DNA of 64,000 nucleotides from Streptomyces sp. Je 1-332 (lineage in GTDB: Bacteria; Actinomycetota; Actinomycetes; Streptomycetales; Streptomycetaceae): the NCBI RefSeq assembly GCF_040730185.1, contig NZ_CP160402.1:3534001-3598000 (forward strand). The letters run 5' to 3'. Made by a program: the position numbers and the translations under genes. Under the pieces are notes generated by a model, which had not been told where the DNA came from, did not search any database, and worked only from the letters and a program-made list of their open reading frames with translations. Shown here piece after piece: positions 1 to 64,000 of this stretch; position 1 is the stretch's first letter, and every line of letters begins with the position of its first letter.

Positions 1-470
1 AGGAGGGCGAGATCAACAGCCCCGACAAGGGCGACCAGTTCGGCTACTCCGTGACCGCGGGCGACGTGACCGGTGACGGCTACCAGGACATCGTTGTCGG
101 CGTGCCCGGCGAGAACCTCGACACCGTCGAGGACGCCGGCGCGGTCGTCCTGCTCAAGGGCGGCGCGAACGGCCTGACCGGCACCGGCGCCCAGGCCTTC
201 AACCAGACGACGGCGAACGTCCCCGGCGTCTCGGAAAAGGACGACGCCTTCGGTACCGCCGTCCAGCTCACCGACGTCAACAAGGACGGCCGCGCCGACC
301 TGACCGTGGGCACCCCGCAGGAGGACGGCACGACCAAGGACTCGGGCGCGGCCTGGCTGCTGCGCGGCGCGGGCGCGGGCCTGACCACGACCGGCATCAC
401 GTCGTTCAGCCCGTCGTCGCTCGGCACCCCGGAGGCAGGGGCCCTCTTCGGCGACGAGCTCGCCGGCTGA
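1..470 (+). CDS. FG-GAP/integrin alpha N-terminal-like repeat protein, C-terminal part
   Basis: The gene enters from the left edge, is read in the frame starting at base 3, and stops at 468-470. The visible 155 or so residues hold at least two FG-GAP beta-propeller blades, each with the Ca-binding pattern DxNxDGxxD-like (GDVTGDGYQDIVVG at about residues 20-33 and DVNKDGRADLTVG about 75 residues later). In the family these repeats form an extracellular seven-bladed propeller, so the whole protein is probably secreted, but its signal peptide lies outside the window. An internal GTG at 51 is not a credible start because the reading frame and repeat pattern continue upstream. Convergent with fbiC, 38 bases away. 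Partner and function unknown. Confidence 0.85.
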   Translation, partial: EGEINSPDKGDQFGYSVTAGDVTGDGYQDIVVGVPGENLDTVEDAGAVVLLKGGANGLTGTGAQAFNQTTANVPGVSEKDDAFGTAVQLTDVNKDGRADLTVGTPQEDGTTKDSGAAWLLRGAGAGLTTTGITSFSPSSLGTPEAGALFGDELAG

Positions 471-508
471 CCCCTGCCCCTGACTCCTGACCCCTCCCCC
501 GGTACGAC

Positions 509-3142
509 TTACTCCAGTACCGGCAGCAGCTCCGGGAGGTGGCCGTCCGACGCGGCGGCCGCCTCCCGGCGCTCCACCGGCACCTCGCCGTACAGCGTCG
601 TCCGCGGCTTCGCCGGGCGCCCCGCCTCCTCCGCGATCGCGACGAGGTCCTTCACCGAGCGGTACGAGCCATAACTGGAGCCCGCCATCCGGGAGATGGT
701 CTCCTCCATCAGCGTGCCGCCCAGGTCGTTCGCCCCCGAGCGCAGCATCTCCGCCGCGCCCTCCGTGCCGAGCTTCACCCAGCTGGTCTGGATGTTGGGG
801 ATGTGCGGGTGCAGCAGCAGCCGCGCCATCGCCACCACCGCGCGGTTGTCGCGGGTGGTCGGCCCCGGACGCGCGATGCCCGCCAGATAGACCGGCGCGT
901 TCGTGTGGATGAAGGGCAGCGTCACGAACTCCGTGAAGCCCTCGACTCCCTTGGCCAGCGCGTCCCGCTGCATCCCGGCCAGCGTGCGGAAGTGCCCGAG
1001 CCAGTGGCGCGGCTGGTCCACATGTCCGTACATCATCGTGGACGAGGAGCGGATGCCCAGCTCGTGGGCCGTGCTCACGACCTCGATCCATGTCGCCGTC
1101 GGCAGCTTGCCCTTCGTCAGGACCCAGCGCACCTCGTCGTCGAGGATCTCCGCGGCGGTGCCGGGGATCGAGTCCAGGCCCGCTTCCTTCGCCGCGCTCA
1201 GCCAGTCCCGTATCGAAAGTCCGGTCCTGGTCGCGCCGTTCACGACCTCCATCGGCGAGAAGGCGTGCACGTGCATGCCCGGCACGCGCTCCTTCACGGC
1301 CCGCGCGATGTCGAAGTACGCGCTGCCGGGCAGGTCCGGGTGGATGCCGCCCTGCATGCACACCTCGGTGGCGCCGACCTCCCACGCCTGCTGGGCCCGG
1401 TCCGCGACCTGGTCCAGGGAGAGCGTGTATGCGTCCGCGTCCGTGCGGCGCTGGGCGAAGGCGCAGAAGCGGCAGCCGGTGTAACAGACGTTCGTGAAGT
1501 TGATGTTGCGCGTGACGATGTACGTGACGTCGTCGCCGACCACCGACTTGCGCAGATCGTCCGCGACGGAGCACAGCGCGTCCAGGGCGGGCCCGTCGGC
1601 GTGCAGCAGGGCGAGCGCCTGCTCGTCCGTCAGGCGCGTCGGGTCGTCGGCGGCCGTCTTCAAGGCGGCCCGTACGTCGCCGTCGATGCGCGAGGGGACC
1701 ATGCCGGGCGCGGCCTGCTCGCGCAGGGCCTCCCAGTCGCCGTACACCTCGTCGAAGTCGTCGCGCCGGTCGGACGTGCGGCCCGTCGTGTCGATGGTGC
1801 GGTGCAGGTCGGTCCGGCCGGAGGCGGCGACGTAACCCTCGTCGGGCTCCTGCCACGGGTGGCCCTCCACGACCGCGTCGGGGCGCGCGAGTCCCGTCTC
1901 CGGGTCGGCGAGCGCCCGCACGTGCGGCAGGAGCCGCGGGTCGAGCCACGGCTCACCGCGCTGCACGAACTCCGGGTAGACACACAGCCGTTCCTCCAGG
2001 CGGAAGCCCGCTGCGGCCGACTGCTCGGCCAGCTCGTCGAGCTGCGGCCAGGGCTTCTCGGGGTTCACGTGGTCGATCGTGACCGGCGAGACGCCGCCCC
2101 AGTCGTCGATGCCCGCGCCGATGAGGCGGTCGTACTCGCCGTCGACGAGATTGGGCGGCGCCTGGAGGCAGCCCGACGGGCCCATGATGTGCCGGGCCAC
2201 GGCGACCGTCGCGACCAGGTCGTCGAGCTCGGCGTCCGGCATGCCGCGCATCGCCGTGTCCGGCTTGGCGCGGAAGTTCTGGATGATCAGTTCCTGGATG
2301 CCGTGGTACGAGCGCGACACGCGGCGCAGCGCGAACAGCGACTGCGCGCGCTCCTCGTACGTCTCCCCGATCCCGATGAGCAGGCCGCTCGTGAAGGGCA
2401 CGGACGAGCGCCCCGCGTCCTCCAACACCCGCAGCCGTACGGCCGGTTCCTTGTCGGGCGAGCCGTAGTGCGGCTGGCCCGGCTCGGACCACAGCCGCTC
2501 GGAGGTGGTCTCCAGCATCATCCCCATGCTGGGCGCGACCGGCTTGAGGCGCTGGAAGTCCGTCCACGTCATGACGCCCGGGTTGAGGTGCGGCAGCAGA
2601 CCCGTCTCCTCCAGGATGCGGATCGAGATGGCGCGTACGTACGCGATCGTGTCGTCGTATCCCGCTGCCTCCAGCCACTCCCGTGCTTCCGGCCAGCGGT
2701 CCTCGGGCTTGTCGCCGAGGGTGATCAGGGCTTCCTTGCAGCCCATCTCGGCCCCGCGTCGCGCGATGTCGAGGACCTCGTCCGGGGACATGAACATGCC
2801 GTGGCCCTCGCGCCGCAGCTTGCCGGGGACGGTCGCGAACGTGCAGTAGTGGCACTTGTCCCGGCACAGCCGGGTCAGCGGGATGAAGACACTCTTCGAG
2901 TACGTGATGACGCCGGGGCGCCCCGCCGCGGCGAGGCCCGCGTCGCGCACCCGTGCGGCGGACGCGGCGAGGTCCTTCAGGTCGTCGCCGCGTGCCTGGA
3001 GCAGCACGGCGGCCTCCGCGGTGTCGAGCGCGACGCCGTCCCTTGCGCGTTTGAGCGCGCGGCGCATGGCGTTCGCGGTGGGTCGTGCCGGCGCCGGCGC
3101 CGGCCCCTGGGGTGCTTTGTCCTGCGGCGCGCTGTTGGTCAT
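509..3142 (-). CDS. fbiC: FO synthase FbiC (fused CofG/CofH radical SAM enzyme)
   Basis: Makes 7,8-didemethyl-8-hydroxy-5-deazariboflavin (FO), the deazaflavin core of cofactor F420, from tyrosine and a riboflavin precursor. The 877-residue protein carries two radical-SAM halves fused as is usual in actinobacteria: a CofG-type half with CX3CX2C (CRDKCHYC) at residues 93-100, and a CofH-type half with a second CX3CX2C (CYTGCRFC) at residues 553-560. Length fits the family. An ATG four codons upstream (3154) is possible; MTNSAPQ at 3142 is the choice made here. It follows an LLM oxidoreductase gene on the same strand by 53 bases and may be cotranscribed, linking F420 supply to an F420-type enzyme. 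Confidence 0.95.
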
Positions 3143-3195
3143 GCGTCCGAGCATACGAGCGACCGCGCGGAGAAACAGCTACAGGTCAGTGCCGG

Positions 3196-4083
3196 TCACC
3201 GCAGGCGGGTGTGGGGTGCACGTATCGGCTGCACGTATGGCTGGAATCCATCCAGCGCGCGCAGCACCTCCGTTTCTCCGCCCGCCGGGAGTTGCACGAT
3301 GACCTCGTCCACGCCGAGTTCCGCGTAGTGGGCGAGCTTGCCCTCGGTCGGCTGCACGGCGGAGAGCGCCACGTACAGCTGCGCGGGGTCCCGGCCCGCA
3401 TCCGCCCAGGCGGTGCGCAGGGCGGGGAGGTTCTCGCGCAGCCCTGCGCCGCCGATGGGCAGCCAGCCGTCGGCGTACTCCGCGATCTGCGCGAAGAGCT
3501 TGGGGCCTGCGGCTCCGCCGATGAGGGTGCGGGGGCCGTGCAGAGGGCCTCCAGGCCGCGGGCGCGGCGCACGCCTGGGCTTCGGCAGGGCATCGCTGGC
3601 CCGCACACGCGCGAACTCCCCCTCGTACGAGGTGGGTTCCTCCGCCCACAGGGCCCGCATGACAGCCATCCGGTCCCGCACGAGCGCGCGCCGGGTGCGC
3701 CACTCGACGCCGTGGTCGGCGGCCTCTTCCTTGTTCCAGCCGTAGCCGATACCGAGGGTGAAACGGCCGCCGGAGAGGTGGTCGAGGGTCGCGATCTGCT
3801 TGGCCAGGTCGATCGGGTCGTGCTGCCCGACGAGCGTGATGTTCGTGCCGAGCCCGAGCCGCTCCGTGACGGCGGCGGCCTGCGCGAGGGCGACGAAGGG
3901 GTTGAGCATGCGGGCGCACTCGGGCGGGAGTTCACCGCCGGGGTACGGGGTCTCGCGGGACACGGGGATATGGGAGTGCTCGGGCAGATAGACCCCCGCG
4001 AACCCTCGCAGCTCCAGCTCCTGGGCCAGGCGGATCGGGGTGATGGTTTGGTCGGTGAGGTAAAGGGTGGCGGCAACTCGCAT
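3196..4083 (-). CDS. LLM-class oxidoreductase, probably F420-dependent
   Basis: A 295-residue luciferase-like TIM-barrel oxidoreductase. Family features visible are MRVAATLYLTDQTITPIRLAQELELRGF at the N-terminus (start of the barrel), GVYLPEH, the GTNITLV strand, the KQIATLDHLSGGRFTLGIGYGWN block near residue 100, and EYADGWLPIGG near residue 200. The start at 4083 is preferred over 4119 because GGAGG lies 8 bases upstream of that ATG. Neighbouring fbiC favours F420 over FMN as cofactor, which is inference. The substrate cannot be named. A small membrane-protein gene ends 32 bases upstream on the same strand. Confidence 0.85.
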   Translation of the reverse strand: MRVAATLYLTDQTITPIRLAQELELRGFAGVYLPEHSHIPVSRETPYPGGELPPECARMLNPFVALAQAAAVTERLGLGTNITLVGQHDPIDLAKQIATLDHLSGGRFTLGIGYGWNKEEAADHGVEWRTRRALVRDRMAVMRALWAEEPTSYEGEFARVRASDALPKPRRAPRPRPGGPLHGPRTLIGGAAGPKLFAQIAEYADGWLPIGGAGLRENLPALRTAWADAGRDPAQLYVALSAVQPTEGKLAHYAELGVDEVIVQLPAGGETEVLRALDGFQPYVQPIRAPHTRLR

Positions 4084-4115
4084 GTGGTGGCCTCCGGATC
4101 CAAGAGCGACGGGCC

Positions 4116-4682
4116 TCACTTACTAGCCGCCACCGACACAGGAGTCCATGCCGGGCCCGCTCCTCTCGTCCGTCGTCGGTAGTACGCGACCGTCACCGCG
4201 ATCAGCAGTGGCGCCCATAGGAGCAGGGGCGCGTAGCAGGCGACGAGGATCGTCTGCCGGATGGCGTTGTCCGTTACTCCGGGGCCCAGATCCGCGTATG
4301 CGGCGTAGACGAACCAGCCCGTGATCAAGAAGAGGCCGGCGGCTCCGAGCAGCGCCGGGACCACCGCGGCCAGCGGCCGCACCCGGCGGCCGCCGATCAG
4401 CGGTACCCACCCCGGCACGACCTCGCCCCACCCCCGCACCAGGCCGAGCGTCAACAGGGCGAGGCATTCGGAGACGACGCTGAGGCCCAGGACGTAGAGC
4501 GTCTCGCCCCAGCCTTCGACGGGCATGTCCGCCATCGGAAGCCCGGCGACGAGCGCGACCCGCCACAGCCCGGAGGGCAGGGTGGCCAGGGGCACGGCGT
4601 GGGCGGCGAGCGCGGCCCACCGGGGGACGTCGGGCAGTGCGGTCAGCTTCAGTGGCATGGCAGCCATGCTGGCCGCGGGCAC
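4116..4682 (-). CDS. Hypothetical multi-pass membrane protein
   Basis: 188 residues with about five hydrophobic stretches (near residues 17-45, 60-85, 103-130 and 140-170) separated by short charged loops, and an RRR motif near the C-terminus. No family recognised. The GTG at 4682 has no clear ribosome site; ATGs at 4667 or 4658 are equally possible starts. First gene of a same-strand run into the LLM gene and fbiC, so it may share their promoter. Confidence 0.6.
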   Translation of the reverse strand: MPAASMAAMPLKLTALPDVPRWAALAAHAVPLATLPSGLWRVALVAGLPMADMPVEGWGETLYVLGLSVVSECLALLTLGLVRGWGEVVPGWVPLIGGRRVRPLAAVVPALLGAAGLFLITGWFVYAAYADLGPGVTDNAIRQTILVACYAPLLLWAPLLIAVTVAYYRRRTRGAGPAWTPVSVAASK

Positions 4683-4789
4683 CGGGCCGCCACATCGCCG
4701 TACGGGCGGATCGTGGCCCGTACGCCTCCGCCGCCCGGCGGAGGGAAAAATCCGACCGCCTCACGCGCCCGCCGAATTACCCTGCCCTC

Positions 4790-5206
4790 ATGAGCCGAAG
4801 GCGCCGCAAGAAGATGTCGGCCAAGCTGGTCCTGGCGGCCCAGGAGGGCCGCACCACCGAAGTGAGAGCGCTGCTGCGCGCGGGCGCGGACCCCAAGGCC
4901 GCCGACGCCGACGGCACGACACCGCTGTACGGCGCTTCCGTCCACGGCGCGGCGCCCGCCGTCCGGGCACTCCTGGCGGCAGGCGCGGACCCCGACTCCG
5001 AGAGCGGCCACGGCGACCAGGGCACGCCCCTGTGCGGGGCCGCGTGCTGGGGCCACACCGACGCCGTCCGTGAACTCCTCGCGCACGGCGCGGACCCGAA
5101 CCTCCGCGAGGACCACGGCACGGGCAACACCCCGCTGTACTGGGCGACCCACGGCTCACACCAGGAGACGGCCGCGGCGCTTCGAGCGGCGGGCGCTAGC
5201 GCCTAG
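4790..5206 (+). CDS. Ankyrin-repeat protein
   Basis: A 138-residue protein made of a basic N-terminus (MSRRRRKKMS) followed by three to four ankyrin repeats, recognised by the helical pattern A-x-E-G-x-x-x-x-V-R-A-L-L-x-A-G-A-D-P recurring about every 35 residues (near residues 17, 50, 85 and 118). Ankyrin repeats mediate protein contacts; nothing shows the partner. An alternative start is the ATG at 4814. It stands alone between a divergent membrane-protein gene and a small secreted-protein gene. Predicted cytoplasmic. Confidence 0.8.
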   Translation: MSRRRRKKMSAKLVLAAQEGRTTEVRALLRAGADPKAADADGTTPLYGASVHGAAPAVRALLAAGADPDSESGHGDQGTPLCGAACWGHTDAVRELLAHGADPNLREDHGTGNTPLYWATHGSHQETAAALRAAGASA

Positions 5207-5238
5207 GCGCGGGGCCGCGCTTCCCCTAGGGTTCCGTC

Positions 5239-5592
5239 ATGCGACTTCGCTTCGCGACCGTACTGCTGCTGCTCGGTGCGCTCCTTGGCGGGACCGCCTC
5301 CGCCGGCGCGTACGCGGCCCCGCCACGGACCGCAGCGGCCTCCACGTCAGCAACCGCCTCCACGTCGGCAGCGCTCTCCACGTCAGCTGCGGCTTCCGCC
5401 CCGGCGGCGGCGCCGGCCGCTCCCGGCGCGGACGAGTCGAAGCCCAAGCCCCGGAAAAAGAAGAAGGGGAAGGGGAAGGGCGGGTCGCTCGGGCTGGTCG
5501 AGGGCGTCATCATCGCCGCCCTCGTACTCGTCCCCCTCCTCATCGTCCTGCTCGTCCTGCGCCGCACCCGCAGGGCCCGCCGCGGCGTCTGA
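5239..5592 (+). CDS. Small secreted or membrane-anchored protein with Ala/Ser/Thr-rich and Lys-rich segments
   Basis: 117 residues. A signal peptide (about residues 1-27, ending ASAGAYA) precedes a low-complexity Ala/Ser/Thr stretch built from short repeats of the type TAS(T/A)S, then a lysine-rich segment (KPKPRKKKKGKGKG), one transmembrane helix (about residues 88-108, LVEGVIIAALVLVPLLIVLLVL) and a short basic tail RRTRRARRGV. The positive-inside rule puts the tail in the cytoplasm, so the protein is probably a type I membrane protein exposing a disordered, basic stalk. Not a family I recognise. Confidence 0.6.
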   Translation: MRLRFATVLLLLGALLGGTASAGAYAAPPRTAAASTSATASTSAALSTSAAASAPAAAPAAPGADESKPKPRKKKKGKGKGGSLGLVEGVIIAALVLVPLLIVLLVLRRTRRARRGV

Positions 5593-5721
5593 GAGCGGCG
5601 GACCGGCGCCCTCGCCCGACACCCCGCAGAAGTCTGTCAATTGCCTTCCCTTGCCGCAGAGTTCACGGCTGAATACCAGGGTTGCCCTGCAGTCCCTTCC
5701 GACACCCTGGGGAGCCGACAC

Positions 5722-7263
5722 ATGTGCGAGGACGAACACCACGGGACCAGACCCGCCAACACACCGCTGAACCGACGCGGTCTGCTCGTGACGGGAGCCG
5801 CCGCCGCGCTTACGTTGAACACCGTGAGCTTCGCGAGCGCAGCAGGGCGTGACCCCAAAAGCGGCGACGAGACCAAGGTGGTGCGCGGCACGCTGCCCAC
5901 CGGATCGCCCGACTTCGTGTACCTGCCGGTCGAAGTACCCGACGGCGTACGGGAGATCCACGTCGCGTACACCTACGAGAAGGTCACCGTCCCGGCGGGC
6001 ACCCAGGGCAACGCCCTGGACATCGGCATCTTCGACCAGCGCGGCACCGCACTCGGCGGCAAGGGCTTCCGCGGCTGGTCGGGCGGCGCGCGCACGGAGT
6101 TCTTCATCCGCGCCGACGAGGCCACGCCCGGCTACATCCCGGGCCCGGTCAAGGCGGGCACCTGGAACATCGCACTCGGCCCCTACACCGTCGCACCGCA
6201 GGGCCTGCCCTACGAGGTCACGATCACCCTCAAGTACGGGGCGCCCGGCAGGACGCCGAAGCCCGCCTACCCGCCGGAGCGGGCGAAGGGCCGGGGCCGG
6301 GCCTGGTACCGCGGCGACTGCCATCTGCACTCCTGGCACTCGGACGGCAGGCGCACCCCGGCGGAGATCGCCGCCCTCGCGCGCGCGGCCGGCCTCGACT
6401 TCATCAACTCCTCCGAGCACAACACGCACTCCGCGCACGCCCATTGGGCCGAAGCCGCGGGCGACGACCTCCTCGTGATGCTGGGCGAGGAGGTCACCAC
6501 GCGCAACGGCCACGTGGTCGCCCTCGGCACCGACCCCGGCACGTTCATCGACTGGCGCTACCGCGCACGCGACAACCGCTTCGGCAAGTACGCCCGCGAG
6601 ATCCGTGACGCGGGCGGCCTCGTCGTCCCCGCCCACCCGCACGCCACCTGCATCGGCTGCAACTGGAAGTTCGGCTTCGGGGAAGCGGACGTGATCGAGG
6701 CGTGGAACGGCCCCTACACCCCGGACGACGAGATCGCCCTCGCCGACTGGGACAGCACCCTGGTCGCCTCGGTCCGGGGCCGGGGGCGCTGGATCCCGGC
6801 CATGGGCAACAGCGACGCCCACCGCGACCCCGACCCCATCGGCACCCCGCAGACGGTGGTCCTCGCGGACGACCTGTCCCGCGAGGCGATCCAGGCGGGC
6901 ATCCGGGCGGGCCGCAGCTACGTCGCCGAGACCAAGGACGTCACGCTCGAGTTCACCGCCACCGGCGGCAGGGGCAAGCAGGCGGGCATCGGCGAACGCC
7001 TCCACGTCGAGCAGGACGCCCCGGTGACGGTCCGCCTGGACGTCACGGGCGCCCCCGGCTGCACGATCCGCTTCGTCACGGACCAGGGCGTGCTCTTCAC
7101 CGGCCCCGCGCTGCCCGCCTCCGGGACCGGCACGGCGGAGTGGCGCACCACGCCGTCGTACGCCGCCTACGTACGGGCCGAGGTCCGCCACGCCCCGGTG
7201 ACGACGGGGCTCCCGGGCCCGCTGCGGGCGTTCACGAACCCGGTGTTCCTGGGCCGGAGCTAG
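5722..7263 (+). CDS. Tat-exported CehA/McbA-type PHP-domain metallohydrolase
   Basis: 513 residues. The start at 5722 has GGGGAG upstream and gives a twin-arginine signal (NRRGLLVTGAAAALTLN, about residues 17-33), so the folded enzyme is probably exported by Tat. A beta-rich domain comes first, then a PHP domain beginning GDCHLHSWHSDG (about residue 199) with SSEHNTHS, GEEVTT, HPHATCIGC and GNSDAHRD as likely metal ligands. Related enzymes (CehA, McbA) hydrolyse carbamate or phosphate esters; the substrate here is unknown. A single GTTCACGGCTG at 5661-5671 resembles half of a PHO box but has no second unit. Confidence 0.8.
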   Translation: MCEDEHHGTRPANTPLNRRGLLVTGAAAALTLNTVSFASAAGRDPKSGDETKVVRGTLPTGSPDFVYLPVEVPDGVREIHVAYTYEKVTVPAGTQGNALDIGIFDQRGTALGGKGFRGWSGGARTEFFIRADEATPGYIPGPVKAGTWNIALGPYTVAPQGLPYEVTITLKYGAPGRTPKPAYPPERAKGRGRAWYRGDCHLHSWHSDGRRTPAEIAALARAAGLDFINSSEHNTHSAHAHWAEAAGDDLLVMLGEEVTTRNGHVVALGTDPGTFIDWRYRARDNRFGKYAREIRDAGGLVVPAHPHATCIGCNWKFGFGEADVIEAWNGPYTPDDEIALADWDSTLVASVRGRGRWIPAMGNSDAHRDPDPIGTPQTVVLADDLSREAIQAGIRAGRSYVAETKDVTLEFTATGGRGKQAGIGERLHVEQDAPVTVRLDVTGAPGCTIRFVTDQGVLFTGPALPASGTGTAEWRTTPSYAAYVRAEVRHAPVTTGLPGPLRAFTNPVFLGRS

Positions 7264-7362
7264 TCACTTCGGGGGCGGCGGGGCGGGGCCAGGGCGACCT
7301 TCATAGGGTCGAAGATCCGAAGCCGCCGCCCCCGCTGCCCCCGCTGCCCCAGGAGAGCCCCC

Positions 7363-8223
7363 ATGCCGTCCACCCCGCCGTCCCCTGAGCCCAGGCGGCC
7401 CCGCGTCCTGCTCGTCACCGACCTCGCCTACGAGGCGCGGGGCCGCCGGTACTGCGACGAGGACATCGCGCTCGCCTCCCGCCTCCGCGAGGACTTCGAC
7501 ACGGCGCTGTGCCACCCGCTGGACGCGGCGGCGCTGATGGACTCCTTCGACGCGGTGCTGATCCGCAACAGCGGCCCGGTCCTGAACTACCAGGCGGCCT
7601 TCGACGCCTTCCGCACCCAGGCGCTCGCCTCGGAAACCCGCGTGTACAACCAGCTGACCGGCAGCGCGGACATGGCGGGCAAGCAGTACCTCGTCGACCT
7701 GACGGCGCAGGGCCACCCGGTGATCCCGACGGTCGACCGCCTGGCGGACGTGGGGAAGCTCCCGGCCACGGCGGAGTACGTCATCAAGCCCAAGCAGGGC
7801 GCGGACTCGATAGGCCTGGAGTTCCTGACCCGGGCCGAGCTGGAGACCCACGCCGCCACCAAGGCCGACGGCACGCTCCTCATCCAGCCACGCATCGACT
7901 TCGCGTACGAGTTGTCGTTCTACTTCGTCGACGCCACGTTCCAGTACGCACTCCACGCACCGCACCCGGACAAGCGCTGGGCCCTGGAGCTCTACACCCC
8001 GACCCCCGCCGACCTGGCCTTCGCCCAGCGGTTCATCGACTGGAACACCATCGACCACGGCATCCAGCGCGTCGACGCCTGCCGCACGCGCTCAGGGGAC
8101 CTGCTCCTGGTCGAGCTGGAGGACCTCAACCCCTACCTGTCCCTGGACCTCATCCCCCAGGAACACCGCGACGCCTTCATCACCGGCCTGAAGGCGTCGC
8201 TGCACAGCCTCCTCGGGCGCTGA
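7363..8223 (+). CDS. ATP-grasp-like protein of unknown function
   Basis: 286 residues, AGGAGA ribosome site. N-terminal segment VLLVTDLAYEARGRRYCDEDIALASRL resembles a pre-ATP-grasp Rossmann domain. The middle and end have ATP-grasp marks: EYVIKPKQGADSIGLEF (candidate ATP-binding Lys near residue 145), LLIQPRID and a final LLLVELEDLNPYLSLDL with acidic and Asn residues suited to metal binding. ATP-grasp enzymes join an acid to an amine or thiol through an acyl phosphate. No RimK or glutathione synthetase assignment is warranted. It ends 3 bases from the convergent permease gene. Confidence 0.55.
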   Translation: MPSTPPSPEPRRPRVLLVTDLAYEARGRRYCDEDIALASRLREDFDTALCHPLDAAALMDSFDAVLIRNSGPVLNYQAAFDAFRTQALASETRVYNQLTGSADMAGKQYLVDLTAQGHPVIPTVDRLADVGKLPATAEYVIKPKQGADSIGLEFLTRAELETHAATKADGTLLIQPRIDFAYELSFYFVDATFQYALHAPHPDKRWALELYTPTPADLAFAQRFIDWNTIDHGIQRVDACRTRSGDLLLVELEDLNPYLSLDLIPQEHRDAFITGLKASLHSLLGR

Positions 8224-8226
8224 GCG

Positions 8227-9786
8227 TCAGTCCGCGACGACCAGCGCCGGAGTGTCCCGCTTCAGGACCTCGCCCCGGAAGAACGCGGGGCTCTTGCGGC
8301 CCATCACCAGCATGATCACCACGCCGACCAGCAGCAGGCCCACGCCGATCACGAAGACCGAGCCGACACCGAAGACGGAGGAGCCGCTGCCGTAGGCGGG
8401 GTTCCACATGTCCACGAGCGTCTTGACGAAGACCGCGGTCAGCAGGATGCCGCCGAACACCGGGAAGAAGCCCTTGAAGGCGAAGTCGCGTACGGAGGAG
8501 AACAGTGCGCGGCGGAAGTACCACGCGCAGGCGAAGGCCGTCAGCGCGTAGTAGAAGCAGATCATGAGGCCGAGGGCGTAGATCGTGTCGACCAGGACGT
8601 GCTCGGAGACCAGCGTCATGACCGTGTAGAAGACGCCGGTCGCGACGCCCGCGACGACCGTCGCGCGGCCCGGGGTCTTGAACCGGGGGTGCACGCGCGC
8701 GTAGGAGGCGGGAAGCGCCTCGTACGTCGACATGGCGAGGACCGTGCGCGCCACCGGGATGAACGTGGTCTGCAGGCTCGCGGCGGCCGACGCGAGGACC
8801 GCGACGAAGAGCAGGATGCCAAGGCCGTTGCCCATGATGGGCCCGGCGAGCGCGGCGAAGACGTTGTCGGAGGTGTCCGGGTTGGCGAGGCCGAGGCCCT
8901 TGTCGCCGGAACCGACGGCCATCTGGGCCGCGATGCCGGTGGCGAGGTAGGAGCCGATCAGGACGACCATCGAGATGAGCGCCGCGCGGCCCGGGGTCTT
9001 CTCGCTGCCGGTGGTCTCCTCATTGGCGGTCAGACACGCGTCCCATCCCCAGAACATGAAGATCGACAGGGAGAGGCCGGCCGTGAAGGCGCCGAAGGAC
9101 TGGACGGAGAACGGGTTCAGCCAGGACCAGGAGAAGTCCATGGAACCGGCGATGTCACCGCTGCGGGCCTTGCCGAGGGCCATCACGACGAAGAGCGCGA
9201 GCACCACCAGCTGCAAGCCCACCAGCGCGTACTGCACGCCCTTCGTGGCCGTCATCCCGCGATAGCTGATCGCGGTCGCCGCGGCGATGAGGCCCAGGCA
9301 CGTGAGGATGTGGACGGCCTTGTTGTCGTCGAGGGCCGCCACCGAGTCACTGCTCGTGATCTCGCCGGCCAGGAGCCAGAAGTATGAGGTCGCCACCCCT
9401 GCGAGGTTCGACAGGACGATGATCGTGGCGATGACCAGGCCCCAGCCGCACATCCAGCCGATCCGCGGGCCGAAGGCCTTGACCGTCCAGGTGAAGGACG
9501 TGCCGCAGTCCGGCATGGCCTTGTTGAGCTCGCGGTAGGCGAAGGCCACCAGGAGCATCGGCAGGAAGCCCGCGAGGAAGACCGCGGGCATGGCGAGGCC
9601 GACCTCACCGGCCGTGGAGCCGAGGGTCGACGTCAGGCAATAGACGGGGGCGACGGTCGAGATGCCGATGACGGCGCTGCCCATGAGGCCGACGGAGTTA
9701 CCGCCGAGCCCTTTGGCGCGTACGCCCCCGTCGGGGGCGCCGTTTACCGTGTCTCCGGCCTGGGGCCGTACGTCCAACTGGGTCAT
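8227..9786 (-). CDS. APC-superfamily amino acid/polyamine permease
   Basis: 519 residues with about twelve hydrophobic helices. Helix 1 carries GLMGSAVIGISTVAP, typical of the APC family substrate-binding unwound helix, followed by AMPAVFLAGFLPMLLVAFAYRELNKAMPDCGTSF with the conserved loop between helices 2 and 3. Imports an amino acid, amine or related compound by proton or solute coupling; specificity not readable. The chosen ATG at 9786 (MTQLDVRPQ) lacks a strong ribosome site; the frame stays open upstream to 9927 but the extra part looks non-coding and contains the palindromes described separately. Confidence 0.85.
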   Translation of the reverse strand: MTQLDVRPQAGDTVNGAPDGGVRAKGLGGNSVGLMGSAVIGISTVAPVYCLTSTLGSTAGEVGLAMPAVFLAGFLPMLLVAFAYRELNKAMPDCGTSFTWTVKAFGPRIGWMCGWGLVIATIIVLSNLAGVATSYFWLLAGEITSSDSVAALDDNKAVHILTCLGLIAAATAISYRGMTATKGVQYALVGLQLVVLALFVVMALGKARSGDIAGSMDFSWSWLNPFSVQSFGAFTAGLSLSIFMFWGWDACLTANEETTGSEKTPGRAALISMVVLIGSYLATGIAAQMAVGSGDKGLGLANPDTSDNVFAALAGPIMGNGLGILLFVAVLASAAASLQTTFIPVARTVLAMSTYEALPASYARVHPRFKTPGRATVVAGVATGVFYTVMTLVSEHVLVDTIYALGLMICFYYALTAFACAWYFRRALFSSVRDFAFKGFFPVFGGILLTAVFVKTLVDMWNPAYGSGSSVFGVGSVFVIGVGLLLVGVVIMLVMGRKSPAFFRGEVLKRDTPALVVAD

Positions 9787-9849
9787 GAACAGGACGTTAA
9801 GGGCTGCGGTTTCCACATACGGAGGGTCGAGATCCGCATCTGGCGTCTT

Positions 9850-9912
9850 GCAATCGATGGGCGAATCGGGACAGACGCCATTGATTGCTTGATCGCTCAA
9901 CCGGAACGGTTG
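9850..9912. promoter_or_regulatory. Two inverted repeats upstream of the permease gene
   Basis: An 11-base arm GCAATCGATGG (9850-9860) is mirrored by CCATTGATTGC (9878-9888) with one mismatch and a 17-base centre. Ten bases further out is a perfect palindrome CAACCG-GAA-CGGTTG (9898-9912). They lie 60-130 bases upstream of the permease start, in a locally AT-richer stretch, so are candidate operators or a leader structure for that gene. The binding protein is unknown. Confidence 0.4.
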
Positions 9913-10070
9913 CTCATTGCCAGGCAAAAGCCAGACCGTCCGGTATGCGAGAACCGCAGCACTGTCCGTTTTGCCCGTTTCAAAATTTTCCCGAGCGTCT
10001 TCCCGCGTTCCACATAACGGACATCGACCGGGTCACATCCCCCCGTGTGCCGCATCACCCGGGCGCCGCA

Positions 10071-11543
10071 TCACCCCGGCCACACGATCGACTGCAGCTC
10101 GCTGTACGCGTGCAGCGCGTACGACCCCACGTCCCGGCCCACCCCGCTCCTCTTGAACCCGCCGAACGGCGCCTCCATGTTCCGGCCGATGGTGTTCACG
10201 CCGACCCCGCCCGCGCGCAGCCGCCGCGCGACCCGGAAGGCGCGGGCCACGTCGCCCGACCAGACGTAGTCGAGGAGGCCGTAGTCGCTGTCGTTGGCGA
10301 GCGCGATGCCCTCCTCCTCGTCCTCGAAGGGGACCACCACCACGACCGGCCCGAAGATCTCCTCCCGGACCACCCGCATGTCGTTCGTGCAGTCCGCGAG
10401 CAGCGTGGGGGCGACGTAGAAGCCCTTCTCGAACGAGGCAGGGCGCTCGCCGCCCGCGACGACCCGCGCGCCCTCCTTCCGCCCCAGTTCCACGTACGAC
10501 TCGATGCGGTCCCGGTGCGCGGCCGAGATCACCGGGCCGACGATCGTCCCCTTCTCCCGCGGGTCCCCGACCTTCATGAAGCCGATGTAGCCCCGCAGCT
10601 TCTCGATCAGGGCGTCGTAGACGGCACGGTGCGCGATCACCCGCGTCGGGGCCGTGCAGATCTGGCCGCTGTAGAAGGAGAACGTGGTCCCGATGCCCGC
10701 CACCGCCGAGTCCGGGTCCGCGTCCTCGAAGACGAGCGCCGCGCCCTTGCCGCCGAGCTCCATCAGCTGGCGTTTCATGTCGCGGCCGCACACCTCGGCG
10801 ATGCGCTGCCCCACCGACGTCGAGCCGGTGAAGCTCACCATGTCGACGTCCGGGGAGTCCACGGCCGCCTCGCCCACCCCGGGGCGCGCGCCGCTCACCA
10901 CGTTCACCACACCGGGCGGCGCCCCGGCCTCCTCCAGCGCCGCCGCCATCCGGTACACCGACAGCGGATCCTGCGGGGCGGGCTTGACGAGGACCGTGTT
11001 GCCCATGGCCAGGGCGGGCGCGACCTTGCCCGCGGGATTCGCCCACGGGTTGTTGTACGAGGTGATGCAGGTGACGACCCCCACCGGCTGACGGACAGTG
11101 AGCGCCCCCACGACGCCCGCCTTCCCCATCGGTCCCGCCTCGTTGATCTGCGGCGGCAGGCCTGCCTCCACCGGTTCCAGGGCGCCCTTCGCGTACCGCT
11201 TGAAGCGCGCCACCGACACCGCGACCTGCATGCCACGCGCCGTGCCGGTCGTCGCCCCGCTCTCGGCCTGCGCGAGTTCCGCGTACGGGCCCATGTCGCG
11301 CTGCATGATCGACGCGGCGCGGTCCAGGACCGTGGCCCGCTCCTCCGGCGTCGTACGCGACCAGGTGGCGAAGGCCTCGCGGGCGGCGCCGGCCGCCGCG
11401 TGCACCTGCTCGCGGCTCGCCTCGGGGGCGAGGCCGACCACGTCCTCCGTCGCGGGGTTGATCACCTCGTAGTGCCCGGCGGTCGGCTCGACCCACTCCC
11501 CGCCGATGAACAGCCGTTGCCCGTCTGCGAGTTGGCCGCTCAC
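10071..11543 (-). CDS. NAD(P)-dependent aldehyde dehydrogenase
   Basis: 490 residues, full family length. Oxidises an aldehyde to an acid. Motifs: substrate/NAD region ITSYNNPWANPAGKVAPALAMGNTVLVKPAPQDPLS, Rossmann FTGSTSVGQ, general-base Glu in MELGGKGAALV, nucleophilic Cys in SGQICTAPTRV, and EEIFGPVVVV. The GTG start at 11543 is fixed by a GTGA overlap with the stop of the upstream amidohydrolase, meaning translational coupling. That pairing suggests it oxidises an aldehyde derived from the amidohydrolase product, or simply that both enzymes serve one pathway; this is inference. Confidence 0.9.
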   Translation of the reverse strand: MSGQLADGQRLFIGGEWVEPTAGHYEVINPATEDVVGLAPEASREQVHAAAGAAREAFATWSRTTPEERATVLDRAASIMQRDMGPYAELAQAESGATTGTARGMQVAVSVARFKRYAKGALEPVEAGLPPQINEAGPMGKAGVVGALTVRQPVGVVTCITSYNNPWANPAGKVAPALAMGNTVLVKPAPQDPLSVYRMAAALEEAGAPPGVVNVVSGARPGVGEAAVDSPDVDMVSFTGSTSVGQRIAEVCGRDMKRQLMELGGKGAALVFEDADPDSAVAGIGTTFSFYSGQICTAPTRVIAHRAVYDALIEKLRGYIGFMKVGDPREKGTIVGPVISAAHRDRIESYVELGRKEGARVVAGGERPASFEKGFYVAPTLLADCTNDMRVVREEIFGPVVVVVPFEDEEEGIALANDSDYGLLDYVWSGDVARAFRVARRLRAGGVGVNTIGRNMEAPFGGFKRSGVGRDVGSYALHAYSELQSIVWPG

Positions 11544-13279
11544 TTGGTGCTCACCGTCCTGGTGTCCCGCCCCGAACGAAGCACCGTGCCGGGCGTCGCG
11601 CCCGTCACGCGGTCCTCGCGGATGGCCTCGACCCCGTTGACCCACACGGCGTTGACGCCGATGGCCTTGGAGTCGAGACGCGGGCTGTCGCCGGGCAGGT
11701 CGTGCACCAGCGTGGCCTTGCCCGCGTCGATGCGCTCGGGGTCGAACAGGACGAGGTCGGCGTGGAAGCCCTCCTCGATACGGCCCCGCTCCCGCAGCCC
11801 GAACAGCTGCGCGGGATCGTCGGTGAGCATCTTCACCGCCTGCTCCAGGCCGAGCAGCTTGCGGCCCCGCAGGCAGTCCCCGATGAACCGGGTCGTGTAC
11901 GGGGCGCCGCACATCCGGTCCAGGTGCGCGCCCGCGTCGGAACCGCCCAGCATGACGTCCTCGTGCTGCCAGGTCTCCTGGCGCAGGGCCCACGAGCCGG
12001 GGTCGTTGTCGGAGGGCATCGGCCACAGGACCGTACGCAGGTCGTCGTTGGCGCAGATCTCGACGAGGCACTGGAACGCCTCCTGGCCGCGCTCGGCGGC
12101 GATGTCGCCGACGACGCGGCCGGTGAGGCCTTCGTTCTCCCTGGAGTACGTGTCCCCGATGACGTACCGGTCGAAGTGCGTGAGCCGCCGGAAGACCCCG
12201 GCCTCCTTGCTGTCGGCGCGCCGCAGCATCTCGCCACGGACCTCCGGGTCGCGCAGTTTCGCGATCCGCTCGGGAACGGGCAGGCCGAGCACGTCTCCCC
12301 ACCCCGGGATCAGGTTCAGGGCGCAGAAGGTGCCGAGCGACATGTTCATGGGGGTGAGGATCGGCATCGTCAGTGCCACGATCCGGCCCCCGGACTTACG
12401 GGCGCGCTCGCTGGCGACCAGCTGGCGCGGGACGCGCTCGGGCACGGCGGCGTCGATGGTGAGGACGTTCCAGTTCAGGGGCCGCCCGGCGGCGGCGCTC
12501 ATCTCCACGAACAGATCGATCTCGTCGTCGCTGAACTGATCCAGACAGCCCGCGACGATGGCTTCGAGCTGGGTGCCCTCGTGCTCGGCGACGGCCCGGC
12601 TGAGCGCCAGCAGCTCGTCGGGCTTCGCGTGGCGGGATGCCACCGGCTGCCCGTCGCCGTCCGAGTGCGTGGACGACTGCGTGGTGGAAAGACCCCAGGC
12701 GCCGGCGTCCATGGCGTCGTGGAAGAGCCGCAGCATCTCCTCCATCTGCTCGGGCGAGGGCTGCCCGCCCACGGCGTCCGCGCCCATGACGTAGCGCCGC
12801 AGTGCGCAATGCCCCACCATGAAGCCCGCGTTGACGGCGACGCGCCCCTCCAGAGCATCCAGATACTCGCCGAACGAACTCCATGACCAAGGCGCACCCT
12901 CTTCGAGGGCCACCAGGGACATGCCCTCGACCTTGGACATCATCCGCCGCGTGTAGTCGGCGTCCTCGGGACGCGCGGGGTTCAACGGCGCGAGGGTGAA
13001 ACCGCAGTTGCCGCCCGCGACGGTGGTGACACCGTGGTTCAGGGACGGGGTGGCGTAGGGGTCCCAGAAGAGCTGGGCGTCGTAGTGCGTGTGCGGGTCG
13101 ACGAAGCCGGGGGCGAGGACGCGTCCCTGGGCGTCCTCGCTGGACCGGGCCTCTTCGACCGTGGTCCCCGGCTCGGCTATGACGGCGATGCGCCCGCCCC
13201 GGATACCGACATCGGCGATGTACGCGGGGGCGCCGGTCCCGTCGACGACGGTGGCGCCTTTGATGAGGTGGTCGAGCAT
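11540..13279 (-). CDS. N-acyl-D-amino-acid deacylase/dihydroorotase-like amidohydrolase
   Basis: 579 residues of the amidohydrolase-3 group (D-aminoacylase-like). Metal site begins in VDPHTHYDAQLFWDP near residue 58; NHGVTTVAGGNCGFTLAP, SHFDRYVIGDTYSRENEGLTGRVVGD-like segments and the late GGSDAGAHLDR (general-base Asp) follow. Family members hydrolyse N-acyl-D-amino acids or related amides with one or two zinc ions. The C-terminal beta sandwich (GFHADLVLFDPERIDAGKA) is present. Coupled by a 4-base overlap to aldehyde dehydrogenase. No CTGACG-type operator precedes it, so it is probably outside the regulon that surrounds it. Confidence 0.85.
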   Translation of the reverse strand: MLDHLIKGATVVDGTGAPAYIADVGIRGGRIAVIAEPGTTVEEARSSEDAQGRVLAPGFVDPHTHYDAQLFWDPYATPSLNHGVTTVAGGNCGFTLAPLNPARPEDADYTRRMMSKVEGMSLVALEEGAPWSWSSFGEYLDALEGRVAVNAGFMVGHCALRRYVMGADAVGGQPSPEQMEEMLRLFHDAMDAGAWGLSTTQSSTHSDGDGQPVASRHAKPDELLALSRAVAEHEGTQLEAIVAGCLDQFSDDEIDLFVEMSAAAGRPLNWNVLTIDAAVPERVPRQLVASERARKSGGRIVALTMPILTPMNMSLGTFCALNLIPGWGDVLGLPVPERIAKLRDPEVRGEMLRRADSKEAGVFRRLTHFDRYVIGDTYSRENEGLTGRVVGDIAAERGQEAFQCLVEICANDDLRTVLWPMPSDNDPGSWALRQETWQHEDVMLGGSDAGAHLDRMCGAPYTTRFIGDCLRGRKLLGLEQAVKMLTDDPAQLFGLRERGRIEEGFHADLVLFDPERIDAGKATLVHDLPGDSPRLDSKAIGVNAVWVNGVEAIREDRVTGATPGTVLRSGRDTRTVSTK

Positions 13280-13334
13280 GACGGTGGACAGCCCCCTTGA
13301 TCGGTGGTTTTTCGGTGCGGATTCGACCCGTCCA

Positions 13335-13375
13335 GAACGGGTGGGTGGGCGGGAGAAGCCCGTCCGGCGCTTGAG
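13335..13375. repeat. Dispersed Streptomyces intergenic repeat
   Basis: Contains GGGTGGGTGGGCGGGA followed by CCGTCCGGCGCTTGAGGAC, a combination I recognise as a common dispersed intergenic sequence in Streptomyces. The first half is shared with the copies at 32727, 45726 and 49697. Confidence 0.5.
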
Positions 13376-13400
13376 GACACGCCCGAAGGGCGCAGAGGGT

Positions 13401-13437
13401 GCCCCGGCCTCCGTCCGGGAAGGGAAGGCCGGGGCAG
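13401..13437. terminator. Strong hairpin after the LLM gene
   Basis: A perfect 11-base stem (TGCCCCGGCCT at 13401-13411, complement at 13427-13437) with a 15-base loop, 14 bases past the stop of the minus-strand LLM gene at 13451. No T-tract, as is common in Streptomyces. It probably separates that gene from the amidohydrolase/ALDH pair. Confidence 0.7.
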
Positions 13438-13450
13438 CTGGAGGGGGGGT

Positions 13451-14578
13451 TCAGGAAGCCCCCGCCTGACGGAAGCGCGACGTCCGATGCACAGGATCCG
13501 TATCGATCTTCGGAATGACGTGCTCACCGATCAACTTGATCGTGTTCTTCGTGTCCTCGGGCGAGATCCCGATCGGAAGACCGAAGCTGAGCTGATCCGC
13601 CCCCGCCTGCTCCCACCGCTTGCACTGCGTGAGCACCTCGTCCGGGTCGCCGCAGATCATCAGCTCCTCGGCGATCAGCAGCTCGATGATCTCCTCGGTG
13701 TACTCGGGGAGCAGCTCGGGCCACTCGGGAATGCCCTCCGGCCGCGGGAACGTGTCGTGGTACCGGAACAACAGCGACTGCAGGTAGTTGAGCCCGCCGC
13801 TGACGGCGATCTCGACGGCCTTCTTGTGCGTTTCCGCGCAGATCGCCGTCGAGGTCACCATGACGTTGTCGTTGACGAAGTCACCGACCGGCTCGGCGTT
13901 CTTCACGGCCGTCTTGTACGACTCCAGGACCCACTCCATGTCGGAGACCTTCTGCACGCTGAAGCCAAGGACCCCGAGCCCCTTCTTGCCGGCCATCGCG
14001 TACGAGGGCGGGGACCCGGCGGCGTACCACATCGCCGGGTGCGACTTCCCGTACGGCTTGGGCAGGACCTTGCGGGGCGGCAGCGACCAGTGTTTGCCCT
14101 GGAAGCCGACGTACTCGTCCTGGAGCCACATCTTGGGGAACTCGGCGATGGTCTCTTCCCAGAGTTCCTTGGTGTGGTTCATGTCGGTGATGCCCGGCAT
14201 GAAGCCGAGTATCTCGTGCGACCCGGCGCCGCGCCCCGACCCGAACTCGAAGCGGCCTTCGGAGAGATGGTCGAGCATGGCGACCTTCTCGGCGACCTTG
14301 ACCGGGTGGTTCACCGGGGCGAGCGGGTTGAAGATCCCGGAGCCCAGGTGGATGCGGTCGGTGGCGTGGGCGAGATAACCGAGGAAGACGTCGTTGGCGG
14401 AGAGGTGTGAGTACTCCTCCAGGAAGTGGTGCTCGGACGCCCAGGCGTACTTGAAGCCGGACTTGTCGGCCTGGATGACGTACTCGGTCTCCTCGATGAG
14501 CGCCTTGTGCTCTGCTTCGGGGTCGACCTTGGCCCGCTCGGCGGGCACGTATCCCTGTACAAAGAGACCGAATTCCAC
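13451..14578 (-). CDS. LLM-class flavin/F420-dependent monooxygenase-like protein A
   Basis: 375 residues, luciferase-like. MEFGLFVQGYVP opens the barrel; FKYAWASEHHFLEEYSHLSANDVFLGYLAHAT and KVAEKVAMLDHLSEGRFEFGSGRG are the family's conserved blocks, the latter forming the flavin-phosphate region. Long enough to include the insertion segment of alkanal-type monooxygenases. GTG start at 14578. Two perfect CTGACG-N3-CGTCAG operators lie 43 and 119 bases upstream, and a hairpin follows the stop, so this is a monocistronic member of the proposed regulon. It may pair with the flavin reductase at 46634 if FMN-dependent; it could equally use F420. Confidence 0.85.
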   Translation of the reverse strand: MEFGLFVQGYVPAERAKVDPEAEHKALIEETEYVIQADKSGFKYAWASEHHFLEEYSHLSANDVFLGYLAHATDRIHLGSGIFNPLAPVNHPVKVAEKVAMLDHLSEGRFEFGSGRGAGSHEILGFMPGITDMNHTKELWEETIAEFPKMWLQDEYVGFQGKHWSLPPRKVLPKPYGKSHPAMWYAAGSPPSYAMAGKKGLGVLGFSVQKVSDMEWVLESYKTAVKNAEPVGDFVNDNVMVTSTAICAETHKKAVEIAVSGGLNYLQSLLFRYHDTFPRPEGIPEWPELLPEYTEEIIELLIAEELMICGDPDEVLTQCKRWEQAGADQLSFGLPIGISPEDTKNTIKLIGEHVIPKIDTDPVHRTSRFRQAGAS

Positions 14579-14620
14579 AGAGGTTCACCATCCTCGTGAG
14601 TATCTTCGAGTTACGAGTTT

Positions 14621-14711
14621 CTGACGAACCGTCAGATTGGGTTGCGTCGACTGTTCCACCGGCCGCGATGACCGTCAATACCCGCGGGCGGCCTTACTGA
14701 CGTGACGTCAG
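14621..14711. promoter_or_regulatory. Two perfect CTGACG-N3-CGTCAG operators
   Basis: Sites at 14621-14635 (centre AAC, extended by T and A to a 17-base palindrome) and 14697-14711 (centre TGA). Both have all 12 arm bases conserved. They lie in the 145-base gap between the SDR stop and the LLM-A start and so belong to the LLM-A promoter. The double palindrome is what a TetR-family dimer pair would bind. Confidence 0.75.
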
Positions 14712-14723
14712 ACCAAGCTCCGG

Positions 14724-15509
14724 TCACACGATGCTGACCCCCGCGAGCCACCCACCGTCGATCACGAACGGCTGCCCGGTGATGTACGCCGAGTCGCCCC
14801 CGGTGAGGAAGAGCGCGAGCGCGGCCACCTCATCGGGCCTGCCGATGCGCCCGAGCGGCACGAGCTTCTTGTAGAGCTCGGCGACGGCTTCGCGCGCCTC
14901 GGTGGGGTCGGCGGTCGGGTCGAGCTGCGCCGGGTTGGTCATCGGGGTGTCGACGGCTCCGGGACATACGGCGTTGACGCGGATGTTCTGCGCGGCGAGC
15001 TCCAACGCGGCGACACGGGTGAGCCCGAGGATGGCGTGCTTGGTCGCGGCGTACGCGCCGACGTACGCCATCCCGGTCATCGCCGTGTACGAGGCGGTGT
15101 TCACGATGGTCCCGCCGCCGGCCGCCCCGATCTCGGGTGCGACGTTGCGGATGCCGAGGAAGCAGCCGATCTGGTTGACCCGGATGATCTGCTCGAACTC
15201 TTCGAGCGGGGTGCTGACGAGCTCGTTGAAGCGCAGGATCCCGGCGTTGTTGACGAGCCCGTCGATCTTCCCGAAGGCGTCCTTGGCAGCGCCGACCGCC
15301 GTGGCCCAGTCGGCTTCCTGGCCGACGTCGAGGTGCACGTACTTGGCCACGTCGCCGCCGAGTTCCTTGGCGAGGGCCTCGCCCTGGTCGTCGAGGACGT
15401 CGCCGATGACGACCTTCGCCCCCTCGGCGGCGAAGAGCCGCGCCTCCTGCTCTCCCTGCCCGCGCGCCGCACCGGTGACGATGACGACACGTCCGTCCAG
15501 CTTGCCCAT
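14724..15509 (-). CDS. Short-chain dehydrogenase/reductase (hydroxysteroid dehydrogenase-like)
   Basis: 261 residues, classical SDR. NAD-binding TGAARGQGEQEA at residues 12-23, NNAG at 87-90, and catalytic triad S140, Y153, K157 (YAATK). D37 after the second strand favours NAD(H). The sequence resembles 3-alpha/20-beta-hydroxysteroid dehydrogenase types, but these families are broad, so the substrate stays open. It starts 32 bases after the stop of LLM-B on the same strand and has no operator of its own, so it is probably in the LLM-B operon and thereby in the proposed regulon. Confidence 0.9.
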   Translation of the reverse strand: MGKLDGRVVIVTGAARGQGEQEARLFAAEGAKVVIGDVLDDQGEALAKELGGDVAKYVHLDVGQEADWATAVGAAKDAFGKIDGLVNNAGILRFNELVSTPLEEFEQIIRVNQIGCFLGIRNVAPEIGAAGGGTIVNTASYTAMTGMAYVGAYAATKHAILGLTRVAALELAAQNIRVNAVCPGAVDTPMTNPAQLDPTADPTEAREAVAELYKKLVPLGRIGRPDEVAALALFLTGGDSAYITGQPFVIDGGWLAGVSIV

Positions 15510-15541
15510 GCCTGTCTCCTTGAATGAGCCGGGTGGAGCTG

Positions 15542-16501
15542 TCAGTTGAGGTGCGGAGCGACTTCGGCGGCGAACGCCGCCATCTGGTCGGTGAGTTCGG
15601 TACGGCTACGCGAGCGGAACCGCACCTGGATCTGCTGGACGCCCATCGCGCCGTACGCCCGCAGCGACTCGGCGAGAGCGTCCGGCTTCCCGCTGAGCGT
15701 GCGCCGCCCGAGGGACCAGGTGGGCTCCCCCACGTACAGCGGCTCGGCGATGGCGCCCACGACGACCGGCTCCGCGATCCCCGCCTCCTCCCTCAGCCGC
15801 TTGAGCCGGGCGATCTGCGCGGGCAGTTCGTCGCGCGGGTCGCCCTGCGGCAGCCAGCCGTCACCGCGCACGGCGGCCCTGCGGACGGCGGCAGGCGATG
15901 AACCCCCCACCCAGATGGGCACGCGGGGCTGCGCGGGCCGCGGCTGCTGGCCGAGCCCACTGAAGTCGTAGGTCTCGCCGTGGTGTTCGGGGTACTCCTC
16001 GGGCCCGAGCGAGGCCTTCAGCGCGTCGATGGTCTCGTCGAGGACTGGCCCGCGCCGCTCGAAGTCGGCGCCCACCGCGTCGAACTCCTCCTGCACATGA
16101 CCTGCCCCGACCCCCAGGATCAGCCGCCCGCCGCTGAGCCGGTCGAGGGTGGCGTACTGCTTGGCGGTGACGAGTGGATGCCGGAGCCCGACGACGGCGA
16201 CGTGGCTCATCAGCCGTACGTTCTCGGTGATCCCGGCGAGGAAGGAAAGGGTGGCCACCGGGTCGTACCAGACGGTGCTCATGGTGTCCGCGAGCCGCCG
16301 GGGTATCGCCACGTGGTCGCAGCTCGCGATGTACGCGAAGCCGCTGCGGTCGGCGGTGCGGGCGATCTCGGCGAGGTCGTCGGCGGTGGCCTCCGCCTCC
16401 CACGCCTCGGCGTACATGACGCTCTGGGACTGGATCGGGAGCTGCATCCCGTAGACCAGTCGCCCTTGCGGGAAGATGTGCGCCGGCGCGTTGGCAGCCA
16501 T
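15542..16501 (-). CDS. LLM-class F420-dependent oxidoreductase B
   Basis: 319 residues of the luciferase-like superfamily, nearest to the probable F420-dependent subgroup (FAYIASCDHVAIPR, LMSHVAVVGLRHPLVTAKQYATLDRLSGGRLILGVGAGH, VPIWVGGSSPAAVRRAAVRGDGWLPQ). Mycobacterial relatives such as Rv3520c lie in the cholesterol gene region. ATG 16501 is preferred over GTG 16555 because the regulon operator at 16526-16540 would otherwise be inside the coding region, and GAGGGG precedes 16501. Likely first gene of an operon with the SDR. Confidence 0.85.
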   Translation of the reverse strand: MAANAPAHIFPQGRLVYGMQLPIQSQSVMYAEAWEAEATADDLAEIARTADRSGFAYIASCDHVAIPRRLADTMSTVWYDPVATLSFLAGITENVRLMSHVAVVGLRHPLVTAKQYATLDRLSGGRLILGVGAGHVQEEFDAVGADFERRGPVLDETIDALKASLGPEEYPEHHGETYDFSGLGQQPRPAQPRVPIWVGGSSPAAVRRAAVRGDGWLPQGDPRDELPAQIARLKRLREEAGIAEPVVVGAIAEPLYVGEPTWSLGRRTLSGKPDALAESLRAYGAMGVQQIQVRFRSRSRTELTDQMAAFAAEVAPHLN

Positions 16502-16525
16502 GGGAATCCAGCCCCTCACCTTGAT

Positions 16526-16582
16526 CTGACGGTACGTCATATACGGCGACGGCACTCATCGTGGTAGCTGACGCATCGTCAG
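16526..16582. promoter_or_regulatory. Operator pair upstream of LLM-B
   Basis: CTGACG-GTA-CGTCAT at 16526-16540 (one mismatch) and CTGACG-CAT-CGTCAG at 16568-16582 (perfect), centres 42 bases apart, that is four helical turns. They sit 25-81 bases upstream of the preferred LLM-B start, where a repressor would overlap the promoter. Confidence 0.75.
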
Positions 16583-16733
16583 GCAAGAGGTGCGGGGCCA
16601 CTCCTCCGAAGGGGGGCGGGCGACTCGCTCCTCCGAAGCAGGGTGGCGACCGCCCGGCCGGGCAGGCCGGAACGGGAAGCCCGCCGCCCCGCGGACTCCC
16701 CGTTCCCGACCTCGCCCCCGCGCCCGCTCTCCG

Positions 16734-17978
16734 CTACGCCCCGGGCCCCGCCCACAGCCCGTCGCTCGTGAGCCCGAGCAGATCGATCGCGTTGCCACGT
16801 ACGATCCGGTCGACCACGTCCGGCGCGAGGTGGCCCATCTGCGACTCCCCCACCTCACGGGACTTGGGCCAGGTCGAGTCGGAGTGCGGGTAGTCCGTCT
16901 CGTACAGCACGTTCCCCACGCCGATCGCGTCGAGGTTCTTCAGCCCGAAGGCGTCATCGAAGAAGCACCCGTAGACATGCTCGGTGAAGAGCTCGGACGG
17001 CGGCCGGTGCACCTTGTCGGCGACCCCGCCCCAGCCGCGGTTCTCCTCCCACACCACGTCCGCGCGCTCCAGGATGTACGGGATCCACCCGATCTGCCCT
17101 TCCGCGTACATGATCCTGAGGTTCGGGAAGCGCTCGAACTTGCCGCTCATCAGCCAGTCGACCATCGAGAAGCAGCAGTTGGCGAAGGTGATGGTGGAAC
17201 CCACGGCGGGCGGCGCGTCCGCGGACGTGCTCGGCATCTTGCTGCTCGACCCGATGTGCATGGCGATGACGGTGCCTGTCTCGTCGCAGGCCCGCAGGAA
17301 GGGGTCCCACTCGTCCGTGTGGATGGAGGGCAGTCCCAGGTGGGGCGGGATCTCGGAGAACGCGACGGCGCGCACGCCGCGGGCGGCGTTGCGGCGGACC
17401 TCGGCGGCTGCCAGCTCGGCGTCCCAGAGCGGAATGAGGGTGAGCGGTATGAGGCGGCCGTGCGCCTCGGGGCCGCACCACTCCTCCACCATCCAGTCGT
17501 TGTACGCGCGCACGCCGAGCAGGCCGAGTTCGCGGTCCTTGGCCTCGGTGAACGTCTGCCCGCAGAAGCGGGGGAAGGTGGGGAAGCAGAGGGCGGACTG
17601 GACGTGGTTGACGTCCATGTCGGCCAGCCGGTCCGGCACGCTGAAGGACCCCGGCCGCATCTGCTCGTAGGTGATGACTTCGAGCTTGATCTCGTCCCTG
17701 TCGTATCCGACCGAGGTGTCGAGGCGGGTGAGGGGCCGGTGCAGGTCCTCGTAGATCCACCAGTCGCCTATGGGTCCGTCGTCCCCCTTCGCCCCCATCA
17801 CCGGGGCGAACTTCCCGCCCAGGAAGCTCATTGACTTCAAGGGGGCCCGGACGATGCGCGGCCCGCGGTCCTGGTACTTCGAGGGGAGCCGGTCACGCCA
17901 GACGTGGGCGGGCTCAACGGTGTGGTCGTCCACCGAGATGATCCTCGGGAACGTCGGCGGGGTCTCAGTGGTCTCCAT
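16734..17978 (-). CDS. Amidohydrolase-2 family metal-dependent hydrolase/decarboxylase
   Basis: 414 residues. ISVDDHTVEP (metal-binding DxHxxE variant near residue 17), FPTFPRF, AFSEIPPHLGLPSIHTDEWDPFLRACDETGTVIAMHIGSSS (metal His), and YETDYPHSDSTWP (late Asp/His) are characteristic of the ACMSD/LigW-like amidohydrolase-2 group, which includes decarboxylases and lactonases and is frequent in actinobacterial steroid and aromatic gene regions. ATG 17978 has GTGGAG just upstream; ATG 17999 would overlap the operator at 18000-18014. Divergent from afsR. Confidence 0.85.
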   Translation of the reverse strand: METTETPPTFPRIISVDDHTVEPAHVWRDRLPSKYQDRGPRIVRAPLKSMSFLGGKFAPVMGAKGDDGPIGDWWIYEDLHRPLTRLDTSVGYDRDEIKLEVITYEQMRPGSFSVPDRLADMDVNHVQSALCFPTFPRFCGQTFTEAKDRELGLLGVRAYNDWMVEEWCGPEAHGRLIPLTLIPLWDAELAAAEVRRNAARGVRAVAFSEIPPHLGLPSIHTDEWDPFLRACDETGTVIAMHIGSSSKMPSTSADAPPAVGSTITFANCCFSMVDWLMSGKFERFPNLRIMYAEGQIGWIPYILERADVVWEENRGWGGVADKVHRPPSELFTEHVYGCFFDDAFGLKNLDAIGVGNVLYETDYPHSDSTWPKSREVGESQMGHLAPDVVDRIVRGNAIDLLGLTSDGLWAGPGA

Positions 17979-17999
17979 GCGCTCCACGGTAGCGCTCAT

Positions 18000-18014
18000 C
18001 TGACGACCCGTCAG
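18000..18014. promoter_or_regulatory. Perfect CTGACG-N3-CGTCAG operator between amidohydrolase and afsR
   Basis: Centre ACC, all 12 arm bases conserved. It is 21 bases upstream of the amidohydrolase start, so its main target should be that gene. It also lies in the divergent region shared with afsR, whose start is 262 bases away, so an effect on afsR is possible but unproven. Confidence 0.75.
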
Positions 18015-18276
18015 CTCCCCGTCGGCCACTTGTCGGCCATCCGTCCGCCATCCACCGGCCGTTCGTGCGCCGGTCATCCCCGTCCCCGAGTGCGTGGACC
18101 CTGTGAGAGCCGTCTCGCACAGCTGACGCATCCGCCGTCAACAAGGCAAACTGGCGGGGAGCAAGAGCCAGGTGGCGAACGGAACCAGGCAAAGGGTGAC
18201 AATCGCGGGCAGGGCAGACCCGCGCGCACGACCAAGCACGGTGACGGCCGGGCACGGAAGGGCAGCAGGGGGAGCG

Positions 18277-21228
18277 ATGGACGGTGTACCGCGAGTACCG
18301 GACCAACGGCGTCCGGCCCCGGGGAACGCCCCCGAGGGAGTGAGACCGCACTTCAGCGTGCTCGGTCCCGTACGCGCGTGGCACGGCACCGAGCAGCTGT
18401 CCATGGGCTCTCCGCAGCAGCGCGCCCTGCTCGCGGCTCTCCTGCTGCGGGACGGCCGCACGGCCACGTCACACGAACTGATCGACGCGCTCTGGGGCGA
18501 GGACCCGCCGTCGCAGGCCCTGGCCGCGGTCCGTACGTACGCGTCGCGGCTGCGCAAGGTGCTCCCCGCCGGGGTCCTGGTCAGCGAGTCGGGCGGGTAC
18601 GCGATCGCGGTGGCCGACGGCGCGCTCGACCTGGCGCTCGCGGAAGACCTGTCGACGGAGGCCGAGAAGGCACGCTCGGTGGCCGACCTCTGCCAGGCCC
18701 GCTCCCTGCTGAACAAGGCGCTGAGCCTCTGGGACGGCGAACCCCTGGCCAACGTCCCGGGCCCGTACGCGGAAACGGAACGCACCCGCCTGGAGGAGTG
18801 GCGCCTGCAGCTCCTGGAATCCCGCCTGGACATGGACCTGGAGGTCGGCTGCCACGCGGAGGCGGTCTCGGAACTGACGGCGCTGACCGCGGCGCACCCG
18901 TTGCGCGAGCGCCTGCGCGAGCTCCTGATGCTGGCGCTGTACCGCAGCGGGCGCCAGGCCGAGGCCCTCGCGGTGTACGCGGACACGCGCCGCCTGCTCG
19001 ACGACGAGCTGGGCGTGGACCCGCGCCCGGGTCTGAAGGAACTCCAGCAGCGCATACTCCAGGCGGACCCGGCCCTCGCGGAACCCTCGGCGGCGACTCC
19101 GGAACCGGCTGCGGCGGCCGTACGCCCGGCCCAACTCCCGGCCACAGTCCCCGACTTCACCGGCCGCGCATCCTTCGTATCCGAACTGAGCGACATCCTC
19201 TCGGCGGCGGAGGGCCGGGTGATGGCGGTCTCGGCGCTGGCGGGTATCGGAGGCGTGGGCAAGACGACCCTCGCGGTCCACGTGGCGCACGTGGCGCGGA
19301 CGTACTTCCCCGACGGACAGCTGTACGTGGACCTCCAGGGAGCGGGCGCGAGGGCGGCCGAGCCGGAGACGGTCCTCGGCGCGTTCCTGCGAGCCCTGGG
19401 AACAGCGGACTCCGCCATCCCGGACTCCCTGGAGGAGCGGGCGGCGCTCTACAGGTCGGTCCTCGACGGCCGCAGGGTGCTCGTGGTCCTGGACAACGCG
19501 CGGGACGCGGCCCAGGTACGCCCCCTGCTGCCCGGCATGGAGGGCTGCGCGGCCCTGGTGACGAGCCGGATCCGGATGGTGGATCTCGCCGGGGCCCACT
19601 TGGTGGACCTGGACGTCATGTCCCCGGAGGAAGCACTGCTCCTCTTCACGCGGATCGTGGGCGAGGAAAGAGTCCAGTCCGAGCGCGAGGCCGCGCTGGA
19701 CGTGGTCGCGGCCTGCGGCTTCCTCCCCCTGGCGATCCGCATCGCCGCCTCACGCCTGGCGGCGCGCCGCACCTGGACGGTCTCGACCCTCGCGGCCAAG
19801 CTGGCGGACGAGCGGCGCCGCCTGGACGAGCTCCAGGCGGGCGACCTGGCGGTCAAGGCCACCTTCGAACTGGGCTACGGCCAACTGGAGCCGGCGCAGG
19901 CGAGGGCGTTCCGCATCCTGGGCCTGGCGGACGGCCCGGACCTCTCCCTGGCCGCGGCGGCCGCGGTCCTGGACCTGCCGGTGGAGGAGACGGAGGACTT
20001 GCTGGAGTCCTTGGTCGACACCTCCCTGGTGGAATCAGCAGCGCCGGGCCGCTACCGGTACCACGACCTGGTCCGCCTCTACGCGCGTGCGTGCGCGGAA
20101 CGGGAACTGCCGCCGGGAGAGCGGGAATCGGCCACCTCGCGGTTGCTGGACTTCTATCTGGCCACCGCCACTGGGGTCTACGCACTGGAGCGACCGGGAG
20201 ACCGGCTGGTGGACCACCTGGAGCGTACGGACTACGCGGGGCTGCGGTTCTCCGAGGGTGCCACCGCTCTCGACTGGCTGTACGCCGAAGCCGACAGCCT
20301 GCTCGCCTGTGTACGTCAGTCCGCGAGCGACGGAAGCATGCTGAGACGGGCCGTCGACCTCCTCTGGGCCGCAAAGGACCTCGCCGAGTCGGGCGCCAAC
20401 TCGCACCAGTACGAGACGACGGCGGCAGCGGTCCGCGATGCCGCCAACGCCGCCGGTGACGAACGGGCGGAGGGACGCGCCCGTACGACGCTGACGAATG
20501 TCCTGCTGGTCTCGGGGCGCTTCAACGCGGCGGACGACGAAGCACGGCTCGCCACGCTTCTCGCCGAAAGGGCGGGGGACACAGTTCCCATCTGCTGGGC
20601 CTCGAACGACCGCGGGATCATCGCCATCTACCAGAACCGCCATGCGGACGGCGAGCGGTATCTCCAGCAGGCGATCGACAACTTCCGCGCGATCGGCAAC
20701 CAGGTCGGTGAGGCCAGCGCCCTGTGCAACCTCTCCCGGATTCACGTCGCCATGGGGCGTACGACCAGCGCTGTCGAGCTCGCCCGGCAAGGCATCGCCA
20801 TCTACGACAACATGGGGCTGACGCTGCGCCTGGCCAACGGCCGCTTCGCTCTGGGCATCGCGCTGACCCGCGCGGACCGCCACTCCGAGGCTCTCGACGA
20901 ACTGTCGGAGGCGCTCACCATCTTCACCGAGAACCGCCAGCGCCTCTGGGAAGGAACCACTCACTTCAGGATCGCCGAAGCCCACCTCGCCGCCGGCCGC
21001 CCCGCGCAGGCCGCACAGCACGCAGAGCAGGCACTGGCCCTTCGCTGCATCGGCGGCGACTGGATGCGCGGCAACGTTCTGACGACCCTGGGCCGGTCCC
21101 TGGCGGAACTCGGCCAGGCGGACAGGGCGAAAGCCTGCTGGACGGAAGCGCTCGCGATCTACCTCCAGTCCGATGCCGCGGAGGCGGACGAGGTACGACA
21201 GCTCCTCGCGCCCGTGGCGGCCGCCTAG
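18277..21228 (+). CDS. afsR: AfsR: SARP-NB-ARC-TPR global regulator of secondary metabolism
   Basis: 983 residues. Domains in order: OmpR-like winged helix (about 25-95, SVLGPVRAWHGTEQLSMGSPQQRALLAALLLRDG), bacterial transcriptional activation domain (about 105-250), NB-ARC ATPase with Walker A GIGGVGKTT near residue 325 and VLVVLDN near 405, then C-terminal tetratricopeptide repeats (about 720-980). In S. coelicolor AfsR is phosphorylated by AfsK on Ser/Thr and activates afsS. The start at 18277 has an AGGGGGAG site. It is followed by an afsS-like gene and by a SARP-type direct repeat, and afsK lies at 32831, which together make the identification strong. Confidence 0.93.
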   Translation: MDGVPRVPDQRRPAPGNAPEGVRPHFSVLGPVRAWHGTEQLSMGSPQQRALLAALLLRDGRTATSHELIDALWGEDPPSQALAAVRTYASRLRKVLPAGVLVSESGGYAIAVADGALDLALAEDLSTEAEKARSVADLCQARSLLNKALSLWDGEPLANVPGPYAETERTRLEEWRLQLLESRLDMDLEVGCHAEAVSELTALTAAHPLRERLRELLMLALYRSGRQAEALAVYADTRRLLDDELGVDPRPGLKELQQRILQADPALAEPSAATPEPAAAAVRPAQLPATVPDFTGRASFVSELSDILSAAEGRVMAVSALAGIGGVGKTTLAVHVAHVARTYFPDGQLYVDLQGAGARAAEPETVLGAFLRALGTADSAIPDSLEERAALYRSVLDGRRVLVVLDNARDAAQVRPLLPGMEGCAALVTSRIRMVDLAGAHLVDLDVMSPEEALLLFTRIVGEERVQSEREAALDVVAACGFLPLAIRIAASRLAARRTWTVSTLAAKLADERRRLDELQAGDLAVKATFELGYGQLEPAQARAFRILGLADGPDLSLAAAAAVLDLPVEETEDLLESLVDTSLVESAAPGRYRYHDLVRLYARACAERELPPGERESATSRLLDFYLATATGVYALERPGDRLVDHLERTDYAGLRFSEGATALDWLYAEADSLLACVRQSASDGSMLRRAVDLLWAAKDLAESGANSHQYETTAAAVRDAANAAGDERAEGRARTTLTNVLLVSGRFNAADDEARLATLLAERAGDTVPICWASNDRGIIAIYQNRHADGERYLQQAIDNFRAIGNQVGEASALCNLSRIHVAMGRTTSAVELARQGIAIYDNMGLTLRLANGRFALGIALTRADRHSEALDELSEALTIFTENRQRLWEGTTHFRIAEAHLAAGRPAQAAQHAEQALALRCIGGDWMRGNVLTTLGRSLAELGQADRAKACWTEALAIYLQSDAAEADEVRQLLAPVAAA

Positions 21229-21242
21229 GGGACTGCGGCCCC

Positions 21243-21261
21243 CGTTCATCAATCGTTTATC
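21243..21261 (+). promoter_or_regulatory. AfsR/SARP box upstream of afsS
   Basis: Direct repeat CGTTCATC (21243-21250) and CGTTTATC (21254-21261), spaced 11 bases start to start, about one helical turn, as SARP regulators require. It lies 15 bases after afsR and about 175 bases before the afsS-like start. The 11-base repeat with GTTCAT also resembles a PHO box; in S. coelicolor AfsR and PhoP are known to compete at the afsS promoter. Confidence 0.75.
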
Positions 21262-21320
21262 GACACCCGGCACTCTCTTACATGTCGAACCGTCGCTTCG
21301 GGGGGCAGACGGCTTGGCGG

Positions 21321-21349
21321 AGAGCCGGACCGATATGGTGTCCGGCTCT
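21321..21349 (+). other. Perfect hairpin in the afsS leader
   Basis: AGAGCCGGAC (21321-21330) pairs without mismatch with GTCCGGCTCT (21340-21349) across a 9-base loop, giving a 10-base stem in the region expected to be the afsS 5' leader. No T-run follows, and the afsS-like gene starts 85 bases downstream. It may be an attenuator, a readthrough terminator for afsR, or a stability element. Confidence 0.5.
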
Positions 21350-21434
21350 ACGACGCCCGTCCGGCGGCCCTCGGGGGAGCTGCCGGGCGGGCCTTGTTTC
21401 CAGAGTCAGCTCTACCAACAGGGGAGTTCAATCC

Positions 21435-21593
21435 ATGAGCGACGCCAAGAAGAAGACCGACGACCCCACCACGCAGGACAACCACGCGGGCAGCGAGCCC
21501 GCGGACATCACCACGCAGGACAACCACGCGGGCAGCGAGCCCGCGAAGATCACCACGCAGGACAACCACGCGGGCAGCGAGCCCGTGAACTAG
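21435..21593 (+). CDS. afsS: AfsS-like small repeat protein
   Basis: 52 residues with GGGGAG upstream. After MSDAKKKTDDP come three 14-residue repeats of the form TTQDNHAGSEPA(D/K)I, the last shortened to end PVN. The DNA repeat is 42 bases (21468-21509, 21510-21551, 21552-21590) and almost identical, pointing to recent duplication or conversion. AfsS of S. coelicolor is a 63-residue protein with comparable repeats, encoded directly after afsR and activated by it; it stimulates antibiotic production by an unknown mechanism. Identity rests on position, size, repeat style and the SARP box; the exact repeat number differs. Confidence 0.8.
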   Translation: MSDAKKKTDDPTTQDNHAGSEPADITTQDNHAGSEPAKITTQDNHAGSEPVN

Positions 21594-21895
21594 ACCTTCT
21601 TGCACGGGGATTCGACCGCGGTGGCGCGGAGGGGGAGCCACCGCGGTCGACGCGTGTCCGGGGTCGCCAGGCGTGGCCTCCGGTCCGCCGGGTCTGCCGG
21701 GCCCGCCCCCTCCCTGGGGACAACCCGGTGGCAGGAAAGGTGGGGTGGTCGTCAGGGCGGACACATTGCGGACATCGGGGCGCGGCACAAGACTCGGACC
21801 CGCGGGCCGCACGCCTTCCCGCACCTACCGCCTCCGTTGTCGCCCTCGACGTCGTGTCGCCCTCGACGTCGCCTCCGGGAAGGGACCCCGACCCC
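21594..21895. other. Intergenic region after afsS
   Basis: 302 bases without a credible gene. It holds the afsS terminator hairpin at 21612-21650 and, close to its end, the GGAAGGGA ribosome site of the DJ-1 gene. A near-direct repeat of the type GTCGCCCTCGACGTCG occurs twice around 21840-21872. Nothing else recognised. Confidence 0.6.
21612..21650 (+). terminator. Terminator of afsS
   Basis: A perfect 14-base stem (TCGACCGCGGTGGC at 21612-21625 with its complement at 21637-21650), 11-base loop, 18 bases after the afsS stop. Very stable and with no T-tract, typical for Streptomyces. Confidence 0.85.
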
Positions 21896-22516
21896 ATGCA
21901 GATCGCGATCCTCCTCTACGACAAGTTCACCGTCCTCGACGCGATAGGCCCCTTCCAGACCCTCGCCGGGCTTCCCGGTGCCGAAGTCGTCTTCGTCGCC
22001 GAAGAGGCCGGGCCCGTGCTCGATGACACCCGCGCCCTCTCCCTCGTCGCCACCAAGTCCCTCGCCGAGGTGAGCAGCCCGGACATCGTCGTCGTACCGG
22101 GAAGTCCGGAGCCCGATCTCGAGAACGAGGCCGTCCTCCAGTGGCTTCGTCGCGTCGACGCCACCACCACCTGGACCACCTCCGTCTGCACCGGGTCGCT
22201 CATCCTCGCCGCCGCCGGCCTCCTCAAGGGCCGCCGGGCCACGTCCCACTGGCTCGCGCTCGAGCAGATCGAGCAGTTCGGGGTCGCGTCGACCGGGCAG
22301 CGCGTCGTCTTCGACGGGAAGTACGTCACCGGCGCGGGCGTCTCCGCCGGGATCGACATGGGCCTCACGCTCGCCGGGAAGATCGCGGGCGACGAGCACG
22401 CACAGACCGTGCAGCTCCTCATCGAGTACGACCCCCAGCCGCCGTACGACGCCGGCTCCCCGCAGAAGGCCCCCGCCGCCCTGGTGGAGAAGTTCCGGTC
22501 GCAGCCCGTGCCGTAG
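21896..22516 (+). CDS. DJ-1/PfpI family protein (isonitrile hydratase-like)
   Basis: 206 residues. MQIAILLYDKFTVLDAIGPFQTL resembles the N-terminus of isonitrile hydratase-type DJ-1 proteins, with an acidic residue in DAIGPF; the nucleophile elbow TSVCTGSLILAAAGLL carries the active-site Cys near residue 100, followed by GRRATSHW. Members hydrate isonitriles, deglycate or act as chaperones; which applies cannot be read. GGAAGGGA precedes the ATG. Convergent with the epoxide hydrolase, 33 bases away, with a short CGGACC/GGTCCG palindrome between. Confidence 0.8.
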   Translation: MQIAILLYDKFTVLDAIGPFQTLAGLPGAEVVFVAEEAGPVLDDTRALSLVATKSLAEVSSPDIVVVPGSPEPDLENEAVLQWLRRVDATTTWTTSVCTGSLILAAAGLLKGRRATSHWLALEQIEQFGVASTGQRVVFDGKYVTGAGVSAGIDMGLTLAGKIAGDEHAQTVQLLIEYDPQPPYDAGSPQKAPAALVEKFRSQPVP

Positions 22517-22549
22517 CGGACCGGGTCCGGTAGGGCCGCGTCAGGCCGC

Positions 22550-23593
22550 TCATGCCCCGTCGTCGTCGTGGACCGACCTCAGCCAGTCCACCAGGATGCG
22601 GTTCACCTCGTACGCCCGTTCCTGCTGCACCCAGTGCCCGCAGCCGTCGAGGATGTGCGAGGAGACCAGGCCGGGCAGGGTCTGCGGGTACGCCTTGATC
22701 GCGTCGGCCAGCCACGTCGTCGACGCGTCCTGGTCGCCGCCGATGAAGAGCGAGGGCTGGACGACGGGGGCGCCGTCCCAGGCGGCCAGGTCCTCCCAGT
22801 CGCGGTCGACGTTGCGGTAGCGGTTCAGCGCGCCCGTCAGGCCGCTGCGCTCGAACTCGGCCGCGTAGACGTCCAGATCGGCCTCCGTCAGCCAGGAGGG
22901 CAGCCGCCCTGCCTCTACCGCCTCTCCCGCCACGAAGCGGTCGGACATCTTTCCGCCCCGGCGTACGAAGTGCGGGCTCCCGTCATCGGGTGACGGCATC
23001 GTGTCGGCCGACAGGCTCGCGTAGAACCCCGCGAGCCAGCCCCGCACATCCGGCTCGATCTCCGCCTCCGCCCGCCCCCGCTCCTGGAAGTAGCTGACGT
23101 AGAACTCCTCGTCCTCACCGCCGATCCGAGCGAAGGCGTCGGTCGGCCGGAAGCCGTTCCTCGGCGCGTACGGGACGCTCAGCAGACCCACCGCCGTGAA
23201 CACGTCCGGCCTGAGCAGCGCCGAGTTCGCAGCGATCGTCGAGCCCCAGTCGTGCCCCACGATCGTCGCCGTCCCCGCACCCGTCCCCGCACCCGAGCCC
23301 GCACCCACCCCCGCCCCCAGCGCGCGTACCACTCCGACGTTGTCCGCGACGTGCGCCAGCATCCCGTACGCGTCCACCTCCCACGGCTTCGACGAGCGCC
23401 CGTAGCCGCGCACGTCGATCGCCACCGCGCGGAAGCCCGCCTCGGCGAGCACCGGGAGCTGGTGGCGCCAGGAGTACCAGGACTCGGGGAAGCCGTGCAC
23501 GAGAAGGACGAGCGGGCCCGCCCCCTGCTCCACCAGGTGGATCCGGCCACCGGGGACGTCCACCAGTCGGTGGTGCTGCGCGGGGTGCGGCAT
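22550..23593 (-). CDS. Alpha/beta-fold epoxide hydrolase
   Basis: 347 residues. HGFPESWYSWRHQLP (oxyanion hole, about 33-47), GHDWGS with nucleophilic Asp115, two cap-domain tyrosines' region (FYVSYFQE) and a late catalytic His in CGHWVQQERAYEVN identify an epoxide hydrolase opening epoxides to diols. Just before the nucleophile strand there is an unusual Gly/Ala/Thr insertion (about residues 92-109, GAGVGAGSGAG type) coded by a CCCGCA-rich simple repeat at about 23272-23325. Relatives normally have only a few residues there. Confidence 0.88.
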   Translation of the reverse strand: MPHPAQHHRLVDVPGGRIHLVEQGAGPLVLLVHGFPESWYSWRHQLPVLAEAGFRAVAIDVRGYGRSSKPWEVDAYGMLAHVADNVGVVRALGAGVGAGSGAGTGAGTATIVGHDWGSTIAANSALLRPDVFTAVGLLSVPYAPRNGFRPTDAFARIGGEDEEFYVSYFQERGRAEAEIEPDVRGWLAGFYASLSADTMPSPDDGSPHFVRRGGKMSDRFVAGEAVEAGRLPSWLTEADLDVYAAEFERSGLTGALNRYRNVDRDWEDLAAWDGAPVVQPSLFIGGDQDASTTWLADAIKAYPQTLPGLVSSHILDGCGHWVQQERAYEVNRILVDWLRSVHDDDGA

Positions 23594-23713
23594 GGATCCT
23601 CCCGGATCAGATCAGCGCGTACGTCGGACGCACGACGTTCGGACCTATGACGTCATGATCCTGGGCCCACCCCTCCCCCGCCCGCGAGGAACTTTGCCGG
23701 GTCACCAAATGGC

Positions 23714-26700
23714 TCAGCCGCGCGCCACCACCACCGCCACCGCCGCCTTGAGGTCCGCCCAGAACTCCGGACTGACCCTGACCCGGAACCCGAGGCGGTA
23801 CACCGTCGTCCGCTCCCTCCCCCGCACCCGCAGTCGCACCTCCGTGGGGCCCGGGTGCGAGCGGAGGATGTCCTTCAGCCGGCCGATCGTCCGTGGGGTC
23901 ACCTGCGGCTCGTGCATGTCGAGGACGACGGGCGCGTCCACGGCCGCCTGCGAGAGGTCCGGTACGGAGAGCTCCATCCCCACCAGACGCGGGACGTCCT
24001 CGCGTTTGTCGAGCCGTCCCTTCACGAACACCACGGTGTCCTCCACCAGTTGGGCGGACAGCAGCTGATACGTCGCCGGAAAGAACATGCACTCCAGCGA
24101 GCCCGCCAGATCCTCCACCGTGGCGACCGCCCACGCGTTGCCCTGTCTGGTCACCTTGCGCTGCAGCCCCGAGATGATGCCCCCGATGGTCACCACCGCA
24201 CCGTCCGCGTGCTCGCCGCCGGTCAGACTCGCGATCGCCGCGTCGGCCCTGGCGGACAGGACGTGCTCGATGCCGAACAGGAGGTGATCGGAGACGTAGA
24301 GGCCGAGCATCTCCCGCTCCTGGGCGAGGAGATACGTCTTCTCCCACTCGTCGGACCCGAACTCCACATCAGCCCCGACGCCCAGCACGGCCCCCTCACC
24401 CTCACTCTCCCGCCCGGCCTCACCCCCGAAGAGGTCGAACTGCCCCTCCGCCTCCTTTCTCTTCACCTGCACGGCGTTGTCGATCAACGGCTCGTAGCAC
24501 GCTGCAAGGCCCTTGCGCGTGTGCCCCATCTCGTCGAAAGCGCCCGCCTTGATGAGGGACTCGGTGGTCCGCTTGTTGCACGCGGTCGCGTCCACCTTCT
24601 GCAGGTAGTCCGGGAAGGATTCGTACTTTCCCTTCGACTCCCGGCATTTGACGATCGCATCGACCACGTTCGTTCCGACGTTCCGTACCGCCGTGAGCCC
24701 GAAGAGAATGACGTCGTCGCCACGCGCCGCGAAGTTCGCCACCGACGCGTTCACATTCGGCGGCAGGACCCTGATCCCCATGCGGCGGCACTCGTTCAGA
24801 TAGACCGCCGACTTGTCCTTGTCGTCACGGACGGAGGTCAGCACCGCGGCCATGTACTCCGCCGGATGGTTCGCCTTCAGGTACGCCGTCCAGTACGAGA
24901 CCAGCGCGTACGCCGCGGCATGCGCCTTGTTGAACGCGTAACCCGCGAAGGGGACCAGGACGTCCCAGACCGCCTGAACGGCTTCGTCGCTGTATCCGCG
25001 CTCCCTGCATCCGTCCCGGAACGGCACGAACTCCTTGCCCAGGACCTCCTTTTTCTTCTTGCCCATCGCGCGGCGCAGCAGATCGGCCTGTCCCAGCGTG
25101 TAGCCCGCGAGCACCTGGGCCGCCTTCTGTACCTGCTCCTGGTAGACGACAAGGCCGTACGTCAGGCCGAGCACGTCCCGCAGGGCCTCCTCCACCTCCG
25201 GGTGAATGGGGGTGATCTCCTGCTGGGCGTTCTTCCGCAGCGCGTAATTCGTGTGCGTGTTCATGCCCATCGGGCCGGGGCGGTAGAGCGCGGTGACGGC
25301 CGTGATGTCCTCGAACTCGTCCGGTTTCATCAGCCGCATCAACGAACGCATCGGGCCACCGTCGAACTGGAAAACGCCCAATGTGTCGCCGCGCCCGAAG
25401 AGTTCGAAGGTGCGGCGGTCCGCGAGGGGAATGGAGAGCAGGTCGAGGTCGATGCCCTTGTTCGCCGCCACCATCTTGACGGCGTCGTCCATGATGGTGA
25501 GGTTTCGCAGGCCCAGGAAGTCCATCTTGAGCAGGCCGAGCGACTCGCACTGGGGGTAGTCCCACTGCGTGATCGTCACGCCATCGCTGTGCCGCACCCA
25601 CACCGGCACATGGTCGGTGATCGTCTCGCTGGACATGATGACACCGGCGGCGTGCACGCCCATCTGCCGGACCAGGCCCTCCACACCCTTCGCGGTGTCG
25701 ATGACCTTCTTCACGTCCGGCTCGTTCTCGTACATCCCCCGGATCTCGCCCGCCTCGCCGTAGCGCGGGTGCTTGGGATCCGTGATGCCCGCGAGCTCGA
25801 TTCCCTTTCCACCCGCGTCCGGTGGCATCGCCTTGGTGAGGCGGTCACCCATCGCGTACGGATATCCGAGCACGCGCGCGGAGTCCTTGATGGCGTTCTT
25901 CGCCTTGATCTTTCCGTACGTGCCGATCATGGCGACCTTGTCGGCGCCGTACTTCTCGGTCACGTACCGGATCACCTCGACGCGCCTGCGCTCGTCGAAG
26001 TCGATGTCGACGTCCGGCATCGAAACCCGCTCGGGGTTGAGGAAACGCTCGAAGATCAGGCCGTGCGTGATGGGGTCGAGGTCGGTGATGCCCATGGCGT
26101 ACGAGACGAGGGAACCGGCCGCAGAACCGCGCCCCGGGCCGACCGCGATGCCGTTGTTCTTGGCCCACATGATGAAGTCGGCGACCACGAGGAAGTACCC
26201 CGGGAAACCCATCTGGATGATGATGTCCATCTCGTACTCGGCCTGCCGCGCGTACTCCTCACCCACCCCCGCGGGGAAACGCCGCCGCATTCCCGCGGCG
26301 ACCTCCTCCCGGAACCAGCTGATCTCCGTATAGCCGTCCGGAACGGCGAACCTCGGCATGAGGTCGCGCTTCTCGAACATGCCGGTGGTGTCGATCTGCT
26401 CGGCCACCAGGAGCGTGTTACGGCAGCCCTCCTGCCAGGCGTCCGAGGAGTCGATGGCGTACATCTCGTCCGTGGACTTCAGGTAGTAGCCGGTGCCGTC
26501 GAAGCGGAAGCGGTCCGGGTCCGACAGGTTCTTGCCCGTCTGAATGCAGAGCAGGGCGTCGTGCGCGACGGACTCGTGCGCGTACGTGTAATGCGAGTCG
26601 TTCGTCACCAGCGGCGGGATTCCCAGCTCCTTGCCGATCTCCAGAAGACCGTCGCGGACCCGGCGTTCGATCTCGATGCCATGGTCCATCAGCTCCAGGA

Positions 26701-27259
26701 AATAGCGGTCCTTGCCGAAGATGTCCTGGTACTCACCCGCCGCCTTGCGGGCCTCCTCGTACTGGCCGAGGCGCAGCCGGGTCTGGAGCTCTCCGGAGGG
26801 GCAGCCGGTGGAGGCGATGAGGCCCTCCGACCACTGGGAGATCGTCTCCTTGTCCATACGCGGCCACTTCTGCAGCCACCCCTCGGCATACGCGTCCGAG
26901 GAGAGCCGGAAGAGATTGTGCAGGCCGGTGCTGTTCGCCGCCCAGATCGTCTTGTGCGTGTAACCACCCGAACCCGACACGTCATCGCGCTTCTGGTGCG
27001 GCTGACCCCACCTGACCTTCCGCTTGTCGCGGCGGGACCCGGGGGCGACGTACGCCTCGATGCCGACGATCGGCGTCACGCCCGCGTCCTGGGCCGAGTG
27101 GAAGAAGTCGTACGCCCCGTGCAGATTGCCGTGGTCGGACATGGCGACATGCGTCATGCCCATCTCGTTGCAGGCGTCGAACATGTCCGTGAGCCGCGCG
27201 GCACCGTCGAGGAGCGAGTACTGGGTGTGGACGTGCAGGTGGGTGAAGGGCTTCGGCAC
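23714..27259 (-). CDS. dnaE: DNA polymerase III alpha subunit (DnaE type)
   Basis: 1181 residues, full DnaE1 length. N-terminal PHP domain HLHVHTQYSLLDG (His7, 9, 11) and MSDHGNLHG; catalytic carboxylates in PDVDIDFDERRR near residues 414-425 and GPGRGSAAGSLVSYAMG before it; tau/beta-binding and OB-fold domain (GAVVTIGGIISGLQRKVTRQGN, about 1000-1090) at the end. GTG start at 27259 has GGAG five bases upstream. It follows a tetR gene by only 14 bases. The segment AMGKKKKEVLGKEFVPFRDG differs from the Streptomyces housekeeping DnaE1 as I remember it, so this may be a second paralogue rather than the essential copy. Confidence 0.9.
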   Translation of the reverse strand: MPKPFTHLHVHTQYSLLDGAARLTDMFDACNEMGMTHVAMSDHGNLHGAYDFFHSAQDAGVTPIVGIEAYVAPGSRRDKRKVRWGQPHQKRDDVSGSGGYTHKTIWAANSTGLHNLFRLSSDAYAEGWLQKWPRMDKETISQWSEGLIASTGCPSGELQTRLRLGQYEEARKAAGEYQDIFGKDRYFLELMDHGIEIERRVRDGLLEIGKELGIPPLVTNDSHYTYAHESVAHDALLCIQTGKNLSDPDRFRFDGTGYYLKSTDEMYAIDSSDAWQEGCRNTLLVAEQIDTTGMFEKRDLMPRFAVPDGYTEISWFREEVAAGMRRRFPAGVGEEYARQAEYEMDIIIQMGFPGYFLVVADFIMWAKNNGIAVGPGRGSAAGSLVSYAMGITDLDPITHGLIFERFLNPERVSMPDVDIDFDERRRVEVIRYVTEKYGADKVAMIGTYGKIKAKNAIKDSARVLGYPYAMGDRLTKAMPPDAGGKGIELAGITDPKHPRYGEAGEIRGMYENEPDVKKVIDTAKGVEGLVRQMGVHAAGVIMSSETITDHVPVWVRHSDGVTITQWDYPQCESLGLLKMDFLGLRNLTIMDDAVKMVAANKGIDLDLLSIPLADRRTFELFGRGDTLGVFQFDGGPMRSLMRLMKPDEFEDITAVTALYRPGPMGMNTHTNYALRKNAQQEITPIHPEVEEALRDVLGLTYGLVVYQEQVQKAAQVLAGYTLGQADLLRRAMGKKKKEVLGKEFVPFRDGCRERGYSDEAVQAVWDVLVPFAGYAFNKAHAAAYALVSYWTAYLKANHPAEYMAAVLTSVRDDKDKSAVYLNECRRMGIRVLPPNVNASVANFAARGDDVILFGLTAVRNVGTNVVDAIVKCRESKGKYESFPDYLQKVDATACNKRTTESLIKAGAFDEMGHTRKGLAACYEPLIDNAVQVKRKEAEGQFDLFGGEAGRESEGEGAVLGVGADVEFGSDEWEKTYLLAQEREMLGLYVSDHLLFGIEHVLSARADAAIASLTGGEHADGAVVTIGGIISGLQRKVTRQGNAWAVATVEDLAGSLECMFFPATYQLLSAQLVEDTVVFVKGRLDKREDVPRLVGMELSVPDLSQAAVDAPVVLDMHEPQVTPRTIGRLKDILRSHPGPTEVRLRVRGRERTTVYRLGFRVRVSPEFWADLKAAVAVVVARG

Positions 27260-27273
27260 TTCCACTCCGGTGT

Positions 27274-27870
27274 TCAGTCGGCGGCGGTCGGGGCGGAATC
27301 GGCTTCCTCTTCGAGCCGTCGGGTGATGACGCGCAGGCCGGCGGCCACGTCGTGCGCGGACGGGGCGTGGTCCGGGTCGATGAGCCACTGCTGGGTCAGG
27401 CCCGCGACGAGGGCCATGTGCACCGAGCCGACCGCGCGGGCCGTGTCCGGGTCGTCGGCGGCGTCGATGCCGTGCAGATGGGCGGCCATCTCGGGGCGCG
27501 CGCGCTCGTACGCGGCTGCGATCTGCTCGCGGATCTCGGGGGCGCGCTCGGCCTGGGCGAAGGCTTCCGTGCTCGCGACCAGCATGGGCCGGTCCGTGGC
27601 CGCGGAGCCGATGATCCGGGCCCACATCCGCTCCAGGGGCTCGGGGGCCCGCGCGTCCGGTGGCACGGCAACGATCGCCGTGCCCCACTCCATGAGGGTC
27701 TCCAGGAGTGCGGCGTTGAGCAGGGCCTCCTTGGAGCCGTAGTGGTAGTTGATCGTCCCCACGGGGGCGTTGTTCGCGGCTGCGGCGATGTCCCGCGAGG
27801 TCGTCCGCGCGTACCCCCGCTCCTGAAGGCATCGCTTGGCGCCGACCATCAGCTGTTCCCGGTGTCCCAT
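27274..27870 (-). CDS. TetR-family regulator upstream of dnaE
   Basis: 198 residues. N-terminal HTH: REQLMVGAKRCLQERGYARTTSRDIAAAANNAPVGTINYHYGSKEALLNAAL (about residues 4-55), followed by a ligand-binding helical domain with LERMWARI. Its promoter carries three tandem 12-base palindromes of the form GAACGnnCGTTC, so it very likely represses itself, and the dnaE gene 14 bases downstream would be repressed with it. The divergent VOC gene is a second likely target. Its operator is different from the CTGACG motif, so it is not the regulator of that set. Confidence 0.88.
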   Translation of the reverse strand: MGHREQLMVGAKRCLQERGYARTTSRDIAAAANNAPVGTINYHYGSKEALLNAALLETLMEWGTAIVAVPPDARAPEPLERMWARIIGSAATDRPMLVASTEAFAQAERAPEIREQIAAAYERARPEMAAHLHGIDAADDPDTARAVGSVHMALVAGLTQQWLIDPDHAPSAHDVAAGLRVITRRLEEEADSAPTAAD

Positions 27871-27892
27871 GGGTCCACCGTACAGCAGAGTT

Positions 27893-27930
27893 GAACGTCC
27901 GTTCAGAACGCTCGTTCAGAACCGACGTTC
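27893..27930. promoter_or_regulatory. Triple TetR operator between tetR-dnaE and VOC genes
   Basis: Three palindromes: GAACG-TC-CGTTC (27893-27904), GAACG-CT-CGTTC (27906-27917) and GAACC-GA-CGTTC (27919-27930; one arm mismatch). Period exactly 13 bases, so successive dimers would sit on rotated faces. The block starts 23 bases upstream of the tetR start and ends 83 bases before the VOC gene. Confidence 0.8.
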
Positions 27931-28012
27931 AAGACCCACTACCAGCACCGCCCCCCAGTGGGCCCCGAAAATCGTTGGACAGCCGACGCGTACCTCGCCG
28001 ATAGTGCGGCGC

Positions 28013-28423
28013 ATGGCCTCTCTCGTGCGCCACCTCACCTTTGACTGTTCCGACGCCTACCGACAGGGCACCTTCTGGGCCGAAGTACTCGGCGGGAAGA
28101 TCGCCGACGACGACTTCCCGGGGGACCCCGAAGCCCTGGTCACCGCCGACGGCATCGCCGTGCTGTTCGTGACCGTGCCCGACACCAAGACCGTCAAGAA
28201 CCGCCTGCATGTGGACCTCCAGCCGCAGGACCGCACCCGCGACGAAGAGGTCGAGCGGCTCCTCGCGCTCGGCGCCAAGGTCGTGGGCGACCACCGGCGG
28301 CCCGACGGGCGCGGCTGGGTGACCCTCAGCGACCTGGAGGGCAACGAATTCTGCGTCGAGCGCAGCGCGGCCGAGCGCAGTGCGGCCGAGCGCAGCGCCG
28401 CCGGCCAGGAAGGGAGCAACTAG
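28013..28423 (+). CDS. VOC (glyoxalase/dioxygenase fold) protein
   Basis: 136 residues, single vicinal-oxygen-chelate domain: MASLVRHLTFDCSDAYRQGTFWAEVLGG and NRLHVDLQPQDRTRDEEVERLLALGAKVVGDHRRPDGRGWVTLSDLEGNEFCV are typical of the glyoxalase-like subgroup with His and Glu metal ligands. The C-terminus is a threefold ERSAA repeat coded by a tandem 15-base unit (28358-28402). The stop codon shares the four bases CTAG at 28420-28423 with the stop of the convergent ligase gene. Likely under the triple TetR operator. Confidence 0.8.
   Translation: MASLVRHLTFDCSDAYRQGTFWAEVLGGKIADDDFPGDPEALVTADGIAVLFVTVPDTKTVKNRLHVDLQPQDRTRDEEVERLLALGAKVVGDHRRPDGRGWVTLSDLEGNEFCVERSAAERSAAERSAAGQEGSN
28358..28402 (+). 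repeat. 15-base tandem repeat in the VOC gene
   Basis: Three units (28358-28372, 28373-28387, 28388-28402) of GAGCGCAGCGCGGCC with one change each in units 2 and 3. Length keeps the reading frame and adds ERSAA units to the end of the protein. Confidence 0.85.
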
Positions 28424-30024
28424 GGGCGTCGGCAGCGCAGTTCGTGCTTGACGACCTTGCCGCTCGCGTTCCTCGGCAGCTCCGTCACGAACTCGATCTC
28501 CCTGGGGACCTTGTAGTTCGCCATCTCGCGGCGTGACCAGGCGATCAGGTCGTCCGCCGTGAGGACCGCTCCCGCGCGCCGGACCACGTACGCCTTGCCG
28601 ACCTCGCCGAGGCGCGGGTCCGGTACGCCGATCACCGCCACGTCCGCCACCTGCGGGTGCACGCCGATGAGTTGCTCTATCTCCGCGGGGTAGGCGTTGA
28701 ACCCGCCGACGATGAACATGTCCTTGATGCGGTCCGTGATGCGGAGGTTTCCGTCCTCGTCGAGGACCCCGACATCGCCCGTCCGCAGCCAGCCGTCCGG
28801 CGTGAGGGTCTTCTTCGTCTCCGCCGGGTCCTCGAAGTAGCCCTGCATGACGTTGTGTCCGCGTACGAGGACCTCGCCGGGGTGGCCAGGGGCGAGCTCG
28901 TCGCCGCCGGGGCTCACCACCCGTACCTCCGTGTCCGGGATCGCCCGGCCCGAGGTGGAGGCGATGACCTGGGCCGCGTCTCCCTGGCGGCACATCGTGA
29001 CGATGCCGCTCGCCTCGGAGAGGCCGTACGCCGTCAGGACCGTGGCGATGTGCAGCTCGGCGCGCAGCCGCTCGACCAGTCGCAGCGGGACCACCGCCGC
29101 GCCCGTCACCACCAGGCGCAGGGCCGACAGGTCGTGCTGGTCGCGGGCGGGGTGGTCGAGGAGGGACTGGTGGAGGGTGGGCGGGCCGGGGAGCACCGAG
29201 ATCCGTTCCGCCGCCACGTTCGCGAGGACCGTGTCCACGTTGAAGACCGGCTGCGGGATCATCGTCGCGCCGCGCATCAGGCAGGCGATGATCCCCGCCT
29301 TGTAGCCGAAGGTGTGGAAGAAGGGATTGACGATGAGGTAGCGGTCGCCTTCCCGCAGGCCCGCGAGCTCGCTCCAGATGCCGTAGCAGCGCAGACTCTG
29401 GGCGTGGGTGATGACCGCGCCCTTGGGGCGGCCGGTCGTGCCCGAGGTGTAGACGATGTCCGAGGGGGACGAGCTGTCGATGCTCGCCGCCCTGGCCCGC
29501 ACCTCCGCACCGCTCACCCCGTCACCGCCGGCCAGGAACTCCTTCCAGGTGCGGAAGTCCTGCGGGGCGTCGTCGGCGAGGACGACCACCTGCTCCAGGC
29601 GCGGGAGTCCCGGCAGCGGCCCCTCCCCCGGCCCCTCCGCCGTGGCGCGCCGCAGCGAGGCGACGTACGACGTGCCGAGGAACGTGCCCGTCACGAAGAG
29701 CAGCTTCGCGCGGCTGCGTTGCAGTACGTAGGCCGCCTCGGCGCCCTTGAAGCGGGTGTTGAGGGGGACGAGGACCGCGCCCGCCGACACCGCGCCGAGC
29801 GCGGAGACGATCCAGTCCAGGGTGTTCGGCGCCCAGACGGCCACGCGGTCACCGGAGTTGACCCCGCTCGCCATGCACGCGGCGGCGGCTCGCTCCACGC
29901 GCCGGCCGAGCTCCGCGTACGAGACGCGGGTGCGGCCCTCGACGACCGCTTCCCGGTCCCCGTACCGCTCGGCTGCCGCCCGGACCAGTCCCGGGATGCT
30001 GCCCCACTCCAGGTCGCCGCGCAT
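28420..30024 (-). CDS. FadD3-like acyl-CoA ligase
   Basis: 534 residues, ANL superfamily; activates a carboxylic acid to its CoA thioester through an acyl-AMP. P-loop TSGTTGRPKG near residue 190, YGLSEASG, TGDVGVLDEDGNLRITDRIKDMFIVGGFNAYPAEIEQ, and catalytic Lys in NASGKVVKHEL near the end. The core INPFFHTFGYKAGII, LPGPPTLHQSLLDHPARDQ and VLTAYGLSEA reads very like mycobacterial FadD3, the ligase that activates the steroid C/D-ring product HIP. Divergent from the thiolase operon across two regulon operators. Confidence 0.9.
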   Translation of the reverse strand: MRGDLEWGSIPGLVRAAAERYGDREAVVEGRTRVSYAELGRRVERAAAACMASGVNSGDRVAVWAPNTLDWIVSALGAVSAGAVLVPLNTRFKGAEAAYVLQRSRAKLLFVTGTFLGTSYVASLRRATAEGPGEGPLPGLPRLEQVVVLADDAPQDFRTWKEFLAGGDGVSGAEVRARAASIDSSSPSDIVYTSGTTGRPKGAVITHAQSLRCYGIWSELAGLREGDRYLIVNPFFHTFGYKAGIIACLMRGATMIPQPVFNVDTVLANVAAERISVLPGPPTLHQSLLDHPARDQHDLSALRLVVTGAAVVPLRLVERLRAELHIATVLTAYGLSEASGIVTMCRQGDAAQVIASTSGRAIPDTEVRVVSPGGDELAPGHPGEVLVRGHNVMQGYFEDPAETKKTLTPDGWLRTGDVGVLDEDGNLRITDRIKDMFIVGGFNAYPAEIEQLIGVHPQVADVAVIGVPDPRLGEVGKAYVVRRAGAVLTADDLIAWSRREMANYKVPREIEFVTELPRNASGKVVKHELRCRRP

Positions 30025-30047
30025 CGCAAGCCCCTCCGCCGCAGTAG

Positions 30048-30089
30048 CTGACTATCCGTCAGATTAGCTGTAACCTGACGCGCTGTCAG
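30048..30089. promoter_or_regulatory. Operator pair between fadD3-like and thiolase genes
   Basis: CTGACT-ATC-CGTCAG (30048-30062) and CTGACG-CGC-TGTCAG (30075-30089), one arm mismatch each, centres 27 bases apart. Located 24 bases upstream of the ligase start and 61 bases upstream of the preferred thiolase start, so both divergent transcripts could be controlled. Confidence 0.7.
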
Positions 30090-30149
30090 CAGTCGGGACG
30101 ACGTATGGCGAAGCCCTGGGCCTCGCCACTCGCGGAGGTGTCGTTGCCC

Positions 30150-31301
30150 ATGGCTTCACTCAAAGACGCTACAGCGATAGTCGGGATCGGGCAGACCGCG
30201 TTCGCGAAACAACTGCCCGAGGACGAGAAGACGTTGGCCTGCCGGGCGATCGTCGCAGCGCTCGACGACGCGGGCATCGCCCCCTCCGAGGTCGACGCCT
30301 TCGCCTCGTACACGATGGAGGAGACGGACGAGGTCGAGGTCGCCAAGGCCATCGGCGCGGGCGACGTGACCTTCTTCAGCAAGGTCGGCTACGGGGGCGG
30401 CGGTTCCTGCGCGACCATCGCCCACCTCGCGGCCGCCGTCGCCACCGGCCAGGCGAGCGTCGGCATCGCCTGGCGCTCGCGCAAGCGCGGCAGCGGGCCG
30501 CGCCCCTGGAAGAACACGGCGGTCCAACTCCCCACCCCCGGCCAGTGGACACGCCCCTTCGGCCTGCTCCGCCCGGCGGACGAGATCGGGATGCTGGCGC
30601 GCCGCTACATGCACGAGTACGGGGCGACCCGCGACCACCTCTTCAACGTCGCCCTCGCGTGCAGGAACCGGGCGAACCAGAACCCGGCGGCGATGATGTA
30701 CGAACGTCCGCTCACCCGCGAGATGTACATGTCGTCCCGCTGGATCAGCGAGCCACTGTGCCTCTTCGACAACTGCCTGGAGACGGACGGCGCGTTGGCG
30801 TGCGTGATCGTGTCGGCCGAACGGGCGCGGGACTGCCGCCAGAAGCCCGTGTACGTCCACTCCGTCGCCCAGGGGCTGCCGGCCCAGCACCACGGGATGG
30901 TCAACTACTGGAACGACGACCCGCTGACGGGCCCCGCGTGGACGGCGGCCCGCCACCTCTGGAAGCAGGCGGACTTCGCTCCGCAGGACGTGGACGTGGC
31001 CCAGATCTACGACGCGTTCACCCCCCTGATCCCGCTGTCCCTGGAGGGCTACGGCTTCTGCGGACGCGGCGAGGGCGGCGCGTTCACGGAGGGCGGCGCG
31101 CTGGAGAGCGGGGGCCGGCTGCCGATCAACACCGGGGGCGGCGGCCTGAGCGAGGCCTACGTCCACGGCTTCAACCTCATCAACGAGGGCGTGAAGCAGC
31201 TACGGGGCACGAGCACGGCGCAGGTGCCGAACGCGGCCACGTGCTTGGTGACGGCGGGCGAGGGCGTACCGACATCGGCGGTACTTCTGCGGGCCCCGTA
31301 G
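30150..31301 (+). CDS. Thiolase-fold lipid-transfer protein (Ltp/SCP-x-like)
   Basis: 383 residues of the thiolase superfamily, non-condensing Ltp group: ATAIVGIGQTAF, CATIAHLAAAVATGQASVGIAWRSRKRG, LGLLRPADEIGMLARRYMHEYG-like segment, VDVAQIYDAFTPLIPLSLEGYGFCGRGEGGAF and the terminal NTGGGGLSEAYVHGFN. In actinobacterial steroid breakdown such proteins pair with DUF35 proteins as aldolases (Ltp2/ChsH2 type). ATG 30150 with GAGGTG upstream is preferred over ATG 30105. First gene of an operon with DUF35 and crotonase genes. Confidence 0.85.
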   Translation: MASLKDATAIVGIGQTAFAKQLPEDEKTLACRAIVAALDDAGIAPSEVDAFASYTMEETDEVEVAKAIGAGDVTFFSKVGYGGGGSCATIAHLAAAVATGQASVGIAWRSRKRGSGPRPWKNTAVQLPTPGQWTRPFGLLRPADEIGMLARRYMHEYGATRDHLFNVALACRNRANQNPAAMMYERPLTREMYMSSRWISEPLCLFDNCLETDGALACVIVSAERARDCRQKPVYVHSVAQGLPAQHHGMVNYWNDDPLTGPAWTAARHLWKQADFAPQDVDVAQIYDAFTPLIPLSLEGYGFCGRGEGGAFTEGGALESGGRLPINTGGGGLSEAYVHGFNLINEGVKQLRGTSTAQVPNAATCLVTAGEGVPTSAVLLRAP

Positions 31302-31344
31302 GGGCGCGGGGAACTGCGCGAGCAACCAAGACGAACCCGCAGCC
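31301..31344 (+). repeat. Dispersed repeat, GGGGCGCGGGGAACTGCGCG family
   Basis: Matches the copies at 43107-43164 and 43177-43232 over the core GGGGCGCGGGGAACTGCGCG and the following (A/C)CCAAGAC segment. This is a very common Streptomyces intergenic sequence. Here it starts at the last base of the thiolase stop, inside an operon. Confidence 0.7.
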
Positions 31345-31360
31345 GGACAAGGACGACGAC

Positions 31361-31825
31361 ATGGCAGACGCGATCACCGAGACCACCGAGCCCCTCCTGT
31401 CCCCCACGATCGACAAAGACGGCGCCCCCTTCTGGCAGTACGCCGCCCAGGGCGAACTGCGGATCCAGGCCTGCGCCAACCCCAGCTGCGGGGAGCTCCG
31501 GTGGCCGCCAAGGCCCTGCTGCCCCCACTGCCAGTCCTTCGAGAGCGAGTGGCGCCGCATGAGCGGACGCGGCCGCATCTGGTCCTACGTCCGCCCGCAC
31601 CCGCCCCTGCTCCCCGCGTACGCGGAACACGCCCCGTACAACGCGATCATCGTCGAGCTGGCCGACGACCCCCGCATCCGCCTGGTCGGCAATCTCGTCA
31701 CCGCCCCGGACGCACCGCTGAACTCCGTGGACCCCGAGCGAATCCGTATCGGAGCGAAGGTGCAGGTCGCGTTCACCGACGTGAACGGGATCGCGATGCC
31801 CCGCTGGCTCCTGGAGCGGCCATGA
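31361..31825 (+). CDS. Zn-ribbon/OB-fold DUF35 protein
   Basis: 154 residues. N-terminal helix, then a zinc ribbon C38-x4-C43...C54-x2-C57 (CANPSC, CCPHC), then an OB-fold with GRGRIWSYVRPHPPLLPAYAEHAPYNAIIVEL and FTDVNGIAMPRWLL. DUF35 proteins partner thiolase-fold proteins; in ChsH2-Ltp2 type complexes they are required for retro-aldol activity. Directly downstream of such a thiolase, and its stop overlaps the crotonase start as ATGA. Confidence 0.88.
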   Translation: MADAITETTEPLLSPTIDKDGAPFWQYAAQGELRIQACANPSCGELRWPPRPCCPHCQSFESEWRRMSGRGRIWSYVRPHPPLLPAYAEHAPYNAIIVELADDPRIRLVGNLVTAPDAPLNSVDPERIRIGAKVQVAFTDVNGIAMPRWLLERP

Positions 31826-32592
31826 GCCTGCGTACGGCGATCGACAAGGACACGGGCGTAGCGGTCGTCACCCTCGACCGCCCGGCCCGGCACAACGCCA
31901 TCGACACGGAGACGGCGGAGCAACTGGCCACCGCCTGGCGCGAGTTCCGCTTCGACGACACCGTGCGGGCGCTCGTGCTCACCGGGGCCGGGGAGAAGGC
32001 GTTCTGCACGGGCATCGACCGCGACACGGATGTCCCGCAGCCCGGCTCCCCCTACTCGATGGACGATCCGCTGCTCTCCGTCGGCCCCAAGGCGAACGAC
32101 CTGTGGAAGCCGGTCATCGCCGCCGTCAACGGCATGGCGTGCGGCGGGGCCTTCTACCTTCTGGGCGAGGCGGAGTTCGTCATCGCCGCCGAGCACGCCA
32201 CGTTCTTCGACCCGCACACCACGTACGGCATGGTCAGCGCGTACGAGGCGATCCTCATGGCGCAGCGCATGCCGCTCGGCGAGGTGGCCAGGATGTCGCT
32301 GATGGGTACGGCCGAGCGGGTCTCCGCGCGGAGGGCGTACGAGATCGGCCTGGTCTCCGAACTAACCCCGGCCGCCGACCTGTTGGCGGCGGCCGCCCGC
32401 GCCGCGGAGGTCATCGCCACGTACCCGACCGAGCCGGTCCAGGGCACGGTACGAGCCCTCTGGGCAGCGAAGGAGGCCGCCCGCACCCAGGCCCTGTCCC
32501 AGGCCCCGCACCTCATCGCGCTCGGCAATCTGCCCCCGGAGCGACAGGCGGGTCTCTTCACGGGGCGCGGCAGCGGCTTCCGTATCAGGTGA
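31822..32592 (+). CDS. Crotonase-fold enoyl-CoA hydratase/isomerase
   Basis: 256 residues. VAVVTLDRPARHNAID (substrate strand), GAGEKAFCTGIDRDTD (oxyanion loop), and PVIAAVNGMACGGAFYLLGEAEFVIA are the crotonase signatures. The second position expected for the hydratase Glu pair is not obvious, so hydratase versus isomerase or hydrolase is left open. Translationally coupled (ATGA) to DUF35; the three-gene thiolase-DUF35-crotonase operon fits beta-oxidation or side-chain shortening of a CoA thioester. Confidence 0.88.
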   Translation: MSLRTAIDKDTGVAVVTLDRPARHNAIDTETAEQLATAWREFRFDDTVRALVLTGAGEKAFCTGIDRDTDVPQPGSPYSMDDPLLSVGPKANDLWKPVIAAVNGMACGGAFYLLGEAEFVIAAEHATFFDPHTTYGMVSAYEAILMAQRMPLGEVARMSLMGTAERVSARRAYEIGLVSELTPAADLLAAAARAAEVIATYPTEPVQGTVRALWAAKEAARTQALSQAPHLIALGNLPPERQAGLFTGRGSGFRIR

Positions 32593-32726
32593 GCGCAGCA
32601 ACCAACCGCCTCGCGCGGTTCACGCACTCGGCGTAACGTCACGAGTGGACGGCCGCCGTCCGGAGCCCCTTCCGAAGCTGGTACGACGGCCGTCACGAGG
32701 CGTGTTCTGCGCCCGGTGGCTCGACG

Positions 32727-32753
32727 CGGGGTAATCGGGTGGGTGGGCGGGAA
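32727..32753. repeat. 27-base dispersed repeat, copy 1
   Basis: The complement of this stretch matches 45726-45752 with one mismatch and 49697-49723 with three. Core ACCCGATTACCCCG. Lies between the convergent crotonase and afsK genes. Confidence 0.65.
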
Positions 32754-32830
32754 AGATCCGTCGCGCAGCGGCGGCGCAGGCCGGACACGGCCCGGACACG
32801 GCCCGCACCAAGAGACAGGCACCCGGGCCG

Positions 32831-35188
32831 CTAGGACCGAGCCGTGCCCGTCCCCCGCTCCGCGTCCAACGCGTACACGCACCGATCCTTGCTGCACGCG
32901 TACACGACGCCATCCCGCACCACCGGCGCCCCGGTGATCTCGCCGCCCGTGGCCAGCTTCCAGCGCAGGCGGCCGTCGTCCGCCTTCAGCGTGTAGAGGA
33001 GGTGGTCCGTCGAGCCGAAGTGGATGCGCCGGTCGGCCACGACGGGCGTGCCGACGACCTCGCCGCCGGCCTGGAACCGCCACTTCGGCGTGCCCGTGAC
33101 CGCGTCAAGCGTGTAGAGCCCCTTGCCGCTGCCCACGTGGACATGGCCGTCGGCGACCAGGACGGGCTCGATCGACGCCCGGGACTCCGTGGCGATGCGC
33201 CACCGGTCACGGCCGTCCGTGGCGTCGAGGGCGTACACCGTGCCGAGGTAGTCCGCGAGGTACACGCCGCCGCCGGTGACCGCGGGCCCCGGCGCGAACG
33301 TGGGCGGACACAGGAACGCGGCGGGCGCCTCGAAGTGCCAGCGGACATGCCCCCCTGCCACGTCGATCGCGAGGACCCGCGAGCCCGCGGAGACGTACAC
33401 GTACCCGTCCTGGGCGGGCGCGAGCCGCACCGGGACGCCGCCGCAGGAGGCCGCGTCGCCGATGGGGTACGACCAGCGCTCGTCGCCGGTGCGGGCCTCC
33501 AGGGCGCGCAGGCGCGCGTCCTTCCAGACGTAGACCGTGCCGTCGTGGACGACGGGTCCCGCCTCGGGGGTCTCGAAGTCGGTCTGCGCCCCGGTGATCT
33601 CCCAGAGCTTCTGGCCGCTCGCGGCCTCCCAGGCCTGTACGCCGCCGCCGCGCGTCCCGGTGACGACGGTGCCCCGGTCGGCCTGGAGGGAGTACACCCA
33701 GGCGTCGGTGTTCAGGCGCCACAGGTCGGTGCCGTCGGAGCCGTCGAGGGCGTAGAGCGTGGGGCCGTCGGAGGCGTGGATACGGCCGTCGGCGACGCCC
33801 ATGGACCAGGCGACGTCCCGCGTCTTGAAGCTGCGCCGGCCCGTGCCGACGTCCAGGGCGTGCACCTCGAAGGACGTGACGTACACGAGGTTCCCCGCGA
33901 CGGCGGGCGTACCCCACACGTCGTTGGACATCCGGAAGCGCCACGGCCGCCACGCGGCCCCCGCGTCCGGCGCGGCGGTGGGGGCGGGCACCACGGGGTC
34001 GGTGCCGTTCGCCGCGGCCTTGGACCGCGACCACGAGGCGGCGAGGCCGTTGTCGGCGGGCATCGAGCCGACGGCGGCCCGTGCGTCGGCCACCCGCGGG
34101 CCGGGACCGATCGGCACCTTCGCCCCGGCCAGGTGGACGGGACCGGCGTCCGGCACACCCCCGAAGGGTGGCGGCTGCGTCGGCGGTACCGGCGGCGCGT
34201 GCTGCGGAGGGGGCGGCGCGACGGCGGGTGCGCCACCGCGGCCACCGCTCCTGCCGGAGGAGGCGAGCGCGGCCCGCGCGGGCGGACGGCCTCCCCTGCG
34301 GGCCTCGATCAGGGCGACGGCCCGCTCCGGCAGCCACGCGGACGCGGTGCCGCTGTCGCCGTCCTCGCTCTCCGAGGCGAAGAGGTGCGGCGCGAGCTGG
34401 GCCTGGAGGTCGGCGGGGCTGGGCCGCAGCGCCGCCTCCATCTGCATGCACGTCTCGATGAGCGGACGCAGCTCGTCCGGGAGTCCCTCCAGGTCGGGGC
34501 CTTCGCGGAGCAGCATGAAGACGGTCTCCACGGGGTTCGCCCCGTGGAAGGGCGCGTGGCCGGTGGCGGCGAAGACGAGCATCGAGCCGAGCGAGAAGAC
34601 GTCGCTGGCGCCGGTGACGCTGCGGGAGTCCTTGGCCTGCTCGGGCGACATGTACGCGGGTGTGCCCACGGCGACGTTCGTCATGGTCAGGCGGGTGTTG
34701 GAGACGCCGGACGCGATACCGAAGTCGATCACGCGCGGGCCGTCCTCCACCACGAGGACGTTCGACGGCTTGAGGTCGCGGTGGACGAGTCCCGCGCCGT
34801 GGATGGACTCCAGGGCCTCGGCGACGCCGGCCGCGAGCCAGCGCACGGCCTGGGTGGGCAGCGGACCGTGCTCATTCACTATTTCCTCGAGCGAGGGAGC
34901 GGGCACGTAGGCGGTGGCCAGCCACGGCACGGCCGCGCGCGGGTCGGCGTCCACGACGGCGGCCGTGTAGAAACCGGAAACGGCCCGTGCCGCCTCGACC
35001 TCGCGCGTGAAGCGGACGCGGAACAGCTGGTCCTCGGCGAGCTCGGTCCTGACCGTCTTGATCGCCACGCGCCGCCCTGACGCGGAGCGCGCGAGGTAGA
35101 CAAGGCCCATGCCACCGGCTCCGAGCCTGCCGAGCACCTCGAACGGGCCGATCCGCCTCGGATCGTGCTGCGTCAGCTGATCCACCAC
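32831..35188 (-). CDS. afsK: AfsK: Ser/Thr protein kinase with C-terminal PQQ-type beta-propeller
   Basis: 785 residues. Kinase domain about 1-270: glycine loop GRLGAGGMGLVY, catalytic VHRDLKPSNVL near 132-142, DFGIASG, and VAVGTPAYMSPEQA. A Pro/Ala/Gly-rich linker about 275-395 follows, then a propeller of about seven PQQ-like blades, each with VYVTS..VHALDVGTGRR-style or KDRCVYALDAERG-style ends, to the C-terminus. S. coelicolor AfsK has the same plan and length, autophosphorylates and phosphorylates AfsR. No transmembrane helix. GTG 35188 matches the known VDQLTQ start. Here it is 11.6 kb from afsR. Confidence 0.92.
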   Translation of the reverse strand: MVDQLTQHDPRRIGPFEVLGRLGAGGMGLVYLARSASGRRVAIKTVRTELAEDQLFRVRFTREVEAARAVSGFYTAAVVDADPRAAVPWLATAYVPAPSLEEIVNEHGPLPTQAVRWLAAGVAEALESIHGAGLVHRDLKPSNVLVVEDGPRVIDFGIASGVSNTRLTMTNVAVGTPAYMSPEQAKDSRSVTGASDVFSLGSMLVFAATGHAPFHGANPVETVFMLLREGPDLEGLPDELRPLIETCMQMEAALRPSPADLQAQLAPHLFASESEDGDSGTASAWLPERAVALIEARRGGRPPARAALASSGRSGGRGGAPAVAPPPPQHAPPVPPTQPPPFGGVPDAGPVHLAGAKVPIGPGPRVADARAAVGSMPADNGLAASWSRSKAAANGTDPVVPAPTAAPDAGAAWRPWRFRMSNDVWGTPAVAGNLVYVTSFEVHALDVGTGRRSFKTRDVAWSMGVADGRIHASDGPTLYALDGSDGTDLWRLNTDAWVYSLQADRGTVVTGTRGGGVQAWEAASGQKLWEITGAQTDFETPEAGPVVHDGTVYVWKDARLRALEARTGDERWSYPIGDAASCGGVPVRLAPAQDGYVYVSAGSRVLAIDVAGGHVRWHFEAPAAFLCPPTFAPGPAVTGGGVYLADYLGTVYALDATDGRDRWRIATESRASIEPVLVADGHVHVGSGKGLYTLDAVTGTPKWRFQAGGEVVGTPVVADRRIHFGSTDHLLYTLKADDGRLRWKLATGGEITGAPVVRDGVVYACSKDRCVYALDAERGTGTARS

Positions 35189-35515
35189 TTGCCCTGCCAC
35201 CTCCCCGTACGCGGGCGCCGTATGGGCGGCCCCGTGCAGCGTCTCACCACCGAGCCGCTACGGCGGCACGCACCCTGATTCTTCCTGTCCGGGGCGGTGG
35301 TTGCGAACCCGGGGCGGGATCGGGGTGTTGTGGGACAAAGAAGACGCAAGAAGAAGGAGATATGTGAGCGAAACTTGATTCGAACACACGAACTATTCAC
35401 GTACGGCTCACCACCGGCGCGTGAAATCGAGCGAAATACGCCCCTCGATACGGCCCCCAACCCCATTTGCACTCGGCCGAATCGCGCTCCGATCACCCCT
35501 CGGTAAGCTGACGGC
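35189..35515. other. Divergent promoter region of afsK and tetR
   Basis: 327 bases, clearly less GC-rich than its surroundings in the middle (about 35330-35440). Contains a strong Shine-Dalgarno-like AAGGAG followed at 35362 by ATG-TGA, a start-stop pair, and CTGACG-GCA-TGACAG at 35508-35522 overlapping the tetR start, a degenerate regulon-like site with its left arm perfect. No gene I can support. Confidence 0.5.
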
Positions 35516-36163
35516 ATGACAGGACAGGTACGTACCGTCGACGGCCGCGTGGCCGGTCGGCGAGGTCAGGCGACGCGTCAGAAGCTGCTCGACTGCCTCA
35601 GCGAGATGCTCAGCTCCTCGCCCTACCGGGACGTCAAAGTCATCGACGTCGCCCGGAAGGCGGGGACTTCACCCGCGACCTTCTATCAGTACTTCCCCGA
35701 CGTGGAAGGCGCCGTCCTTGAGATCGCCGAGCAAATGGCGGCCGAGGGAGCGGAGTTGACCCAGCTCCTCGACGGCCGCTCCTGGGTCGGCAAGGCGGGG
35801 TGGCAGACCGCACAGGAGCTGGTCGACGGCTTCCTCGACTTCTGGCGCAAGAACGACGCGATCCTCCGGGTCGTCGATCTGGGCGCCGCGGAGGGCGACA
35901 AGCGCTTCTACAAGATCCGCATGAAGATCCTGAACTCGGTCAACAACTCCCTTACGGACACGGTCAAGGAGCTCCAGGCCAAGGGCAAGGTCGACAAGGA
36001 CGTCAGCCCGGCGGCGATGGCCGGCTCCCTGGTGGCCATGCTCGCCGCGGTCGCCTCGCACCAGCGGGGCTTCCAGAGCTGGGGCGTCAAGCAGGCCGAA
36101 CTGAAGCCCAATCTCGCCCTGTTGGTGCATCTGGGCGTCACAGGCAAGAAGCCGACGAAGTAG
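35516..36163 (+). CDS. TetR-family regulator, candidate controller of the CTGACG-N3-CGTCAG sites
   Basis: 215 residues. Basic N-terminus GRVAGRRGQATRQKLLDCLSEMLSSSPYRDVKVIDVARKAGTSPATFYQYFPDVEGAVLEIAEQM is the DNA-binding domain (about 10-75); recognition helix SPATFYQYF. The rest is a helical ligand pocket. It is the only TetR gene in the window without an obvious private operator, sits inside the span of regulon sites, and has a degenerate site at its start. The link is inference. A regulator coded elsewhere is equally possible. Convergent with an F420-type gene across a hairpin. Confidence 0.88.
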   Translation: MTGQVRTVDGRVAGRRGQATRQKLLDCLSEMLSSSPYRDVKVIDVARKAGTSPATFYQYFPDVEGAVLEIAEQMAAEGAELTQLLDGRSWVGKAGWQTAQELVDGFLDFWRKNDAILRVVDLGAAEGDKRFYKIRMKILNSVNNSLTDTVKELQAKGKVDKDVSPAAMAGSLVAMLAAVASHQRGFQSWGVKQAELKPNLALLVHLGVTGKKPTK

Positions 36164-36201
36164 CCCCTGCGGGGCTCCCGTCCTTTTGTCCTGTCAGCCT
36201 C

Positions 36202-36231
36202 AGCGGCGGATCACTTTTGTGGTCCGCCGCT
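36202..36231. terminator. Bidirectional terminator
   Basis: AGCGGCGGATCA (36202-36213) pairs with TGGTCCGCCGCT (36220-36231) with one G-T wobble and a 6-base CTTTTG loop. It lies between the convergent tetR and nitroreductase-like genes and can serve both. Confidence 0.75.
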
Positions 36232-36256
36232 GTGGTCCCTGCCGGGCATCGCGGCA

Positions 36257-36730
36257 TCAACCGCGCCTCTCCAGGCGGAACAAGCGGATCTCCCGCTCCA
36301 CCCGGGATTGATACGTGGCATACGGCGGCCAGAAGGTCAGCGCCGCCTCCCAAGCCTTCTCCCGCTCCTCACCCCTCAACAGCCGTGCCCGTACCGGGAT
36401 GTCCTTGCCCTGCCAGCTGATGTCCGCGTCGGGGCCGGCCAGCAGATTGCCGGTCCAGGCGGGGTGCCCCGGGCGCCCGAAGTTGGAGCCGATCAGGATC
36501 CAACTCCCGGACTCCTCCGGCATACAGGCCAAGGGTGTGCGCCGCGGGACCCCGCTCTTGGCGCCACGCACCGTCAGGATCACGCCCGGCAGCATCTTCG
36601 CGCTGAGCAGCACCTTGCCGCGCGTGAGGCGGTGCACGGTGCGGTCCATCGCGGGTATGAAGCGCGGGGCGATCTTCGCGAAGGCCCGCGTGGACGACAC
36701 CTTCTGCATCAGGCGGACTCCGGGCGGCAT
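36257..36730 (-). CDS. Deazaflavin (F420)-dependent nitroreductase family protein
   Basis: 157 residues of the Ddn/FDOR-A split-barrel group: HRLTRGKVLLSAKMLPGVILTVRGAKSGVPRRTPLACMPEESGSWILIGSNFGRPGHPAWTGNLLAGPDADISWQGK is the family core, with GSNFGRPGHPAW the F420-binding loop. Such enzymes use F420H2 to reduce enones, quinones or nitro groups. Start and the ACAD stop share one base (TGATG), so it is the second gene of an ACAD-led operon in the regulon, another F420 tie in the window. Confidence 0.87.
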   Translation of the reverse strand: MPPGVRLMQKVSSTRAFAKIAPRFIPAMDRTVHRLTRGKVLLSAKMLPGVILTVRGAKSGVPRRTPLACMPEESGSWILIGSNFGRPGHPAWTGNLLAGPDADISWQGKDIPVRARLLRGEEREKAWEAALTFWPPYATYQSRVEREIRLFRLERRG

Positions 36731-37974
36731 CAGACGGCCACCGTCGGCTGCGCTTCGGGGGTGGGCGCCGTGGCCGCGCGGAACAGGTCGGCCCGTTCCG
36801 CCGCCCGCGCCCGCAGCCGGTGCACGGGCCCGAAGAGCAGTTCGTCGCTCGACGCGCGCTTGAAGTACAGATGCGCCTCGTGCTCCCAGGTGAACCCGAT
36901 GCCGCCGTGCAGCTGCACCGCCTCCGAAGCGGCGGTCCGCAGCGCGTCGAGCGACTGCGCGAGCGCGAGGCCCCCGGCCTGCTCGGAGGCCTGCCCCGCC
37001 ACCTGTCCGGAGCCCGTCCCGGTGGCCCAGGCCGCGTAGTAAGCGGCCGACCGCGCGGCCTGTACCTGGACGTACACGTCCGCGAGCCGGTGCTTGACCG
37101 CCTGGAAGGAGCCGATGGCCCGCCCGAACTGCTCGCGCTGCTTGACGTACTCGACGGTCCGTTCAAGGGCCCGGTCCGCGGCGCCCACGGCCTCCGCGGC
37201 GAGCACGGTCGCGGCGATGTCACCGACGGCGGCCAGCGCACCCGGCACATCGGCATCGTCAACGGCGCCCAGCAACTCGGCCTCCACATCCCGCAGTTCG
37301 ACGCGGGCCTGCGGCCGTGTCTCGTCGAGGGAGGTCTGCCGGGTCCGTACGAGTCCGGCGGCTCCCTCCGGCACGAGATAGAGGAGCGTACGGGAGCGGG
37401 CGAAGCCCCCGGTGTGTGCGGCCACCACGAGCAGCCCCGCGCTGTGCCCGTCCAGCACCTGTTCCGCCTGCCCGTAGAGCCGCCAGACCCCGTCGTCCGA
37501 GAGCTTGGCCTGCACGCCGCCCGCACGGCCGCCGCCCGACCAGTCGCCTACGTTGTCGCCGACCAGGCCGAGCGCGGTGGCGAGTCCGGTGCCGGGCACG
37601 GCGAGCGCGGCGGTGAGGCCGCCGGTGGCGATGCGGGGCAGGAGGTGCGACCGCTGCTCGTCGGTGCCGAGCCGGTGGAGGAGCGGGGCGACGAGCGCGG
37701 CCGTGGCGAAGAGGGGCGAGGGGGTCAGGGCGCGGCCGAGCTCCTCGCCGCTGAGCGCGAGCTCCGCCGGGCCGCACCCCACACCCCCGTACGACTCGGG
37801 GACGGCGATGCCGGGCAGGCCGAGCTGTTCGGCGAGGGCGGACCAGAGGGAGGCGTCGTATCCGGCGGGGGTGCGGACCGCGGCCTTCACCTCGTCCGGG
37901 CCGCAGCGTTTGGTGACGAGCTCACGAAGGGTGCGGCGGATCTCTTCCTGTTCCGCGGTGAAGGCGGCGTCCAT
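36730..37974 (-). CDS. Acyl-CoA dehydrogenase (partner-subunit type)
   Basis: 414 residues. MDAAFTAEQEEIRRTLRELVTKRCGPDEV begins the N-terminal helical domain; GYGGVGCGPAELALSGEELGRAL-like, YVKQREQFGRAIGSFQAVKHRLADVYVQ and AVQLHGGIGFTWEHEAHLYFKRA are the ACAD C-terminal marks. The HGGIGFTWE ending is characteristic of one subunit of the alpha2-beta2 ACADs of actinobacterial steroid side-chain breakdown (FadE28 type). No mate lies beside it; the ACAD at 51018 is a possible one. GGGGAGGAG ribosome site at 37974. Confidence 0.88.
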   Translation of the reverse strand: MDAAFTAEQEEIRRTLRELVTKRCGPDEVKAAVRTPAGYDASLWSALAEQLGLPGIAVPESYGGVGCGPAELALSGEELGRALTPSPLFATAALVAPLLHRLGTDEQRSHLLPRIATGGLTAALAVPGTGLATALGLVGDNVGDWSGGGRAGGVQAKLSDDGVWRLYGQAEQVLDGHSAGLLVVAAHTGGFARSRTLLYLVPEGAAGLVRTRQTSLDETRPQARVELRDVEAELLGAVDDADVPGALAAVGDIAATVLAAEAVGAADRALERTVEYVKQREQFGRAIGSFQAVKHRLADVYVQVQAARSAAYYAAWATGTGSGQVAGQASEQAGGLALAQSLDALRTAASEAVQLHGGIGFTWEHEAHLYFKRASSDELLFGPVHRLRARAAERADLFRAATAPTPEAQPTVAV

Positions 37975-38019
37975 CGGCGGGCTCCTCCCCGGGGTGGCGG
38001 CCATGCCCGCCACCCGAAT

Positions 38020-38117
38020 CTGACGGGCCGTCATGCTAAGACCGTGCCGACCAGATGCACAGGGCCACGACGCCATGTAACACCTCCCGGCGAAGCGCGC
38101 ACCTGATGTACCGTCAG
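38020..38117. promoter_or_regulatory. Two operators between ACAD and thiolase genes
   Basis: CTGACG-GGC-CGTCAT (38020-38034), 46 bases upstream of the ACAD start, and CTGATG-TAC-CGTCAG (38103-38117), ending 4 bases before the thiolase ATG at 38122. One mismatch each. Each divergent gene has its own copy. The second site so close to the ATG suggests a leaderless transcript. Confidence 0.7.
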
Positions 38118-38121
38118 ATTT

Positions 38122-39348
38122 ATGCCAACTCCCCTTCCCCACAGCGCTCCTGTGGCGTCGGCCGGTACGGGCGCGGCGGCCACCCGCCCGCGCAAGGTGG
38201 CCGTCGTCGGCATATCCCTGTCCGACTGCGGTCGCGTCGACGAGGCCACCCCCTACGCCCTGCACGCCCAGGCGGCCCGCCGCGCCCTGGCCGACTCGGG
38301 CCTGGGCCGCGACGTCATCGACGGCATCGCGTCGGCCGGCCTCGGCACGCTCGCCCCGGTCGAGGTCGCCGAGTATCTGGGCCTGAAGCCGCGCTGGGTC
38401 GACTCCACCTCCGTGGGCGGCTCCACCTGGGAGGTCATGGCGGCCCACGCGGCGGACGCGATCGCCGCCGGGCGCGCGAACGCCGTGCTCCTCGTCTACG
38501 GCTCGACGGCGAGGGCGGACATCAAGGCCGGGCGGCGCACGTCGAACCTGTCCTTCGGCGCGCGCGGCCCCCTCCAGTTCGAGGTCCCGTACGGGCACTC
38601 CCTGATCGCCAAGTACGCGATGGCCGCGCGCCGCCACATGCACGAGTACGGCACGACGCTCGAACAGCTCGCCTCGGTGGCCGTCCAGGCACGGGCGAAC
38701 GCGGCGACGAACCCCGACGCGATGTACCGCGACCCGATCACGGTCGACGAGGTACTCGGCGGCCCGATGATCGCGGACCCGTTCACCAAGCTGCACTGCT
38801 GCATCCGTTCCGACGGCGGCTGCGCGGTGCTCCTCGCGGCGGAGGAGTACGTGGCCGACTGTGCCTCGGCCCCCGTGTGGGTGCTCGGCGCCGGCGAGCA
38901 CGTCTCGCACACGACGATGTCGGAATGGGACGACTTCACGGTCTCCCCGGCGGCGGTGAGCGGACGCCTCGCCTTCGAACGGGCCGGGGTACGCCCCGAG
39001 GACGTGGACATCGCGCAGATCTACGACGCCTTCACCTACATGACGCTGGTGACGCTGGAGGACCTGGGGTTCTGCGCGAAGGGTGAGGGGGGCGCGTTCG
39101 TGGAGAAGGGCCGCCTGCTGCGGGACGGCGAACTGCCGACGAACACGGACGGCGGCGGTCTCTCCGCCCAACACCCGGGCATGCGAGGCCTGTTCCTCCT
39201 GGTGGAGGCCGTACGGCAACTACGCGGAGAGGCGGGCGAGGGCCGCCAGGTACGGAAGGCGGGGGGCAGCCTGCCGGAGGTGGCGGTGGCTTCGGGGACG
39301 GGCGGGTGGTTCTGCTCTTCGGGGACGGTGGTGTTGGGGCGGGGGTAG
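38122..39348 (+). CDS. Thiolase-fold lipid-transfer protein 2
   Basis: 408 residues, same superfamily as the gene at 30150: RKVAVVGISLSDCGRVDEATPYALHAQAARRAL, VDSTSVGGSTWEVMAAHAADAIAAGRANAVLLVYGSTARADI, MAARRHMHEYGTTLEQLA, DIAQIYDAFTYMTLVTLEDLGFCAKGEGGAF and NTDGGGLSAQHPG. Closest in style to Ltp3/Ltp4 of the mycobacterial cholesterol region. The likely DUF35 partner is not adjacent but at 41144, under the same motif. No ribosome site before the ATG and an operator ends at 38117, suggesting leaderless translation. Confidence 0.85.
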   Translation: MPTPLPHSAPVASAGTGAAATRPRKVAVVGISLSDCGRVDEATPYALHAQAARRALADSGLGRDVIDGIASAGLGTLAPVEVAEYLGLKPRWVDSTSVGGSTWEVMAAHAADAIAAGRANAVLLVYGSTARADIKAGRRTSNLSFGARGPLQFEVPYGHSLIAKYAMAARRHMHEYGTTLEQLASVAVQARANAATNPDAMYRDPITVDEVLGGPMIADPFTKLHCCIRSDGGCAVLLAAEEYVADCASAPVWVLGAGEHVSHTTMSEWDDFTVSPAAVSGRLAFERAGVRPEDVDIAQIYDAFTYMTLVTLEDLGFCAKGEGGAFVEKGRLLRDGELPTNTDGGGLSAQHPGMRGLFLLVEAVRQLRGEAGEGRQVRKAGGSLPEVAVASGTGGWFCSSGTVVLGRG

Positions 39349-39444
39349 GGGGATTGCTGCGGGGTGCGGTCCTGCGGGGGTCGCCCTCGCCCCAGGCTTG
39401 GACCGCTCACGTGGATTCGCCGAGCCCTCCCGTAGATTCGCCGG

Positions 39445-40128
39445 ATGGACGACACCGACAGGCCCGATGACATCGCCCACGGCCGCGCCCTCCTCCGCTC
39501 CCTCCGTGTCTGGGACACCGAACTGCCCCCGTTCGAAACGGAGACCGCCCCCGCCGACCCGCTGCCTCTCTTCTGGCAGTGGTTCGTGGACGTGGCCGAG
39601 GCGGGGCAGGTGGAGCCGCACACGATGACGCTGGCCACGGCGGACGAGTCGGGCCGCCCGGACGTACGGACGCTGATGCTGCACGACGCGGACACCGACG
39701 GCTGGCACTTCGGCTCGCACACGGGCAGCGCCAAGGGCCGCCAGCTCGCCGCGCGCCCGGAGGCCGCGCTCGGGTTCTACTGGCCGGTCCAGGGCCGCCA
39801 GGTCCGGGTGCGCGGCCGGGTCACGGCGGCGAGCGCCACCGCGAGCCGCGCCGACCTCGCACGTCGTTCACCAGGGGCACTGGCGTCGGCGCTGGTCGGC
39901 AGGCAGAGCGAGGTCCTGCCGTCGTACGGGGACCTGGTGGCCGCGAGCCAGGCCGCGTGGGAGCACGCGCAGGCGGAGCCGGACGCACCGGCGCCGAGCT
40001 GGACGCTGTACGTGCTCGAACCGGTGGAGGTCGAGTTCTTCCAGGGGGACGCGCGGCGCAGGCACGTGCGGCTGCGGTACCGCAGGCAGACGGACGGAAG
40101 CTGGCTCAAGGAGCTGCTGTGGCCGTGA
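39445..40128 (+). CDS. Pyridoxamine 5'-phosphate oxidase-type FMN flavoprotein
   Basis: 227 residues, split-barrel PNPOx: PLPLFWQWFVDVAEAGQVEPHTMTLATADESGRPDVRTLMLHDADTDGWHFGSHTGSAKGRQLAARPEAALGFYWPVQGRQVRVRGRV and the C-terminal dimerisation segment HVRLRYRRQTDGSWLKELLWP follow PdxH order. It may oxidise PNP/PMP to PLP, though some actinobacterial members are not PdxH. No regulon site precedes it and its link to neighbours is unclear. Confidence 0.8.
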   Translation: MDDTDRPDDIAHGRALLRSLRVWDTELPPFETETAPADPLPLFWQWFVDVAEAGQVEPHTMTLATADESGRPDVRTLMLHDADTDGWHFGSHTGSAKGRQLAARPEAALGFYWPVQGRQVRVRGRVTAASATASRADLARRSPGALASALVGRQSEVLPSYGDLVAASQAAWEHAQAEPDAPAPSWTLYVLEPVEVEFFQGDARRRHVRLRYRRQTDGSWLKELLWP

Positions 40129-40167
40129 GGGACCCGGCCCGCACGAGCGTCCAGGGGTGAAGCGCTG

Positions 40168-41064
40168 CTAGGTGAAGCTGTACTGCGTGAAGTCCCGCAC
40201 CGGGCGGAACCCGAGCCGCTGATACAGCGCGTTGCTCGTGGGGTTGTCGAGGTCGGTGAAGAGCAGCACCTCGTCCGCGCCCGCCGCGACCGCGGCGCCG
40301 CTCACGGCGGCGGTGACCGCGCCCGCGTAACCGCGCCCGCGCAGGTGGGCCGGGGTGTAGACGGGGGCGATCCTGACCTGGCCCGCGACCCGGCGGGTAT
40401 TGCCCGCCATGGCGACGGGCGTGCCGTCGGGCGCTTCCCAGAGGGTGACGCCCCCGTAGGCGAGGCGGGCGTCGGCCCATGCGCCGGCGTCCATCGCGGG
40501 CTTCTCCCCTATGGCCTCGTGGAACTCACCGTGCCAGAGCACGAGCAGCGCCCGGTCGCCGCCGGTGGCGACGCGCGCGCCACCCGCCGGTGCGGGCACG
40601 GGCGGGGTGAGGGTGCCGAGGCGGTACAACCGCTGGGCGTAGTGGACGACGGGGGTGGCGTGCGTCCGCCGCTGCCAGGCCGCCGAGAACGCGGCCGCGG
40701 TGGCGCTCTCGGCCGCGACCCCGGCAGGCGCGAGGCCCGCGTCGGCGAGCACTTCGGCGAGTTCGTCGGCCGCGGCGGCGATCGCGTGGGCGTCGGCGTC
40801 GGCGAGCGGGCTGAGGGTGGGCAGGTGCGGCGGGGTCCACACAAAGGCACCGCTCACGGCGCCGTCACCGTCGGCACGGATTCCGAAGAGGGGGTCTTCC
40901 TTCCCGTACACGTGCAGCCCACGCGTACGGAGCATGTCGGTGACGCTGAGCAGCGCGGTGTGCAGGGCGGGCGCCGAGTGCAGGAAGGCCGCGGCGCGCG
41001 AGTGGAACTCGTCGAGGTCGGAGGTCAACCGCCAGACAGCCGCATGCGCACTTGGGGAGGCCAT
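40168..41064 (-). CDS. GNAT-family N-acetyltransferase
   Basis: 298 residues. C-terminal GNAT domain with RIAPVYTPAHLRGRGYAGAVTAAVSGAAVAAGADEVLLFTDLDNPTSNALYQRLGFRPV, that is acetyl-CoA binding motif A (RGRGYA) and motif B. An N-terminal degenerate GNAT half precedes it, as in two-domain acetyltransferases. The ATG at 41064 (MASPSAH) has GGGAGA upstream. Substrate unknown; it looks incidental to the catabolic set. Confidence 0.8.
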   Translation of the reverse strand: MASPSAHAAVWRLTSDLDEFHSRAAAFLHSAPALHTALLSVTDMLRTRGLHVYGKEDPLFGIRADGDGAVSGAFVWTPPHLPTLSPLADADAHAIAAAADELAEVLADAGLAPAGVAAESATAAAFSAAWQRRTHATPVVHYAQRLYRLGTLTPPVPAPAGGARVATGGDRALLVLWHGEFHEAIGEKPAMDAGAWADARLAYGGVTLWEAPDGTPVAMAGNTRRVAGQVRIAPVYTPAHLRGRGYAGAVTAAVSGAAVAAGADEVLLFTDLDNPTSNALYQRLGFRPVRDFTQYSFT

Positions 41065-41143
41065 GGACCATGATCTCCCTGGCCGCGGGCCCGACGGAAG
41101 TGAATTACGCGGCATGCAGCAGCAGGCAGTACACCCCCCGTGG

Positions 41144-41602
41144 CTACGGGGCGGCCCGCGGCCGGAACACAGGGACCACCGTCCCCTCCCCCACATCCCG
41201 GAACCGCACCTCCAGCGCCATCCCGATCCGCAGCTCGCCCTCCGCGCAGTCGACGATCTCCGTCATCATGCGCGGGCCTTCGGCGAGATCGACGACCGCG
41301 GCGACGTACGGGACGCGGGCGCCGAACGGCGGCAGGTCGTTCCGGTGCACCACTGACCAGGTGTAGAGCGTGGCGTGGCCGCTCGCCCGCTGCCAGGCGA
41401 CGTCCTCGCTCCAGCAGTGGGGGCAGAACTCGCGTGGGTAGTGGTGCGCCTTGCCGCATCGCCCGCAGCTACGGATCAGCAGCTGACCTTCGGCCGCCGC
41501 GTCCCAGTAGGGGCGGGTGAAGGCGTCGGCCTCGGGGAGGTCGAAGCGCGGGCTCGCGGAACTCGAAGTACTCACAAGGACGGCCCCGTTTCCTGACGCC
41601 AC
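41144..41602 (-). CDS. Zn-ribbon/OB-fold DUF35 protein 2
   Basis: 152 residues. Zinc ribbon C46-x2-C49...C60-x2-C63 (CGRC, CPHC), then an OB-fold: GHATLYTWSVVHRNDLPPFGARVPYVAAVVDLAEGPRMMTEIV and LEVRFRDVGEGTVVPVF. Probable partner of the thiolase at 38122, from which it is separated by two unrelated genes. GTG start at 41602; an in-frame GTG at 41575 is possible. A perfect regulon operator lies 13 bases upstream. Confidence 0.87.
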   Translation of the reverse strand: MASGNGAVLVSTSSSASPRFDLPEADAFTRPYWDAAAEGQLLIRSCGRCGKAHHYPREFCPHCWSEDVAWQRASGHATLYTWSVVHRNDLPPFGARVPYVAAVVDLAEGPRMMTEIVDCAEGELRIGMALEVRFRDVGEGTVVPVFRPRAAP

Positions 41603-41615
41603 ACCACAACCACTT

Positions 41616-41630
41616 CTGACGGTACGTCAG
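41616..41630. promoter_or_regulatory. Perfect operator upstream of DUF35 protein 2
   Basis: CTGACG-GTA-CGTCAG, all arm bases conserved, centre identical to the site at 16526. An extra left half CTGACG occurs at 41593-41598 inside the start region. Confidence 0.75.
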
Positions 41631-41649
41631 TTCACCGCATGCGCGGCGC

Positions 41650-41703
41650 ACACGCAAGACCCGAAAGACACGCAAGACACGCAAGACACGCAAGACACGC
41701 ACC
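41650..41703 (+). repeat. Nine-base tandem repeat, six units
   Basis: Units of ACACGCAAG beginning at 41650, 41659, 41668, 41677, 41686 and 41695; four are exact, unit 2 and the last are variants. Lies in the gap between the DUF35 gene and the flavin monooxygenase gene, outside any credible coding region. Confidence 0.85.
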
Positions 41704-41892
41704 CAAAGCAACGCGCACAGGGAGGTGTACGAGTAGGAGGCGTACGCAGGAGGGCGGATGCCGCACAGGGTCCGCCGACGTGGCGCGCAACCCACGGACG
41801 AAGGGCGCGCCGCGCATACCCGTGATCAATTCGCAACCGGTTTGGGGCTTGACCGTCCCCCATCAAGTGATCGCGTGATTACTCTCAGGTTC

Positions 41893-43068
41893 ATGGCCGA
41901 CACCACTCCCCCACAAGCGCCACAGCAAGACCGTCCTGTGTACGTCGTCGGCGGTGGACCCGGCGGGCTCTCCGTCGCGGCGGCGCTGCGTGCCCGCGGC
42001 GTACGCGCGGTCGTGCTCGAGAAGTCCGACCGGGTCGGCGCCTCCTGGCGCTCGCACTACGACCGCCTGCACCTGCACACGACGCGCCGCCTCTCCGCCC
42101 TGCCGGGGCTCGCGATACCGCGCTCCTTCGGTCGCTGGGTGTCACGTGACAACGTGCTCCGCTACCTGGAGAAGTACGCCGAGTTCCACCAGCTGGAGAT
42201 CGTCACCGGCGTCGAGGTGTCCCGCCTGGAGCGTACGGCCGACGGCGCCGGCTGGCTGCTGCACGCCACCGGCGGGCGGGAGTTGACCGGCAGCGCGGTG
42301 GTGATCGCCACCGGGTACAACCACACGCCCCACCTGCCGGACTGGCCCGGCCGCGACACGTACACGGGCGAACTCGTGCACGCGAGCGCCTACCGCGACC
42401 CGAGCCCGTACGAGGGCAAGGACGTCCTGGTCGTGGGCGTCGGCAACACCGGCGCCGAGATCGCCGTCGACCTCGCCGCGGGCGGCGCGGCCCGCGTCCG
42501 CCTCGCGGTGCGCACCGCGCCGCACATCGTCCGCCGCTCCACCGCGGGCTGGCCCGCGCAGCGCACGGGCATCCTGTGCCGCAGGCTGCCCGTCGCGCTC
42601 GTGGACCGTCTCGCGGGCCCGATCGCCAGGGTGAGCGTCCCCGACCTGACGGCGAAGGGGCTGCCCCGCCCGGCCACCGGCCTGTACTCGCGCGTCAAGC
42701 AGGGGGCGATCCCGGTCCAGGACGTGGGCCTCATCGACGCGGTGCGCAAGGGCAAGGTCGAACCGGTCGCGGCCGTCGACTCCTTCGAGGACGGCAAGGT
42801 CGTCCTGGCCGACGGCACCCGGATCGCCCCCGAGGCGGTCATCGCGGCCACGGGCTACCGCCGCGCACTGGAACCGCTCCTCGGCGACCTGGGCGTACTG
42901 AACGCAAAGGGCACCCCGCTGACCCGCGGCCCCCGCACCACGAAGTCGGCCCCCGACCTCTACTTCACCGGCTTCACGAACCCCATCAGCGGAATGCTGC
43001 GTGAAATGGCCCTGGACGCAGAAAAGATCGCAAAGGCCATAACGAAATCCCACCCAACACCCCGCTGA
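41893..43068 (+). CDS. FAD/NADPH flavin-containing monooxygenase
   Basis: 391 residues. FAD Rossmann motif VVGGGPGGLSVAAAL near residue 19, second dinucleotide motif VVGVGNTGAEIAVDL near 180, and between them YTGELVHASAY, the FMO identifying motif (F/Y)xGxxxHxxxY. Ends with the ATG motif IAATGYR and YFTGFTNPISG. Oxidises amines, sulfides or ketones (Baeyer-Villiger) in relatives; substrate unknown. Weak CAGGTT ribosome site. A repeat-rich spacer follows. Confidence 0.87.
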   Translation: MADTTPPQAPQQDRPVYVVGGGPGGLSVAAALRARGVRAVVLEKSDRVGASWRSHYDRLHLHTTRRLSALPGLAIPRSFGRWVSRDNVLRYLEKYAEFHQLEIVTGVEVSRLERTADGAGWLLHATGGRELTGSAVVIATGYNHTPHLPDWPGRDTYTGELVHASAYRDPSPYEGKDVLVVGVGNTGAEIAVDLAAGGAARVRLAVRTAPHIVRRSTAGWPAQRTGILCRRLPVALVDRLAGPIARVSVPDLTAKGLPRPATGLYSRVKQGAIPVQDVGLIDAVRKGKVEPVAAVDSFEDGKVVLADGTRIAPEAVIAATGYRRALEPLLGDLGVLNAKGTPLTRGPRTTKSAPDLYFTGFTNPISGMLREMALDAEKIAKAITKSHPTPR

Positions 43069-43106
43069 CAAGCCCCAAGCCCAGGCCCCGCAAGGGGCGC
43101 GAGCCC

Positions 43107-43232
43107 GGGCCCCGCAAGGGGCGCGGGGAACTGCGCGCTCAGCCAAGACAAGCCGGCAGACACTCGACGAACGCACAGCCCCCAAGGGGCGCGAGGAACT
43201 GCGCGCCCAGCCAAGGCAAGCCAGCAGACACC
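43107..43232 (+). repeat. Two tandem copies of the GGGGCGCGGGGAACTGCGCG dispersed repeat
   Basis: Copies at 43107-43164 and 43177-43232 share the core plus (A)GCCAAG(A/G)CAAGCC(G/A)GCAGACAC. A shorter fragment precedes at 43084. Same family as 31301-31344. Confidence 0.8.
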
Positions 43233-43291
43233 ACACACCCCAACACCCCCAAAAACGCCCGTGGCCGGTACTACACCCTCCCGAAACCCCA

Positions 43292-43305
43292 CCCCCCGAA
43301 GGGGG
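43292..43305 (+). terminator. Short GC hairpin
   Basis: CCCCC-CGAA-GGGGG, 5-base stem with a stable tetraloop, about 220 bases after the monooxygenase stop. Weak candidate terminator. Confidence 0.4.
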
Positions 43306-43368
43306 AGTAACCCCCCGGGCCCCCCGGGTACTGCTAAAGGGCCGCCCCCACTTCGTGCAGCACTGTTC

Positions 43369-43407
43369 CTGACACAGCGTCAGTTCAGTAATCTGACTAT
43401 GCGTCAG
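43369..43407. promoter_or_regulatory. Operator pair upstream of the acyl-CoA synthetase
   Basis: CTGACA-CAG-CGTCAG (43369-43383) and CTGACT-ATG-CGTCAG (43393-43407), centres 24 bases apart, one mismatch each, the mismatch in both at the innermost left-arm base. The second ends 34 bases before the ATG at 43442. Confidence 0.72.
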
Positions 43408-43441
43408 TTGGAGTTGCTGTCACACAGGAGCGGGCGGACCG

Positions 43442-45667
43442 ATGCTTGGATCGACTTACGGCACCTTCACCACCGACCCCCGCCGCGCGCGTGTTGTGGC
43501 CTGCGGCGAAGCCCCGGCACCCGCCGTCCACGGACACGCCGCCACGGCGGACGACCTGGACGTCAGCGGACGCCCCCTGCACGCCGACATACCGGACCTG
43601 GACCGGTTCTTCCGCCCCGAGGCCGTCGCCGTCATCGGCGCGTCGGACGCCGACGGACGGCCGAACACCGGCATCACGCGGCAGCTCATGGACTGGGCCG
43701 AGCGGGGCGGCGCCCGGCTGTACCCCGTGCACCCCACCCGCCGGTCCGTCTTCGGCACCCGCTGCTTCCCCTCCGTCGCGGACCTGCCGGAACAGGTCGA
43801 CCTGGCCGTACTCCTCGTCAGCGATCCCCTTCCCGTGATCGAGGAACTCGCCGAGGCGAAGGTGAAGTTCGCCGTCGCCTTCGCCTCCGGGTTCGCCGAG
43901 ACCGGAGAGGAGGGCGCGGCGGCCCAGGCCCGCCTGGCCGCCGCCGTGGAACGCTCGGGCCTGCGGCTGCTCGGGCCCAACACCAACCTCAACGCCTTCG
44001 AGAAGTTCCGTGACGACCTCGAAGGCCCCGCCATCGCCCTGATCACCCAGTCCGGCCACCAGGGCCGCCCCGTCTTCACGATGCAGGAGATCGGCGTACG
44101 CCTCTCGCACTGGGCGCCCACCGGCAACGAAGCCGACCTGGAGACCTCCGACTTCATCTCCTACTTCGCCGAACGCCCCGAGGTCGGAGCCATCGCCTGT
44201 TACGTCGAGGGGCTCAAGGACGGCCGCTCCTTCCTGCTCGCCGCCGACCGCGCCGCCCAGCGCGGCGTGCCCGTCGTCGCGGTCAAGGTCGGCCGCACCG
44301 AGACCGGCGCCCGCATGGCGGCCTCACATACCGGCAAGCTCACCGGCGCCGACACGGTCGTCGACGCGGCGATGCGGCAGTACGGCGTGATCCGCGTGGA
44401 CGGCCTCGACGAACTCCAGGACACGTCCGCCCTGTTGGCGCGGGCGAAGCCTCCGAAGGCCGAGGGCGTCGTCGTCTATTCGATCTCGGGCGGCACGGGC
44501 GCGCACTTCTCGGACCTGGCGACCGAGGCGGGGCTGCGGCTTCCGCCGCTCTCGGACGCCAAGCAGACGGAGCTGCACCAGTGGATACCGGACTACCTGA
44601 ACGTCGCCAACCCTGTCGACAACGGCGGCCACCCGGTGGGCGACTGGCGCGGCCGGAAGATCATCGACGCGATCCTGGACGATCCGGAGGTGGGGGTGCT
44701 GATCTGTCCCATCACCGGCCCCTTCCCGCCCATGAGCGACAAGCTGGCGCAGGACCTGGTGGACGCGGCGGAGCAGACGGACAAGCTGGTGTGCGTGGTC
44801 TGGGGCTCTCCGGTGGGCACCGAGGAGGCCTACCGCAGCACGCTCCTCGGTTCGTCGCGCGTCGCCACCTTCCGCACCTTCGCCAACTGCATCACGGCCG
44901 TACGCGCCTATCTGGACCACCACCGCTTCACGGCCCGCTACCGCTCCCCCTTCGCCGAGGCCCCGCGCACCGCCTCCCCGTCCTTCCGCAAGGCGCAGGC
45001 CCTGATGCGGCCCGGCCAGCAGCTGAGCGAGCACGCGGCGAAGCAGCTGCTGCGCGCGTACGGGATTCGCGTACCGCGTGAGCAGTTGGTGACCAGTGCG
45101 GCGGCGGCCGTGCGGGCGGCCGGGCTCGTCGGCTACCCGGTGGTGATGAAGGCGTCCGGGGCGCGGCTCGCCCACAAGAGCGAACTGGGCCTCGTGAAGG
45201 TCGGTCTGACCTCGGCCAGTCAGGTGCGGGACGCCTACCGGGAGCTGACGGACATCGCCCGCTACGAAGGCATCGCGCTGGACGGTGTCCTTGTCTGCCA
45301 GATGGTGGCGCGGGGCGTCGAGATGGTGGTGGGCGTGACGCAGGACGATCTCTTCGGTCCGACGGTGACCGTCGGGCTCGGGGGTGTCCTTGTCGAGGTG
45401 CTGCGGGACGTGGCCGTACGAGTGCCGCCGTTCGGGGAGTCGCAGGCCTCCGCGATGCTGTCCGAACTGCGTGGGCGTGCGTTGCTCGACGGGGTCCGGG
45501 GGGCGCCCCCCGCCGACGTCGACGCGCTCATCGAAGTCGTCCTGAGGGTGCAGCGGATGGCGCTCGAACTGGGCGACGATCTCGCCGAGTTGGACATCAA
45601 CCCGCTGATGGTGCTGCCCCAGGGGCAGGGGGCGGTCGCGCTGGACGCCTTGGCCGTCTGCCGCTGA
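43442..45667 (+). CDS. ADP-forming acyl-CoA synthetase (fused CoA-binding and ATP-grasp)
   Basis: 741 residues. Order: CoA-binding domain (LDRFFRPEAVAVIGASDADGRPNTGITRQLMDW, about 48-170), succinyl-CoA ligase-like flavodoxin domain with the phosphohistidine region RMAASHTGKLTGAD near residue 300, then an ATP-grasp domain (about 515-741, SEHAAKQLLRAYGIRVPREQL, GYPVVMKASGARLAHKSELG, ELDINPLMVLPQG). Joins an acyl group to CoA with ATP giving ADP and phosphate, or acts as a protein acyltransferase-like member. Opens an operon with a crotonase 109 bases later. Confidence 0.88.
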   Translation: MLGSTYGTFTTDPRRARVVACGEAPAPAVHGHAATADDLDVSGRPLHADIPDLDRFFRPEAVAVIGASDADGRPNTGITRQLMDWAERGGARLYPVHPTRRSVFGTRCFPSVADLPEQVDLAVLLVSDPLPVIEELAEAKVKFAVAFASGFAETGEEGAAAQARLAAAVERSGLRLLGPNTNLNAFEKFRDDLEGPAIALITQSGHQGRPVFTMQEIGVRLSHWAPTGNEADLETSDFISYFAERPEVGAIACYVEGLKDGRSFLLAADRAAQRGVPVVAVKVGRTETGARMAASHTGKLTGADTVVDAAMRQYGVIRVDGLDELQDTSALLARAKPPKAEGVVVYSISGGTGAHFSDLATEAGLRLPPLSDAKQTELHQWIPDYLNVANPVDNGGHPVGDWRGRKIIDAILDDPEVGVLICPITGPFPPMSDKLAQDLVDAAEQTDKLVCVVWGSPVGTEEAYRSTLLGSSRVATFRTFANCITAVRAYLDHHRFTARYRSPFAEAPRTASPSFRKAQALMRPGQQLSEHAAKQLLRAYGIRVPREQLVTSAAAAVRAAGLVGYPVVMKASGARLAHKSELGLVKVGLTSASQVRDAYRELTDIARYEGIALDGVLVCQMVARGVEMVVGVTQDDLFGPTVTVGLGGVLVEVLRDVAVRVPPFGESQASAMLSELRGRALLDGVRGAPPADVDALIEVVLRVQRMALELGDDLAELDINPLMVLPQGQGAVALDALAVCR

Positions 45668-45682
45668 GCGCCTCTCCGGACC

Positions 45683-45722
45683 GCCGCTTCGCGCCGGACC
45701 GCGACGGCCGCTTCGCGCCGGA
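45683..45722 (+). repeat. 16-base direct repeat
   Basis: GCCGCTTCGCGCCGGA at 45683-45698 and again at 45707-45722, exact, 24 bases apart, in the spacer between synthetase and crotonase genes. Confidence 0.8.
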
Positions 45723-45725
45723 TGT

Positions 45726-45752
45726 TTCCCGCGCACCCACCCGATTACCCCG
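45726..45752. repeat. 27-base dispersed repeat, copy 2
   Basis: Inverted relative to copy 1 (32727-32753); 26 of 27 bases agree after complementing. Lies just before the crotonase gene. Confidence 0.65.
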
Positions 45753-45776
45753 CCCACGAATCGGAGCCACTCCCGC

Positions 45777-46583
45777 ATGTCGGACACCCCCCTGGACTCA
45801 TTGGTACTCCACGCCACTGACAACGCCGTCTCGTGGATCACCCTCAACCGGCCCGAAGCCATGAACGCCGTCACCTGGGACCAGCGCGAACGCGTCATCT
45901 CGCTGCTCGCCGACGCCTCGTCCGACCCCGACGTCAGAGCCGTCGTGATCACCGCGACCGGCAAGGGTTTCTGCGCGGGCGCCGATCTGCGCGGCGCGCC
46001 CAGCGGCGACGCCGAGCGCGTGCCCGGTGACGTGGCCCGCACGATCAGACTGGGCGCCCAGCGCCTCATCGCCGCCGTACTCGACTGCGAGAAGCCGGTG
46101 ATCGCCGCGGTGAACGGCACCGCGGCCGGTATCGGCGCGCATCTCGCGTTCGCCTGCGACCTCGTCGTCGCCGCCGAACAGGTCAGGTTCATCGAGGTGT
46201 TCGTGCGCCGCGGCCTGGTGCCCGACGGCGGCGGCGCCTATCTGCTCCCACGTCTCATCGGACCGCAGCGCGCCAAGGAGCTGATGTTCTTCGGGGACTC
46301 CGTGCCGGCCGCGGACGCCGAACGCCTCGGGCTCGTCAACCGCGTCGTACCGGCCGACGAGCTGGAGAAGACGGCCCGCGCCTGGGCGGAACGCCTGGCG
46401 GCGGGACCGACGCGCGCCATCGCCATGACGAAGCAACTGGTCAACGCGTCCCTGCAGTCGGACCGCGCGACCGCCTTCGCGGCGGAGGCGGCTGCGCAGG
46501 AGATCAACATGACGACGAAGGACGCGAACGAGGGCGTCACCAGCTTCGTGGAGCGCCGCTCACCTTCGTACGAAGGCCGCTGA
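45777..46583 (+). CDS. Crotonase-fold enoyl-CoA hydratase
   Basis: 268 residues. VSWITLNRPEAMNAVTWDQRERV, ATGKGFCAGADLRGAPSGD (oxyanion), KPVIAAVNGTAAGIGAHLAFACDLVVAAEQVRFIEVFVRRGLVPDGGGAYLLPRLIG. The Glu in FIEVF and the Asp in PDGGG stand where the catalytic acid pair of hydratases lies, so genuine hydratase activity is plausible. Second gene of the acyl-CoA synthetase transcript; no operator of its own. Confidence 0.9.
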   Translation: MSDTPLDSLVLHATDNAVSWITLNRPEAMNAVTWDQRERVISLLADASSDPDVRAVVITATGKGFCAGADLRGAPSGDAERVPGDVARTIRLGAQRLIAAVLDCEKPVIAAVNGTAAGIGAHLAFACDLVVAAEQVRFIEVFVRRGLVPDGGGAYLLPRLIGPQRAKELMFFGDSVPAADAERLGLVNRVVPADELEKTARAWAERLAAGPTRAIAMTKQLVNASLQSDRATAFAAEAAAQEINMTTKDANEGVTSFVERRSPSYEGR

Positions 46584-46613
46584 GGCAGCCCGCACAGCCC
46601 GCACCCTTCCCAT

Positions 46614-46628
46614 CTGACGGGCCGTCAG
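46614..46628. promoter_or_regulatory. Perfect operator upstream of flavin reductase
   Basis: CTGACG-GGC-CGTCAG, all arm bases conserved, ending 5 bases before the first possible ATG of the flavin reductase gene (46634). If that ATG is used the mRNA would be nearly leaderless. Confidence 0.75.
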
Positions 46629-46633
46629 CTTCA

Positions 46634-47260
46634 ATGGTTGGTGTGATGGGACATGCAGGGATGGCGGCCACCGTCGTCCGATACCTCAGGTCGGTCGGCG
46701 CTCCGACCGCCACCGGTCCGGTCGAAGTCCTTCCGCGTCCGCAGCTGCGGGCGGTCGGTGACGACGAGCGGGCGCCGCTCGACGCGGGTGAGTTCCGGCG
46801 CGTGCTCGGGAACTTCGCGACCGGCGTGACCGTTGTCACGGCACCGGCATCCGAAGGCGAGGAAGGCCCGGCGGGGTTCGCCTGCCAGTCCTTCTCCTCG
46901 CTCTCCCTCGACCCGCCCCTGGTCTCCTTCATGGTCGCGCGTACGTCGACGACGTGGCCGCGCATCGCGCGCGCGGGCGTCTTCTGCGTCAACGTCCTCG
47001 GCGCCGACCAGGGCGCGCTGTGCCGCGGCTTCGCGGTGAGCGGCGCCGACAAGTTCGCCGGTGTCGTGTACGACGCCGCGCCCGTCACCGGCTCGCCCCG
47101 CCTGGCCGGCGCACCGGCCTGGATCGACTGCACGATCCAGGCGGTGCACACCGGGGGCGACCACCTGATCGTGGTCGGCCGGGTGGACGCGCTGGGCGCC
47201 ACGGACGACGGCGAACCGCTCCTCTTCCACCGGGGCAGGTTCGGCACGCTCGCTACATGA
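46634..47260 (+). CDS. Flavin reductase, HsaB-like
   Basis: 208 residues, split-barrel flavin reductase: FRRVLGNFATGVTVVTAP, GFACQSFSSLSLDPPLVSFMVARTSTTWPRIARAGVFCVNVL, SGADKFAGV, IDCTIQAVHTGGDHLIVVGRV and LLFHRGRFG match HsaB, the reductase of the two-component steroid 3-HSA hydroxylase, closely in order and wording. It would supply reduced FMN to a separate monooxygenase; no HsaA is in the window, so an LLM enzyme may be the user. ATGs at 46646 and 46661 are alternative starts. Its 3' end overlaps the convergent MFS gene by 8 bases. Confidence 0.87.
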   Translation: MVGVMGHAGMAATVVRYLRSVGAPTATGPVEVLPRPQLRAVGDDERAPLDAGEFRRVLGNFATGVTVVTAPASEGEEGPAGFACQSFSSLSLDPPLVSFMVARTSTTWPRIARAGVFCVNVLGADQGALCRGFAVSGADKFAGVVYDAAPVTGSPRLAGAPAWIDCTIQAVHTGGDHLIVVGRVDALGATDDGEPLLFHRGRFGTLAT

Positions 47261-48569
47261 CCGCGGGCCGCACGGCCTTCTCGTCGCCGGCCCGCCGGAT
47301 GACCAGCGCCATCAGCGCCGCCGCCGCGCACAGCGCCCCGGAGGCGATCCACATCACGTCGTACGACCCGAAGGCGTCCCGTACGACGCCGCCGACGACG
47401 GCCACGATCGCGGCTCCCACCTGGTGCGAGGCGAGCACCCAGCCGAAGACGATGGCGCTGTCGTCGCCGTACTGCTCGCGGCACAGGGCCAGGGTCGGCG
47501 GCACCGTCGCCACCCAGTCGAGGCCGTAGAAGACGATGAAGAAGATCATCGGCGGGTGCACGGTCGGCGCGAGCAGCAGCGGCAGGAAGAGCAGCGAGAC
47601 GCCGCGCAGCGCGTAGTACACGGCAAGGAGACGCCGCGCGTCGAAGCGGTCCGTGAACCAGCCGGACGCGATCGTTCCCACGACGTCGAAGACGCCGATG
47701 ACGGCGAGGAGCGAAGCGGCGGCCGTGATCGGCATGCCGTGGTCGTGCGCGGCGGGCACGAAGTGCGTCTGGATCAGGCCGTTCGTCGAGGCGCCGCAGA
47801 TGGCGAAGGTCCCCGCGAGCAACCAGAACGGTCCGGTGCGTGCCGCCTTGAACAGCACGGTGACCGCACGCCGCGCGGCCCCGGTGGTGGGCGGCGGCTT
47901 CTCCACGAACTCCGCGGAGCCGTACGGCTTCAGGCCCACGTCCGCCGGATGGTCGCGCAGCAGCAGCCACACGAACGGGACGACGGCGAGCGCGGCAAGG
48001 GCGACGGTCACGGCGGCGGGCCGCCACTCATGGGCATCCACGAGCCAGGAGAGCAGCGGCAGGAAGATCAGCTGACCCGAAGCGGAAGCCGCCGTCAGGA
48101 TGCCGGTGACGAGCCCGCGCCGCGTGGTGAACCACCGGTTGGTGACGGTGGCCGCGAAGGCGAGCGCCATGGAACCCGAGCCGAGGCCGACGAGCAGCCC
48201 CCAGCACAGCAGCAGCTGCCAGGGGTGCCGCATCCACACGGTGAGCCCGGAGCCGAGCGCGATCACGACGAGCGCGACCGCCACGACCCGCCGGATGCCG
48301 AAGCGGTCCATCAGTGCGGCGGCGAACGGCGCGGTGAGCCCGTACAGCGCGAGGTTGATGGAGACCGCGAGGCCGATCGTGCCGCGCGACCAGTGGAATT
48401 CGTCGTGCAGCGGGTCGATGAGCAGGCCCGGCAGGGAGCGGAACGCGGCGGCGCCGATGATCGTCACGAAGGTGACGGCGGCGACGAACCACGCCCGGTG
48501 GATACGGCGCCGTCGCCTCGGCGCCTCCCGGGGCGCCTCGACCGTCTGATTCACGTCTGTCTGGGTCAC
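47253..48569 (-). CDS. Major facilitator superfamily transporter
   Basis: About 438 residues from the GTG at 48569 (GTG 48596 and ATG 48581 also possible) with twelve hydrophobic helices. HEFHWSRGTIGLAVSINLALYGLTAPFAAALMDRFGIRRV holds the loop 2-3 motif DRFGxRRV; a central arginine-rich loop divides the two halves. The EFHWSRG opening is typical of the MCT/oxalate-formate antiporter group that carries monocarboxylates, so uptake of an organic acid feeding the catabolic genes is plausible but unproven. Confidence 0.85.
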   Translation of the reverse strand: MTQTDVNQTVEAPREAPRRRRRIHRAWFVAAVTFVTIIGAAAFRSLPGLLIDPLHDEFHWSRGTIGLAVSINLALYGLTAPFAAALMDRFGIRRVVAVALVVIALGSGLTVWMRHPWQLLLCWGLLVGLGSGSMALAFAATVTNRWFTTRRGLVTGILTAASASGQLIFLPLLSWLVDAHEWRPAAVTVALAALAVVPFVWLLLRDHPADVGLKPYGSAEFVEKPPPTTGAARRAVTVLFKAARTGPFWLLAGTFAICGASTNGLIQTHFVPAAHDHGMPITAAASLLAVIGVFDVVGTIASGWFTDRFDARRLLAVYYALRGVSLLFLPLLLAPTVHPPMIFFIVFYGLDWVATVPPTLALCREQYGDDSAIVFGWVLASHQVGAAIVAVVGGVVRDAFGSYDVMWIASGALCAAAALMALVIRRAGDEKAVRPAVM

Positions 48570-48640
48570 GACAACCAGCATCCGGATCCGGGGCACCCTG
48601 ATCGAGTGGCCCGAAGGACAGCGTTGACTAGGATCGGGCC

Positions 48641-49684
48641 ATGGCCTCAGAGACCGGCATCCCGAACGCGACCACCGCCCCGCACCGCGTGGTGGTCCTG
48701 GCCCTGGACGGCGTGATCCCCTTCGAGTTGGGCATCGCGCAACGGATCTTCGGCCGTGCGAGGACCACCGAAGGCACGTGCCTCTACGAGGTCGTGACGG
48801 CCTCCGTCCGCCCTCCGGGCCCGGTGCGCAGCGACGCCGACTTCGCGATCCTCGTGGAGAACGGCCCGGAGTGCCTGGCCACCGCCGACACGGTGGTGAT
48901 CCCGGCGTCGTACGAACTGGGGCCGGTCTACGAGGAGGGCGTCCTGACCGAGGAACTGGCCTCGGCCCTGGCGCACATCACACCGGGCACGCGCCTGATC
49001 TCCATCTGCACGGGCGGGTACGTGCTCGCCGCGGCGGGCTGTCTCGACGGCCGCACCGCGACGACGCACTGGGCGTCGGCGGAACACTTCCAGCGTCTCT
49101 TCCCCCGGGTCACGGTGGATCCGGAGGTCCTCTTCATCGACGACGGGGACATCCTCACCTCGGCGGGCGTGGCCGCGGGCCTCGACCTCTGCCTCCATGT
49201 CGTACGCCGTGACCACGGGGCGGCGGTCGCCAACGAGGTGGCCCGCCGTACGCTGGTGCCGCCGCACCGGGACGGGGGCCAGGCCCAGTACATCCAACGC
49301 CCCGTCCCGGCACCGCAGTTCGCGACGACGACGGCCGCGCGGGCGTGGGCCCTCGCGCGGCTCCACGAGCCGATTCAGCTCCGCGACATGGCGGATCAGG
49401 AATCCATGTCCGTACGCACCTTCACGCGCCGCTTCCGTGAGGAGGTGGGGATCAGCCCCGGCCAGTGGCTGGCGCAGCAGCGGGTCGAGCGGGCCCGCCA
49501 CCTTCTGGAATCCAGCGATCTCTCCGTGGACGGGGTGGCGCGGGACGCGGGCTTCGGTACGGCGCAGTCCATGCGGGGGCACTTGCAGGCGGCCCTGGGT
49601 GTGACCCCGACCGCGTACCGCCGCACGTTCCGCGCCGGCGCGAGCGGCTCCCTCCTTTCTCGGGCCCCCCGCAGCCTTCCCTGA
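48641..49684 (+). CDS. GlxA-type AraC-family regulator with DJ-1/PfpI domain
   Basis: 347 residues. N-terminal DJ-1/PfpI-like sensor domain (HRVVVLALDGVIPFELGIAQRIFG; Cys in ISICTGGYVLAAAGCL near residue 125) and a C-terminal AraC DNA-binding domain with two HTHs (about 235-330: LRDMADQESMSVRTFTRRFREEVGISPGQWLAQQRVERARHLLESSDLSVDGVARDAGFGTAQSMRGHLQAALGVTP). GlxA-like proteins control morphological development or catabolism. GGATCGGG ribosome site. Divergent from the MFS gene, its most likely target. Confidence 0.9.
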   Translation: MASETGIPNATTAPHRVVVLALDGVIPFELGIAQRIFGRARTTEGTCLYEVVTASVRPPGPVRSDADFAILVENGPECLATADTVVIPASYELGPVYEEGVLTEELASALAHITPGTRLISICTGGYVLAAAGCLDGRTATTHWASAEHFQRLFPRVTVDPEVLFIDDGDILTSAGVAAGLDLCLHVVRRDHGAAVANEVARRTLVPPHRDGGQAQYIQRPVPAPQFATTTAARAWALARLHEPIQLRDMADQESMSVRTFTRRFREEVGISPGQWLAQQRVERARHLLESSDLSVDGVARDAGFGTAQSMRGHLQAALGVTPTAYRRTFRAGASGSLLSRAPRSLP

Positions 49685-49696
49685 CCGAACAGGCCT

Positions 49697-49723
49697 CTCC
49701 CGCCCACCCGCCCGATTGCCCCG
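49697..49723. repeat. 27-base dispersed repeat, copy 3
   Basis: 24 of 27 bases agree with copies 1 and 2; lies just after the GlxA-type gene. Confidence 0.55.
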
Positions 49724-49770
49724 CAGCAACCGGCGAATCGCCGCAGTCGGCAGCGCGCGCGAGGGGACGT

Positions 49771-49863
49771 GCCGGTATGTCCGCCCGGAGCACGGCTCCC
49801 GAAGGCTCCGGAGACGAAGCAGCCCAGCGCCCACCGGACGATAGCGAGGACGGACATACCGGC
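49771..49863. repeat. 13-base perfect inverted repeat
   Basis: GCCGGTATGTCCG at 49771-49783 and its exact complement at 49851-49863, 67 bases between arms, in the 266-base gap between the convergent regulator and alcohol dehydrogenase genes. Could form a long-loop hairpin or be two half-sites; no coding role seen. Confidence 0.7.
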
Positions 49864-49950
49864 GCGGCCCCGCACCCACCCACGGGCCGGCCCCGCACAA
49901 CGCACGACCGCCCGAACCCAGCAACGCACCGCCAAATGCCCGCAGGCCCC

Positions 49951-51021
49951 TCAGAACGTCAAAACCCCCCGCGCCACCCGCCCCGCCTCCGCATCCCCCA
50001 CCGCCTTCGCGAAGTCCTCCACCGGATACGTTTCCGTCACCAACTCGTCCAGCAGCAGGCGCCCCGCCAGATAAAGCTCCGCGTACAGCGCGAAGTCCCG
50101 CTGCGGGCGGGCGGAGCCGTAGCGGCAGCCCAGGATGGACTTGTCCAGGAACAGGGACGACACCAGGAACGACGCCTCCGCGGTGGCCGGTGGCACCCCC
50201 AGCAGGATCGCCTGCCCATGCCGGTCGAGAAGGTCGATCGACTGGCGGATCAGCTCCACCCGGCCCACGCACTCGAAGACGTGGTCGGCCCCCGTCGGCA
50301 GCAGCTCCCGCACCCCCTCCGCCTCCGCCGAGGAGAAGAAGTGCGTCGCGCCGAACTGCCGTGCCACGCCCTCCTTGTCGGGGTTCGCGTCGACCGCCAC
50401 GATCCGCGTGGCCCCGGCGATCCTCGCCCCCTGGAGGACGTTCAGGCCGATCCCCCCGGTACCGATCACCACCACGCTGTCACCCCGGTCGACCTTCGCG
50501 CGGTTCAGGGCGGCGCCGACCCCCGTCACCACCCCGCACCCGATCAGCGCCGCCGACGTCAGCGGAATCTCCTCCGGGATCTTCACGGCCTGCACGGCCT
50601 TCACCACCGTGCGTTCCGCGAACGCGGAGTTCGCCGCGAACTGGTAGACCGGCTCACCGCCCCGCGAGAACGGCTGGTCCGGCATCCCGATCGCACGCCG
50701 GCACATGGTCGGCCGCCCCCGGTTGCACTCCCCGCACGCCCCACAGCTGGCGATGGTCGAGAGCGCCACATGGTCACCGGTGCTCACATGCGTCACCCCC
50801 GCACCGACCGACTCCACCACCCCCGCCCCTTCATGCCCGAGCACCACCGGCGAGGGGAAGGGGATGGTCCCGTCGATGACCGACAGGTCGCTGTGGCACA
50901 GCCCCGCTGCCTTGACGGCGACCAGCACTTCCCCCGGCCCGGGTCCCCGGATCTCCAGGTCGTCGACTACCTGGACCCGACTCCCCTCAGCCCTGCTCCT
51001 GTCGAAAACGACACCCCTCAT
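49951..51021 (-). CDS. Zinc-dependent alcohol dehydrogenase (MDR)
   Basis: 356 residues. Catalytic zinc Cys in KAAGLCHSDLSVIDG (about 40), GHEGAGVVE, structural zinc CGACGECNRGRPTMC (about 92-106), Rossmann VVVIGTGGIGLNVLQGARIAGATRIVAVD near 190 (Asp, so NAD). Resembles class III and NDMA-dependent types. ATG at 51021 overlaps the ACAD stop by ATGA. Third gene of the SDR-ACAD-ADH operon, probably oxidising an alcohol intermediate of the same pathway. Confidence 0.9.
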   Translation of the reverse strand: MRGVVFDRSRAEGSRVQVVDDLEIRGPGPGEVLVAVKAAGLCHSDLSVIDGTIPFPSPVVLGHEGAGVVESVGAGVTHVSTGDHVALSTIASCGACGECNRGRPTMCRRAIGMPDQPFSRGGEPVYQFAANSAFAERTVVKAVQAVKIPEEIPLTSAALIGCGVVTGVGAALNRAKVDRGDSVVVIGTGGIGLNVLQGARIAGATRIVAVDANPDKEGVARQFGATHFFSSAEAEGVRELLPTGADHVFECVGRVELIRQSIDLLDRHGQAILLGVPPATAEASFLVSSLFLDKSILGCRYGSARPQRDFALYAELYLAGRLLLDELVTETYPVEDFAKAVGDAEAGRVARGVLTF

Positions 51022-52244
51022 CGCGCCTCCCTCGGCAGGCCGAGCACACGCTCGGCGATGATGTTCCGCTGAATCTCGTCCGAGCCGCCGTAGATGGTGT
51101 CGGCCCGCGTGAAGAGGAACAGCCGTTGCAGGGCGTCGAGTTCGTACGGGGCGTCCTCGCGCCAGTCCCCGGGGCCGACCGCCCCTACCGCCCCCCGCAC
51201 CGCCATGGCCAGCTCGCCGAGCCGCTGATGCCACCCGCCCCACAACAGCTTGGCCACGCTCGGCGCCCCGGCATCAGGACGCGAACCCCCCGAACTCCCC
51301 GAACCCCCCGAACTCCCCAACGTACGCAGCGCGTTCCACCGCATGACCCGCAACTCCGCCCACTGCCGCACAAGCCGGTCCCGCAGCACGGGATCACCGA
51401 CCGCCCCGCTGTCGACGGCCTCCCGGACCACGGCCCCCAGCTCCTCCGCGAACCCGATCTGCTGTACGAGGGTGGAGACTCCCCGCTCGAAGCCGAGCAG
51501 CCCCATGGCGACGCGCCACCCGTTGCCCACGCCGCCCACGACGTGCGAGGCGCGCGCGACCGCCCCGTCGAAGAAGACCTCGTTGAACTCGCTCGTTCCC
51601 GTCAACTGCCGGATGGGCCGCACCTCGATGCGGCCGGGCTGGTCCATCGGCACCAGCAGGAACGAGATCCCCCGGTGCCCGCACGACCCCGCCTCCGTGC
51701 GCGCAAGCACGAAGCACCAGTCCGCCTGATGGGCGAGCGAGGTCCAGATCTTCTGCCCGGTGACGCGGTACACGTCGCCGTCCAACACCGCCGCCGTCCG
51801 CAGCCCCGCCAGGTCCGACCCGGCCCCTGGCTCGCTGTACCCCTGGCACCACAGCGCATCCCCGCGCGCGATGGGCGGCAGGAACTCGTCCCGCTGCTCC
51901 TGGCTGCCGTACGCGAGCAGGGTCGGGGCCAGCAGGTTCTCGCCGATGTGGCCGTGGCGTCCGGGTGCCCGCACCCGCGCGTACTCCTCCGCCCAGACGA
52001 CCTGCTGGGTCAGCGTCGCCCGCCGGTTCCCGTACGCGCGGGAGTCCGTGTCCCAGCCGAGGCCGATCCACCCGCCCCGGCCCAACTCCCGCTCCCAGGC
52101 CCGCCTTTCCGCCGCGCCCTCGTGCTCACTGCCGGGCCCGCCGCGCCCCGCGGCCCCGGCGAACGCCCCCGTCAGATGCTCGCCGAGCCACGCCCGTGCC
52201 TCCGCCCGGAACTCCTCGTCCTCAGGACCGAATCCGAATTCCAC
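51018..52244 (-). CDS. Acyl-CoA dehydrogenase (FadE)
   Basis: 408 residues. MEFGFGPEDEEFRAEARAWLGEHL start, WCQGYSEPGAGSDLAGLRTAA (FAD/substrate loop), VTGQKIWTSLAHQADWCFVLARTE, RPIRQLTGTSEFNEVFFDGA, and the C-terminal TIYGGSDEIQRNIIAERVLGLPREAR. This is the subunit type ending ...ERVLGLP that carries the EIQRN FAD contact. Gap of 17 bases from the SDR stop and 4-base overlap with the ADH start, so strictly co-transcribed. A Gly/Ser run (SSGGSGSSGGSRPDAG) near residue 312 is an unusual flexible insertion. Confidence 0.9.
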   Translation of the reverse strand: MEFGFGPEDEEFRAEARAWLGEHLTGAFAGAAGRGGPGSEHEGAAERRAWERELGRGGWIGLGWDTDSRAYGNRRATLTQQVVWAEEYARVRAPGRHGHIGENLLAPTLLAYGSQEQRDEFLPPIARGDALWCQGYSEPGAGSDLAGLRTAAVLDGDVYRVTGQKIWTSLAHQADWCFVLARTEAGSCGHRGISFLLVPMDQPGRIEVRPIRQLTGTSEFNEVFFDGAVARASHVVGGVGNGWRVAMGLLGFERGVSTLVQQIGFAEELGAVVREAVDSGAVGDPVLRDRLVRQWAELRVMRWNALRTLGSSGGSGSSGGSRPDAGAPSVAKLLWGGWHQRLGELAMAVRGAVGAVGPGDWREDAPYELDALQRLFLFTRADTIYGGSDEIQRNIIAERVLGLPREAR

Positions 52245-52261
52245 CGCCTGGTCCGCCCGGC

Positions 52262-53173
52262 CTACGCGTTCGGCCGGTCTTTGGCGGCGGCGGCCTTCGC
52301 CATCGCCTCCACCTGGGCCAGCAGCGGCATCGGGTCGACCCCCACCGTCCCCGGCAGGAAGTCGGCGATCTTCTCCGGGGTCCAGCCCCCCTCGACATAC
52401 CCGGCCCGCAGCTCACGCGGCTGCGCCCACACCGCGATCTTCGGGCCCGCGACCGTGTAGACCTGCCCGGTGATCTTCTCCTGCCGGGCACGCTCGCTCA
52501 GCAGATACGTGACGAGCGCGGCCACGTCCTCCGGCTCCCCGATCTCCTTCAGCTCCATGGGCACGTTGGCGGACATCCGGGTCCGCGCGACGGGCGCCAC
52601 CGCGTTCGCCGTCACCCCGTACTTGTTCAGACCGAGCGCCGCGCTGCGCACCAGCGAGATGATCCCGCCCTTGGCCGCGCTGTAGTTGGCCTGTGCGACG
52701 GACCCCTGGTGGTTGCCGCTGGTGAAGCCGATCAGCGTGCCGGTGCCCTGCTTCCGCATGACCGCCGAAGCTGCCTTGAATACGGTGAACGTGCCCTTCA
52801 GGTGTGTGGCGACCACCGGGTCCCACTCCTGCTCGGACATGTTGAAGAGCATCCGCTCCCGCAGGATCCCGGCCACGCACACGACGCCGTCGATCCGCCC
52901 GTACTCGGCGAGGGCGACGTCCACGATCCGCTGCCCGCCCGCCATGGTCGAGATGTCGTCGGCCACGGCGACGGCGTCGCCGCCCGCCGCCTGGATCTCC
53001 TTGACCACGCCGTCGGCTATCTCACTGGTCGGCTGCGCGCCCTCCATGGAGACGCCGTAGTCGTTCACGACGACCTTCGCGCCCTCGGCCGCGGCGGCGA
53101 GCGCGACCGCCTTGCCGATGCCGCGCCCGGCACCGGTCACGGCCACCACCTTGCCTGCCAAGAAGTTCCCCAC
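52262..53173 (-). CDS. SDR, multifunctional 17-beta-HSD4/hydroxyacyl-CoA dehydrogenase-like
   Basis: 303 residues. TGAGRGIGKAVALAAAAEGAKVVVNDYG at residues 13-40, catalytic S152, Y164, K168 (YSAAK); the usual NNAG is replaced by CVAG (99-102). The extended N-terminal segment after NDYG and the C-terminal tail resemble the dehydrogenase part of peroxisomal MFE-2/17-beta-HSD4, which oxidises 3-hydroxyacyl-CoA. First gene of the SDR-ACAD-ADH operon, 22 bases after a regulon operator shared with the divergent cyclase gene. Confidence 0.88.
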   Translation of the reverse strand: MGNFLAGKVVAVTGAGRGIGKAVALAAAAEGAKVVVNDYGVSMEGAQPTSEIADGVVKEIQAAGGDAVAVADDISTMAGGQRIVDVALAEYGRIDGVVCVAGILRERMLFNMSEQEWDPVVATHLKGTFTVFKAASAVMRKQGTGTLIGFTSGNHQGSVAQANYSAAKGGIISLVRSAALGLNKYGVTANAVAPVARTRMSANVPMELKEIGEPEDVAALVTYLLSERARQEKITGQVYTVAGPKIAVWAQPRELRAGYVEGGWTPEKIADFLPGTVGVDPMPLLAQVEAMAKAAAAKDRPNA

Positions 53174-53195
53174 GTCCGGCCCCTTCCCGCGGTTT

Positions 53196-53210
53196 CTGAC
53201 GGACCGTTAG
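53196..53210. promoter_or_regulatory. Operator between SDR and cyclase genes
   Basis: CTGACG-GAC-CGTTAG, one mismatch, extended by T and A. A further right half CGTCAG follows about 12 bases on. The site is 22 bases from the SDR start and 47 bases from the cyclase start. Confidence 0.7.
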
Positions 53211-53257
53211 ATTCTATGACCCGTCAGACACCAGAAGACAAGCCCCGGGGAGTACCC

Positions 53258-54256
53258 ATGTCAGACTCGGCACCCACAGGCTCCGCGGAACCGTCATCCA
53301 CCGGACCGGCGTCCACGGGCGCGGCCCACTCCGCGCTGCCCCCCGAGTTCTTCGACATCGCCAAACGCGTGAACAACTGGGGCCGTTGGGGGCCTGACGA
53401 CGAGATCGGCACGCTCAACCTCATCACCGACGAGGTCGTCCGCGAGGCCGCCGCCACCATCCGCACCGGTCGGCGCATCCCGCTCGCACTGCCCCTCAAG
53501 GAGGACGGCGTCCAGACCGGGCTGATACCCGGCCGCGTCAACCCACTCCACACGATGGTGCAGATCAACCAGGAGCTCTTCGGCCCCGGCACGGTCGCCA
53601 CCAGCGACGACGCCGTCACGATGGGCCTGCAGACGGCCACCCACTGGGACGCGCTCACCCACGCGTCACACTCGGGGAAGATCTACAACGGCCGTCCCGC
53701 GGACACCATCACCGCCCACACCCGCGCGCGGTTCAGCGGCATCGACAAGGTGCCGCACCTCGTCTCGCGCGGCGTACTGCTCGATGTCGCCCGCGCCAAG
53801 GGGCTCGACCGGCTGCCCGGAGATCACGCGGTCACTCCCGAAGACCTCGCGCAGGCCGAGGAGTTCGCGGGGCTCACCGTCCGCGCCGGCGACATCGTCC
53901 TCGTACGCACCGGGCAGCTCCAGACCTACCTGGCGGGCGACAAGCACGCGTACGGCTATCCGTCCCCCGGCCTCTCGGTGCGCACCCCCGAGTGGTTCCA
54001 CGCGCGCGACGTCGCGGCGGTCGCCAACGACACCCTCACCTTCGAGATCTTCCCGCCCGAGATCGAGAACCTCTGGCTGCCCGTGCACGCGCTCGACCTG
54101 GTCGAGATGGGGATGCTGCAGGGCCAGAACTGGAATCTGGAAAAGTTGTCCACAGCCTGTGCAGAACTTTCCCGCTACAGCTTCCTCCTCTCCGCGATGC
54201 CCGAGCCGTTCGTCGGCGGCACGGGGACACCCGTCGCACCGGTGGCGGTGTTGTGA
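53258..54256 (+). CDS. Cyclase-family (kynurenine formamidase-like) metal hydrolase
   Basis: 332 residues. Metal-binding segment TATHWDALTHASH with H129, D131 and H135, DRLPGDHAVTPEDL, RAGDIVLVRTG and the C-terminal ALDLVEMGMLQGQNWNLEKLS are typical of the longer cyclase family related to KynB and isatin hydrolase. These open amide, lactam or lactone rings with a metal ion. The ATG at 53258 has GGGGAG upstream. Sharing an operator with the SDR operon suggests a ring-opening or hydrolytic step in the same pathway. Confidence 0.87.
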   Translation: MSDSAPTGSAEPSSTGPASTGAAHSALPPEFFDIAKRVNNWGRWGPDDEIGTLNLITDEVVREAAATIRTGRRIPLALPLKEDGVQTGLIPGRVNPLHTMVQINQELFGPGTVATSDDAVTMGLQTATHWDALTHASHSGKIYNGRPADTITAHTRARFSGIDKVPHLVSRGVLLDVARAKGLDRLPGDHAVTPEDLAQAEEFAGLTVRAGDIVLVRTGQLQTYLAGDKHAYGYPSPGLSVRTPEWFHARDVAAVANDTLTFEIFPPEIENLWLPVHALDLVEMGMLQGQNWNLEKLSTACAELSRYSFLLSAMPEPFVGGTGTPVAPVAVL

Positions 54257-54607
54257 GCTTTCCGAACCTTCCGTGAGCCTTCGGATGGCGGCGCGTCCCG
54301 GCTCCCGCCCCGAGCGCGTCGCCGCGCACGCCGCCATCCGGCTCCGGCGCGCTGGTCCTGCCCTCTTCGGCCACGAAGGGACCGGCGCCGACGGCGACCC
54401 ACGTCTCGCCAAGGACCGGGCCACAGACCACCGTCCCTCGACGTCCCCTCGCGGCGAATCGCTGCACACAAGCGTGATCAATCGGACACGGTTCGTCAAC
54501 ACCCGCCCGGTGATTAATGAATTATGCCGCTTATGTACCGACCGCGCACGGCCGCGCATCGTGGCACGTGACGGCGCATGCGGACTCCGGACGCCGCCAC
54601 GCGGGGC
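54257..54607. other. Intergenic region without a supported gene
   Basis: 351 bases between the convergent cyclase and ATP-binding genes. Open frames exist but have no ribosome site, codon bias or recognisable sequence. A notably AT-rich patch lies near 54470-54540, including GTGATCAAT and GTGATTAAT about 35 bases apart. Confidence 0.55.
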
Positions 54608-55099
54608 TCAGACCGCCTCGTAGGCGACGTCCTCGTAGGTCGTCCCGTCGAACGCGACCGCCGCGACGCCCGGATCGCACCGGTCCACCTCGCACCAGAT
54701 GCTCTTGCCCGCGCCCTCGGTCTGCCAGCCCCAGCGGTCGGCGAGGCCGTCGACGAGCTCAAGGCCCCGGCCGTTGGTCGCGTCGCCGTCGGCATGCCGC
54801 TGCTTCGGCGGACGCGCGCTGGCATCGGCCACCTCGACCCTGACCGTCCCCGGCCCCGCGCCCGCGGCCTGCGCGGGCACGTCCGGGGCGTCGGAGAGCC
54901 GCATGCGCAGCACGGCCGGACAGCCCGTGTGCACCACGGCGTTGGTGACCAGCTCCGAGATCAGCAGGATCAGCGTCTCGGCCAGTGGCTCGTCGGCCCC
55001 TATCCCGGAACCGGCGAGCCGCGAGCGCGCCCACCTCCGAGCCCGCCCCACCTCGGCGGGGTCGGGCCTGACCTCCAGCTGAACTTGAAGCACCTGCAC
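54608..55099 (-). CDS. ATP-binding anti-sigma factor kinase (RsbW/SpoIIAB-type HATPase)
   Basis: 163 residues, single GHKL ATPase domain: N box ELVTNAVVHTG (about 49-59), G1 VEVADASARPP, G2 NGRGLELVDGLADRWG, then CEVD. Streptomyces have many such short kinases; they phosphorylate STAS antagonists and hold sigma factors, and often neighbour DUF397/XRE genes. None is clearly present next to this copy. The STAS gene at 60136 may or may not be its partner. Confidence 0.87.
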   Translation of the reverse strand: MQVLQVQLEVRPDPAEVGRARRWARSRLAGSGIGADEPLAETLILLISELVTNAVVHTGCPAVLRMRLSDAPDVPAQAAGAGPGTVRVEVADASARPPKQRHADGDATNGRGLELVDGLADRWGWQTEGAGKSIWCEVDRCDPGVAAVAFDGTTYEDVAYEAV

Positions 55100-55526
55100 C
55101 GCTCACACCATCCGAACCGGCGGACACATCGCCTCGCGACTCCACGGGGTCACGGAACGTGATCCCCTTGAGAGACAGCATGGTTGACGTTCAGTCACCC
55201 CAACAAGCGCTTCAGGCATATTCCAGCGCGAAGGAGTACGCGTGCGGCATACTGTGCGACGCGCGCTGCGGGGGGTCGAACAGGTGGGCATGAAGCCCCT
55301 TCCTGCACTGCGAGCGGCACGCATTGCCGGGCCCGGCGCCGCCTCAGGGGCAACACCGGCATGGCTCGACCTCAGAACCACTCGCATCTCACACAAGGTA
55401 CCGGAGCGGAAGCCCGACTCCGTGCCGTGACGAGTCAGGCATAGGACACAACCCGGTATCGACGCTCAGTAGCCTCCCCCCACTTCGGGGACTTCACAAG
55501 TCGATCACTCTCCGCACCCGGGAGCG
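55100..55526. other. Region with one doubtful small gene
   Basis: 427 bases between the ATP-binding gene and the ACAD pair. Contains only the small frame 55242-55430 described separately and a CCCCACTTCGGGG hairpin near 55483. A short antisense frame (55103-55396) has no ribosome site. Confidence 0.5.
55242..55430 (+). CDS. Possible small basic protein
   Basis: 62 residues from a GTG preceded by AAGGAG at good distance, the main argument for it. Sequence VRHTVRRALRGVEQVG... is rich in Arg, Ala and Pro and matches nothing I know. Divergent from the ATP-binding kinase gene, where Streptomyces often carry an XRE regulator, but no HTH is visible. It may be the remnant of such a gene or a chance frame. 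Confidence 0.25.
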   Translation: MRHTVRRALRGVEQVGMKPLPALRAARIAGPGAASGATPAWLDLRTTRISHKVPERKPDSVP

Positions 55527-56435
55527 TCACAGCGCCGCCGCGAGCTCCTCCTCCGCCCGGGCCGCCGCCTTTCCGAGGCCCGCCCGCACCCAGGCACGCT
55601 TCAGATGCAGATGCACGTCCGCCTCCCAGGTGAAGCCCATACCGCCGTGCACCTGAAGGCAGTCGCGCGCGCCACGCTCCGCCGCCTCGTCGGCGAGCAG
55701 CTTGGCCGCCGTGATCTCCGCTCCGTCACCGGTGACTGACGCCGCGTACACGGCGGCACGCGCGACCTCGGTGCGTACGAGCATCTGGGCGCAGAGATGC
55801 TTGACGGCCTGGAAGGATCCGATGGATCTGCCGAATTGGGTACGTTCCCGTGCATAACGGACCGCCATCTCGCAGGTCCTGCCCGCGCTGCCGAGCTGTT
55901 CCGCCGCGATCAGCAGGTCCGCCTCGGATGACGCTGCCGCCGTGAATGCCGATGGCGCCTCGGACGACGCCGCCCAGCCTTGCTGGTCGCCCGGCACCCG
56001 GTGCAGCGGCGTCAGCGGGTCGACGGAACGCAGGGGTACGGCGCCGGAGACATCCCCGTGGACGACATCCGCCTCGTCCAGCCAGGGGACGAGCCCGCCC
56101 GAGACGGTCGTCACCACCGTCGCCCCCTGGGCCGCGCCCGTGACCTCACGCGCCGCGAGGAACGTGGCCACCAGCGGCCCGGGGAGCAGCGCTCGCCCCG
56201 CCTCCTCGAAGACCAACACGGCCTCCGGAAGCCCGAGTCCGACCCCGCCCTCCTCCTCCGGCACCCGCAGCGAGAAGAACCCGGCTTCCCCCAGCTCCCG
56301 CCACAGGGCCCGGTCGAGCGAGGGAGTCCCGGAGTCCGCCGCGGCCCGCAGGGCGGCCGCGTCGAACCGCCCGTCGAGCAGCTCGCGCACGCCACCCTGC
56401 AACGCCCGCTGGTCCTCCGTCAGTTGGAAGTCCAC
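55527..56435 (-). CDS. Acyl-CoA dehydrogenase, small partner subunit
   Basis: 302 residues, clearly short for an ACAD. Starts VDFQLTEDQRALQGGVRELL, keeps YARERTQFGRSIGSFQAVKHLCAQML and ends with CLQVHGGMGFTWEADVHLHLKRAWV, but the middle beta domain is compressed. This matches the beta-type subunit of alpha2-beta2 ACADs (FadE28-like). GTG start at 56435 lies 8 bases after the stop of the companion ACAD, with GAGGGG inside that gene's end. The two proteins probably form one enzyme. Confidence 0.87.
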   Translation of the reverse strand: MDFQLTEDQRALQGGVRELLDGRFDAAALRAAADSGTPSLDRALWRELGEAGFFSLRVPEEEGGVGLGLPEAVLVFEEAGRALLPGPLVATFLAAREVTGAAQGATVVTTVSGGLVPWLDEADVVHGDVSGAVPLRSVDPLTPLHRVPGDQQGWAASSEAPSAFTAAASSEADLLIAAEQLGSAGRTCEMAVRYARERTQFGRSIGSFQAVKHLCAQMLVRTEVARAAVYAASVTGDGAEITAAKLLADEAAERGARDCLQVHGGMGFTWEADVHLHLKRAWVRAGLGKAAARAEEELAAAL

Positions 56436-56443
56436 GCGCCCCC

Positions 56444-57610
56444 TCACCGCCCCTTCGGCAGGCCGAGTATCCGCTCGGCCACGATGTTCTGCTGGATCTG
56501 CGAGGTCCCGGCGGCGATCGTGTACGAGAGCGAGGAGAGCCGGTCCAGGGTCCAGTCGTGGCCCAGGTCGAGCGCCCCGGGTCCGAGCACCTCGCCCGCG
56601 GCCTCGTACAGCTCCTGGCGTGCGTGCGAGTAGCGCAGCTTGAAGACGGAACCGCCGATGCCCGGTACGCCGCCGCCCGCCCGCTGCGACTCGCTGACGT
56701 TCCACTGCGTGAGCCGCCACAGCGCCCCGAACTCCGCGCTCAGCCTGCCGAGCCTGCGGCGCAGGACCGCGTCGTCCCAGCGGCCGTTCTTGCGCGCCTC
56801 GCGGGCCAGTTCGCCGAGGACCCGGCGGCAGGCGACGACCTCCCCCACGAAGGCCGTCCCGCGCTCGTACGACAGCGTCACCATCGTCACGCGCCAGCCG
56901 TCGTTCTCCGCGCCGACGCGGTTGGCGACCGGGACGCGCACCTCGTCGAGGAACACCTCGGCGAACTCGGTCGAGCCCGCGAGCGTGCGCAGCGGGCGGA
57001 CCGTGATCCCGGGGGCGTCCATCGGCATCGCGAGCCATGAGATGCCGCGGTGCTTGGGCACGTCCTCGCTCACCGGCGTCGTCCGCACGAGGAGTTCGCA
57101 CCAGTCGGCGACCTCCGCGTGCGAGGTCCAGATCTTGGATCCGCTCACCACGTAGTCGTCGCCGTCGCGCCACGCGCGCGTGCGCAGCGACGCGAGGTCG
57201 GAGCCCGCGTCCGGCTCGCTGAACCCCTGGCACCACACCTCGTCGCCGCGCAGCACGGGCGGCAGCCACCGGGCGCGCTGTTCCGGGGTCCCTTCGGAGG
57301 CGATGGTGGGTCCCGCGTGCAGCAGGCCCACGAAGTTCGCCCCTACGTAGGGCGCGCCCGCCTTCTCCGTCTCCTCCAGGAAGATCAGGTGCTGGGTCGG
57401 GGTGGCGCCACGGCCGCCCGCGTCGACGGGCCAGTGCAGCCCCGCGTACCCGGCGTCGTACAGCCTGCGCTGCCACCCCATGTCGTAGGCCCGGCGCCCC
57501 GGCCAGTCCAAGGGGTCGGGTCTCGGCGGCAGTTGGGGGAGTGTCCGGGCCAGCCACTCGCGCAGGCCCGCCCGGAAGGATTCCTCCTCCTGCGTGTAGG
57601 TGAGGTCCAC
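56444..57610 (-). CDS. Acyl-CoA dehydrogenase, companion subunit
   Basis: 388 residues. VDLTYTQEEESFRAGLREWLARTLPQL, WCQGFSEPDAGSDLASLRTRAW, VSGSKIWTSHAEVADWCELLVRT, RPLRTLAGSTEFAEVFLDEV and the C-terminal AGTSQIQQNIVAERILGLPKGR. This is the FadE29-like subunit type that in heteromeric ACADs carries the FAD-binding QxxQN segment. GTG at 57610 with GGAGGGGG upstream. Leads the ACAD pair operon; operator 42 bases upstream. Confidence 0.88.
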   Translation of the reverse strand: MDLTYTQEEESFRAGLREWLARTLPQLPPRPDPLDWPGRRAYDMGWQRRLYDAGYAGLHWPVDAGGRGATPTQHLIFLEETEKAGAPYVGANFVGLLHAGPTIASEGTPEQRARWLPPVLRGDEVWCQGFSEPDAGSDLASLRTRAWRDGDDYVVSGSKIWTSHAEVADWCELLVRTTPVSEDVPKHRGISWLAMPMDAPGITVRPLRTLAGSTEFAEVFLDEVRVPVANRVGAENDGWRVTMVTLSYERGTAFVGEVVACRRVLGELAREARKNGRWDDAVLRRRLGRLSAEFGALWRLTQWNVSESQRAGGGVPGIGGSVFKLRYSHARQELYEAAGEVLGPGALDLGHDWTLDRLSSLSYTIAAGTSQIQQNIVAERILGLPKGR

Positions 57611-57651
57611 GTCGTCCCCCTCCGGTCGTCTCTCCGGCCCCTCCGGCACAT

Positions 57652-57744
57652 CTGATGGCCCGTCAGAACGCAGGCTAGCCCCGCACCCCTGGACCGACAA
57701 GGCGCTGAGCCTTACGCTCTCGGCACGATCTGACTGCCCGTCAG
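57652..57744. promoter_or_regulatory. Two operators between ACAD pair and acyl-CoA ligase
   Basis: CTGATG-GCC-CGTCAG (57652-57666) next to the ACAD operon and CTGACT-GCC-CGTCAG (57730-57744) 26 bases before the ligase start. One mismatch each, centres both GCC. One site per divergent transcript, as at 38020/38103. Confidence 0.7.
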
Positions 57745-57770
57745 TTAGTGGCCTTCGGTGAGGGGATCGC

Positions 57771-59357
57771 ATGAGGACCTCGGAGAACGAGACCGCGTAC
57801 GAACTGGGAGCGTCGGGCACCCTCTGGGAGCTCATCGAGCGCCGCGCCCGGCTCACCCCCGACGCCCCCGTCCTCATCCAGGCCGCCGCCGACCCCGCCG
57901 ACGACCGGACGCTCACCTTCGGCGAACTGCACGCCCGCTGCGAGCGCGTGGCCGCCGGCCTTTACGAGATGGGTGTGCGCCCCGGCACCGTGGTCGCCTG
58001 GCAGCTGCCCACCCGTATCGAGACCGCCCTGCTCTCCTTCGCGCTCGCCCGCGTCGGCGCGGTCCAATCACCGGTCATCCCGTTCTACCGCGACCGCGAA
58101 GTCGGCTTCGCGCTGCGGGAGTCGAAGGCCGAGTTCTTCGCCGTGCCCGGCGTGTGGCGCGGCTTCGACCACGTGGAGATGGCACGCCGGCTCGGCGCGC
58201 GCGGCGTCTTCGAGGCGTACGCGTACGACGATCTGCCCGACGCCGACCCGTCCGTCCTGCCCGCGCCGCCCTCCGACGGCACGTCGGTGCGCTGGATCTA
58301 CTGGACGTCGGGCACGACGTCCGACCCCAAGGGCGTGCTGCACACCGACCGTTCGCTGATCGCGGGCGGCTCGTGCCTGGCCCACGCGCTGCACCTCTCG
58401 GCGGACGACGTCGGCTCTATGGCGTTCCCCTTCGCGCACATCGCGGGCCCCGACTACACGGTGATGCTGCTGCTCTACGGCTTCCCCGCGGTGATGTTCG
58501 AGACGTTCGCGCTGCCGGACGCGCTCGACGGCTACCGGCGGCACGGCGTGACGGTGGCGGGCGGCTCGACCGCGTTCTACTCGATGTTCCTCGCCGAGCA
58601 GCGCAAGCTGGCGCCGGGCGAGAGGCTCATCCCCTCCCTGCGCCTCCTCGCGGGCGGCGGTGCGCCGAAGCCGCCGGAGATCTATCACGCGGTCGTACGG
58701 GAGATGGGCTGCCAACTCACCCACGGCTACGGCATGACCGAGGTGCCGATGATCACCATGGGGGCCCCGGACGACACCGCCGAGAACCTGGCGACGACGG
58801 AGGGGATGCCGCCGCCGGGCATGGAGATCCGGGTCACGGACGCCGAGGGGAAGGAAGTACCCGCGGGGGTCGACGGCGAGGTGCGGCTGCGCGGGGAGGC
58901 CGTCTGTCAGGGCTACTTGGACGCCGAACAGAGCGCCGGGGTCTTCGACACGGACGGCTTCCTGATCACGGGCGACCTGGGGCACGTACGGCCGACGGGG
59001 CATCTGGTCCTGACGGGCCGGGCCAAGGACATCATCATCCGCAAGGGCGAGAACATCTCCGCGAAGGAGATCGAGGACCTGCTCCACCGGCATCCGGCCG
59101 TGGACGACGCGGCGGTCATCGGCCTCCCGGACCCCGAACGGGGCGAACGGGTCTGCGCGGTGATCGAGCAGCGGACGGGCGCGCACGACGACGCGGGCGC
59201 CCTGACCCTGGAGGCCATGACCGCGTATCTGCGCGGGGAGGGCCTGTCCACGTACAAGCTGCCGGAGCAACTGGAGCTGGTGGAGGCCCTTCCCCGCAAC
59301 GAGACGCTGCGCAAAGTGCTCAAGTACAAGCTGCGGGAGCGGTTCACGCGGGGCTAG
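57771..59357 (+). CDS. AMP-forming acyl-CoA synthetase
   Basis: 528 residues, ANL superfamily. RWIYWTSGTTSDPKGVLHT (P-loop, near residue 180), GYGMTEVPMI, TGDLGHVRPTGHLVLTGRAKDIIIRKGENISAKEIEDLL and catalytic Lys in LRKVLKYKLRERF. Resembles cyclohexanecarboxylate/steroid-type CoA ligases more than short-chain ones. GAGGGGA ribosome site. Divergent from the ACAD pair and separately operator-controlled, so it may activate the acid that those ACADs dehydrogenate. Confidence 0.9.
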   Translation: MRTSENETAYELGASGTLWELIERRARLTPDAPVLIQAAADPADDRTLTFGELHARCERVAAGLYEMGVRPGTVVAWQLPTRIETALLSFALARVGAVQSPVIPFYRDREVGFALRESKAEFFAVPGVWRGFDHVEMARRLGARGVFEAYAYDDLPDADPSVLPAPPSDGTSVRWIYWTSGTTSDPKGVLHTDRSLIAGGSCLAHALHLSADDVGSMAFPFAHIAGPDYTVMLLLYGFPAVMFETFALPDALDGYRRHGVTVAGGSTAFYSMFLAEQRKLAPGERLIPSLRLLAGGGAPKPPEIYHAVVREMGCQLTHGYGMTEVPMITMGAPDDTAENLATTEGMPPPGMEIRVTDAEGKEVPAGVDGEVRLRGEAVCQGYLDAEQSAGVFDTDGFLITGDLGHVRPTGHLVLTGRAKDIIIRKGENISAKEIEDLLHRHPAVDDAAVIGLPDPERGERVCAVIEQRTGAHDDAGALTLEAMTAYLRGEGLSTYKLPEQLELVEALPRNETLRKVLKYKLRERFTRG

Positions 59358-59399
59358 CCCGCGTGGGCGCTCACTCGGGACAGCGCACTCGGGGACAGC

Positions 59400-59912
59400 T
59401 CACTCGGGGACGGTGAAGTACGCCGCGAACGCCGCGACGATCTCCTCCTCCGTCACACGCCCGTCCTGGTCGGTGTCGAGCGAGCCGCCCGCGGCGCTCG
59501 CGATGTCCTGCGGGACGCCGAGCGCCTTCAGCACGCGCTCGACCTCCTGAGGGCTGACCGAACCGTCCCCGTCACCGTCCGCGACGGCGATCACGGCGTC
59601 CAGGAACGGCCGTGCGATCTCGGCGAACCGGGCCGGGTTGTCCCGCAGGCGCTTGACCGCGCCGCCCACGAACTCCGGCTTGGTGATCCGCTGGTCACCG
59701 TCACGGTCGGCGATCCCCGCCATGCCCTGCCAGAAGCCCTCGGCGCCGATGTAGAGCGCCTGCCCCTTCTCGGAGCGTGCTGTCGCGCCGAACTCGGTGA
59801 GCAGGGCGGCGGCCGCCGTGCTGAAGTCCTCACGGGAGATGTAGCCGTTGCCGTCCTGGTCGAAGGTGGCGAAACGGGCCGCGATCTTACGCTCGTACTC
59901 GGCACTGTCCAT
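59400..59912 (-). CDS. Four-EF-hand calcium-binding protein
   Basis: 170 residues with four canonical 12-residue EF loops: 18-29 (DQDGNGYISRED), 69-80 (DRDGDQRITKPE), 112-123 (DGDGDGSVSPQE) and 146-157 (DTDQDGRVTEEE). All have acidic residues at positions 1, 3, 5 (Asn in one) and 12, so all four should bind Ca2+. Calmodulin-like sarcoplasmic calcium-binding proteins of this kind are known in Streptomyces and influence development. Predicted cytosolic. Confidence 0.93.
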   Translation of the reverse strand: MDSAEYERKIAARFATFDQDGNGYISREDFSTAAAALLTEFGATARSEKGQALYIGAEGFWQGMAGIADRDGDQRITKPEFVGGAVKRLRDNPARFAEIARPFLDAVIAVADGDGDGSVSPQEVERVLKALGVPQDIASAAGGSLDTDQDGRVTEEEIVAAFAAYFTVPE

Positions 59913-60135
59913 GGTGTTCGGGCCGCCTCACTTCTGCGGTTGGGTGCGTGTGCACAGGGGGTTCCCTGGGTGTCTCTGGCAGCGAGCGTACGTCTTCGGC
60001 GACCGCCCGGAGGCGGGAAGCCGACGCTTGTGCCAAGACCGGGACAAGAGAGGTTGTACCAGGAGCCGGCTGTCGGTGATCTTCGGGGTCTCCCCGCCGG
60101 GGGCAGCCCGCCGGGGACCGCCTCGCGCGGAGACC

Positions 60136-60516
60136 TCACGCGGAGAGCGGGATCGCCTCGTCGTCCACCGCCGCCGTCACGTCCGGGAAGACCTCGAAGA
60201 GCCGGCGTACGCCGAGCGCCGCGAGGACGCGGTTCACGTGGGAGCCGTCCTCGGCACCCTTCGCCGGCAGTATCAGGCGCAGGCGGCCCTGGCAGGAGCG
60301 GAACAGACGGCGCGTGGCGATCAGCACGCCCACCCCGCTGGAATCGCAGAACAGCACGTCGGAGAGGTCGAGGACAAGACTGTGCCGGCCGTCGGCGACG
60401 GCGTCGTGCACGCGCTGGCGCACGACAGGCGAGGTCACCAGGTCCATCTCGCCGGACACCCGCAGCACGGCCCAGCCGTCCTGCTCGTCCACGGCCACCT
60501 GCAGCGTCACTCGCAC
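60136..60516 (-). CDS. STAS-domain anti-sigma factor antagonist
   Basis: 126 residues, single STAS domain: VSGEMDLVTSPVVRQRVHDAV, LVLDLSDVLFCDSSGVGVLIATRR. The phosphorylatable serine is in DSSG (Ser59 or Ser60). Unphosphorylated antagonists bind an RsbW-type kinase and free a sigma factor. No kinase is adjacent; one lies at 54608 and a sigma/ZAS pair lies just upstream on the other strand, though that anti-sigma is zinc-type. GTG start at 60516. Confidence 0.9.
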   Translation of the reverse strand: MRVTLQVAVDEQDGWAVLRVSGEMDLVTSPVVRQRVHDAVADGRHSLVLDLSDVLFCDSSGVGVLIATRRLFRSCQGRLRLILPAKGAEDGSHVNRVLAALGVRRLFEVFPDVTAAVDDEAIPLSA

Positions 60517-60749
60517 GCCTCTCGCTCGCTGATACCGCTCGCTCGTAGCTCGCCGATGCGGAAGCCTTCCCTACGCTTCCTACGTCGCGGCTGCCCCGCC
60601 TCTTCTCCATGAAACACCAGTGATGCCGCTCCCTATCATCCGAGGCCGGGCGGAGGCGCACTTTGCCTTAAAGGGAGTGCGTTGTCGGTGGTGGCGACTA
60701 CATTCGATGGAGGGTTCGGGCAAGGAACGGCACGCGCAGAGGGGGCCGC

Positions 60750-61349
60750 ATGGCGAAGGAAGCGCCGCGCCGCTGGGACCGCCGCATGCAGCAGCGGCTG
60801 GCGCACGGGGAGGCGGCAGCCCTCGGCGAGCTGTACGACCGCTTCGCCTCGCTCGTGCACGGCCTCGCCCACCGCGTGCTCGGCGACGAGGACGCCGCCG
60901 ACCGGATCACCCGCGAGGTCTTCGCCCACGTCTGGGAGAACCCCGACGCGTACGACCCCAAGCAGGGCCCCCTGCGCTCCTGGGTCGCCACGCTCACCCA
61001 CCAGCGGGCCGTCCGGCGCCTTCGCCAGACCGAGTCCGCCGCCCTGGCCCGCGGCGGCGAGGGCACCACCGAGGACCTGGAGCGCAAGGTGCGCCGCGCG
61101 TCGGCCGCCGCCCGCGCCGACTACATCGTCACGGCCATGCCCGCCCCGCTGCGCGCCGCCCTGGAGCTGGCCTACTTCCAGCGGCGTGACTACCGCCAGA
61201 CGGCGGCCGACCTCGGCGTGACGGAGGACGAGGCCCGGCGTCGTCTGCGCCTCGGTCTGCAACTGCTCTCCACCGCGAACGACGCGGCGGCACCCGCCGA
61301 CCCGCACCCCTCACCGGGCGCCCGCCCCGGTTACGGGAGAGCGCTGTGA
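60750..61349 (+). CDS. ECF-type RNA polymerase sigma factor
   Basis: 199 residues. Region 2: LGELYDRFASLVHGLAHRVLGDEDAADRITREVFAHVWENPDAYDPKQGPLRSWVATLTHQRAVRRLR (about 27-95); region 4: VTAMPAPLRAALELAYFQRRDYRQTAADLGVTEDEARRRLRLGLQLL (about 128-175). Its stop overlaps the next gene's start as GTGA, a usual arrangement for a sigma and its anti-sigma factor. Confidence 0.92.
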   Translation: MAKEAPRRWDRRMQQRLAHGEAAALGELYDRFASLVHGLAHRVLGDEDAADRITREVFAHVWENPDAYDPKQGPLRSWVATLTHQRAVRRLRQTESAALARGGEGTTEDLERKVRRASAAARADYIVTAMPAPLRAALELAYFQRRDYRQTAADLGVTEDEARRRLRLGLQLLSTANDAAAPADPHPSPGARPGYGRAL

Positions 61350-62674
61350 ACGGGCCCGGCCGGCAGGAACCGTTCGAGGAACCGGACCGCCCCGAGAACG
61401 GAGACAGCAACGGCAACGGCGGCGGAAACGGCGGCGGTGAGCACAAGGACGCCCGTCGCCCGCCTCGTATACCGCTGCCCCGCACCTCCATAGAGGACAC
61501 CGGCGCCCCCTTGCCCGACCCTCCGCTCGCCCTCGACCACCGCGTCCTGAAGTCCCTGCTGGGGGCATGGGCGCTCGCCGCCTGCTCGGTCGAGGAAGCC
61601 GTGGCCGTCGAGGAGCACCTGGGCCACTGCGGCCCCTGCGCGGAAGAGGCGCTGCGGCTGCGCGACGCGGTGGGTCTGCTGCATCAGGAGGAGAGCCTCG
61701 ACCTCGACCCGGGCCTGCGCAACCGCGTCATCGAGAGCTGCCTGGGGCGGCGCCCGCCCCGTATCCCGGTGCCCGAGTGGGCCGTTCCGTACGACGCCGA
61801 GACCGCGCGGCTCGACGCGCTCCTGCGGGACATCGGCGATTCGGAGTGGCACGCTCCGGTGCGTCTGCGGTGGTTCGAGGAGGACAGTCCGGTCAGCCGC
61901 AAGACGACGGTGGCCGGCGTGATCGCACACCTCCTCGCCGTCGACGGCCTGGTCGCGCTGGCCCTCGGCCTTGACGACCCCCTGGGCAGGGAGGCGCCAC
62001 CGCGGTCCGGCCCGGGGCACCGCACCGAGGCGTACTGGCGCGCCTCGTACTTCCCGCCCACGCGCGCGGTGCGCGGCCCCTGGCGTGAGCAGACCCACGA
62101 GCTGATCCGCACGGTGTCCTTCGCGGGAGGGGGCACGCACGGCTCGCGCGCGGGCTCCGGCGGCCTCCCCGTCCCGTACAGCCCTCCGGACGAGCAGGGC
62201 AAACGCGTCGGACTGCCGCTGCGGGACTCGATGCTGGACCGCGCCTTCGAGTGCTGGATCCACGCGGGAGACATCGCGGAGGCGGTGGACTACCCCTACG
62301 AGCCACCGTCCCCGCGCCATCTGCACCGCATGATCGACCTCGCGGCCCGGCTGCTCCCCGGCACGCTCGCCGACCGCCGCCGCGCGGGGCTCGCCGCCCC
62401 GGTGCACGGCCTGGTCGCGGCGGGCGCCCCGGGCCGCAGCCTGCGCCTGGAGGTCGAGGGCATGGGCGGCGGCGAGTGGTTCATCCCCCTCGACTCCCCC
62501 GGCGCCGACGCGTCGGCGGACCGCGAGGTGGCCCATGTGGCACTGGACGGCGTCGAGTTCTGCCGCCTGGCCGCGGGCCACGTCTCTCCGGAGGAGGCAG
62601 CGGCGGGACAGGTCGGGGACCGCGAGGCGATCAGGGACGTGCTGTTCGCGGCGGCGTCACTGAGCCGGATGTAG
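61346..62674 (+). CDS. Zinc anti-sigma factor fused to a maleylpyruvate isomerase-like domain
   Basis: 442 residues. A Gly/Asn-rich disordered N-terminus (about 1-60), then a ZAS zinc motif H91-x3-C95-x2-C98 (HLGHCGPC), then a MDMPI/DinB-type helical domain (DSEWHAPVRLRWFEEDSPVSRKTTVAGVIAHLLAVDGLVALALGLD, about 170-310) and a C-terminal MDMPI-C-like domain. The ZAS part should hold the coupled sigma factor; the DinB-like part in relatives binds a metal and mycothiol, so a thiol-redox input is a reasonable guess. No transmembrane helix. Confidence 0.87.
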   Translation: MNGPGRQEPFEEPDRPENGDSNGNGGGNGGGEHKDARRPPRIPLPRTSIEDTGAPLPDPPLALDHRVLKSLLGAWALAACSVEEAVAVEEHLGHCGPCAEEALRLRDAVGLLHQEESLDLDPGLRNRVIESCLGRRPPRIPVPEWAVPYDAETARLDALLRDIGDSEWHAPVRLRWFEEDSPVSRKTTVAGVIAHLLAVDGLVALALGLDDPLGREAPPRSGPGHRTEAYWRASYFPPTRAVRGPWREQTHELIRTVSFAGGGTHGSRAGSGGLPVPYSPPDEQGKRVGLPLRDSMLDRAFECWIHAGDIAEAVDYPYEPPSPRHLHRMIDLAARLLPGTLADRRRAGLAAPVHGLVAAGAPGRSLRLEVEGMGGGEWFIPLDSPGADASADREVAHVALDGVEFCRLAAGHVSPEEAAAGQVGDREAIRDVLFAAASLSRM

Positions 62675-62705
62675 CCAAGGGTGCTCCGGCCCAGGCAGGC
62701 CCGCC

Positions 62706-63578
62706 CTAGGCGAAGACGACCGTCCGGCGGCCGTTCAGCAGAATCCTGCGCTCGGCGTGCCACTTGACGGCTCGGGCGAGCGCCTGGCACTCCACGTCCC
62801 GGCCGATCGCGACGAGCTGGTTCGGCGTGACGTCGTGGCCGACCCGCTCGACCTCCTGCTCGATGATCGGGCCCTCGTCGAGGTCCGCCGTCACGTAGTG
62901 CGCGGTGGCGCCGATCAGCTTCACACCGCGCGCATGCGCCTGGTGGTAGGGCTTCGCGCCCTTGAAGCTCGGCAGGAAGGAGTGGTGGATGTTGATGATC
63001 CGGCCGCTGAGCTGCTTGCAGAGGTCGTCCGAGAGGACCTGCATATAGCGGGCGAGGACGACGAGCTCCACGTCCTCGGCACGCACCAGCTCCAGGAACT
63101 GCGCCTCGGCCTCCGCCTTGTTGTCCTTCGTCACCGGAATGTGGTGGAAGGGGATGTCGTACGAGGCGACCAGCTCGGCGAAGTCGGTGTGGTTGGAGAC
63201 GACCGCGGCGATCTCGACCGGCAGCGCGCCGATCCGCGAGCGGAACAGCAGGTCGTTCAGGCAGTGCCCGAACTTCGACACGAGGAGGACCACACGCATC
63301 TTGTCGTCGGCGCGGTGCAGCTGCCAGTCCATGTGGAAGGAGTCACCGATCGCGGCGAAGCTCGCCCGCAGCTTCTCCACCGTCACCGGCGGCTCCGCCG
63401 AGAAGTGGACGCGCATGAAGAAGAGTCCGGTGTCGTGGTCGCCGAACTGCTGGCTGTCCTCGATGTTGCAGCCGGTCATGAAGAGATAACTCGACACGGC
63501 GTGCACGATGCCCTGTTTGTCCGGGCAGGAGAGGGTGAGGACGTACTGCTCAGCGGGGGCGGGGACCTTCTCGTTCAT
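62706..63578 (-). CDS. purU: Formyltetrahydrofolate deformylase PurU
   Basis: 290 residues. N-terminal ACT domain (EQYVLTLSCPDKQGIVHAVSSYLFMTGCNIEDSQQF, about 10-85), then a formyltransferase-fold hydrolase domain with VSKFGHCLNDLLFRSRIG, NIHHSFLPSFKGAKPYHQAHARGVKLIGATAHYVTADLDEGPIIEQ, which includes the catalytic His and Asp. Hydrolyses 10-formyl-THF to formate and THF, balancing one-carbon pools. ACT domain suggests methionine/glycine control, known for E. coli PurU. Confidence 0.95.
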   Translation of the reverse strand: MNEKVPAPAEQYVLTLSCPDKQGIVHAVSSYLFMTGCNIEDSQQFGDHDTGLFFMRVHFSAEPPVTVEKLRASFAAIGDSFHMDWQLHRADDKMRVVLLVSKFGHCLNDLLFRSRIGALPVEIAAVVSNHTDFAELVASYDIPFHHIPVTKDNKAEAEAQFLELVRAEDVELVVLARYMQVLSDDLCKQLSGRIINIHHSFLPSFKGAKPYHQAHARGVKLIGATAHYVTADLDEGPIIEQEVERVGHDVTPNQLVAIGRDVECQALARAVKWHAERRILLNGRRTVVFA

Positions 63579-63640
63579 GCGCCCAAGGTTCCCACAACCC
63601 GGGCGCCCCAGGGGACCATTCCCGACGGGCGGGAAAGTGC

Positions 63641-64000
63641 CTAGCCCGCCGACCGCGTCATGATCCGCAGCACCTCGAGCGTCCGCGGCGGCACGTCCGC
63701 CTCCTCCCCGTCACTGACGGAGAGCCGCACATGCGCCTCGCGCGCCGCACGGACCGCCTCCGGCCACCCCGGGTGGTCCAGATAGGCGGAGACCAACGCG
63801 TCGGGCCCGACCTCGTGCATGATTCGCAGCACCCGCAGCACCGCCGTGTCGACCAGGGCCGCCTCCTCCGCGTCGCGGAAGATCGTCCCCACGTACTTCT
63901 CGGCGGACCAGTTGTCGAGCCACGTGTCCTCGACGAGCCGGTACACGGCGTCGGTCACGTCCCCGTACTCCTCGCGCCCGGCGAGCCAGCACTCACGCTG
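63641..64000 (-). CDS. SCO4402-like small protein, 5' end outside the window
   Basis: The frame is open from the stop at 63641 to the right edge (at least 119 residues); the GTG at 63958 is probably internal, because the residues before it (ECWLAGREEYG) look coding. The core DAVYRLVEDTWLDNWSAEKYVGTIFRDAEEAALV and YLDHPGWPEAVRAAREAH resemble the SCO4402 family found beside purU in Streptomyces. Function unknown. Confidence 0.75.
   Translation of the reverse strand, partial: QRECWLAGREEYGDVTDAVYRLVEDTWLDNWSAEKYVGTIFRDAEEAALVDTAVLRVLRIMHEVGPDALVSAYLDHPGWPEAVRAAREAHVRLSVSDGEEADVPPRTLEVLRIMTRSAG

Follow-up and report, generated by a model that had tools for sequence, protein, structure and literature searches.

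Do the copies of the palindrome CTGACG-N3-CGTCAG that precede catabolic genes in Streptomyces sp. Je 1-332 belong to one regulon, and if so, which regulator works them? The whole stretch of DNA analyzed here, referred to as the window, comprises 64,000 nt of NZ_CP160402.1 (3,534,001-3,598,000, forward strand). A sequence-only reading had proposed that the palindrome marks an undescribed catabolic regulon controlled by a regulator different from those of steroid catabolism, and the analysis supports this proposal. To it we add a likely regulator, a reach beyond the window, and a relation to the ipd genes. This would be a catabolic regulon distinct from those of the known steroid regulators in a genus that makes many antibiotics, and its enzyme set suggests a ring-degrading pathway.

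The palindrome in the window

A recount of the whole window at up to one mismatch returned all 16 positions that had been claimed (six of them perfect copies, the other ten with one mismatch) and no further copy, which confirms the first observation on these sites (Table 1). The proposed comparison with shuffled DNA gave a mean of 0.60 sites and a largest count of 3 in 100 shuffles of the window. With two mismatches allowed, 23 matches were found in all versus 7.8 expected, the seven extra ones being at chance level. The sites had been described as uniformly intergenic; this holds for the centers of 15 of the 16, which lie outside called coding sequence in a window that is 88% coding, and fails for site 16526, which overlaps the probable ATG (16540) of the LLM2 gene. 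Site 38020 runs over an in-frame ATG of ACAD1 (38034), and site 18000 is to be placed between the amidohydrolase gene and afsR. The target classes named earlier (acyl-CoA, LLM, flavin and related enzymes) stand, but an SDR and a PF04199 cyclase (site 53196) as well as a protein without an assigned family (57758-59416) also lie behind sites. The FadD3-family ligase scored 803.3 bits against NF005801 (cut-off 657). DUF35A and ECH1 are likely in the same operon as thiolA, and the DDN-type oxidoreductase is likely co-transcribed with ACAD1. The gene called dnaE in the sequence-only reading begins, judged by eye, as PHP-type.

The arrangement CTGACT-N17-TANNNT was kept in 80 of 80 thiolase loci. 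S. griseus (locus L159) also carries the operator at its thiolase promoter. That an operator half serves as the -35 box as a general rule was rejected: over all sites examined, TANNNT at 15-19 bp was present only for the ligase/thiolase promoter, in either direction, and for site 18000, on a single strand, and is missing at the other sites.

Table 1. Operators, promoter elements and genes of the proposed regulon (window coordinates)
Feature	Position	Strand	Remarks
LLM oxidoreductase (LLM1)	13451..14578	-	
Operator, perfect, upstream of LLM1	14621..14635	.	window scan
Operator, perfect, upstream of LLM1	14697..14711	.	window scan
LLM oxidoreductase LLM2	15542..16540	-	TIGR03619 over cut-off
Operator, 1 mismatch, over LLM2 ATG	16526..16540	.	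window scan
Operator, perfect, upstream of LLM2	16568..16582	.	window scan
Amidohydro_2 enzyme	16734..17987	-	nearest solved relatives DitZ and PtmU3
Operator, perfect, amidohydrolase gene/afsR gap	18000..18014	.	scan; amidohydrolase orthologues 58/58
FadD3-family acyl-CoA ligase	28420..30024	-	over cut-off
Operator, 1 mismatch, divergent ligase/thiolase promoter	30048..30062	.	first half = -35 box; scan, orthologous promoters
-10 box TAATCT, ligase promoter	30061..30066	-	17 bp past CTGACA; window only
-10 box TAACCT, thiolase promoter	30071..30076	+	17 bp past CTGACT; TANNNT there in 80/80 loci
Operator, 1 mismatch, ligase/thiolase promoter	30075..30089	.	27 bp beyond 30048; -35 box of opposite direction
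Lipid-transfer thiolase (thiolA)	30105..31301	+	over cut-off; nearest solved 6ok1
ChsH2-type OB-fold protein (DUF35A)	31361..31825	+	without own site
Enoyl-CoA hydratase (ECH1)	31822..32592	+	without own site
Degenerate operator, 2 mismatches, over tetR start codon	35508..35522	.	88/90 distinct upstreams
TetR-family regulator (PF00440 + PF19352), proposed repressor	35516..36163	+	beside afsK
Deazaflavin-dependent (DDN-type) oxidoreductase	36257..36730	-	
Acyl-CoA dehydrogenase ACAD1	36730..38034	-	start 38013 or 38034
Operator, 1 mismatch, over possible ACAD1 ATG (38034)	38020..38034	.	scan, orthologous promoters
Operator, 1 mismatch, upstream of thiolB	38103..38117	.	scan, orthologous promoters
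Thiolase (thiolB)	38122..39348	+	
ChsH2-type OB-fold protein (DUF35B)	41144..41602	-	
Operator, perfect, DUF35B/flavin monooxygenase gap	41616..41630	.	weakly conserved at both starts
Flavin-containing monooxygenase-like protein	41758..43068	+	below cut-offs
Operator, 1 mismatch, upstream of ACD	43369..43383	.	scan, orthologous promoters
Operator, 1 mismatch, upstream of ACD	43393..43407	.	scan, orthologous promoters
CoA ligase, ADP-forming type (ACD)	43442..45667	+	below cut-offs
Enoyl-CoA hydratase (ECH2)	45777..46583	+	
Operator, perfect, upstream of flavin reductase	46614..46628	.	scan, orthologous promoters
HsaB-like flavin reductase	46634..47260	+	below cut-off
SDR2, ACAD2, alcohol dehydrogenase	49951..53173	-	behind site 53196
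Operator, 1 mismatch, SDR2/cyclase gap	53196..53210	.	scan; present in genome G038 too
PF04199 cyclase	53369..54256	+	
ACAD4 + ACAD3 pair	55527..57649	-	
Operator, 1 mismatch, upstream of ACAD4	57652..57666	.	window scan
Operator, 1 mismatch, upstream of 57758 gene	57730..57744	.	window scan
Protein without NCBIfam or Pfam match	57758..59416	+	behind site 57730

Conservation and reach of the sites

Orthologous promoters were compared after leaving out matches with less than 50% identity, less than 60% length, a start after residue 40, or less than 200 bp upstream. The site was kept for the thiolase (88/88), the amidohydrolase (58/58), ACAD1 (46/46) and the FadD3-family ligase (76/82), and it was absent upstream of the non-target controls DUF35A (0/87), ECH1 (0/86) and AfsK (0/63). 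The expectation that orthologous promoters would share the site was thus borne out for most targets and for nearly no control gene, the exceptions among the targets being DUF35B (1/5) and the flavin monooxygenase (0/3). Density agreed with this picture: ten 40-kb regions around TetR orthologues held 63 sites (23 perfect) per 400 kb, versus 5 (0 perfect) per 380 kb in 19 control stretches from the same genomes, the twentieth of the intended set not existing. Both of these checks, which the sequence-only reading had named as capable of refuting it, covered part of the genome or relatives. Of 30 sites located beyond the window, 25 were intergenic and many lay upstream of the same enzyme classes, and the regulon extends past the window. 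Genome-wide counts were dropped as proof: at up to one mismatch the palindrome occurs 107 times and its reversed pattern 29 times, yet a permuted palindrome, GTCCAGNNNCTGGAC, is commoner still (151; reversed form, 267). Placement and conservation therefore carry the argument. The palindrome is a conserved switch site ahead of degradation genes in Streptomyces.

A TetR-family protein as the likely regulator

The protein encoded at 35516-36163 matched TetR_N with 247.1 bits (cut-off 23.9) and TetR_C_38 with 26.9 bits (cut-off 24), and its predicted model (pLDDT 93) has an alpha-helical TetR fold. EthR, a TetR-family protein of M. tuberculosis, was the best fold match (TM 0.78-0.80 by query) and among the best PDB sequence matches, but is just 16-17% identical to the window TetR; its operator and targets presumably differ from those of the regulon described here. 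The recognition helix is nearly invariant across 40 chosen homologues. The two-mismatch site at the tetR start codon was found in 88 of 90 distinct upstreams (a deduplicated set). In three other families, 11 of 12 genomes carried a site of zero or one mismatch close to the start of the homologue itself (f14, 1/1; f16, 4/5; f18, 6/6), and the f18 sites lie 36-37 bp ahead of an in-frame start codon.

TetR presence tracks many sites within f16 and f18. TetR-positive f16 genomes had 7-14 sites versus 0-1 in TetR-negative ones, and TetR-negative genomes in two wider sets had 0-2 (10 genomes) and 0-5 (203 genomes) perfect sites. The rank tests, including the ipd comparison, are uncorrected for relatedness; the ipd test includes the incomplete genome G001 and mixes two queries and cut-offs.

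Judged from sequence, the palindrome is most likely worked by one nearby TetR repressor with relatives beside ring-degrading genes in other bacteria. We consider it likely that CTGACG-N3-CGTCAG serves as operator for a TetR-family repressor of its own, most probably the PF19352 protein at 35516-36163, which would repress catabolic genes and be released by an acyl-CoA. Several observations speak against this assignment. In Streptomyces the site at tetR departs from the palindrome at two positions and runs into coding sequence. Among 14 f3 genomes, 8 had a site close to the tetR start and 6 lacked one, as did the single genomes of f21 and f6, and family f15 had degenerate own-start sites only, apart from one at -132. 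Genome G045 (f3) has tetR and 20 perfect sites, yet no thiolase, IpdA, or catabolic orthologues near tetR. The tetR gene was present in each of the 59 Streptomyces genomes searched, and the thiolase was missing from 10 of 10 low-site genomes chosen by hand among them; tetR must therefore serve another role besides this pathway in thiolase-less Streptomyces. According to PMC3878966, deletion of SCO4421, the presumed S. coelicolor counterpart, gave no phenotype. The S. avermitilis TetR gene SAV3818, possibly the counterpart in that species, is reported to stimulate antibiotic production.

Relation to steroid regulons and the ipd genes

As described in PMC1995591, the mycobacterial KstR regulon resembles the present one in its TetR-type regulator, its 14-15 bp palindrome, the targeting of its own promoter, its many acyl-CoA operons, and sites that often lie between divergent genes, with some paired or inside coding ends. 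It differs in its operator, TnnAACnnGTTnnA, which is absent at the targets here; KstR is a weak match of the window TetR (E 0.13) and not among its close relatives. A canonical steroid pathway as the substrate is unsupported (compare PMC4810484). The earlier statement that the palindrome is unlike the KstR and KstR2 operators held up: at up to one mismatch the KstR word occurred twice in the window and the KstR2 word AnCAAGnnCTTGnT once, the latter within the ligase gene, and never outside genes. The best HsaC match in the genome reached 53.6 bits where the cut-off is 450, although no control genome exceeded that cut-off either.

The KstR2 regulon serves steroid rings C/D and has about 15 genes, including fadD3, echA20, ipdABC and fadE genes. 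The window regulon shares with it a FadD3-family ligase and several ACADs, and in f16 the PF19352 tetR adjoins echA20-ipdABC-like genes, with a site (at most one mismatch) at the ipdABC-like promoter in 4 of 5 genomes. An ipd operon also occurs in the same genome as the window. The ipd promoters of six Streptomyces differed: even with two mismatches allowed none had a CTGACG site, and they carried a KstR2-like word with two mismatches; the single f14 genome had no site at its ipd promoter.

Alternative explanations

Could the palindrome be the operator of this regulon and yet be bound by a regulator encoded elsewhere, the afsK-adjacent TetR being a bystander in a conserved neighborhood? The genome holds many other regulators, binding by the window TetR is a prediction, and tetR persists in Streptomyces that have few sites and no thiolase. 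Sites near the tetR start recur, however, in distant families as well as in nearly all distinct upstreams, TetR and many sites co-occur within f16 and f18, and another ten ORFs scanned around the G038 locus included a single regulator, an ECF sigma factor; we regard a bystander role as unlikely. The sequence-only reading rightly spoke of TetR proteins in the plural, and a gene inside the cluster (27274-27870) reads as TetR-type from its sequence, its single-sequence model (pLDDT 43) being too poor for a fold search. That its product is the regulator, binding CTGACGNNNCGTCAG rather than just GAACGNNCGTTC, seems hardly credible: the promoter of the gene lacks a CTGACG site even with two mismatches allowed and instead has three adjacent GAACGNNCGTTC words (27893-27930; two perfect, one with one mismatch), and a relative was found in 1 of 340 loci searched (L115), as against a CTGACG-type site in 80 of 80 thiolase loci.

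A steroid regulon of the KstR or KstR2 type, working through an unusual operator, would account for enzyme classes like those of steroid side-chain and ring C/D genes, for the ipd operon in the same genome, and for the site at the f16 ipd promoter. It is nevertheless very improbable, given that neither consensus lies at any target promoter, that KstR falls outside the close relatives of the window TetR, that HsaC was far below its cut-off (which no control genome exceeded either), and that the Streptomyces ipd promoters lack the site. Still to be weighed is a dispersed chromosomal repeat with no regulatory role. The greater abundance of the permuted palindrome would fit this, as would the Sporichthyaceae genomes, which hold 109-218 perfect copies each; of 25 copies inspected, 13 were in genes, 7 lay at convergent or 3' ends, 2 at edges, and 3 were of promoter type, and the idea of a giant regulon in this family was rejected on this distribution. 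The Streptomyces sites, on the other hand, are clustered and mostly intergenic, recur at the same promoters in conserved variants, and track the catabolic genes, which leaves the repeat explanation with next to no probability.

A model for the regulon

If the PF19352 TetR is the repressor, its dimer would cover the -35/-10 boxes or the start codon of its targets, namely acyl-CoA ligases, thiolase/OB-fold pairs, ACADs, LLM oxidoreductases, an amidohydrolase, an SDR and flavin enzymes encoded both inside and outside the window. The tetR gene is probably self-repressed, and the repressor is probably freed from DNA by one of the pathway's CoA thioesters. The model assigns a likely role and a list of targets to a TetR gene present in every Streptomyces genome searched; no function had been given to its presumed counterpart in S. 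coelicolor. What the regulon degrades is probably a cyclic isoprenoid or steroid-like acid, and its control would be independent of that of the ipd operon in the same genome; the substrate is perhaps a cyclic isoprenoid. DitZ and PtmU3, related to the regulon amidohydrolase at the family level, have a role in diterpenoid chemistry. More tentatively, and with considerable doubt, most Streptomyces may have an undescribed upper pathway for a cyclic isoprenoid (a terpenoid- or hopanoid-like acid) that is controlled by the PF19352 TetR through its own operator and feeds an IpdABC route with KstR2-type control kept, the same regulator having taken over ipdABC in f16, a different actinobacterial family. 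If this is true, comparing Streptomyces with f16, where the same operator lies over ipdABC-like genes, would show the replacement of one regulator by another across a shared ring-degradation core.

Catabolic genes in the window share a proposed operator

The sixteen CTGACG-N3-CGTCAG palindromes reported in the sequence-only reading were present as described: at up to one mismatch the window holds six perfect sites, ten with one mismatch and no more, whereas 100 dinucleotide shuffles averaged 0.60 and never exceeded 3. Since a search at two mismatches gave 23 matches versus 7.8 expected, the surplus is limited to the 16 sites. They had been described as all intergenic, which holds for 15 of the 16 site centres in DNA that is 88% coding, according to our gene calls from codon composition. 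The exception, site 16526, overlaps the ATG of an LLM gene, and site 38020 overlaps an in-frame ATG of an acyl-CoA dehydrogenase (ACAD) gene; both start codons include the odd base of their palindrome.

Features discussed in the text (window coordinates unless stated)
Feature	Position	Remark
Window	3,534,001-3,598,000 of chromosome	chromosome of 8,274,399 bases
Radical SAM/CofH and LLM genes	509-4119	near regulon
LLM gene	start 16540	site 16526
Second TetR-type gene	27274-27870
GAACGNNCGTTC words	27893-27930	three, adjacent
Ligase	28420-30024	FadD3 family
Ligase/thiolase promoter	30048, 30075	divergent
tetR upstream	35440-35522	conserved
tetR	35516-36163	PF19352
ACAD gene	possible start 38034	site 38020
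ACD	43442-45667	CoA ligase
Protein without family match	57758-59416	552 residues
echA20-ipdABC-like operon	6.97 Mb (L326 11841-12149)	same genome

Family searches placed the targets in the anticipated acyl-CoA, thiolase, ACAD, LLM, flavin and amidohydrolase classes, to which an SDR, a PF04199 cyclase and one unmatched protein must be added. A FadD3-family acyl-CoA ligase and a lipid-transfer thiolase, the latter nearest to 6ok1, scored over cut-off, as did AfsR and AfsK models; an ADP-forming-type CoA ligase and an HsaB-like flavin reductase stayed below it. Further targets are LLM oxidoreductases, a second thiolase, ChsH2-type OB-fold proteins, ACADs (ACAD4 nearest to 4x28 and Tcur3483) and an Amidohydro_2 enzyme that comes closest to DitZ and PtmU3. 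The unmatched protein has no Pfam or NCBIfam match, lies behind its own putative operator and is possibly a new pathway enzyme. Near the regulon are also a two-domain radical SAM/CofH protein (FbiC-like, F420 cofactor) and an LLM gene, whose relatives adjoin LLM1 and SDR1 orthologues in G038, a genome of another family.

The sites are kept at most orthologous promoters

Ten genomes were examined over 40 kb around their TetR orthologue; these 400 kb hold 63 sites (23 perfect) versus 5 (none perfect) in 380 kb of control DNA (19 stretches) from the same genomes, so the proposed density test came out in favor of the regulon. One genome (G031) had no sites around tetR, and its ligase and thiolase genes are missing there. 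In G038, whose TetR shares 64% identity, sites around tetR mark the promoters orthologous to those of ligase/thiolase, ACD, SDR/cyclase and ACAD4.

Promoters were scored for a site with up to one mismatch at -200 to +45 of the start in up to 90 sequences, from the 10 regions and from 80 named Streptomyces loci carrying a thiolase 90–97% identical to that of the window. Conservation was observed for most targets: thiolA (88/88), amidohydrolase (58/58), ACAD1 (46/46), thiolB (29/30), ligase (76/82), AfsR (33/41, sharing the amidohydrolase site), LLM2 (14/19), ACD (5/5), LLM1 (3/4), flavin reductase (2/2), and SDR2, cyclase and ACAD4 (1/1 each). It did not extend to the OB-fold gene DUF35B (1/5) or the flavin monooxygenase (0/3), despite their window sites. 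Genes lacking a window site scored low: DUF35A 0/87, enoyl-CoA hydratases ECH1 0/86 and ECH2 0/5, TetR 0/68, AfsK 0/63, DDN 1/58, SDR1 0/10, Glyox 0/8, and PNPOx (0/10) and GNAT (0/3), both correctly listed beforehand as site-free.

A TetR protein as candidate repressor

The TetR gene beside afsK carries PF19352 and is single-copy in its genome at E<=1e-10; searching the window's 547 stop-to-stop frames with its family profile brought up no further member. The second gene, which reads as TetR-type from its sequence, lacks a CTGACG site even with two mismatches allowed, and one of 340 loci examined contains a relative; the three adjacent GAACGNNCGTTC words before its start are probably its own operator.

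In a class sample of 246 genomes, 43 have a homologue of TetR at E<=1e-30, and in 40 chosen homologues all residues of the segment GTSPATFYQYF but proline are invariant. Of 90 distinct upstreams, 88 have the tetR start codon within CTGACGNCATGACAG, a site with two mismatches. Among 38 homologues scanned, an own-start site with up to one mismatch was found in families f14 (1/1), f16 (4/5) and f18 (6/6; Frankiaceae by genome names); in f18 each site lies 36–37 bp before an in-frame start codon. The chance of these 11/12 is ~6e-25, a rough figure because the rate comes from f1/f3 control DNA. The two-mismatch form occurs in f3 (8/14) and f1 (5/5), a degenerate form in f15 (4/5), and none in f21 or f6 (n=1 each). 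Some 55 bp upstream of tetR are near-identical across Streptomyces, including strains without the thiolase, and end with a -10-like TAAGCT near the ATG; this strongly conserved promoter is probably leaderless.

TetR-negative genomes have 0–2 perfect sites in one set (10/61 genomes) and 0–5 in the larger (203/246). In f16, five positive genomes have 7–14 and three negative ones 0–1; in f18 the means are 4.8 (n=6) versus 1.5 (n=17). Against a simple correspondence, all ten low-site Streptomyces chosen keep tetR without the thiolase, and G045 has tetR and 20 perfect sites, yet neither thiolase nor IpdA. SCO4421, a TetR gene near afsK that is presumed from this position to be the counterpart, shows expression in spores, and no phenotype was detected when it was deleted (PMC3878966).

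The ligase/thiolase promoter reads CTGACT-N17-TANNNT in one direction in 80/80 loci and, in the window, CTGACA-N17-TAATCT in the other. The half-site there is a predicted -35 box, and binding of a dimer would block both directions. Because sites cover the probable start codons of LLM2, ACAD1 and tetR, their sequences suggest leaderless transcripts. By analogy with KstR-type proteins, TetR would repress and an acyl-CoA would release it from DNA. The TetR structure model is closest to EthR, a predicted likeness that leaves the ligand unsettled. No description of the operator or regulon was found in the available open-licence text on the palindrome, the gene, or Streptomyces TetR, catabolism and KstR2.

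A link to ring degradation

In f16, the neighbors of tetR are an SDR gene and an operon with matches to enoyl-CoA hydratase PRK07938 (over cut-off), to the CoA-transferase pair of 6co6/6con (IpdAB) and to an NMO/FabK-type (IpdC-like) reductase. The operon promoter has a site with up to one mismatch in four of five genomes; that of the fifth has two. This gene group also occurs in the single f14 genome, where tetR and a divergent ACAD pair have sites and the ipd promoter has none. Streptomyces sp. Je 1-332 itself has an echA20-ipdABC-like operon (IpdA 60% identical). That operon lacks the site, and all six Streptomyces ipd promoters examined lack it; each of the six has one KstR2-like word at up to two mismatches, a loose criterion. 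Across 45 Streptomyces, the median of perfect sites is 15 with IpdA (n=29) versus 4 without (n=16; exceptions 13, 15 and 18). These findings tie the regulon to ring degradation without naming the substrate. The HsaC match was far below a cut-off that no control genome exceeded either. Such an operon with a KstR2-like promoter word is found here in a genus mostly reported without steroid catabolism; PMC4810484 gives 55 of 57 Streptomyces genomes as lacking steroid pathways.

Sites elsewhere in the genome

A degenerate pattern allowing the base changes seen among window sites matched 45 places genome-wide, of which 15 fall within the window and 30 beyond it; 25 of the latter are intergenic by our gene calls (P <=1.6e-13 at 12–20% intergenic DNA). 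Family scanning of 30 neighboring genes gave matches that include an enoyl-CoA hydratase, two LLM and two PNPOx proteins, an OB-fold ChsH2 protein, a MaoC hydratase, a divergent thiolase/P450 pair, an AMP-forming ligase, an SDR, an ACAD, a glyoxalase and a second amidohydrolase (57% identical, two sites). Sites near other kinds of genes (glutaminase, MreB, transglycosylase-like, NlpC/P60, ABC protein, PorA-domain protein, histidine kinase, isochorismatase, methyltransferase, polyketide cyclase-like, POR) may be due to chance.

In f15 (Sporichthyaceae by names; G063, G081, G096, G109, G122; L195-L216) there are 109–218 perfect palindromes per genome (control 0–1), often within genes or supplying the stop codons of convergent genes. 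Its TetR homologue retains the recognition helix, and the site is possibly put to a separate, chromosome-wide use in this family.
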